From IMG/VR virus record IMGVR_UViG_3300042923_000211, positions 1-21,406 of that record: a DNA stretch of 21,406 nucleotides; one strand, given 5' to 3'. The notes below the pieces were generated by a model. It did not search any database. It saw nothing but the letters and a program-made list of their open reading frames with translations, and had not been told where the DNA came from. Shown in pieces: positions 1 to 21,406 of this stretch (positions are counted from its first letter, which is position 1; each line of letters opens with the position of its first letter). Source of the DNA: a virus. A program made the translations under genes and the position numbers.

Positions 1-110
1 AGAGCGTCTAGCGTCTGGAGTCCCAGAGTACCATTAAGATAATCAGCCACAGACATAAGCACTGCAATACCAAAACCCACCCAAACGATAGGCTCTTTAG
101 AAAACTTCAT
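1..110 (-). CDS. Holin-like small membrane protein (partial, C-terminus outside window)
   Basis: Only the first 36 or so codons are present; the gene runs off the left edge. The visible N-terminus begins MKFSKEPIVWVGFGIAVLM, a short charged stretch followed by a hydrophobic segment (about residues 8-21) that could span the membrane. This N-terminus resembles small holins of actinophages that sit near virion or lysis genes. The ATG overlaps the TGA of the preceding 415-aa gene by 4 bases (ATGA), and a GGAAG ribosome site lies just upstream inside that gene. The holin role is inferred from hydrophobicity, N-terminal pattern and phage context; a different membrane protein is possible because the rest is unseen. 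Confidence 0.6.
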   Translation of the reverse strand, partial: MKFSKEPIVWVGFGIAVLMSVADYLNGTLGLQTLDA

Positions 111-1354
111 CGGAGCTTCCCCTGTCGCGCTAGAAGTGCGTTAATAGCGTGCATCATATCGTTCTGGCTAAACTGAGTCCCACTAAGAGGACCCTGACCT
201 TCTCCACTCATACGCTTACGGAGAAGATCTTCCAGATACTGCTGGTTAACCTGATTCATAACAGGCTTACCATATTGATCGTCTTCACCAGAGTCGTATT
301 TACCAGCAACGACTGTAGGATCTGACATAACGTCGTTAATAGCGTCCATAATTGCGCTACTGGTAAATGTGTCTCCGCCCTGCTCTGCACTACCGTAAAT
401 CTCACCAAGGTAATTAGATGGGCCAGACATTCCATTAAGACCCTTGAAGAGAGAATTAACTCCCCCTGTAGCCTTCTGTGCCATTTCCTGCATACGAAGC
501 TGGAGATTAAACATATCCATTAGCCGGTCATACTCAGTCTCTTCCTGCTGCGCAACACGCTGAGAATCCTGTTGCTGTAGTTCCGCCAGCATAGACTGAA
601 TAGCGCCTTCTCGTCCAGCCCTAAGACCGGCCATTTTACCGCCAGCCTGCTGAAGATAATCTTCAAGTTGGGCAGCAATATCCTGTGCAGTATTTTCACC
701 AGCAAGACGAGTATTCTGAGATGTCTCCCTATTATAGGCTACATCAGAATTCTTCATTTCACTAAGCATTTGCAAAGCCGCTGCCTCATCATTTTGAGAC
801 TGCTGCTGAAAATAAGCCTGATCATCCATAGCCTGCTGTGAAGCTTCTGGAGCTGCGGCCTGAATACCAAGCTGCTTATAAAGCTCATTCTGCTGCTGCG
901 CCTGCTGCTGATACTGTCCCTGTAGCTGATCCTGTGTAGCATTATAACGGGATTCAGCTTCCTGAGAAGCCTGCTGCATTTGCTGTGTAATAGCAGGCAT
1001 TTCAGCTGCAATATCTCCAGCTAGAGCGTTATACATAGCCCTAGCTTCCTTCTGATTACCTTGTCCTCGTTGCTGAGTACGTGCCATTTCAGCTTCGAGC
1101 TGCTTAATAAGGGGATCAAATTGCGCCCCTGCTGCTCCTGTAGCCTGCTGCATAAGCTGGTCATAAGGAGTAGCTGCAACATTAATTCCCTGAATCTGCT
1201 TCATAAGCTGATCCAGAGGATTAACCGATTCTGAAGTATCTACAAGATTAGACTTAGACTTACCCTGCTTAGCCTGTGCATCAGCCTGCCGCCTAATAGC
1301 ATCTGCAAGACTGTTAGCAGTACCGCCAAGGTCGAAAATTCCAGGATCTGCCAT
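107..1354 (-). CDS. Glutamine-rich coiled-coil virion protein, candidate internal/ejection protein
   Basis: A 415-aa protein very rich in Gln, Ala, Met and Glu, with long predicted helices from about residue 75 to 300 and a particularly Gln-dense tract near residues 120-190. It has no signal peptide or clear catalytic motif. Podoviruses commonly encode large helical, Gln/Ala-rich proteins late in the head-tail cluster that are packaged inside the capsid and ejected with DNA; the composition and position after the tail hub suit that job. The start is an ATG sharing one base with the stop of the 141-aa gene (TAATG). It contains two exact copies of the dispersed 9-bp word, read here as Ala-Thr-Gly. 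The ejection role is an inference; a plain structural protein is the alternative. Confidence 0.6.
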   Translation of the reverse strand: MADPGIFDLGGTANSLADAIRRQADAQAKQGKSKSNLVDTSESVNPLDQLMKQIQGINVAATPYDQLMQQATGAAGAQFDPLIKQLEAEMARTQQRGQGNQKEARAMYNALAGDIAAEMPAITQQMQQASQEAESRYNATQDQLQGQYQQQAQQQNELYKQLGIQAAAPEASQQAMDDQAYFQQQSQNDEAAALQMLSEMKNSDVAYNRETSQNTRLAGENTAQDIAAQLEDYLQQAGGKMAGLRAGREGAIQSMLAELQQQDSQRVAQQEETEYDRLMDMFNLQLRMQEMAQKATGGVNSLFKGLNGMSGPSNYLGEIYGSAEQGGDTFTSSAIMDAINDVMSDPTVVAGKYDSGEDDQYGKPVMNQVNQQYLEDLLRKRMSGEGQGPLSGTQFSQNDMMHAINALLARQGKLR

Positions 1355-1779
1355 TAAATCCCCAACTTAGCTGCTCGTCGTCTAAGTGCATCCTGCCGTG
1401 CTGCATTTTGCTCTAGAGTAAGCTGCCGAAGAAAATTAGTTCTCTGCATACTAAGATCCCCGAGCTTATCGCTCTTACCCGTAAGCAGATTCTTCATCTT
1501 TGAATTAAACTCAGTATTGTAATCGCCTAGAGCCTTAGCGAAGACACCTGAATGGAGAATACCACGTCCAGCAAAATCGTTCTTTTGGTCATCCCTATCC
1601 GAAGTGCCCTGCCTATTCATAGACCGGACCATCTCACCATAATCGCGCTCGGTAATACCGCGCTGACGCTTATACTGAGACTCGTAATCGGACTTAGACT
1701 TCTTAAAGTTAGAAGACTGCTGCTGGTAAGTGGTATCTCCAGCAAGCCATTTAGCGGATGCCGACTGCTTCTTAGCCAT
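1354..1779 (-). CDS. Small basic helical structural protein
   Basis: A 141-aa, strongly basic protein (many Lys/Arg) with alternating charged helices and no membrane segment. The middle (about residues 35-85) is rich in Asp, Arg and Gly, and the C-terminus ends in a basic helix with RRRAAK. It sits between the LysM protein and the Gln-rich candidate ejection protein and is coupled to the latter by a one-base overlap. A GGAGGGTT-type ribosome site precedes the ATG in the 8-base gap after the LysM gene. Position and composition suggest a virion-internal or DNA-contacting protein, but I do not recognise a named family and no function is claimed. Confidence 0.6.
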   Translation of the reverse strand: MAKKQSASAKWLAGDTTYQQQSSNFKKSKSDYESQYKRQRGITERDYGEMVRSMNRQGTSDRDDQKNDFAGRGILHSGVFAKALGDYNTEFNSKMKNLLTGKSDKLGDLSMQRTNFLRQLTLEQNAARQDALRRRAAKLGI

Positions 1780-1787
1780 AACCCTCC

Positions 1788-2330
1788 TTACCGCTTAGGA
1801 ATGTAGAAGGTTCCGCCCCTGAAGATAAGGTTAGGACCACGCTTCTTCATAGTCTTTACAGTACCGGACTTACGATTCTTAAGGTTATAATCCCAAATCG
1901 TTTTCCAGTCCGTACCATGCTTCTTAGCAATACCGCTAAGAGTATCCCCGCGCTTAACCTTATAAGTACTGTGGTTTTTAACAGCCGCTGGAGGTCTAGG
2001 CTTTGGCTTAGGCTTTGGTTTAGGCTTAGTTGCTGTAGCCGATACAGAAGCTCTACCGGATCCGATCTGATACGGAATAGCTGCGCCAGCACCTACACCA
2101 TAGTCAGACTTACTAAAACCCTTATCTTCTCCCAAAATATTTTTGGTAGTATACTGTGCAGTAAATTTCTTACCAGTACCCGGAGCCAGTTTAGCCTTAG
2201 CCTGGGCTAGTTTAAGAGCCTTAGCCTTATCCCCAGAACTATCCTTGGCAAGCTTTCTCTTAATAGCGTCTTCTTTGGCCTTAATTTGTGCATCTCGGCT
2301 AGGCGATGCAGGAGTAGCAGGAGCCGCCAT
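1788..2330 (-). CDS. LysM-domain protein with Lys-Pro linker, virion-associated wall-binding candidate
   Basis: A 180-aa protein in three parts. There is a basic Ala/Lys-rich N-terminus (about 1-60) and a middle containing a KPKPKPKPKPRPP linker (about 103-115). A C-terminal LysM domain (about 122-180) shows the typical YKVKRGDTLSGIAKKHG start and an FYIPKR end. LysM domains bind N-acetylglucosamine-containing glycans of peptidoglycan. No hydrolase domain accompanies it. It lies in the tail/internal-protein cluster, so it probably helps the particle engage or cross the wall rather than serving as the endolysin. It starts at an ATG overlapping the previous stop by one base. The Lys-Pro tract is encoded by an imperfect repeat (roughly 1995-2035) that could vary in length between strains. 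Confidence 0.8.
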   Translation of the reverse strand: MAAPATPASPSRDAQIKAKEDAIKRKLAKDSSGDKAKALKLAQAKAKLAPGTGKKFTAQYTTKNILGEDKGFSKSDYGVGAGAAIPYQIGSGRASVSATATKPKPKPKPKPRPPAAVKNHSTYKVKRGDTLSGIAKKHGTDWKTIWDYNLKNRKSGTVKTMKKRGPNLIFRGGTFYIPKR

Positions 2331-2605
2331 TAACTAAACACCCCCTTAGATGTGTATCCCATTACACTTGCATTCATTGGATTACCTGTACCTGCTCCAT
2401 TCATTCTGCGAAGAATAGCGTTCTTTCTAGCACTAGCCCGATTATCACGCTCATCATAGCCCTGCGGGCTGGCTACAGGGCCGATAGTGGGCATAGGTCT
2501 ACCTGATCCGTAATGCTTATTTCCAGCCGCATACGGGTTAAAAGCCTTTTGCCCAGGTGGAGGATTAGGGACCTGCTTATTACCGAAATAGTCCACAGTA
2601 TTCAC
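2330..2605 (-). CDS. Small Gly/Asn/Pro-rich structural-cluster protein (GTG start)
   Basis: A 91-aa protein of low hydrophobicity, rich in Asn, Gly and Pro, with a short basic helix near residues 56-68. It begins at a GTG that shares its first base with the TAG of the tail-hub gene (TAGTG), which argues for translational coupling and makes the start fairly secure. It ends with another one-base overlap to the LysM gene. One exact copy of the dispersed 9-bp word lies near residue 43 and reads Pro-Val-Ala. Family unknown; its place between the hub and internal proteins suggests a minor virion component or assembly factor. Confidence 0.6.
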   Translation of the reverse strand: MNTVDYFGNKQVPNPPPGQKAFNPYAAGNKHYGSGRPMPTIGPVASPQGYDERDNRASARKNAILRRMNGAGTGNPMNASVMGYTSKGVFS

Positions 2606-4302
2606 TAGTTCACCGCCTTTGGCATAAGCTGTTTAGCCCCAATGAATCCTGTAATAGAGTACAGATAAGTAGGACCATCGCTGGTATTGCCCTGTGTAGC
2701 CATATTTACTTCGAACTGCAAAAGACGAAATCTCAGAGACTTAGGGAACCTTATAAACTTTACTTGTTTGCCTGAATCTCCGGTAACCTCTTGTTCAACA
2801 CTAGGAATAGCTGTAAGCGGATACGCCCATGTATTTAGTTCATGCCAGTGATAGATATGGAGCTGATTCCAGGTTACTCGGTAGGCTACAGAAAATGGAT
2901 ACAGGGTCCCTGTTACATTTCTTGAAGTATAGCAGTTGATACCCCAGTGCATCAAGCGCTTAAATCTATGACTCAGCCCGATATCGAATTGCTTAGTCTT
3001 CATAGAAAGGTTAATATCTACAGCAGGAAAAGCAGGAGACAGATCTCCATTTTCCGTATTGGTTGTGGTGTATTTATCTTCCATCTTGAAGATTTTAAAA
3101 AACATATTCCAGGCTCCAGAACTTCCCGGACCCTGAGAATCAATATTATTAGCCAACGTAGTCGAGGCTACATAGGTGTCATAACCACGTAGAAGATCTG
3201 TATTAGTGTTATCCAATCGAGTAATTGGTCCAAGATACTTAATATTAGTATCTTCGCTATCCCATCGAGTCCAACCACGCAAGCGAAGATGGTAGACATA
3301 AAGTCGGTTATAGAACCTAATTACAGCCCTATCCCCTACAATACTAAGCCAAAATGGCCATTTCCAAGACTGTCCGGGTTCTGTATATTCTTCGGCTACA
3401 GGGAAAGTGTCATCGTATTCGAATGGAATTTTGACGCTAACCCGCACGAAGTCATAATTAGACATTTCATATAGCTGATTGTATTTAAGGACAAAAACAG
3501 AGTTTTCGTATACGCCTACGCAATTACGACCCATCGCGCCGACGTCAGTATTGACTACCTGTAGGACAGCCTGAGCCGGCCCTGTATCATAAGCTAGTAC
3601 GTAAGTTGCATTATCTTTAAAAATTATAAGATTGTCTTGGTATACAATCAACTCATTAATTGCATCACCATCGCCAGGGGAAATATCGAAGAAATTTGTT
3701 CCTGGCCAGGTTGCAAAATCCGCAAGATCTGAGAAATACAAACGCGAATGAGGTCCTACACCACGCCTACCACTAATCCACAATCTGTCTTTATAAACTA
3801 CAGATGTGTATCCCATAGGCATATTAGGTAGTACAGTTACAAGCCCTCCAGCCAAGTCATATCTACAACCGGCATTAGGGCTATTAATATCGGGAACTAG
3901 GTATATATCGTCTGAATACCTATGTACTTTAGTGTGATTACCATCAGCAATTTTAGCCAAAATACCTGCGTTAACGCCATCTACATAGTAGATGTAAGTA
4001 GCCGCAACCCCCGTATGACTGCTGGTTACAACAACAAAACGATTCTCTTCATACACGCCTGTACCAATAACCAACTGATATGCTTCTGGGGGAGTATCTC
4101 CACTATCAGTGTTTACTTCATATTCACCGTGAAGCAATTGCCAAGGCGGTCGCGATACTAGCGAACCATCAAGACTCAGATCAAAATTAACGCAGTCCAC
4201 CATTTCATCATCTGCAATCATTGCAGGATCAGAATAGGTGTTAATTCCACCAGCAAATGGGCCAATCTCCATTTCCTGTACTGCTCTAGGATCCTTGGCC
4301 AT
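2605..4302 (-). CDS. Tail hub / stabilization protein (P22 gp10-like, T7 gp12-like class)
   Basis: A 565-aa, beta-rich protein with regularly spaced aromatic and Gly/Asp residues, as expected for a propeller-like podoviral tail hub. The N-terminus (about residues 8-60) has the pattern seen in such proteins: an opening acidic segment, GGIN, then a VDCVNFDL...GSLVSRPP stretch. The middle has repeated short strands typical of blades. In P22 and T7 relatives this protein plugs the bottom of the connector and closes the DNA channel. It follows the connector gene directly, matching the gp4-gp10 order. I start it at the ATG overlapping the stop of the connector gene by one base; an in-frame ATG 18 bases upstream is less likely. 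It carries one exact 9-bp repeat (FPVAEEY). Confidence 0.75.
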   Translation of the reverse strand: MAKDPRAVQEMEIGPFAGGINTYSDPAMIADDEMVDCVNFDLSLDGSLVSRPPWQLLHGEYEVNTDSGDTPPEAYQLVIGTGVYEENRFVVVTSSHTGVAATYIYYVDGVNAGILAKIADGNHTKVHRYSDDIYLVPDINSPNAGCRYDLAGGLVTVLPNMPMGYTSVVYKDRLWISGRRGVGPHSRLYFSDLADFATWPGTNFFDISPGDGDAINELIVYQDNLIIFKDNATYVLAYDTGPAQAVLQVVNTDVGAMGRNCVGVYENSVFVLKYNQLYEMSNYDFVRVSVKIPFEYDDTFPVAEEYTEPGQSWKWPFWLSIVGDRAVIRFYNRLYVYHLRLRGWTRWDSEDTNIKYLGPITRLDNTNTDLLRGYDTYVASTTLANNIDSQGPGSSGAWNMFFKIFKMEDKYTTTNTENGDLSPAFPAVDINLSMKTKQFDIGLSHRFKRLMHWGINCYTSRNVTGTLYPFSVAYRVTWNQLHIYHWHELNTWAYPLTAIPSVEQEVTGDSGKQVKFIRFPKSLRFRLLQFEVNMATQGNTSDGPTYLYSITGFIGAKQLMPKAVN

Positions 4303-4985
4303 TAGAAATAACCACCCCAATAGCCGTAGTTACCGTAGTTTTCGTCCTCAGGGAGTGTGGTAATACGAGGATAGTACTCCTGAGAGATCCACTTATTTCG
4401 GTCATTCAGTTTCATTACGTCATTCTCAAAATCTGCCTTAACAGTCTGAGCCTTCGAGTAATCCTCATCCAGTTCATAGGCTTCTTTAAGGCAGAATTTA
4501 ACTATAGCGTTGTGATACTGAAGAGGTACGGTAAGAGCGTCAGCCAACGTGCCAACAGACTCAGGATGTTTAATATAGTAGACAGTAAGCCCACCCGTAA
4601 GACTCTCATTTGGCTTAGGGAATACTGTGATCTTACCTTCCCAAACCATAAAGATCTCAGGAATACCAGGTCCATAAGGACTAAGAGTATCAGATGCCGA
4701 GTACCCATCAATGTACTCGTTAAACTCGGCAAATGACATTGGCTTCATCCTGTAGCCACGATATTTAAGACTACGCAATACGCTCATATCGGATGGAACA
4801 TCGTACTCCATCTGATTCTGTACCGTATCCGTTGAAGCTGTAGCCTCCATTAGACCTTCGTTCTCAAGAACAATCTTCTCTTGAGCATCGTTAATCCAAC
4901 GGATAATATCAGCGTCAGTTACCTGAACGCCAGCTTCATCACCAAATGTACGTTTTACTCGGGTTACGACGTCTTGCACGTTCAA
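4302..4985 (-). CDS. Head-to-tail connector/adaptor protein (gp4-like)
   Basis: A 227-aa protein. The N-terminal helices (about 1-45, with DADIIRWINDAQEKIV) are followed by a beta-containing middle with VPSDM near residue 63 and IPEIFMVWEG near residue 108. Helices near the C-terminus end in a Tyr/Gly-rich tail. This layout fits podoviral adaptor proteins such as P22 gp4 and T7 gp11, which dock twelve copies under the portal. Size and position immediately before the hub gene support the call. It overlaps the upstream 160-aa gene by 47 bases, an unusually long overlap for this operon, so the exact start could also be an internal codon. It holds one exact 9-bp repeat, the only copy read as Gly-Tyr-Arg. 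Confidence 0.75.
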   Translation of the reverse strand: MNVQDVVTRVKRTFGDEAGVQVTDADIIRWINDAQEKIVLENEGLMEATASTDTVQNQMEYDVPSDMSVLRSLKYRGYRMKPMSFAEFNEYIDGYSASDTLSPYGPGIPEIFMVWEGKITVFPKPNESLTGGLTVYYIKHPESVGTLADALTVPLQYHNAIVKFCLKEAYELDEDYSKAQTVKADFENDVMKLNDRNKWISQEYYPRITTLPEDENYGNYGYWGGYF

Positions 4986-5421
4986 GGTCGACCAACTCCC
5001 CTTGCTTATTACGAACCTTGTAAGAAGACTTAGGATTACGCAATACAGCGGCTGCTATTTCGTGATCCTCTTGTCTCTGCTCTTGTGCTTCTTTTGCTCG
5101 CATAAGCTCTAGAGCATTATTATAATTTTCTATGAAGTTGAGTTTGTTACTAGAAGCCCTCTGGTCAGCTTCAAAAACTTTAGCAAGCAGACGCTCATCC
5201 GCCTCTTCTGCCGTGCATACCAAGTAGGGCGAACGTCCCATAGGGAAACAGACAACTCGAAAAGCCAGATCATTAGATGAACGCTTATTCGGCGGAATCC
5301 ACTGCAATTGCAATGTCGAGTCATAGTCTCGCAGGATTTCATTTATACGCACCTGTTTCTGACTAACAAAATGTCCGTCTACAGGGAAATAGAAATTACC
5401 GTTAATTACCCTATCAGACAT
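4939..5421 (-). CDS. Hypothetical structural-cluster protein
   Basis: A 160-aa soluble protein. The first half looks mixed alpha/beta (residues 1-80, with several aromatics and one PMGRSPYLVC segment); the second half is a charged helix rich in Glu, Arg, Ala and Gln (about 85-135) and a basic tail. It starts at an ATG sharing one base with the stop of the 150-aa gene and overlaps the connector gene by 47 bases. The position between a capsid-associated protein and the connector suggests a head-completion or connector-associated role. I do not recognise the family and the function is open. Confidence 0.6.
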   Translation of the reverse strand: MSDRVINGNFYFPVDGHFVSQKQVRINEILRDYDSTLQLQWIPPNKRSSNDLAFRVVCFPMGRSPYLVCTAEEADERLLAKVFEADQRASSNKLNFIENYNNALELMRAKEAQEQRQEDHEIAAAVLRNPKSSYKVRNKQGELVDLERARRRNPSKTYIW

Positions 5422-5873
5422 TAGGAGCCCTCGATGCGAGTAGCTACAATCATAGCGTTATAATCTACTGCTGTTGTAGCCGCCCCTACTGCCACTACTG
5501 AGAAAGCTACCCCTTCAGCAGCATTAAAGTGAAACTCTGTAGAAATCGGAATATTAAGATCTCCGGCTACAGGAATATCAGAAATATTAGTGTCTCCGTA
5601 CTTGAACGCCATATTGAAGTTATCAGCCGCAGCAGGTGTTCCTGTACCACTAAGCCACGTAGTGACTACAACCTTGTGCAAATATCCAGATGCACTAGCG
5701 GGAGGCTGATGAGTTGCAATAGTGGCTCCGGCTACAGGAGCAGTTACAGTACCTGCACCAAAACCTGACTCATCGATTCCACTACCGGCACCAGAGGTTC
5801 GAAGAGAATATGTGCCGTCATTATTATCAACAAAAGCATTGTTAATAATTGTATTAGTAGATTCTGCTGCCAT
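5421..5873 (-). CDS. Small beta-rich capsid-associated protein, candidate head decoration
   Basis: A 150-aa protein rich in Ala, Gly, Thr, Val and Ser with alternating strand-like segments and very few charged residues, resembling an all-beta jelly-roll or Ig-like fold. It is the first gene after the major capsid gene and its terminator, where many phages place decoration or cement proteins. A ribosome site (GGAG) precedes the ATG. Two exact copies of the dispersed 9-bp word lie in it, both read as Pro-Val-Ala within Gly/Ala-rich turns (TAPVAGA, IPVAGD). The decoration role is an inference from position and composition; a tail-associated protein is possible. Confidence 0.55.
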   Translation of the reverse strand: MAAESTNTIINNAFVDNNDGTYSLRTSGAGSGIDESGFGAGTVTAPVAGATIATHQPPASASGYLHKVVVTTWLSGTGTPAAADNFNMAFKYGDTNISDIPVAGDLNIPISTEFHFNAAEGVAFSVVAVGAATTAVDYNAMIVATRIEGS

Positions 5874-5890
5874 TCTTACTCCTAGATAGA

Positions 5891-5922
5891 AAAAGCGGCT
5901 ACAGGGAGATTCCTGTAGCCGC
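5891..5922 (-). terminator. Rho-independent terminator behind the coat gene, built from the 9-bp repeat
   Basis: On the minus strand an 11-bp stem reading GCGGCTACAGG pairs with its complement around a short loop and runs into TTTTTCT. It lies about 20 bases past the coat protein stop codon and before the ribosome site of the 150-aa gene. Partial termination here would make coat mRNA more abundant than downstream messages. Both stem arms are exact copies (5897-5905 and 5912-5920) of the word dispersed through the left arm. Confidence 0.85.
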
Positions 5923-5943
5923 TCCCCTAGAGGCTAATTTATA

Positions 5944-7140
5944 TTAGCTCTCAGTAACGTCGTCAACAAGCCCGTGCGTATTACGACGGTGAGTACCGAG
6001 CTGGCAGTACTTAAACAGCGTAGAGTCATAAGCATCGTAACCAATAACTCGCTGCCACTTAGATCCATCGCGGTCCATAAAGGACCAGTCACCCTCGCGA
6101 TAGATCTTAAGTTCCTTCTCGTTCATAAAGTACATGCGGTTAGGCTGGCAGTCTACGTCAGAGATAACGGGGATCTCACCGTTATCCGTCGTAAATGCAA
6201 GGCCCTTAAATCCGCCCTCGAAGTCCTTAGTGTCGCAGTAACGACGCTGCTGAACCAGGAGGTTAAAGTAACTACGGCGCACACCGAGAGTTGTAAAGAT
6301 AGCGGTAGTGTTACCACCGTTAGTGTAGATATCGTCAACCATCTTAATCATAAGAGACTCAGACAGTGCACGATTAACGCCCGCGTTATCGTTGATAACC
6401 GACTTCCACACGGACTCTACAGACGGGTCAACGTTAAACAGCGTGGTTGTGTCGTCTACAATCTGCTCAAGACCGATAATCTCTCGGTTAAGCGAACCGT
6501 GACGAACAACAATGTCATTAGCAGCAGTGGCTACAGAAGGTGCAGCATCCAGCTCAATAGACGTGTCCTTAGTAACGTCTACAACTTCCGCACCGGCCGC
6601 AGCAGTCTTAAGCGTAGTACCCGTAGAGTCGTAAATATCTACGATCATACCGACTTCCATATACTGCGTATTAGCAGTAGGCACGGTAACCGTAGTATTG
6701 ACTCCACTAACCGTCATAAGGGCACCAACAGAGGTACCGTAAATCTGACGGTTAAAGTCCTTAGAGAGGTCTCGCTGAACGCCATTAACTTCCTCATCCA
6801 GAACGGATGCGAAAGCCTGGAAATTAGACTGCGCAAGTTCCATCGACTGCCCAGAGAGTCGAATAGAACCATACTGATAACTAAGACCGACCTGCGCACG
6901 CGCATAACCCTGATTACGGGCTACAGGAAGCTCTTCCATTTCCAGTCGCGCACCGATACCGTGGTTACGCTTAACGTGGATAGGGAAGACAACATACTTA
7001 CCGCCGACTTCAGAAGTAACACCTTCTGAAGTCTGCTCAATACGCTTAGAAGTCTTAAGGTGATTCTGGAGCTGTTCCCGAATACGGGGCTCGTAAATTT
7101 CCTTGAGGATATTAGTTGCAGTTGTGAGCGTAGCGCCCAT
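5944..7140 (-). CDS. Major capsid (coat) protein
   Basis: A 398-aa protein of HK97-fold coat size. The N-terminal helix (MGATLTTATNILKEIYEPRI) leads to a segment typical of actinophage coat proteins, with GGKYVVFPIHVKRN near residue 47 and a long helix near residues 100-140. A Thr/Val/Ala-rich insertion (about 160-210) follows, then a conserved C-terminal half. It lies immediately after the scaffold, with a strong GGAGG site three bases before the ATG and a terminator directly behind it, as expected for the most abundant virion protein. I see no N-terminal protease or cleavage signal. It contains one exact 9-bp repeat (LPVARN). Confidence 0.88.
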   Translation of the reverse strand: MGATLTTATNILKEIYEPRIREQLQNHLKTSKRIEQTSEGVTSEVGGKYVVFPIHVKRNHGIGARLEMEELPVARNQGYARAQVGLSYQYGSIRLSGQSMELAQSNFQAFASVLDEEVNGVQRDLSKDFNRQIYGTSVGALMTVSGVNTTVTVPTANTQYMEVGMIVDIYDSTGTTLKTAAAGAEVVDVTKDTSIELDAAPSVATAANDIVVRHGSLNREIIGLEQIVDDTTTLFNVDPSVESVWKSVINDNAGVNRALSESLMIKMVDDIYTNGGNTTAIFTTLGVRRSYFNLLVQQRRYCDTKDFEGGFKGLAFTTDNGEIPVISDVDCQPNRMYFMNEKELKIYREGDWSFMDRDGSKWQRVIGYDAYDSTLFKYCQLGTHRRNTHGLVDDVTES

Positions 7141-7151
7141 TAGCCTCCGAG

Positions 7152-7955
7152 CTACTTTTTACCGAATTCAGCTTGCAACATTTGAGCTACGAGATTACGA
7201 GTCTCCTTACCGGAGAGCTGCGTAGGATCAATAGCTTGTGAGGGAAGGCCAGTACCGCCACTGCTATTACCAAGAACATTAGGAGCAAACGGCCGATTCT
7301 GGCTAATATTACTAACCAGAGACTGATACGCCTTAACTGCGTCTTCTCCAGATGCTCCATTAAGCATCTTGGTAAGTACATAGTCTTCATCGTATTCGCC
7401 ATACTTCTGCTTAAGACCAGCTAGCTCGGTCTCAAGTTCGCTATCAGCCTTAGAAGCTTCCTTAGCCTGAGCATCATTAAGAACAATCTGGGCTACAGCC
7501 TGAAGAATACCTTCCTGCTGCTCCAGCTTAGATGCAATTTCAGGATCGATACCATAAGGAGTATCGTCATCATCGTCGTCACCATCATTATTAAGCTTGG
7601 CTACAGGAGGAGTTTCCTGGCCAAACTTATAGGCTTCTGCTAGAGCCTTATAAACATTCTCCGGGTTGTTGTTAATCTCCCACATAAGGCGGAGACCCTG
7701 TTCAACTTCCTGCGGATTAATGCCGTGCTCTACAAAAGGCTTAAAGCCCTCAAATTCCTTAAGTGAGTTATTAGCAGCCTCAATCCTAGACTGTGCTGAC
7801 TGATCCCACTTTTGAAAATGAGGGGTAACAACCTGATGAAATTGTTCCGGCAATACGCTAAGTACGTCATTCCAAGCAGGGTTAGGCCCTGGAACATCAC
7901 TCTGATCAGGAGTGTTATCCTGTACCTGACCACTATCTTCTACCGGCGTACCCAT
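7152..7955 (-). CDS. Capsid scaffolding protein
   Basis: A 267-aa, acidic, mostly helical protein directly before the coat gene, the standard scaffold position. Two helical parts (about 20-110 and 135-200) are joined by an acidic linker containing seven Asp residues (about 124-131). The C-terminal part has Gly/Ser/Pro-rich segments and ends in a short helix with a basic Lys-Lys tail, in line with scaffold C-termini that contact coat protein. No protease motif is visible. The ATG has a GAGGGA ribosome site. One exact 9-bp repeat sits in the linker just before the Asp run (PPVAKL), where sequence is probably under little protein constraint. Confidence 0.8.
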   Translation of the reverse strand: MGTPVEDSGQVQDNTPDQSDVPGPNPAWNDVLSVLPEQFHQVVTPHFQKWDQSAQSRIEAANNSLKEFEGFKPFVEHGINPQEVEQGLRLMWEINNNPENVYKALAEAYKFGQETPPVAKLNNDGDDDDDDTPYGIDPEIASKLEQQEGILQAVAQIVLNDAQAKEASKADSELETELAGLKQKYGEYDEDYVLTKMLNGASGEDAVKAYQSLVSNISQNRPFAPNVLGNSSGGTGLPSQAIDPTQLSGKETRNLVAQMLQAEFGKK

Positions 7956-8020
7956 AATTCCCTCAATCCTTTAGCCCGTACCTCTCAGTAAGCTGGAGGC
8001 CCTAGACTTAATTTAATTAA

Positions 8021-8290
8021 TTAAACAACTTCATTAGGCCGAGGAAGAGGTGCTCCCTCGTCAGTATTACCCTTCGCCTTATTTACCTCAGCAACCTTAG
8101 CCCTAATGAAGCAATCCTTAGCCTCAAGAAGCTTACGAAGACCTGCTGTAAGCTCGGGGTCAGACTCAATATCGTCTGACATACTATAAGCAACCTTAGC
8201 AAATGTAAACGAAATACTCTTAAGAGGTTCAGGGAGGTGGTCGTATTCGAAGAAACGAAGAATATCTTTCTCAGAAGAGTGCCGACTCAC
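8021..8290 (-). CDS. Acb2/Tad1 hairpin-like small protein, candidate cyclic-nucleotide sponge
   Basis: An 89-aa protein starting at a GTG that overlaps the previous stop (GTGA). It reads as two helices: a first one with FFEYDHLPEPLKSISFTFAK (about residues 13-32) and a second with ELTAGLRKLLEAKDCFIRAK (about 46-65), joined by a short acidic turn. From memory this pattern (aromatic-x-H-L-P, then L-R-K-L-L-E-A-K-D-x-x-x-R-A) belongs to small actinophage proteins related to the Acb2/Tad1 hairpin family. Characterised family members bind cyclic nucleotide signals and block CBASS or Thoeris defence. The match is from recall, not a search, and binding residues cannot be checked. It lies in the head-gene cluster between small proteins and the scaffold. 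Confidence 0.5.
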   Translation of the reverse strand: MSRHSSEKDILRFFEYDHLPEPLKSISFTFAKVAYSMSDDIESDPELTAGLRKLLEAKDCFIRAKVAEVNKAKGNTDEGAPLPRPNEVV

Positions 8291-8448
8291 TTCTTACTCT
8301 CGTCCTTCTTCTTAGCAAGGCGCCTGGAAATAGCGCCCTTCTTGCTTTCGGCAACTTCCTTCTTCATGTTACCGAAAGGCTGACCGGCACTACCAACTGG
8401 CTTATTGTTAGCCATAGTGCCGCCCTTAGACTTAAAATCCATAGCCAT
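8287..8448 (-). CDS. 53-aa basic protein in head cluster
   Basis: A 53-aa, Lys/Arg-rich protein with Gly-rich N-terminal half and a basic helix (ISRRLAKKKDE) at the end. Its ATG shares one base with the stop of the 55-aa gene (TAATG) and its TGA overlaps the GTG of the next gene, so both ends fit the operon's coupling rule. The C-terminal GAISRRLAKKK pattern closely echoes GAIGRRLAMRSKGK in the neighbouring 55-aa protein, suggesting the two are related or duplicated. Function unknown; basic charge beside portal and scaffold may point to a nucleic-acid or capsid-interior role. Confidence 0.65.
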   Translation of the reverse strand: MAMDFKSKGGTMANNKPVGSAGQPFGNMKKEVAESKKGAISRRLAKKKDESKK

Positions 8449-8615
8449 TATTTCCCCTTACTACGCATAGCCAACCTACGCCCAATAGCTCCCATCCGGC
8501 CATTATCACGATTCTTGGCTACAGGGGGCTTTCGTCTGCCACCTAGACTAGCATTCTGTTGTGCCAGCGCGCTAGTCGCATTATCGACCATCTGCTGATC
8601 TGGATTACCGAACAT
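8448..8615 (-). CDS. 55-aa basic protein in head cluster, related to its neighbour
   Basis: A 55-aa protein with an Asn/Gln/Ala-rich N-terminus, a basic linker with RRKPPVAKN (about 27-35) and a basic C-terminus (MGAIGRRLAMRSKGK). Both ends use one-base TAATG overlaps with neighbours. The C-terminal basic helix resembles that of the next gene, so this looks like a small duplicated module. The linker carries one exact 9-bp repeat. Too short for confident family assignment; the clean coupling at both ends is the main support that it is real. Confidence 0.65.
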   Translation of the reverse strand: MFGNPDQQMVDNATSALAQQNASLGGRRKPPVAKNRDNGRMGAIGRRLAMRSKGK

Positions 8616-8896
8616 TATGCAGTCCTTGCTGTCTGTGCAGTAACATAGTCAGCGATAGTCGTAGAGTCCTGAATACTACGCACGGCGAAGATCTTATCGT
8701 TAACGTTCATAATCTGGAGCTGCTCTGTCGAGTATGTAAACTCATCATAAGCGTTCAGGAATGCATCCAGATTAGTAATATTAGAATAGTCAGAAGGGTC
8801 CGTAAGCTGGTCCCCACTACCACCATTACCATCAACAGCGCGAAGAGAGTTGGTAAAGTTAACTTCGAGAATATCCCCGAACTGTACCTGTGCCAT
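8615..8896 (-). CDS. 93-aa acidic hypothetical protein after portal
   Basis: A 93-aa acidic protein rich in Asp, Thr, Asn and Ser with a predicted beta N-terminus (residues 3-20) and a helix near 41-58. It follows the portal by a two-base gap and couples to the next gene by TAATG. No motif is recognised. Size and location between portal and scaffold would suit a head accessory or decoration protein, but no family support is visible. Confidence 0.6.
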   Translation of the reverse strand: MAQVQFGDILEVNFTNSLRAVDGNGGSGDQLTDPSDYSNITNLDAFLNAYDEFTYSTEQLQIMNVNDKIFAVRSIQDSTTIADYVTAQTARTA

Positions 8897-8898
8897 GA

Positions 8899-11067
8899 TT
8901 ACATCACCGGCCCTTGTTGTGCTCCCATTTCCGGGGGCATTTGCATATTCGGAGGCATTTGCTGCATACCTCCTGCCTGATCAGCCTCTATTTGTTGAGT
9001 CTGATCAGAACCTGCTTCTCCAGGTGTAATAGCATTAGCACCTTCAGTAGGTGCAGGTACACCAGGAATAAGCCCGAGCGCCATCATATGCTCGTTTACA
9101 TGTGCTTCGAACAGATCCTTAATACGCTGAGGAAGCTGCTCGTATTCCTGTCCCTTACGATAGTTATTGTGCACCTGAATATGAATCTGGTGGTTATCGT
9201 AAGTATTGACTGGAACAATGAGGGGAGGCGGTACAGGCTGACCCGTTTCATCGACCATAGGCTGGCCTGTATTAGGATCAACTAGCATAGGCCGACCTGT
9301 AGCCGGGTCCTGCCCCATAAAGGTTTGCAGGTATTCATCCATATTCTGTTCAGTAACAGTGCTCATCTTCATATTCTCACGTGTAGCCTGAGCACTATCA
9401 ATCTGAATCTCTTCGTAAAGCCGCTGCACTCCCCCAACGTCCATAAGCTCAAGACCCTTTTCGGGAGGAATAAATCCCTGAGTCATAAGATCCATAAGCA
9501 GAGCCTGCTTAGCAGACTTAGACGTAGGCAGTGCAGAACCAGCCTCTACGCGAATATCTGTGTTATCCCCCAGCATAGAGCCTTGGAAAGAGATAACATT
9601 AAACTGCTGATCACGACCCACTACCTTAACAATACGGGGAGTATCCCAGTATTGTTTAACGTAGCAGAGAGTCTGATAACCGATCTTCTCAAAACCTTCT
9701 TCAATACTGCTAAATGTAGTGCTAAGCATAGACTCATCCTGCTCTTGCAGGAAGCTAATTGCTGTAGCCGCAGTAACTCCAGGAGGAACTTGTCCCTTAC
9801 TAACCTGATGCTGACCGCTAATATCTTCAAAGTCTAGAAGTAGTCTCTCTGCCTCTTGAATAACATAATTAGGCAGGTTTTGCAGTGGCAACGGTTGCGG
9901 GGGTGGAAATCCAAGCTTATAAAGAATAACCTGACCCGGTTCAGTATTGATCTTAGAAGCATCAATAGAACCTTCCGCCGCCAAAAGCTGAGGATGTGCC
10001 ATACGGTTTTTAGCTTCAATCATCTGACCCCGTGTACGGTTATATTCCCTCTGAATAGGAATAAGGTCCAGAATAATTGAATCATCGTAAAATCGACCCG
10101 TAGGGACATGCCCAAATTTAATAAACGGGTACTGCTGATGCATATAGGGGTTACCCTCTACCATCTGAACAATCTGATCACCAATGATGGTATACATACC
10201 ACCATTAGGCATAAAGTCCACCTGGCCAGGCTTAACCCAAACTTCATAACAAAGGACCGCATTCTTGCGGAAATCTGCTGCTCCCACAAGATTAAGGAAA
10301 CTATCATTAAGAATATCGTTAGCTTCCATCACGTTCGGCTGAAACTTAATTCCAGGGTAATTAAGTTTAACCCACTCAGGAGCCTTAGCCTGAATATGAA
10401 TAATATACGGCTGATCTTCAATATCAGTCGCCATCATATCCGGAACAAAAAGATGGAAGGGAGTTACATTCTCGTAGCAGAAGTCACCAGGGTTACCCGA
10501 CTTGTCTTTCTTATTCGGGTCCCAATATGTCTTCATAAAACCACTACCGCAAGTGAGAGTCCATAGCATTGTCTGCTTAAAAACGGACTTAATCTTCTTC
10601 TCGCGATATGTAGCGTCCCATATCTGCTCTCCCGCTTGCGCGGCAGCTAGATCTCTATCTTCTCCTGTAGCCGGAACAATAGTAGCTGTAGGCTTCTGTG
10701 CTGTAAGTTTAGCCAGTTCCGTACGAATTACAGGTCGAATCCTATTGATAACAGGACGAGCCCTATAATAAGGAGCAGGAGGAATATAGAGGCGCACCCC
10801 AGTAGCAGCACTGCTAGCGCTAGAGATTGGAATGACTGCCACATTTTGCTTCCCAATATAGAAGGCCAGATTAATATACCACTGACGCTCTATCTGCTGA
10901 CGTGCAGTACGGCAACGCAAATGAGCAGACTTAGTCCACTCAATTACCTTATTCTCAAAATCCTGCTGCTTAGAGTTCTTAGCTAGCTTCTGTAGCTGCT
11001 CATCACTGTACTTGTTATTATCTTCTGTAGCCCCGACTACCGAAGACGACGGTTCAGTTATGCTCAT
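8899..11067 (-). CDS. Portal protein
   Basis: A 722-aa protein in the size range of P22-type portals. The order terminase, portal, scaffold, coat supports the call. The first 120 residues contain a helical, basic segment and the pattern RPVINRIRPVIRTELAKL (about 123-140), typical of the portal clip and wing region. The centre has conserved stretches such as YEVWVKPG and IPIQREYNRTRGQMIEAKNR. The C-terminus (about 650-722) is Met/Gln/Pro-rich and disordered-looking. In the virion twelve copies form the DNA entry vertex and dock the terminase. The ATG has a very strong GGGGAGG site three bases upstream. Two exact 9-bp repeats occur, both in the Ala-Thr-Gly frame (VPATGED, DPATGRP). Confidence 0.88.
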   Translation of the reverse strand: MSITEPSSSVVGATEDNNKYSDEQLQKLAKNSKQQDFENKVIEWTKSAHLRCRTARQQIERQWYINLAFYIGKQNVAVIPISSASSAATGVRLYIPPAPYYRARPVINRIRPVIRTELAKLTAQKPTATIVPATGEDRDLAAAQAGEQIWDATYREKKIKSVFKQTMLWTLTCGSGFMKTYWDPNKKDKSGNPGDFCYENVTPFHLFVPDMMATDIEDQPYIIHIQAKAPEWVKLNYPGIKFQPNVMEANDILNDSFLNLVGAADFRKNAVLCYEVWVKPGQVDFMPNGGMYTIIGDQIVQMVEGNPYMHQQYPFIKFGHVPTGRFYDDSIILDLIPIQREYNRTRGQMIEAKNRMAHPQLLAAEGSIDASKINTEPGQVILYKLGFPPPQPLPLQNLPNYVIQEAERLLLDFEDISGQHQVSKGQVPPGVTAATAISFLQEQDESMLSTTFSSIEEGFEKIGYQTLCYVKQYWDTPRIVKVVGRDQQFNVISFQGSMLGDNTDIRVEAGSALPTSKSAKQALLMDLMTQGFIPPEKGLELMDVGGVQRLYEEIQIDSAQATRENMKMSTVTEQNMDEYLQTFMGQDPATGRPMLVDPNTGQPMVDETGQPVPPPLIVPVNTYDNHQIHIQVHNNYRKGQEYEQLPQRIKDLFEAHVNEHMMALGLIPGVPAPTEGANAITPGEAGSDQTQQIEADQAGGMQQMPPNMQMPPEMGAQQGPVM

Positions 11068-11079
11068 TAACCTCCCCTC

Positions 11080-11280
11080 TTAAAAGAGCCCATTAATACC
11101 ACCAAAGTCCTGCAATGCATCATCAGGACTATCATAAGCACGTTCAGGATCAATACCCTGCTGCTTATATTGTTCTGCAAGTCTTTTGGCTACAGAAGCA
11201 TCGTCACCAGGAAGATATTCGGCTACAGGAGATACCAAATTATTAGTCGTCGTCAAAGTCTGTAGTGTCGAAAAGGTCAT
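11080..11280 (-). CDS. 66-aa protein before portal
   Basis: A 66-aa protein with a polar Thr-rich N-terminus and an acidic helical C-terminus (about 27-66, ending DALQDFGGINGLF). I use the ATG at 11280, preceded by AAGGA at a normal distance; it overlaps the end of the 164-aa gene by 38 bases. Longer in-frame extensions upstream lie entirely within the 164-aa gene and have hydrophobic, unlikely content. One exact 9-bp repeat (SPVAEY) and one near copy (SVAKR) occur. Function unknown; it ends 12 bases before the portal start. Confidence 0.6.
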   Translation of the reverse strand: MTFSTLQTLTTTNNLVSPVAEYLPGDDASVAKRLAEQYKQQGIDPERAYDSPDDALQDFGGINGLF

Positions 11281-11737
11281 CGGGTCCTTCGACATTATCA
11301 GATTCGTTAGCCTTTGATTCTCCTGAAACAGCTTCGTTATCATTAACTCGTTGTTCTTCTGGCTTTTCCACCCCAGAAATGCGAGAACGCAGATTGTCAA
11401 AATCCAAATCAGGCTTACTAGTCCTAGACTCCACGACATTACTAATAGCCTTTTCGAAGGGCTCATACCGAACCACAAGCTGATCATACTTAACTTGAAG
11501 TTCACGATAAGCGTTGTGCAGATTATCAAAATTCGCTACAGGGATGTAATCCGCTGCGGACGAGACTTCTACAATACATTCTGTGCAGATATAGACTGTG
11601 CCGTACCATTCTATCTGCTTACCGAAGTCAATAAACTTACGCTTACCGTCTCCGGCAGAGCCGCAGAGAAAACAAACTCCAGGAGCCAGAATAGGGTTAT
11701 TAAGTACGTGGAGTCTAGACTGTGCGCTAACGGGCAT
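11243..11737 (-). CDS. Zinc-ribbon plus coiled-coil acidic protein
   Basis: A 164-aa protein with two CxxC pairs (CFLC at about 22-25 and CTEC at about 51-54), spaced as in a single zinc-ribbon module. A likely coiled coil (about 70-110) and a long acidic tail rich in Asp, Glu, Asn and Ser follow. The zinc module resembles those found in ClpX N-termini and in many small phage proteins, so a protein- or nucleic-acid-binding role is plausible. It sits between the large terminase and the portal, coupled to its upstream neighbour by TAATG. Similar zinc-ribbon hypothetical proteins are frequent in actinophages. A packaging-accessory role is only an inference from position. Confidence 0.7.
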   Translation of the reverse strand: MPVSAQSRLHVLNNPILAPGVCFLCGSAGDGKRKFIDFGKQIEWYGTVYICTECIVEVSSAADYIPVANFDNLHNAYRELQVKYDQLVVRYEPFEKAISNVVESRTSKPDLDFDNLRSRISGVEKPEEQRVNDNEAVSGESKANESDNVEGPDDLFDTTDFDDD

Positions 11738-12006
11738 TACTCGTCTCCGAATTCCATATCGAAAGAAGAGTCCTCATCGGGGCTAACCATGTTAATAACC
11801 GGCTGAACACTAGAAGGCACAGAACTAGAAGGCATAAGAGTCGGGTAACGAACTTCACGCCTGGCTACAGAGGGCTCCCGCTTTTCAAAACGTGCTGCCT
11901 TATCTTCAATAGCCTGCTTCTCCTGTTCGTCCAGGAATACCGTAGGGTTAGCCTCCCCAAGAGTCGGGTTGCTAAAAAGTTCCGGGTTAGTCTGTGAGAG
12001 TCGCAT
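11737..12006 (-). CDS. 89-aa acidic hypothetical protein after large terminase
   Basis: An 89-aa protein with an Asn/Pro/Thr-rich N-terminus, a charged helix (about 27-52), a Ser/Pro/Val-rich linker and an acidic end. No cysteines or membrane segments. Its ATG shares one base with the TAA of the large terminase and its stop overlaps the next start the same way, so it is firmly in the operon. It carries a near copy of the 9-bp word (SVARRE). I do not recognise the family. Confidence 0.6.
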   Translation of the reverse strand: MRLSQTNPELFSNPTLGEANPTVFLDEQEKQAIEDKAARFEKREPSVARREVRYPTLMPSSSVPSSVQPVINMVSPDEDSSFDMEFGDE

Positions 12007-13547
12007 TAATAATCCTCATCATTTAGAACGACGTTATTCCAGATGGTCTTTTTCCTGAGGTTATCTGGACTCAGGTTAGGGTCCAAATTAGGAGCAGTAG
12101 CGTGCTTAGCACTATTGCCACCAATCGCAGGAAGCTCCATCTTTTTATTTGGAAGCTTAGGTATCGGCTTAAGCTCTGGAAGGAACGAGAAACAGTATCT
12201 TGCAGAGTCACAGGCGTGGTCGTTTTTCTTATGAATTTGATCATAAGCGTTATTCTCCGACTGCTGCTTTTTAGACGCCCATGTCTTCCATCGCAACCTT
12301 TGGATTTCTTTAATCAGATTAGCACAGTTTCCAGTGATGAGCCAGTTCGGTTTGCCATCGGCAGCGGTATCCAAATACTGATTAACTTTAGCTACACCTG
12401 TTAGCACATCATTATTACCAAGAGCCATACCAATACCTCTAATAGCGTACTCAGTCTGAATGGAAGTTCCAGTAACCGCATTACGCTGTGCTAGTGCAGG
12501 ATCACATACCCTAATATCTGGAGCCTTTCCAAACTCCTTCTCTCGACTCTTAATTACTTCTGCATGATAATCAACGGTACCCTCAGACTCGTAATGCTCG
12601 GCGAAGGTAATAATCCGGCCATCGCGATCCACCACATGCCATAGCACTGCTGTAGGGTTATTAAACCCGTGGTCTAGAGACATATACCACTTATAATTAG
12701 GCCCTCTAAACTGCTTAGGATCAATAGGATCAATAACATGCGTCTTAACGGCGAACTTCTTGTATACCAGACCACCGCGTGTTACGAATTTACCGTGCCC
12801 TCGAATATCACGTTCTTCAGGGCTAAGCTTACTAAGAAACTCCTCAACTTCATCCATATCAAGGTGAGGGTTCTCAGTCATATCTACTTCAATAACATCA
12901 ATACCAGGATTAATGCCCGCAATACCCGGCTCATAAAGTTGATCGAAAATCCATGCCATACCCTCAACAGGGGTAAGCGTGAACCACTCTCGACCCTTAC
13001 GGTCAATAAGACGTGCTAGACATTCAATTCGAATATCTTCTGGAGGTTCCTCATCATAGTGAATAAAATCACGGCTAGTACCGGCAAATTTATCCAGATC
13101 CTGGTCATAACTCATAAGCTCTACAAAAGAGCCATTTTCAAAATTAAGTACACGCTCCATAGAGTCATAAGCTGAGAACCATGAACCACCCCTAAGCTGA
13201 GAGGGTGGTACCCACTGCTTAAGCTGGGGGATAATAATCTTATTGACACCGTTAGCAAAGTCAACTGAGATAATACGGCCGGCTACAGGGCGTTGTGGGG
13301 TTTCGATATACGGGTGTCTATTAGTAAGCCACCAAATATCCTCTACAATTCCACCAGTAGTCTTACCAGAACGGTTACCTCCAATATAGAGGCGAGACTT
13401 CTTGGTGGATGAGTGGAAAAGTTCCTGCTTAGCATGTGGTGTATACGAGTTAATATCCGGTGCATAAGCTACACGAGTAAGGCCTTCAGTAAGCTCTTTG
13501 ATAGCGTCTTCTATCGAGCTAATATCGTTAATCTTTTTCTTAGGCAC
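12006..13547 (-). CDS. Terminase large subunit (DNA packaging motor)
   Basis: A 513-aa protein with both terminase activities. The ATPase part has Walker A GGNRSGKT at about 56-63 and a Walker B-like FIHYDEEP at about 161-168. The nuclease part has acidic residues in LDHG (about 292), CDP (about 349) and NDHACD (about 442-447). Length is normal. I start at a GTG overlapping the stop of the upstream gene by 8 bases; a longer reading frame upstream lies inside the tail-tip gene and gives an unlikely hydrophobic N-terminus. No good ribosome site is visible, so coupling probably matters. It hydrolyses ATP to pump DNA into the procapsid and cuts the concatemer. One exact 9-bp repeat lies at about 86-88 (RPVAGR). 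Confidence 0.92.
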   Translation of the reverse strand: MPKKKINDISSIEDAIKELTEGLTRVAYAPDINSYTPHAKQELFHSSTKKSRLYIGGNRSGKTTGGIVEDIWWLTNRHPYIETPQRPVAGRIISVDFANGVNKIIIPQLKQWVPPSQLRGGSWFSAYDSMERVLNFENGSFVELMSYDQDLDKFAGTSRDFIHYDEEPPEDIRIECLARLIDRKGREWFTLTPVEGMAWIFDQLYEPGIAGINPGIDVIEVDMTENPHLDMDEVEEFLSKLSPEERDIRGHGKFVTRGGLVYKKFAVKTHVIDPIDPKQFRGPNYKWYMSLDHGFNNPTAVLWHVVDRDGRIITFAEHYESEGTVDYHAEVIKSREKEFGKAPDIRVCDPALAQRNAVTGTSIQTEYAIRGIGMALGNNDVLTGVAKVNQYLDTAADGKPNWLITGNCANLIKEIQRLRWKTWASKKQQSENNAYDQIHKKNDHACDSARYCFSFLPELKPIPKLPNKKMELPAIGGNSAKHATAPNLDPNLSPDNLRKKTIWNNVVLNDEDY

Positions 13548-14217
13548 TGTAGTACCAATGATATGCCGTATTGTAGTGAAGACCGTCAAACCATATATGC
13601 TGAGTCGCAGTACTGTTAAAACAACGAACCGAACTAGTGCCGTCTTCATTCATAAAAAATCTACCCCCGGTATTACCGGCTTTACCCGCAGCACTTTGAA
13701 TAGGACTTAGAGCGGTAGTATACATAGCCTCAAAACATGGGCGAAGTCCTAGAGGTAGTGTCTTAAACACACTAAAAGACGTAGCAGAAGGAATACCTAC
13801 TGATGTTCTACTAATACGTCCACGCCAATGACACCAACCGCGACTATCCAAAGCTATTTGAACTGGTGCTGTTGTACCCAACTGGAAATTAGCATCTTGA
13901 ATAGCTGTAGCTGGTACATTGACCCAAGGAGAAGTAATCTGTTGAATGGGGCGCCAATGCCAGCCCCAGTTTTCATCTTTACAAACTAGTATATAAAGAC
14001 TAGGCCACGTTGTATCAGTCCTAGCATCATCTCTAAATACCATATCAAATAGCTCATAATCCCCTACTTGGGGCAGAGCTGCGCCTGCGGCAATAACTGT
14101 AGGCTCACCTTTAGAGGCGATAATTTCAAAGTTATCCGTAATATTAACTTCTACGTCTGCCATGCTGTCAGACTCGTCTGGCATAAAGAAGCCATAGTTA
14201 CTGGTAGTTGTACCCAT
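13540..14217 (-). CDS. Tail-tip / receptor-binding protein, third paralogue
   Basis: A 225-aa protein starting at the ATG that overlaps the previous stop by one base. The N-terminus (about 6-30) has the pattern Y-x-F-F-M-P-D-E-S-D...V-x-x-N-I-T-x-N-F, matching the two paralogues upstream and the usual virion-attachment segment of small tail fibre/tip proteins. The C-terminal two-thirds are beta-rich with a GWCHWRGR motif (about 125-132) followed by a TLPLGLRP segment, echoing VHLRGR...TLPTSAMP in the 216-aa protein. Likely a trimeric receptor-binding protein displayed on the short tail. It is unusual in having no exact 9-bp repeat. The role is inferred from module structure and position. Confidence 0.6.
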   Translation of the reverse strand: MGTTTSNYGFFMPDESDSMADVEVNITDNFEIIASKGEPTVIAAGAALPQVGDYELFDMVFRDDARTDTTWPSLYILVCKDENWGWHWRPIQQITSPWVNVPATAIQDANFQLGTTAPVQIALDSRGWCHWRGRISRTSVGIPSATSFSVFKTLPLGLRPCFEAMYTTALSPIQSAAGKAGNTGGRFFMNEDGTSSVRCFNSTATQHIWFDGLHYNTAYHWYYSA

Positions 14218-14858
14218 TAATACCACCACTCGATGCCATCAAGCATAATAAAATTACCACCACCAGCGTCTCCCTGATACCGTACAGAAATAGCTGTACG
14301 ATCAGGTACTGTTCTCCTCTGAATCCAAATAACCGCAGAAGCAAAACCACTAGCCGTAGTAACGGCTCCTGTAGCCCCTTGTTGAATAGATACTCCATCT
14401 ACATTAGCAGGAGCTAGAGACGACTGAATAGCTGTGTCTGTAGTAATCTCATATGTTGTTGCAGTATTCCAAGCATCCGCAGTAGCGTTAAGCTGGACAC
14501 CACCCATAAGCACAATACGTCTAGACAGCGTGTCTATCTTAGCTTCTAGAGTATATCCTGTACGGGCTATTACAGGAGCCCTAAGACTAACTGGTTGCCA
14601 GGCTTCCCAAACATTCGCAGGATTAACACTGCCAGACCATTCAATACCATTCCATACAGCCATGCGATCTGAACCGTCGTCAGGTCGCATAGCCATGGTA
14701 CCTTTAGGAATTGTTATTCCAGTAAAATCAGCCGGCTGCTGATTAAAGGGAAGAAGCTTAGTCTCTACTTCTTCCCAGTTATTATTAAGCTGTGTTACTT
14801 CATCTACTGTTTCGTCATTAGGAGGCGTAGTTACGTAATTGAAATCAAAATACGCCAA
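14217..14858 (-). CDS. Tail-tip / receptor-binding protein, second paralogue (TTG start)
   Basis: A 213-aa protein read from a TTG directly after the TAA of the 48-aa gene, with GAGG upstream; no in-frame ATG fits. The N-terminus (about 1-30) keeps the attachment pattern P-P-N-D-E-T-V-D-E-V...L-N-N-N-W-E-E-V-E. A short segment (about 45-75) then resembles the metal- or carbohydrate-binding turns common in phage tips (MAMRPDDGSDRMAVWNG). The remainder is beta-rich. It shares architecture with the flanking 216-aa and 225-aa proteins but has diverged strongly, as expected for receptor-contact domains. One exact 9-bp repeat is read as Ala-Thr-Gly (GATGAV). Confidence 0.6.
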   Translation of the reverse strand: MAYFDFNYVTTPPNDETVDEVTQLNNNWEEVETKLLPFNQQPADFTGITIPKGTMAMRPDDGSDRMAVWNGIEWSGSVNPANVWEAWQPVSLRAPVIARTGYTLEAKIDTLSRRIVLMGGVQLNATADAWNTATTYEITTDTAIQSSLAPANVDGVSIQQGATGAVTTASGFASAVIWIQRRTVPDRTAISVRYQGDAGGGNFIMLDGIEWWY

Positions 14859-15005
14859 TTACACCTCTTCTTCAATTACAGGATCCTCGACTACAGGAGG
14901 ATTAACAATTTCTGGTTGCGCAGGCGGAACATAGATATCTTCGGCTACAGGAGGGGTTGGGACTTCTTCCTCCGTAGTCTCTGAATCTCCAATATTAAGA
15001 GGCAT
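14859..15005 (-). CDS. 48-aa Pro/Glu/Val-rich protein
   Basis: A 48-aa acidic, proline-rich protein with two related segments, TPPVAEDIYVPP and NPPVVEDPVIEEE. ATG overlaps the upstream TAA by one base, and its own TAA directly abuts the TTG of the next gene. The protein is probably unstructured. One exact 9-bp repeat and one single-mismatch copy encode the two Pro-Val segments. It may be a small linker or chaperone for tip proteins, or may exist mainly to couple translation to the TTG start. Function unknown. Confidence 0.55.
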   Translation of the reverse strand: MPLNIGDSETTEEEVPTPPVAEDIYVPPAQPEIVNPPVVEDPVIEEEV

Positions 15006-15655
15006 TAGTCATCCAATCCGTAGTAAGCGCCATTAAGAGAAATGTATCTTTCTTGCGCGCTGCTCGCTACTCCCCCATACCTACAGAACTCTAGTCTGGG
15101 ATCTGCTGCACCTGATTCTGGTATAAAAAGCCGCGCACACTGAAAATCTGCTCCAGCATTACCGCCGTACACTGTGAAATACTTATTCCTAGCAGGCATG
15201 GCCGAAGTAGGGAGTGTCATAAAGTTAACTGTAGTGTTTAGAGGCAAATCTGTAGCGGTGCCATTAAGACATAGACGACCGCGTAGATGAACAAATCCAT
15301 CCTGAATAGCGTACGCAATACGACTTTCCTCTAGGTTAACGCTACCGTAACCGGCTTCAAATGTAATACCTGCAACATCCCAGTTCGTTACAACTGAGTT
15401 GACATCAGTAATTGCAGTAGTAGACGCTGCACTGAGGAAATACCAAGAATTTGTGTAGGTCTTAAACCACTTATAACCTACATCCTTAGGAATTGATGAA
15501 ACGCTAATACTCGCCTCATCAGTTCGCTGCATCTCTACAAGAGCTTTAACGCGCTCATCGGCTCTATCCCAATTATAATTGAGATCCTGCTCAACATTAA
15601 CTAGCTCATCACCATCAGGCAGATAGAATCTCTGGGTTGGCGTGTAGTCACCCAT
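15005..15655 (-). CDS. Tail-tip / receptor-binding protein, first paralogue
   Basis: A 216-aa protein whose first 40 residues (TPTQRFYLPDGDELVNVEQD, then LNYNWDRADERV) give the clearest version of the attachment module shared by the three tip paralogues. The rest is beta-rich, with a GFVHLRGR motif at about 120-127 and a TLPTSAMP segment at about 147-154, typical of compact C-terminal head domains of phage tip proteins. It follows the amidase by a one-base overlap. It probably contacts the cell surface at the tail tip. There is no exact 9-bp repeat. The role is inferred. Confidence 0.62.
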   Translation of the reverse strand: MGDYTPTQRFYLPDGDELVNVEQDLNYNWDRADERVKALVEMQRTDEASISVSSIPKDVGYKWFKTYTNSWYFLSAASTTAITDVNSVVTNWDVAGITFEAGYGSVNLEESRIAYAIQDGFVHLRGRLCLNGTATDLPLNTTVNFMTLPTSAMPARNKYFTVYGGNAGADFQCARLFIPESGAADPRLEFCRYGGVASSAQERYISLNGAYYGLDD

Positions 15656-16389
15656 TACTTAATCCCAAGATGCTTTATAACCTTGTCCAGATCTGATTCG
15701 ATATTCTCCAGAAGCTGACGATCAGAAGGCTTGGCTACAGAAGGCTTATTGGCTACAGGGGGCTTAGGCTTATAGTTTGCACCCTTCTTAAATCGGGATG
15801 CAATGTCCTTCTGTACTTCCTCCATATCCATCATCTTATTCGGAGCATAACCAGGATCCCATTTACCGGGCTGCCACTGTCCGTGTCCCAGGATGGAATT
15901 CTCGTTCCAATTATGGAAATCTATAATCGCGCAAGACAGTAGAATTCCTGTCTCATACTGAGCATCAGTCATAGGAGTTGATCCTGAGTACATAAACTCA
16001 GCACCATAAAGCCTAGCATTACCGTCGGTGTTAGACTCGTTATCCGTGGGAAACTTAAGCTTCTCAGCTATAACTGCATCTAGTACGTCATCATCACCGA
16101 GACCAGCGTGATTAGCGCGGCCCCACCCAATGAGATAACAAATACCATTAGTAGCAATACCAAAATTGCAGAGAGGGCCCGGAAGTCCACTGTAGCCCTT
16201 TCTCAAAAGGCTAATCTGATCTGCTGTAGAGGTATTAGATCCAGTGTGATGCCACATAAAGCCATTAACAGGACCCCATGGGCCCTTGTGATTACGGTTA
16301 TGGTTAGCCCAACTATCGGTAGTCCTGTAAGGAACTCCCCACTCCTTAAGTTGAACAACTATCTGTGCTGCTGTCATTGGCGTTGCCAT
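15655..16389 (-). CDS. N-acetylmuramoyl-L-alanine amidase endolysin
   Basis: A 244-aa Amidase_2-family enzyme that cuts the bond between N-acetylmuramic acid and the stem peptide. Visible hallmarks are MWHHTG (His at about 47-48), NHAG (about 93-96) and GHGQWQPGKWDPG (His169, Lys176, Asp178), which together supply the zinc ligands and catalytic residues. After the catalytic domain (about 1-202) comes a KPKPPVANKPSVAK linker and a short C-terminal helix (about 224-244), too small for a known wall-binding domain. No signal peptide, so a holin is needed. I use the ATG at 16389 rather than a TTG six bases earlier. The linker contains one exact and one near 9-bp repeat. Lying beside tip genes, it might instead be a virion enzyme. 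Confidence 0.88.
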   Translation of the reverse strand: MATPMTAAQIVVQLKEWGVPYRTTDSWANHNRNHKGPWGPVNGFMWHHTGSNTSTADQISLLRKGYSGLPGPLCNFGIATNGICYLIGWGRANHAGLGDDDVLDAVIAEKLKFPTDNESNTDGNARLYGAEFMYSGSTPMTDAQYETGILLSCAIIDFHNWNENSILGHGQWQPGKWDPGYAPNKMMDMEEVQKDIASRFKKGANYKPKPPVANKPSVAKPSDRQLLENIESDLDKVIKHLGIK

Positions 16390-16391
16390 AA

Positions 16392-16820
16392 TCAAACCTG
16401 CCTAAAGTTAACGAACTTATCGAGGAGGGCTATTACATCTGCTACTGTAGCCGCGGCTGGAATAGTCCACTCAGGTTCTGTCTCACCATCTACTGTGGTG
16501 GACATTTGTAGTGGTCCTATCTTTTTGGAGTTATAACCATCGTGATTATGGTCTCCAGGACTGGCCTGATTATGCTTAGGACCTAGAGTGTGGTGCAATG
16601 ACCGGGGTCCCAGATCCACGTCAGACCGACTGTGTGCCCTCCTGGACTCCTGCGGAGCATCATCCGACCACTTGGACCGGTCATAGTCTGCATTATAGGT
16701 TTGCCCAAATTGATCAGGCGTAGTCTCATTACGAACCTGATTAACCTGAGAACGCCTGAATTTGTTGACGTCAAACTTAGTAGGTTTAAGTTCCCTACCT
16801 ACACCCTCTTCATTAACCAT
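16392..16820 (-). CDS. His-rich fibre-type minor structural protein
   Basis: A 142-aa protein with a charged N-terminal half and a His/Gly-rich motif at about 75-97, SLHHTLGPKHNQASPGDHNH followed by Asp-Gly. That motif recurs in actinophage minor structural proteins, where such HxH repeats can bind metal ions and fold trimeric fibres. The C-terminus is a short helix. It overlaps the zinc-finger gene by 8 bases. Placement just before the amidase and tip proteins suggests a tail or head-fibre component. It contains a near copy of the 9-bp word. Confidence 0.6.
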   Translation of the reverse strand: MVNEEGVGRELKPTKFDVNKFRRSQVNQVRNETTPDQFGQTYNADYDRSKWSDDAPQESRRAHSRSDVDLGPRSLHHTLGPKHNQASPGDHNHDGYNSKKIGPLQMSTTVDGETEPEWTIPAAATVADVIALLDKFVNFRQV

Positions 16821-17010
16821 GACTCTCCTTACAGGTGCAGCCGTCTACAGGGTCCCAAGAATAACAGATATTTTTATAGTCCTTATGTCCGCAAGGATAG
16901 TTACGAATAATGTCATCACGGCGACCCGCTACTTGCCTACCACATTCAGTGCATCTAAGATGGGGATTAGCATACCGAGTAATAGTGTAAGTCCGTACAC
17001 TTACTGCCAT
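16813..17010 (-). CDS. 65-aa zinc-finger protein
   Basis: A 65-aa protein with seven potential ligands: CTEC (about 20-23), CGH (about 40-42), C at about 49 and CTC near 58-60. This is consistent with one or two small zinc sites. Basic residues precede the second half. Its ATG overlaps the TGA of the small terminase by one base. Small zinc proteins of this kind are common near terminase genes and may bind nucleic acid or partner with packaging proteins, but no specific family is recognised here. Confidence 0.65.
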   Translation of the reverse strand: MAVSVRTYTITRYANPHLRCTECGRQVAGRRDDIIRNYPCGHKDYKNICYSWDPVDGCTCKESHG

Positions 17011-17699
17011 CAGATTATCTCTTTTCTGGTTGACACACCCGGAATCGAATTAGATTTGGCTACAGGAGAGCCAGACTCAATAGCAATTTGGCTCATCTCT
17101 ACCGCGAGGGCATTGAGCTTAGCCGGGTCCTTAATGTGCTTCTGGATAGCTTCTAGCACTCGACCGATAACCAAACGCACGTTAACGTTAGATTCCTTGT
17201 CAGGATCGTACCTACCAGTGAGCTTATAGTAGAGCTGAATACTGGCGGTATTACCCTGGTTAACTCCACGCAATAGGCCCAAGTGTGCCATGTGGGTAGA
17301 GTTATTAATCATCTGCTCTGAGCGCTGCCTAACATATTCCGCAAAGTGATTATTCAGAAGCCATGTGGACCATTCCTCAGTACTGATACCGAGATCGCGA
17401 AGCTTCTTTTCATCACTACGTCTATCGACAAGATTAAGCATTGCGGCTACAGCGGCTAGCTGTCGAGCACTAATAAAAGAGTCACTGCTAGCAATACCAC
17501 GGCTCTGCATAGATGCCTGGAATAGAGGATTCTCTTTAAGTACATTAACGTCCTCCTCATTAACGTCATGCCTGAGCAGCCTCAGATAACTAACTATATC
17601 ATCCTCAGGAGGAAAAGCACCAGCAACACTATGTATACGTTCTACGTAATTAACTACATCGCGCTGCCATGGTTCCAAATATTCTTGAGCTTCACTCAT
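17010..17699 (-). CDS. Terminase small subunit candidate
   Basis: A 229-aa, mainly helical protein. The region at about 100-165, with SEQMINNSTHMAHLGLLRG and ASIQLYYKLTGRYDP, resembles the conserved core of actinophage and Firmicutes small terminases that carry an N-terminal HTH. The N-terminal helices (about 20-75) could form that DNA-binding part. Small terminases recognise the packaging site and hand DNA to the large subunit. Here about 3.5 kb, holding the amidase and tip genes, separates it from the large subunit, an unusual split. I use the ATG at 17699, which overlaps the upstream stop by 8 bases; a GTG nine bases earlier is possible. One exact 9-bp repeat lies in the flexible C-terminal tail (SPVAKS). 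Confidence 0.72.
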   Translation of the reverse strand: MSEAQEYLEPWQRDVVNYVERIHSVAGAFPPEDDIVSYLRLLRHDVNEEDVNVLKENPLFQASMQSRGIASSDSFISARQLAAVAAMLNLVDRRSDEKKLRDLGISTEEWSTWLLNNHFAEYVRQRSEQMINNSTHMAHLGLLRGVNQGNTASIQLYYKLTGRYDPDKESNVNVRLVIGRVLEAIQKHIKDPAKLNALAVEMSQIAIESGSPVAKSNSIPGVSTRKEII

Positions 17700-17862
17700 C
17701 CCAATCACTACCCCAATCCTCTTCGGTCATCGTGCCGGAGAGGATTTTCTTTTGAATATGTTCAGGTACATCTTCCCAAGCCACAATAGTCTGATCCCTT
17801 CTAGTTACATAAAGAGGGTAAGGCTCGTAAAGCCTGTGACTAAGCTGAAATTCGTCACTCAT
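17692..17862 (-). CDS. 56-aa acidic hypothetical protein
   Basis: A 56-aa protein starting at the ATG with an ideal GGAGG site five bases upstream; a longer in-frame version lacks one. It is acidic at the C-terminus (TEEDWGSDWDE) and has a Tyr/Pro-rich middle. The stop overlaps the small-terminase start by 8 bases. Function unknown; tight linkage to small terminase hints at a packaging or regulatory partner. Confidence 0.6.
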   Translation of the reverse strand: MSDEFQLSHRLYEPYPLYVTRRDQTIVAWEDVPEHIQKKILSGTMTEEDWGSDWDE

Positions 17863-17872
17863 AATTCCTCCA

Positions 17873-18394
17873 TTAGCTTTCGCTGGTCTTAAATCCCGCT
17901 CCAATAAGGTTAAGCTCTGTGAGTACCTTCTTCAATTGGCTAGGCATAGTGTGCGTATCCCCTTCTTCGTAATCCGTTACCGGAGAAGGATGCAAACACA
18001 TATCTACACAAAATGCGTGTGCACTAGGCCAATAGTCACCGCGCCACTGACGGAAAATACGGTGGTAGTAGATAATATTGTGTTCTCTAAAAGATGGTTG
18101 CGCCACGCGGTCAAAATCAGTTATGGCTACAGGGAGGAGTGCCTTATTTAGCTTGACACTTTCGCGCTGCTGCCACTGCCACTCTCTATAGAGCTGAGTA
18201 ATCATCTCGGGTGTAACCGGCTTGTCGAGACTCTTATTGAGAGTTTCTGTAGTCCAGCTAATTACATCGTCATTAGGCTTATCGTACAGGCCCTGTTCGA
18301 GACGTGACAAATACTGACGGCTGACACCAATATCTTTGGCGAGGCGTGTCGTGGAATATGAAGACAGATAACGGGCGTACGAAATAGGATTCAT
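17873..18394 (-). CDS. XRE-type helix-turn-helix regulator
   Basis: A 173-aa protein with an N-terminal HTH (about 13-38: STTRLAKDIGVSRQYLSRLE, then QG), the classic Cro/CI-type signature. The C-terminal domain (about 95-173) is rich in Trp, His and Cys (FRQWRGDYWPSAHAFCVDMC), unlike the peptidase domain of LexA-type repressors. It is the first gene of the leftward arm, directly behind a strong promoter and an ideal GGAGG site at 18400-18404, so the start is 18394, not the frame opening 102 bases upstream inside the promoter. It may bind the repeat between the divergent promoters and set early-late timing. No integrase is visible here, so calling it a lysogeny repressor is not justified. One exact 9-bp repeat (LPVAIT). 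Confidence 0.78.
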   Translation of the reverse strand: MNPISYARYLSSYSTTRLAKDIGVSRQYLSRLEQGLYDKPNDDVISWTTETLNKSLDKPVTPEMITQLYREWQWQQRESVKLNKALLPVAITDFDRVAQPSFREHNIIYYHRIFRQWRGDYWPSAHAFCVDMCLHPSPVTDYEEGDTHTMPSQLKKVLTELNLIGAGFKTSES

Positions 18395-18411
18395 AATTAC
18401 CTCCTGTTGGT

Positions 18412-18441
18412 ATAATATATGGTTTACACTCATTTCGTCAA
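18412..18441 (-). promoter_or_regulatory. Leftward promoter for the late arm
   Basis: On the minus strand, TTGACG (18441-18436) and TATATT (18419-18414, 16-bp spacer) or TATTAT (18417-18412, 18-bp spacer) form a near-consensus sigma-70-type promoter. Transcription would begin about 10-12 bases before the XRE gene start, leaving a very short leader. Confidence 0.75.
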
Positions 18442-18445
18442 GTCG

Positions 18446-18462
18446 GAATAGGGTGAATAGGG
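18446..18462. repeat. Tandem GAATAGGG repeat, candidate operator
   Basis: GAATAGGG occurs twice with a 9-bp period (18446-18453 and 18455-18462), followed by AAAGGG, between the two divergent promoters. A regulator bound here could affect both. Assignment as operator is inference from position. Confidence 0.4.
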
Positions 18463-18486
18463 AAAGGGAAAAACGGGTGGAAAATT

Positions 18487-18515
18487 TTGACAACATAAGG
18501 GCCTACCCATAATGT
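18487..18515 (+). promoter_or_regulatory. Rightward promoter for the early-type arm
   Basis: A perfect TTGACA (18487-18492), 17-bp spacer and TAATGT (18510-18515) precede the 102-aa gene start at 18551. It is back-to-back with the leftward promoter. Confidence 0.75.
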
Positions 18516-18550
18516 TGTGCATAAGACAGCGGCCAACAAGGGAGACGGTT

Positions 18551-18859
18551 ATGTGGGCAGGGATTATCGCGATGGTGGTTATGGCACTCAGCCTTATGGT
18601 CGCCATTATCGCGGAGCCCGAAGCCAATGAGCCGATGACCATTACGGTTATCCCTGCCATGCCGCGGTATTCCCCGACGGTTATCACTAGGCAGGACTGC
18701 CTTTGTGACGACTGCTGTTACGAAGAGGCGTACATCGAGTATTTCGATGAGTTTACCGCGCTCTTCAATAGCTATGACGTGAAGCGCGCTAAGAACGGTG
18801 CGCTTATGATCCGTCGCGGTAACCAGGGTTCGTTCAAGTTCGCCAAGAAGGGCATCTGA
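18551..18859 (+). CDS. 102-aa membrane-anchored Cys-rich protein
   Basis: A 102-aa protein starting at the ATG preceded by GGGAG; the longer frame lacks a ribosome site and covers the promoter leader. Residues 1-20 (MWAGIIAMVVMALSLMVAII) form a membrane anchor or signal. Then come a Pro-rich segment, a Cys cluster (CLCDDCC, about 51-57) and a basic C-terminus (about 81-102). As the first gene of the rightward arm it is likely expressed very early, when phages often place host-takeover or superinfection-exclusion proteins. The Cys cluster may bind metal. Function is unassigned. Confidence 0.65.
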   Translation: MWAGIIAMVVMALSLMVAIIAEPEANEPMTITVIPAMPRYSPTVITRQDCLCDDCCYEEAYIEYFDEFTALFNSYDVKRAKNGALMIRRGNQGSFKFAKKGI

Positions 18860-18861
18860 TT

Positions 18862-19041
18862 ATGAGCTACGTCGAATATGCAATCAGGGTCGAGGGTAAT
18901 TGCTGGATCGAGTCCGACTACGAAGAGGTCCTGGGTATTTGGACTTTCCTTCCCGCCCTGGTATTCAAGGCCACGTATAAGGGTGAGGACATTACCGGAG
19001 AGGTACTGTCCATGCTCCGTACCGAGTACATCTACGGCTAG
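18862..19041 (+). CDS. 59-aa hypothetical protein
   Basis: A 59-aa acidic protein (MSYVEYAIRVEGNCWIESDY...), beginning two bases after the previous stop, with no obvious strong ribosome site, so probably coupled. It is mixed alpha/beta with several aromatic residues and is followed at once by a very strong terminator. Third-position base use is like the neighbouring rightward genes, which supports its being real. Function unknown. Confidence 0.6.
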   Translation: MSYVEYAIRVEGNCWIESDYEEVLGIWTFLPALVFKATYKGEDITGEVLSMLRTEYIYG

Positions 19042-19049
19042 GGCGCAGC

Positions 19050-19104
19050 GGCCCTAATGGTAATGATATTCATTACCATTAGGGCCCTCGCTTTTTTCTT
19101 TTTT
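19050..19104 (+). terminator. Strong intrinsic terminator, 17-bp perfect stem
   Basis: GGCCCTAATGGTAATGA (19050-19066), a 3-base loop and the exact complement (19070-19086) are followed by two T6 runs. It ends the two-gene first rightward transcript and isolates the structured region downstream. Confidence 0.92.
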
Positions 19105-19670
19105 CTCCCGCCTGGAAATACGAGTGGAATTCTTGCCAGTCGTGCCAGTCGCCCCATAGTCTTAGGTCAGTTCCTTGAAAACCTCATAGATCACTGAACG
19201 GCCAATAGGCCAGGATTAGAGACGCGCGTAACTAAGTGACCACCCCTTAGCAGCGATTCGCGCTAGGTACTAAACCCCAGCTAGGTCCGCCATATCTGTG
19301 AAGGTACGTTATTCCGTTAACTCAACAGTGTGCGCCGTAGATATAAGGCTCCATCGCGATAGCTCCATTCGAAGCATTTAGTCGCGATACTAAATAGGCG
19401 AGTGAGTAGACCAGTAATACAGCGTAATAGTGATGCGTCGTTGGGGAGACCCGAGAACATTTAAGGTAACTCGCCTCATATTGGCAGTCGACTAATAGCC
19501 GTTAGCTATTGGGTATCGGAATTCTTTACGGGTTCCGATATTCACTAGGGAAGGGTGACCCATGCTCTCAGCAGAATCACCCAAATCCATGTGCGCAATG
19601 AGCAACCATTCCCTAGGGATAGGTGTATCATTGTGCCTAGTTCGGCAACCCATGAAACGGAGTCAAGGAA
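19105..19670 (+). ncRNA. 566-bp gene-free structured region, candidate noncoding RNA or structured leader
   Basis: No convincing ORF on either strand. It begins with GGAATTCTTG (19126-19135), also seen before two later genes, overlapping a tandem TGCCAGTCG pair (19134-19151). A weak promoter is possible (TTGCCA at 19134, CATAGT 16 bases on). Inverted repeats crowd the second half: AGGCGAGT 19396-19403 with 19469-19476; 19494-19499 with 19505-19510; TATCGGAA 19514-19521 with 19533-19540; CTAGGGAA 19545-19552 with 19609-19616, stacked on GGGTGA 19553-19558 with 19577-19582. Direct repeats include TCGCGATA twice and GCTCCAT twice. This could be a structured 5' leader for the 282-aa gene, a free-standing RNA, or a replication origin. 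No tRNA or known riboswitch is recognised. Confidence 0.5.
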
Positions 19671-20519
19671 ATGACCGAGAACACTACGGCTACCGGCACC
19701 CCTGCTACTGCGGAAGCACCTGCCCCCCTTACGGATAAGCAGAAGACAGAGATTCTTGAGACTCTGCTTCCTGATATTCGGGCCGCTATTGTCGCGTACA
19801 ACAAGGAAGTTGAAGAGCACAACGCTAAGAACGAGAGCATTAAGGCAGCGGAGTCTCAGAATCCGACGCTTATTAAGGCCGAGATTTATGAGCAGAACAC
19901 CGCTAAGAATGCGAAGCTCAAGCGTATTCGTGAGCAGGAACTGAAGCTTATCGAGCAGCAGGAAGCTCTTCGTAAGCAGGCCTACGAGATTATCGACACC
20001 GACGGTCTTATGCCACGGGAACTTAAGCCTGAGGAAGTCCAGAAGCTTAAGGACGAAACGGCTAAGTCTTCCCAGACCCTTAGGGCTAAGGTCGAGACTT
20101 TCAAGGGAATGGAAAATATGCTCCCGATGTATTCCGGGAAGCTTATTCCTCTCCTGTCTGAAATTAAGACTCGTAGGGGTACCGGTGCTGCTAAGTCCAC
20201 CGGTACGGGTGAGGGTCCTAAGCGTCCCCGCTTTAAGCGCATTGAGGTTAACGGCGTTACCAAGGACGACAAGGGTAATACCGTTTACGGTGTGGTTAAT
20301 GGTGAAGAGAAGTACACCATTAGCTTCCTGCGTGAGTACCTTAAGAAGCAGCACAAGGGTATTAAGTGGCCGACTAAGGAACTCCAGGACGCATACTTTG
20401 CCGGTGACGACCCGGATAACATGCCTGAGGTTAAGGAGTTCACGATGCCTTACACCTTCAAGGACGAGTCCGGTAATGAGCACACCGTGAATTACGTGAT
20501 CAAGGCTTACCGGCCGTAG
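19671..20519 (+). CDS. 282-aa coiled-coil protein with basic linker, probably abundant early protein
   Basis: A 282-aa protein in three parts: a Thr/Ala/Pro-rich flexible N-terminus (1-22), a long Glu/Lys/Ala coiled coil (about 23-150) and a Gly/Thr/basic linker (about 165-188, ending KRPRFKR). A C-terminal mixed alpha/beta domain (about 188-282) includes FLREYLKKQ and ends in strands. Codon choice is uniform (AAG for Lys, CGT for Arg, CTT/CTC for Leu), suggesting high expression. The ATG has AAGGA and GGAG just upstream and follows a long structured region. The linker and dimer-like coil suggest a DNA- or RNA-binding architectural protein, but I cannot name a family. Two consecutive stops end it. 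Confidence 0.85.
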   Translation: MTENTTATGTPATAEAPAPLTDKQKTEILETLLPDIRAAIVAYNKEVEEHNAKNESIKAAESQNPTLIKAEIYEQNTAKNAKLKRIREQELKLIEQQEALRKQAYEIIDTDGLMPRELKPEEVQKLKDETAKSSQTLRAKVETFKGMENMLPMYSGKLIPLLSEIKTRRGTGAAKSTGTGEGPKRPRFKRIEVNGVTKDDKGNTVYGVVNGEEKYTISFLREYLKKQHKGIKWPTKELQDAYFAGDDPDNMPEVKEFTMPYTFKDESGNEHTVNYVIKAYRP

Positions 20520-20556
20520 TAGTAACACACACTTCTAGTGTGGGCACATTAGTGAT

Positions 20557-20589
20557 AACCCCCGGCTCAAATATGAGTACGGGGGTTTT
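20557..20589 (+). terminator. Intrinsic terminator after 282-aa gene
   Basis: A CCCCCG...CGGGGG stem (20559-20564 with 20580-20585) with an inner CTCA/TGAG pairing is followed by TTTT. A separate hairpin CACACT/AGTGTG at 20528-20542 lies just upstream, without a T run; it may protect the mRNA 3' end. Confidence 0.82.
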
Positions 20590-20622
20590 CGCTATCAACC
20601 CATAGTAGAGAGAGGTCGAGTA

Positions 20623-20811
20623 ATGGCATTCGTTAAATTCCGCAATAACTCCCAATTCGGTAATAGTTCATACGGTTCTATCGAAGAACTAGAGGGATTG
20701 ATTACAGCCCTTATCCACGATGGCTTTAGAGTTGTAGACATTCCAGAACTCACTTTCCCTCAGTGCTGCTTTACCAAGGGACACCACATTCAGTGCCCTA
20801 ACTTTAAATGA
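20623..20811 (+). CDS. 62-aa hypothetical protein with Cys/His C-terminus
   Basis: A 62-aa protein (MAFVKFRNNSQFGNSSYGSI...). A helix near 20-34 is followed by a short C-terminal segment with CCF, GHH and IQC (about 48-58) that could bind a metal. The ATG follows GAGAGAGGTCGAGTA, a usable ribosome site. It is a single-gene unit between two terminators, typical of the small cargo genes in phage early arms. Function unknown. Confidence 0.7.
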   Translation: MAFVKFRNNSQFGNSSYGSIEELEGLITALIHDGFRVVDIPELTFPQCCFTKGHHIQCPNFK

Positions 20812-20815
20812 TCAG

Positions 20816-20862
20816 ACCCCCGTTACTTAGCCCTGAAAAGGGTTAGGTAACGGGGGTTTTTT
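20816..20862 (+). terminator. Intrinsic terminator after 62-aa gene
   Basis: Long near-perfect stem CCCCCGTTAC...TAGCCCT with AGGGTTA...GTAACGGGGG (20817-20856), GAAA loop, then six T. It lies 5 bases after the stop codon. Confidence 0.93.
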
Positions 20863-20896
20863 CATGCCCTCATTATCGGCTGCCATCACTACTTAT

Positions 20897-20926
20897 AGTG
20901 AGAGGCAGTACGCATGGAAATTCTTG
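20897..20926 (+). promoter_or_regulatory. Conserved start-associated block, copy 1
   Basis: AGTGAGAGG (20897-20905) and GGAAATTCTTG (20916-20926) lie between a terminator and the 65-aa gene, ending 24 bases before its ATG. The same two words in the same order and nearly the same spacing recur before the next gene. Because a terminator stands upstream, this block should contain the promoter, though it is not a good sigma-70 match. Confidence 0.5.
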
Positions 20927-20950
20927 ACCGGCCTAATGGGAGGCTAAGCA

Positions 20951-21148
20951 ATGGTTATTAACTACGTTGAAACCGATATCCCTGGAGTAATGGCACAGAC
21001 CATTATCCAGTGGCATCTCGAAGCAGACCTTACTTACGAAGTCTATAAGTTTGATACCTGTCAGGGACGACTTAAGGCTATCGTCAATGTGGTCTCTGAA
21101 AAGGAGACCGGTAAGGTAACTGACATTTTCGCTCGATACTACGTCTGA
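20951..21148 (+). CDS. 65-aa hypothetical protein
   Basis: A 65-aa soluble protein (MVINYVETDIPGVMAQTIIQ...), probably alpha/beta, with one Cys and a central helix. It has a strong GGGAGG site seven bases before the ATG and forms a one-gene unit flanked by terminators. No family recognised. Confidence 0.7.
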   Translation: MVINYVETDIPGVMAQTIIQWHLEADLTYEVYKFDTCQGRLKAIVNVVSEKETGKVTDIFARYYV

Positions 21149-21201
21149 TAGTTATGAGTACCAGGACGGCCCTTACACGTAATTGAAAGGTCTGAAAAGA
21201 A

Positions 21202-21244
21202 AGCCCCTAACCCTACTCTTTATGAGTAGGGTTAGGGGCTTTTT
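21202..21244 (+). terminator. Intrinsic terminator, 17-bp perfect stem
   Basis: AGCCCCTAACCCTACTC (21202-21218) pairs exactly with 21224-21240 across a 5-base loop and runs into TTTTT. It is as strong as the terminator at 19050. Confidence 0.94.
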
Positions 21245-21272
21245 AGTGAGAGGGTTCCGACCGGAATTCTTG
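21245..21272 (+). promoter_or_regulatory. Conserved start-associated block, copy 2
   Basis: AGTGAGAGG (21245-21253) and GGAATTCTTG (21263-21272), then AAAGGAG and the ATG at 21297. It matches copy 1 in order, spacing within a base, and distance to the start codon within one base. Only about 50 bases separate the terminator from the gene, leaving little else to serve as promoter. Confidence 0.5.
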
Positions 21273-21296
21273 GCGGGCTTGCTAAAGGAGAGCCTA

Positions 21297-21406
21297 ATGT
21301 TTATCCTCAGCATCGTTAACCTGAGTGAACAGAATCACCAGGATTACGAACTCTCACCGCTCATTACCTCTATGGACGGTGCAAAGGATGCAATTACAAG
21401 TATTAC
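21297..21406 (+). CDS. Hypothetical protein (partial, runs off right edge)
   Basis: The first 36 codons are visible (MFILSIVNLSEQNHQDYELS...). AAAGGAG provides a ribosome site. The N-terminal strand followed by a polar loop resembles neither neighbour closely. It continues the row of single-gene units. Function unknown. Confidence 0.6.
   Translation, partial: MFILSIVNLSEQNHQDYELSPLITSMDGAKDAITSI

Follow-up and report, generated by a model that had tools for sequence, protein, structure and literature searches.

A Repeated Nine-Base Word in a Phage Genome Fragment as a Probable Initiation Site of the Phage's Own Primase

Word Sites in the Window

The window, the whole stretch of DNA analyzed here, comes from a soil phage and comprises 21,406 nucleotides (positions 1 to 21,406 of IMG/VR virus record IMGVR_UViG_3300042923_000211) and includes genes for the major capsid protein, the portal, both terminase subunits and an endolysin. 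Exact copies of the word GGCTACAGG were found at 21 sites between positions 465 and 18133, 14 on the + strand and 7 on the - strand:

465..473, - strand, word copy, Ala-Thr-Gly, gene 107-1354
1137..1145, - strand, word copy, Ala-Thr-Gly, gene 107-1354
2471..2479, + strand, word copy, Pro-Val-Ala, gene 2330-2605
3394..3402, + strand, word copy, Pro-Val-Ala, gene 2605-4302
4749..4757, - strand, word copy, Gly-Tyr-Arg, gene 4302-4985
5565..5573, + strand, word copy, Pro-Val-Ala, gene 5421-5873
5730..5738, + strand, word copy, Pro-Val-Ala, gene 5421-5873
5895..5922, no strand assigned, inverted word pair in a hairpin, copies 5897-5905 (+) and 5912-5920 (-)
6919..6927, + strand, word copy, Pro-Val-Ala, major capsid gene 5944-7140
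7599..7607, + strand, word copy, Pro-Val-Ala, gene 7152-7955 in a scaffold-like position
8517..8525, + strand, word copy, Pro-Val-Ala, 55-aa protein 8448-8615
9296..9304, - strand, word copy, Ala-Thr-Gly, portal gene 8899-11067
10664..10672, - strand, word copy, Ala-Thr-Gly, portal gene 8899-11067
11221..11229, + strand, word copy, Pro-Val-Ala, ORF 11080-11529
13281..13289, + strand, word copy, Pro-Val-Ala, terminase large subunit 12006-13541
14368..14376, - strand, word copy, Ala-Thr-Gly, gene 14217-14858
14943..14951, + strand, word copy, Pro-Val-Ala, 48-aa protein 14859-15005
15751..15759, + strand, word copy, Pro-Val-Ala, endolysin 15655-16395
17058..17066, + strand, word copy, Pro-Val-Ala, terminase small subunit tail, gene 17010-17708
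18125..18133, + strand, word copy, Pro-Val-Ala, gene 17873-18496

The inverted pair forms the arms of a hairpin with a perfect 11-bp stem (fold z = -5.4). It lies downstream of the major capsid gene, has a run of T after the stem on the - strand and is terminator-like. Close inverted word pairs were also observed in G010, G012 and G014.

A preliminary description of this DNA had reported 21 copies, far above chance, with a 14:7 orientation bias and a purine after 20 of them, and all of this was reproduced. Dinucleotide shuffles of the window yielded a mean of 0.31 copies and a maximum of 2, and the base after the word was A in 12 cases, G in 8 and T in 1. The word had also been said to be independent of reading frame. 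This is borne out by its three coding readings (12 Pro-Val-Ala, 5 Ala-Thr-Gly and 1 Gly-Tyr-Arg among the 18 sites in the coding set used) and by the two copies in the terminator-like hairpin, which, with site 11221 in a further ORF, lie outside that set. The codon-preserving shuffle suggested at that stage, in which proteins and codon usage are kept, gave 0.64 expected copies in coding sequence, not ~20, versus 18 seen, and a synonymous shuffle that also kept neighboring-base context gave a mean of 1.55 and a maximum of 5. The shuffles show that neither codon usage nor dipeptide content nor local base context accounts for the excess. The protein sequence itself is shaped by the word, as the Pro-Val-Ala tripeptide occurs 13 times in the window versus 1.7 expected, with the spelling CCTGTAGCC in 12 of the 13. 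The core of the word is GGCTACAG, present in 34 copies versus 1.7 expected, with a preference for the last G.

The final 3.3 kb of the window have no word sites (p = 0.03). The limitation of the word to the late arm, as first described, is probably an effect of the window being a fragment, because complete relatives carry such words genome-wide, in both arms; a late-arm-specific function is thereby ruled out.

Dialects and Their Tracking with a Replication Module

When about 70 phages, related and unrelated, were compared, the words of relatives proved to differ around a common core, ACAG/CTGT (YCTACAGGG, CGCGACAGGGG, YCCCACAG, CCTTTACAG). We refer to these variants as dialects; on the template strand they include CTGTGGG, GGTGTGGA and CCTGTAGCC, and many dialects have purines after the core, on the primer side. 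A conservation check had been proposed; in close relatives, retention of the word exceeded that of other 9-mers about 3- to 6-fold, and a more distant relative shows a switch of dialect in place. When mapped on the primase tree, the dialect letter required only 5 changes, versus 15 in shuffles. Jasmine and its relatives were alone in having evenly spaced sites, and this on one strand.

The words are accompanied by an archaeo-eukaryotic (AEP) primase with a helix-bundle domain (HBD) and by DNA polymerase I, and relatives that have neither are wordless. DNA polymerase I was found in 10/10 word phages versus 0/7 wordless relatives, in which the AEP domain is missing and only the helicase is kept. 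Among 61 non-redundant contigs, an ACAG 6-mer was among the five highest-ranked of about 2000 in 38/47 AEP+ contigs versus 1/14 AEP- contigs (Mann-Whitney p = 2e-7); in 9 of the 47 the word was weak or outside the top 5, and PrincessTrina, in which no AEP was recognized, had AACAGG enriched. The 41 larger AEP+ contigs have a set of families in common, and of these the wordless relatives lack just two, the AEP-helicase (as fusion or pair) and DNA polymerase I. Because AEP and DNA polymerase I are always found together, their association with the words does not by itself point to the primase, and the Jasmine-like group has had few independent losses, giving too few independent pairs for testing. 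The window record is a fragment that does not reach its own primase gene; its link to a primase rests on the relatives L167 and L171, which have a GGCTACAGG-type word and encode an AEP-HBD primase.

In this phage group an AEP-type primase domain is followed by the HBD and a helicase domain, and a family A DNA polymerase adjoins. The AEP-HBD part takes up about residues 1-340 in proteins such as Jasmine gp39 and gp97 of Curtobacterium phage Shrew. The Pfam match to the AEP domain was below the cut-off and a sequence search among solved structures gave no match for it; the assignment therefore rests on the DxD, SxH and D motifs, on annotated relatives and on the fold. The model of the AEP-HBD region (pLDDT 87) matched the RepB' primase 3h20 (E 2e-9) and the S-2L PrimPol (E 2e-8). 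For the AEP-HBD primases of pRN1 and phage NrS-1, GTG (best GTGA/GTGG) is essential; the HBD reads it, and synthesis begins at the base or bases directly 5' of it (PMC8076596, PMC8718748). HSV-1 UL52 and human PrimPol use 3'-GTC-5', i.e., CTG (PMC10345425). On one strand, the dialects read CT·GTx or GT·GTGG (the dot marks the junction), placing GTG or GTx directly 3' of the predicted start base T. The Jasmine dialect, CT·GTG on the template, fits the published AEP primase rules exactly.

It was predicted, before looking, that unrelated phages with homologous primases should carry such words. We analyzed nine unrelated sipho-type phages (of Pseudomonas, Serratia, Gordonia, Curtobacterium, Microbacterium and Brevundimonas, and one uncultured), together with Gordonia phage GTE2, initially chosen as a control but added to the positives once an annotated primase was found in it. 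The top 6-mer was GTGTGG or CTGTGG/CCTGTG in 10/10 of these phages versus 0/20 AEP- controls, the word class counted having been fixed after the top words of the nine were seen. These words contain GTG/GTGG preceded by T, the expected start base. The known CCAAC site of phage 1706, which has a lax AEP primase without an HBD, was not enriched in its genome, suggesting that genome text is not shaped by a primase of lax specificity.

The Word as a Candidate Priming Site

Overall, the enrichment, the dialects, the tracking with AEP and DNA polymerase I, the AEP-like predicted fold and the match to published GTG/GTGG recognition make an initiation site of the phage's own primase the most probable reading of the word; from these data we infer its recognition, priming and start position. 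The template-strand site would be 5'-(pyrimidines)CT·GTx...-3', in which the HBD would recognize the bases from GTx on (GTAGCC in the window; GTCGCG, GTGGG, GTAAAGG or GTGG elsewhere) and primer synthesis by the catalytic domain would begin across from the T immediately 5' of GTx, giving a purine-rich primer, A-G-G-R. For the window dialect, template 5'-CCT·GTAGCC, the primer would begin AGG. So long a site would seldom arise by chance; selection, or drift towards the word, would therefore have planted copies at intervals of about 0.5-1 kb, on both strands, at positions that the proteins tolerate. Because recognition differs between lineages, each phage lineage would have its own dialect, the genome having changed along with the primase. 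The bias of sites towards the lagging-strand template is weak or confounded with gene direction; the strong strand flip at 30 kb in Strzyga is confounded in this way, and strand polarity is not convincing as proof of lagging-strand use.

The preliminary description had proposed binding by a phage or host protein; the phage protein is probably right, and a host-type word is not supported. The reader is unlikely to be some other DNA-binding protein of the phage that accompanies the replication module and organizes or marks phage DNA, such as the Jasmine zinc-finger protein gp33 or a nucleoid or regulatory protein. Sites that lie on either strand and within genes would suit a duplex-binding protein, and gp33 homologues occur in 8/10 word phages versus 0/7 wordless relatives. 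However, Shocker, ctEqG8 and the greater part of the wider AEP+ set have words although gp33 was not detected there, making gp33 improbable as sole reader; with a reader other than the primase, the match to the GTG of known primases would be a coincidence, and the comparison of families across the 41 contigs also argues against such a protein. A Chi-like site directing recombination by the phage RecB-like nuclease and AAA-ATPase, a likeness noted earlier, is very unlikely. The nuclease was present in 41/41 AEP+ contigs examined and the ATPase in 38, but wordless relatives have the same families, and no consistent strand polarity of the Chi kind was seen, with ratios near 1:1 in most complete genomes.

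With copies on both strands, within genes and as inverted pairs in a terminator, the sites are laid out much like DNA uptake sequences and their dialects. A host-imposed signature mirrored by the phage, be it a HIP1-like repeat, an uptake-like word or an effect of restriction or methylation, is nevertheless hardly credible, as CapnMurica and Galaxy, which share the Arthrobacter host strain of Jasmine, are without the Jasmine word, close phage relatives have different words, and GTGTGG is shared among Pseudomonas, Serratia, Gordonia and Microbacterium phages by primase, not host (phage genomes compared). Least probable of all is an array of repressor sites or stoperators. There are many copies with family-specific variants around a constant core, but in 12 genomes 76-100% of sites were coding, with 264 sense and 311 opposite, and not mostly intergenic and oriented with transcription; no repressor or integrase is annotated in Jasmine-like genomes.

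Known Systems and Meaning

The closest parallels to the proposed priming words are pRN1 ORF904 (GTG) and NrSPol of NrS-1 (GTGA/GTGG, TTTGGTTA), which have a similar AEP, HBD and helicase layout, a GT core 3' of the start base and a start opposite the adjacent base; GTGG is also the enriched core in the ten unrelated phages. In contrast to these systems, the window has a longer word, with GTAGCC in place of GTG, and its primase is a predicted one. Its 8-10 specific bases exceed most known primase sites, although the 8 bases of the NrSPol site are a precedent. The T7 gp4 primase, of the TOPRIM/zinc type, uses short sites (template 5'-GTC) that are frequent by chance. It likewise makes sequence-specific lagging-strand starts next to the start base, with a pyrimidine template giving a purine-rich primer; we know of no planted words for it. 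The DNA uptake sequences of Neisseriaceae are host-cell words of natural transformation that also have dialects. They share with the window word a dense short word on both strands, often coding, inverted terminator pairs and constant-core dialects, whereas the window word tracks a phage replication module. Cluster A mycobacteriophage stoperators are repressor sites, mostly intergenic and oriented with transcription, and are alike in being many, asymmetric and family-specific in actinobacteriophages.

For a few archaeo-eukaryotic primases, sequence-specific sites have been established in vitro. Our search of the open-access literature found no earlier description of such words and, in agreement with the preliminary description, no match to the exact word. 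It returned no account of genome-wide enrichment or dialects for the pRN1 and NrS-1 primase sites, and no report of site dialects or of whole phage genomes, including their proteins, written around a primase site.

We lean, with modest conviction, towards a wider reading in which the genomes of AEP-HBD phages are planted throughout with priming words, dialect and primase evolving together. The text of the genome would then record primase specificity, and a swapped primase would meet the wrong dialect, creating a barrier to module exchange. If this is true, word counts in a genome would reveal the specificity of its primase, and many annotated "DNA recombinases" could be reassigned as primase-helicases, each with a predicted recognition site. 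Matched pairs of enzyme and site would become available for studying the evolution of primase specificity, and it would be testable whether priming sites limit the exchange of replication modules between phages.

The repeated word of the window and its conservation

The window represents part of a virus record. The virus belongs to a phage group with genomes of roughly 45 kb, the nearest named members being the podovirus Jasmine (Arthrobacter), Cellulosimicrobium DS1, Microbacterium Shocker and the environmental genome ctEqG8. The window spans the late arm and does not reach the genes for primase and polymerase. The 21 exact copies of a 9-bp word claimed in the preliminary description were confirmed: GGCTACAGG is found at 21 places in the 21,406 bases (14 on the plus strand, 7 on the minus strand), all within 465–18133, compared to 0.31 expected from dinucleotide shuffles. 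Its core, GGCTACAG, has 34 copies versus 1.7 expected under a third-order Markov model. The codon-preserving shuffle proposed in that description did not reproduce around 20 copies, as synonymous-codon shuffling with all proteins kept gave 0.64 coding copies against the 18 observed, and shuffling that also preserved neighbouring-base context gave 1.55 (maximum 5). Pro-Val-Ala occurs in the window's proteins 13 times versus 1.7 expected, 12 of the 13 being encoded by CCTGTAGCC; the word has thus altered these proteins. In a terminator-like hairpin 3' of the capsid gene, the stem consists of two inverted word copies. Two further observations concern the end of the window:

18512–21148, plus strand: genes past the late arm, with zero word copies in this 3.3 kb
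19671–20519, plus strand: 282-aa protein with no PHROG match

Alignment of relatives at 71–79% nucleotide identity, another check that had been suggested, showed the word to be preserved, with the exact 9-mer kept at 20–64% of aligned sites versus 9–20% for other 9-mers. In G003, a related genome at 69% identity, none of 16 aligned sites was exact and several now read YCTACAGG at the same position. The sites are therefore constrained, gained and lost, and rewritten in place into a new dialect.

Dialects and gene content of the relatives

The top enriched word differed among the fully read relatives, with the core ACAG/CTGT common to all; these words occupy both arms and both strands and are found mainly in coding DNA.

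Dialects of the word in related phage genomes
G003: YCTACAGGG
G012: TGCTACAGGGG
G009: CGCGACAGGGG; CGCGACAG has 48 copies versus 1.1 expected
G010: CGCTACAG
G018: CCGCCACAG
Jasmine, Adat and Casserole: YCCCACAG
DS1: AGCGACAG
Shocker: CCTTTACAG
ctEqG8: CCTACAGG

In Shocker (L149), strong enrichment was also seen for a second word, TACCCTAA (15 copies versus about 0 expected), and for CTACCCTA, in addition to CCTTTACAG and CCGACAGG.

Among the relatives checked for enriched words, no comparable word was found in G005, G006, G007, G008, G015, G016 and G017. These genomes (L135–L146, L153–L163) have similar structural genes and keep the helicase, and are without the AEP (archaeo-eukaryotic primase) domain and DNA polymerase I. 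When gene content was compared between ten word phages and seven wordless relatives, DNA polymerase I was present in 10/10 and 0/7, respectively. A primase-helicase of about 600 residues was found in most word phages (the G010 copy is cut by the contig end), whereas wordless relatives have the helicase part alone, about 350–440 residues. Relatives sharing the window's word also encode the primase. In the N-terminal part of the primase-helicase are the AEP motifs DxD and SxH and, further along, an invariant D; a helical domain comes next. Pfam detected the AEP domain below cut-off only; an AlphaFold2 model of the region (pLDDT 87) matched RepB' primase (3h20, E 2e-9; 3h25, with initiator DNA) and the cyanophage S-2L PrimPol (E 2e-8). 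Presence alone does not distinguish whether the word tracks the polymerase or the primase, and there are few independent losses among the Jasmine-like phages.

Five genomes (G001, G003, G012, G009 and G010; L108, L112, L115, L118 and L122) have distinct exonuclease and polymerase genes for DNA polymerase I, separated by a gap, whereas Jasmine, DS1, Shocker and ctEqG8 have one gene. Jasmine gp33 (L147:29736–30413) and its homologues, such as L108:12667–13239, are zinc-finger proteins about 200 aa long, encoded where the early operon ends; they occur among phages with words only, yet not in Shocker, ctEqG8 or most of the wider set.

Words in other phages with the primase

A primase-alignment search yielded 80 contigs, and counts were made on the non-redundant ones 9 kb or longer. 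Of about 2000 6-mers, one containing ACAG ranked among the first five in 38 of 47 contigs with the AEP domain (counting the window, though its own primase is off the record) versus 1 of 14 without it (p = 2e-7), and came first in 25 of the former. All 41 larger AEP-containing contigs encode a large virion protein, the primase-helicase, Pol I and a RecB-like nuclease, the last also present in wordless relatives. The letter preceding ACAG changed 5 times on the primase tree versus 15 in shuffles. L178, a contig with an AEP primase, is enriched in other words, TCCGCCAC/GTGGCGGA and CACGGTCA, each with about 23 copies versus about 1.5 expected.

Searching annotated phages for the primase led to unrelated siphophages of Gordonia, Serratia, Pseudomonas, Microbacterium, Curtobacterium and Brevundimonas. 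Each was expected, before retrieval, to have a CT|GTN-type core word, and nine were then fetched. The top 6-mer was GTGTGG in seven and CTGTGG/CCTGTG in two; in Shrew, GGTGTGGA has 37 copies versus 1.7 expected. GTGTGG also ranked first in GTE2, which was chosen as a control but has an annotated primase. These 6-mers were not on top in any of 20 phages or contigs lacking a recognised AEP of this family; the exact word class for this comparison was fixed after viewing the nine, and the GT-core expectation and published GTG/GTGG motif were earlier. In phage 1706, which has a lax AEP primase without the helix bundle, the primase site was not enriched. PrincessTrina (L248, L249), with no AEP primase annotated or recognised, is enriched in AACAGG (64 versus 17) and GAGCTC (24 versus 3). 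Several "DNA recombinase" or "RecA-like recombinase" annotations (L252, L256, L251 and other Serratia, Microbacterium, Gordonia and Pseudomonas phages) are AEP primase-helicases by similarity.

Words as candidate priming sites

The phage NrS-1 primase uses the sites GTGA/GTGG and TTTGGTTA, with the base immediately 5' of the site as its main start point (PMC8718748), and the site of HSV-1 UL52 and human PrimPol is 3'-G-T-C-5' (PMC10345425). On the template strand, the words read CT|GTAGCC (window), CT|GTCGCG, CT|GTGGG, CT|GTAAAGG and GT|GTGG, that is, a putative start base T and then GTx. The copied side is pyrimidine-rich in the Jasmine-like group and would give primers rich in purines, such as AGGRG; the dialect is the far side, which the helix bundle presumably reads. 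Each strand carries a word about every 1–3 kb in most complete genomes, a spacing that resembles usual Okazaki fragment lengths. Strand polarity is weak; Strzyga has a clear strand flip near the primase gene, confounded with gene direction.

Primase sites as such are already known; for the genome-wide planted set with lineage dialects, no earlier description was found in the open-access literature searched. Overall, the sequence comparisons indicate that the words are most probably primase start sites, with dialects that likely follow changes in the helix-bundle domain.

Follow-up and report, generated by a model that had tools for sequence, protein, structure and literature searches.

A phage helical-hairpin protein as a candidate divergent sister branch of the Acb2/Tad1 superfamily

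The head gene block and the hairpin gene

The window analysed here is the whole 21,406-nucleotide stretch of the virus record IMGVR_UViG_3300042923_000211. Its minus strand carries a head gene block that, in the direction of reading, consists of the portal gene (8899-11067; phrog_156, 2e-53), small ORFs of 93 (8615-8896), 55 (8448-8615) and 53 codons (8287-8448), the gene for an 89-aa protein with a GTG start (8021-8290), a probable scaffold gene (7152-7955) and the gene for the major capsid protein (MCP; 5944-7140; phrog_14242, 7.9e-105; SU10_MCP, 1.7e-8). The acidic scaffold candidate is assigned from its position between portal and MCP; it matches phrog_33339, a family with no known function, and is homologous to gp16 of Arthrobacter phage Jasmine (5e-19). 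The 93-aa ORF evolves fast (35-59% identity among relatives) and has a weak gerPA/gerPF match (E 0.012) that lies below the cut-off, while an ORF occupies the slot of the 55-aa product in relatives as well. The small basic 53-aa ORF has relatives in six related contigs (L003, L005, L008, L010, L012 and L013) and gave no match in Pfam and PHROG searches. Elsewhere in the window, a 232-aa protein encoded at 17010-17708 has an HTH_Tnp_1_2 match just under the cut-off and may be the small terminase.

An earlier note on this DNA had described the 89-aa product as a two-helix hairpin embedded between the portal-side small genes and the scaffold and translationally coupled there, with aromatic-x-H-L-P and LRKLLEAKDCFIRA segments, and each of these points is borne out. 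The first segment, FEYDHLP (8231-8251), forms a loop between a short N-terminal helix and the hairpin, and its F, H, L and P are near-invariant in the family (98, 99, 100 and 95% of rows, respectively). The second segment, LRKLLEAKDCFIRA (8099-8140), lies in the second hairpin helix, where arginine (99%), lysine (98%), glutamate (100%), alanine (100%), lysine (100%) and aspartate (99%), together with a further arginine (99%), dominate their columns among 190 family rows. The start codon of the hairpin gene lies within the TGA stop codon of the upstream 53-aa ORF, giving a GTGA overlap (aagaaGTGA; 8287-8290) that recurs in relatives L001, L004 and L012; the start is reached through a TAATG overlap in L005 and follows a 3-bp gap in L003. 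Judged from the nucleotide sequence, the GTGA overlap is an architecture of translational coupling. The order of portal, small genes, hairpin gene, scaffold and MCP is kept in the eight related viral contigs searched, some of which are near-identical to one another, and the hairpin protein is 54-70% identical across them, compared with 82-95% for the MCP. This conserved place among structural genes suggests late expression; searches for promoters and terminators around the hairpin gene gave none above chance level.

Distribution and gene settings of the family

Most of the protein is covered by matches to phrog_5120 (2.5e-23; residues 2-72) and phrog_1761 (2.2e-21; residues 4-72), both PHROG families whose function is listed as unknown. 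In tblastn searches with the hairpin protein, homologues were found in 338 phage records (phages of Vibrio, Mycobacterium, Erwinia, Acinetobacter, Gordonia and others), in at least 580 viral stretches and in 194 stretches of bacterial genomes from many phyla. Given these strong profile matches and homologues that number in the hundreds and span phages and several bacterial phyla, the gene at 8021-8290 is not a chance ORF. The spread through Proteobacteria, Firmicutes, Bacteroidota and other phyla also shows no actinophage speciality, so the association with actinophages that had been proposed from the sequence is not upheld. An alignment of 62 rows has 14 invariant columns and yields the family core FxYxHLPxxLQxVS....PExTAGLRKLLEAKDCxVRA.

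The places of family genes differ between genomes. They are found between tail and lysis genes, adjoining the MCP gene, between the small and large terminase genes and in early or replication regions, and also in jumbo phages and T4-like genomes. Of 121 genes that adjoin viral family members, those of terminase, portal and endolysin families are the most frequent. These differing places and recurrent late neighbours point to an accessory gene found preferentially in late operons. All family copies that we inspected are either annotated as hypothetical or carry a wrong name (endopeptidase Rz or occludin). For instance, in the Acinetobacter records OQ101257 and OQ101258 and in Citrobacter phage phiNP (OR565852), members or overlapping genes bear the names 'occludin homology domain protein' or 'endopeptidase Rz'; the first of these seems to stem from a chance match between helices. 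We found no paper that names the family (phrog_5120/phrog_1761). In Erwinia phage pEa_SNUABM_23 (L021:2740-3192), a short P-loop-like region (GAVGSGKS) precedes the hairpin domain in a fusion protein. Among the long upstream extensions of family ORFs, most of which are unread frame, only this Erwinia fusion looks real, while the 148-position phrog_1761 profile suggests that a P-loop fusion may recur.

Jasmine is the nearest annotated phage by terminase (46% identity over 82%), and its head genes include homologues of the portal, scaffold and MCP described here, with no hairpin gene between portal and scaffold. Likewise, Cellulosimicrobium phage DS1 has a homologous portal-scaffold-MCP block with a different small ORF in the hairpin slot. 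The hairpin gene is thus an accessory gene. Jasmine carries instead, just upstream of its terminase gene, two tandem hairpins, gp9 and gp10 (L360:2881-3404), which belong to a group of sequences referred to below as REKS-type. Both are annotated as hypothetical and lie between a gene for a PnuC-like nicotinamide riboside transporter and the terminase gene.

Relation to the Acb2/Tad1 superfamily

The AlphaFold2 model of the hairpin protein, whose numbering begins at protein residue 2, has a mean pLDDT of 94 and comprises helices 4-13, 22-39 and 44-71, the last two forming the hairpin. The Acb2 protomer is built from one short helix followed by two long antiparallel helices (PMC12043709, PMC10419184), and the predicted model has the same plan, a short helix and then a long helical hairpin. 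In a BFVD fold search, the Acb2/Tad1 hairpin protein of Providencia phage PS3 took rank 7 (E 0.18, probability 0.98), behind six family-like proteins. A Foldseek search of the PDB with the model returned no Acb2 or Tad1, only designed and unrelated bundles, whereas 7uq2 and 8h2x were recovered with a REKS-type control model. The REKS-type model also aligns with T4 Vs.4 and Acb2 (Z 6.4 and 6.2, respectively).

The earlier note had placed the protein in the Acb2/Tad1 hairpin family, for which Pfam holds the profile PF24729. The known sponges of this kind bind and release cyclic nucleotides or gcADPR, by which phages mop up the immune signals of bacteria and inhibit CBASS or Thoeris. The hairpin protein has no match to PF24729, and HMM searches with it in Pfam, NCBIfam and PADLOC gave nothing. 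Against the curated Pfam cut-off of 27 bits, the best relative reaches 16.4 bits and the T4 Vs.4 control 70.3 bits. A single relative of the 62 matches PF24729 (0.052), and five match Occludin_ELL (best 0.01), which is surely a chance similarity. The sub-threshold PF24729 scores of single relatives (0.011, 0.052 and 0.057) were considered as a lead and set aside; they are equalled by the chance Occludin_ELL matches and hence are not used as proof.

PF24729 itself holds at least two sequence kinds, namely an Acb2/Vs.4 type (GYRELS...DxRW...LQQGFM..R) and the REKS-type (F.YH.P...PDgREKS.A.T.LEEA.MWANAAIAR), and it is through the second that the hairpin family can be connected to the superfamily. 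An HMM built from 99 REKS-type rows, none of them a member of the hairpin family, was searched among 21,507 ORFs and scored hairpin-family members at 4e-5, 2.4e-4 and 5.7e-4, interleaved with Acb2-type proteins. In the reverse search with the hairpin-family HMM, ranks 1-40 outside the family were all REKS-type (best 2.4e-4). Alignment of the two deep profiles with hhalign gave Prob 92.8, E 4e-7 and a score of 35.4 at 18% identity, with all controls under the real score (maximum of 20.8 for 200 column permutations and 10.8 for the reversed profile). A separate profile-profile run on smaller alignments gave Prob 90, and the first hhalign comparison, on shallow alignments, Prob 4.6. The independently built profile phrog_1454, which is of REKS-type, matches relative L206 (3.5e-5), T4 Vs.4 (9.7e-4) and an Acb2-like protein (0.012). 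Compared with the PDB, the REKS-type profile matches 9ptq, deposited as 'Acb2 homolog 43' (6.5e-11), and Tad1 (2.5e-4). A PDB sequence search with hairpin-family profiles gave no significant match, with 9ptq third at E 0.4, and a profile comparison of the hairpin family directly with Acb2-type proteins gave nothing.

On profile evidence, the best reading is that the hairpin family represents a divergent sister branch within the Acb2/Tad1 superfamily rather than a member of Pfam PF24729. We speak of a sister branch because the REKS-type link was found and the direct comparison with the Acb2 type was blank; the assignment made earlier is hence retained at the level of the superfamily and given up at that of the Pfam family. 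The REKS-type thereby provides a sequence path by which a divergent branch can be recognised. The hairpin protein shares with REKS-type proteins (phrog_1454; PDB 9ptq; gp101 of actinophage StellaBean) its size, the helical hairpin, the F.Y before the hairpin, the PDGxEKS turn and the L.LEEA register. It resembles Acb2 (PaMx33/41 gp24; T4 Vs.4) in its predicted protomer plan and as the product of a small phage accessory gene, but differs from it in gene neighbourhood and shows no direct match to it in sequence or profile. With Tad1 (CbTad1, CmTad1) it shares a C-terminal two-helix hairpin, related via the REKS-type, but Tad1 is about 125 aa long with an N-terminal beta-sheet (PMC12043709), while the protein described here has a short helix in 89 aa. 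REKS-type proteins such as StellaBean gp101 (L363:304-501) and gp61 of Curtobacterium phage Yotsuba are already annotated, by inference, as 'cyclic nucleotide sequestering protein'. The role of such hairpins in mycobacteriophage infections has been stated to be unknown (PMC11953737). Acb4 was rejected as an identity, since that protein is tetrameric, contains beta-strands and has a dsRBM-like fold (PMC11722364).

Pocket columns and proposed role

The pocket columns of the Acb2 type and the hairpin family were mapped onto each other via the REKS-type. Acb2 Tyr11, Lys26 and the loop arginine of DxRW are taken here to be ligand contacts, Lys26 for dinucleotides and the DxRW arginine for trinucleotides. 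The Lys26 column holds lysine in 97% of Acb2-type and arginine in 88% of REKS-type sequences but serine in 94% of the hairpin family. Similarly, the DxRW arginine (73% in the Acb2 type) corresponds to the turn arginine of the REKS-type (98%) and to proline in the hairpin family (82%). Threonine, at 75% in the Acb2 type and 98% in the REKS-type, is replaced by arginine (99%), and the methionine column (100% in the Acb2 type, methionine or phenylalanine in the REKS-type) by aspartate (99%). The arginine near the C-terminal end of the last helix is common to the Acb2 type (97%) and the hairpin family (99%), with alanine in 81% of REKS-type sequences. The aromatic residue in F.Y before the hairpin (tyrosine 76%, phenylalanine 12%, tryptophan 6%) lies outside the aligned core of these columns; a longer alignment pairs it with the F.Y of the REKS-type, and it is a candidate counterpart of Acb2 Tyr11. 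The family has HLP, RKLLEAKD and VR as its own invariant residues. If the Acb2 contacts are as we take them to be, the known contacts have largely been lost and a new polar set has become fixed.

We propose that protomers made up of the short N-terminal helix and the long antiparallel hairpin, which is predicted with high confidence, would assemble into an oligomer by analogy with Acb2; the Acb2/Tad1 sponges are homohexamers that hold their ligands in pockets between protomers. In the oligomer proposed here, the FxYxHLP loop and the second hairpin helix, with its invariant RKLLEAKD..VR face, would line such pockets, and the oligomer would probably sequester a nucleotide-derived immune signal and so act in anti-defence. 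The ligand is probably not that of Acb2, since the lysine and arginine positions tied to cyclic di- and trinucleotide binding are replaced. Taken whole, a divergent sister branch whose oligomer probably sequesters such a signal is to us marginally better than evenly balanced, and the sponge function by itself, plausible and unproved, stands at about even as the leading reading.

The same columns may be read differently. The family could belong to the superfamily by descent and no longer be a sponge, its hairpin now serving another purpose, for instance to bind and inhibit a host protein or nucleic acid that is itself conserved. This would explain why the known contact columns are replaced while a different group of residues (H, S, E, R, K, E, A, K, D, R) hardly varies between phyla, as a new conserved target would lead one to expect. 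The fusion to a P-loop-like domain in Erwinia jumbo phages fits this as well. However, hairpin geometry, rather than coordinates, places the FxYxHLP loop and the second half of the last helix, which hold a large part of the invariant set, at the end where Acb2 has its dinucleotide pocket, and the C-terminal arginine column is shared with the Acb2 type; we regard a loss of sponge function as rather unlikely. Chance similarity between unrelated helical hairpins of like composition is suggested by the commonness of such hairpins, by single-sequence Pfam scores at noise level and by the low identity to the REKS-type. It is improbable in light of the reciprocal, exclusive ranking among the ORFs searched, a profile-profile score far over permuted and reversed controls, the independent phrog_1454 match and a register that is the same through PDGxEKS and L.LEEA.

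A role as a minor protein of head or packaging morphogenesis, acting together with portal and scaffold, would account for the coupled, syntenic position of the gene in related phages and for its adjoining terminase, portal or MCP genes in many others. Yet the homologous head blocks of Jasmine and DS1 do without a hairpin-family gene there, and family members occur in lysis, early and replication regions, as well as in jumbo and T4-like genomes that encode unrelated heads, so that we give this explanation little credence. That Jasmine keeps a recognised superfamily branch beside its packaging genes favours an anti-defence over a structural role.

For the preferred sponge reading, a bolder version can be held tentatively and is less likely than the sponge function itself, namely that the family is a large, phylum-crossing, unnoticed branch of the superfamily, often co-expressed with head and packaging genes, whose pocket residues have been swapped for an immune signal bound by no known sponge. 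The carriers include mycobacteriophages and Vibrio phages among the phages of many hosts. If the family does act as a sponge whose pocket has changed, it would point to a bacterial signal not yet paired with a sponge, and its members would form a ready test set.
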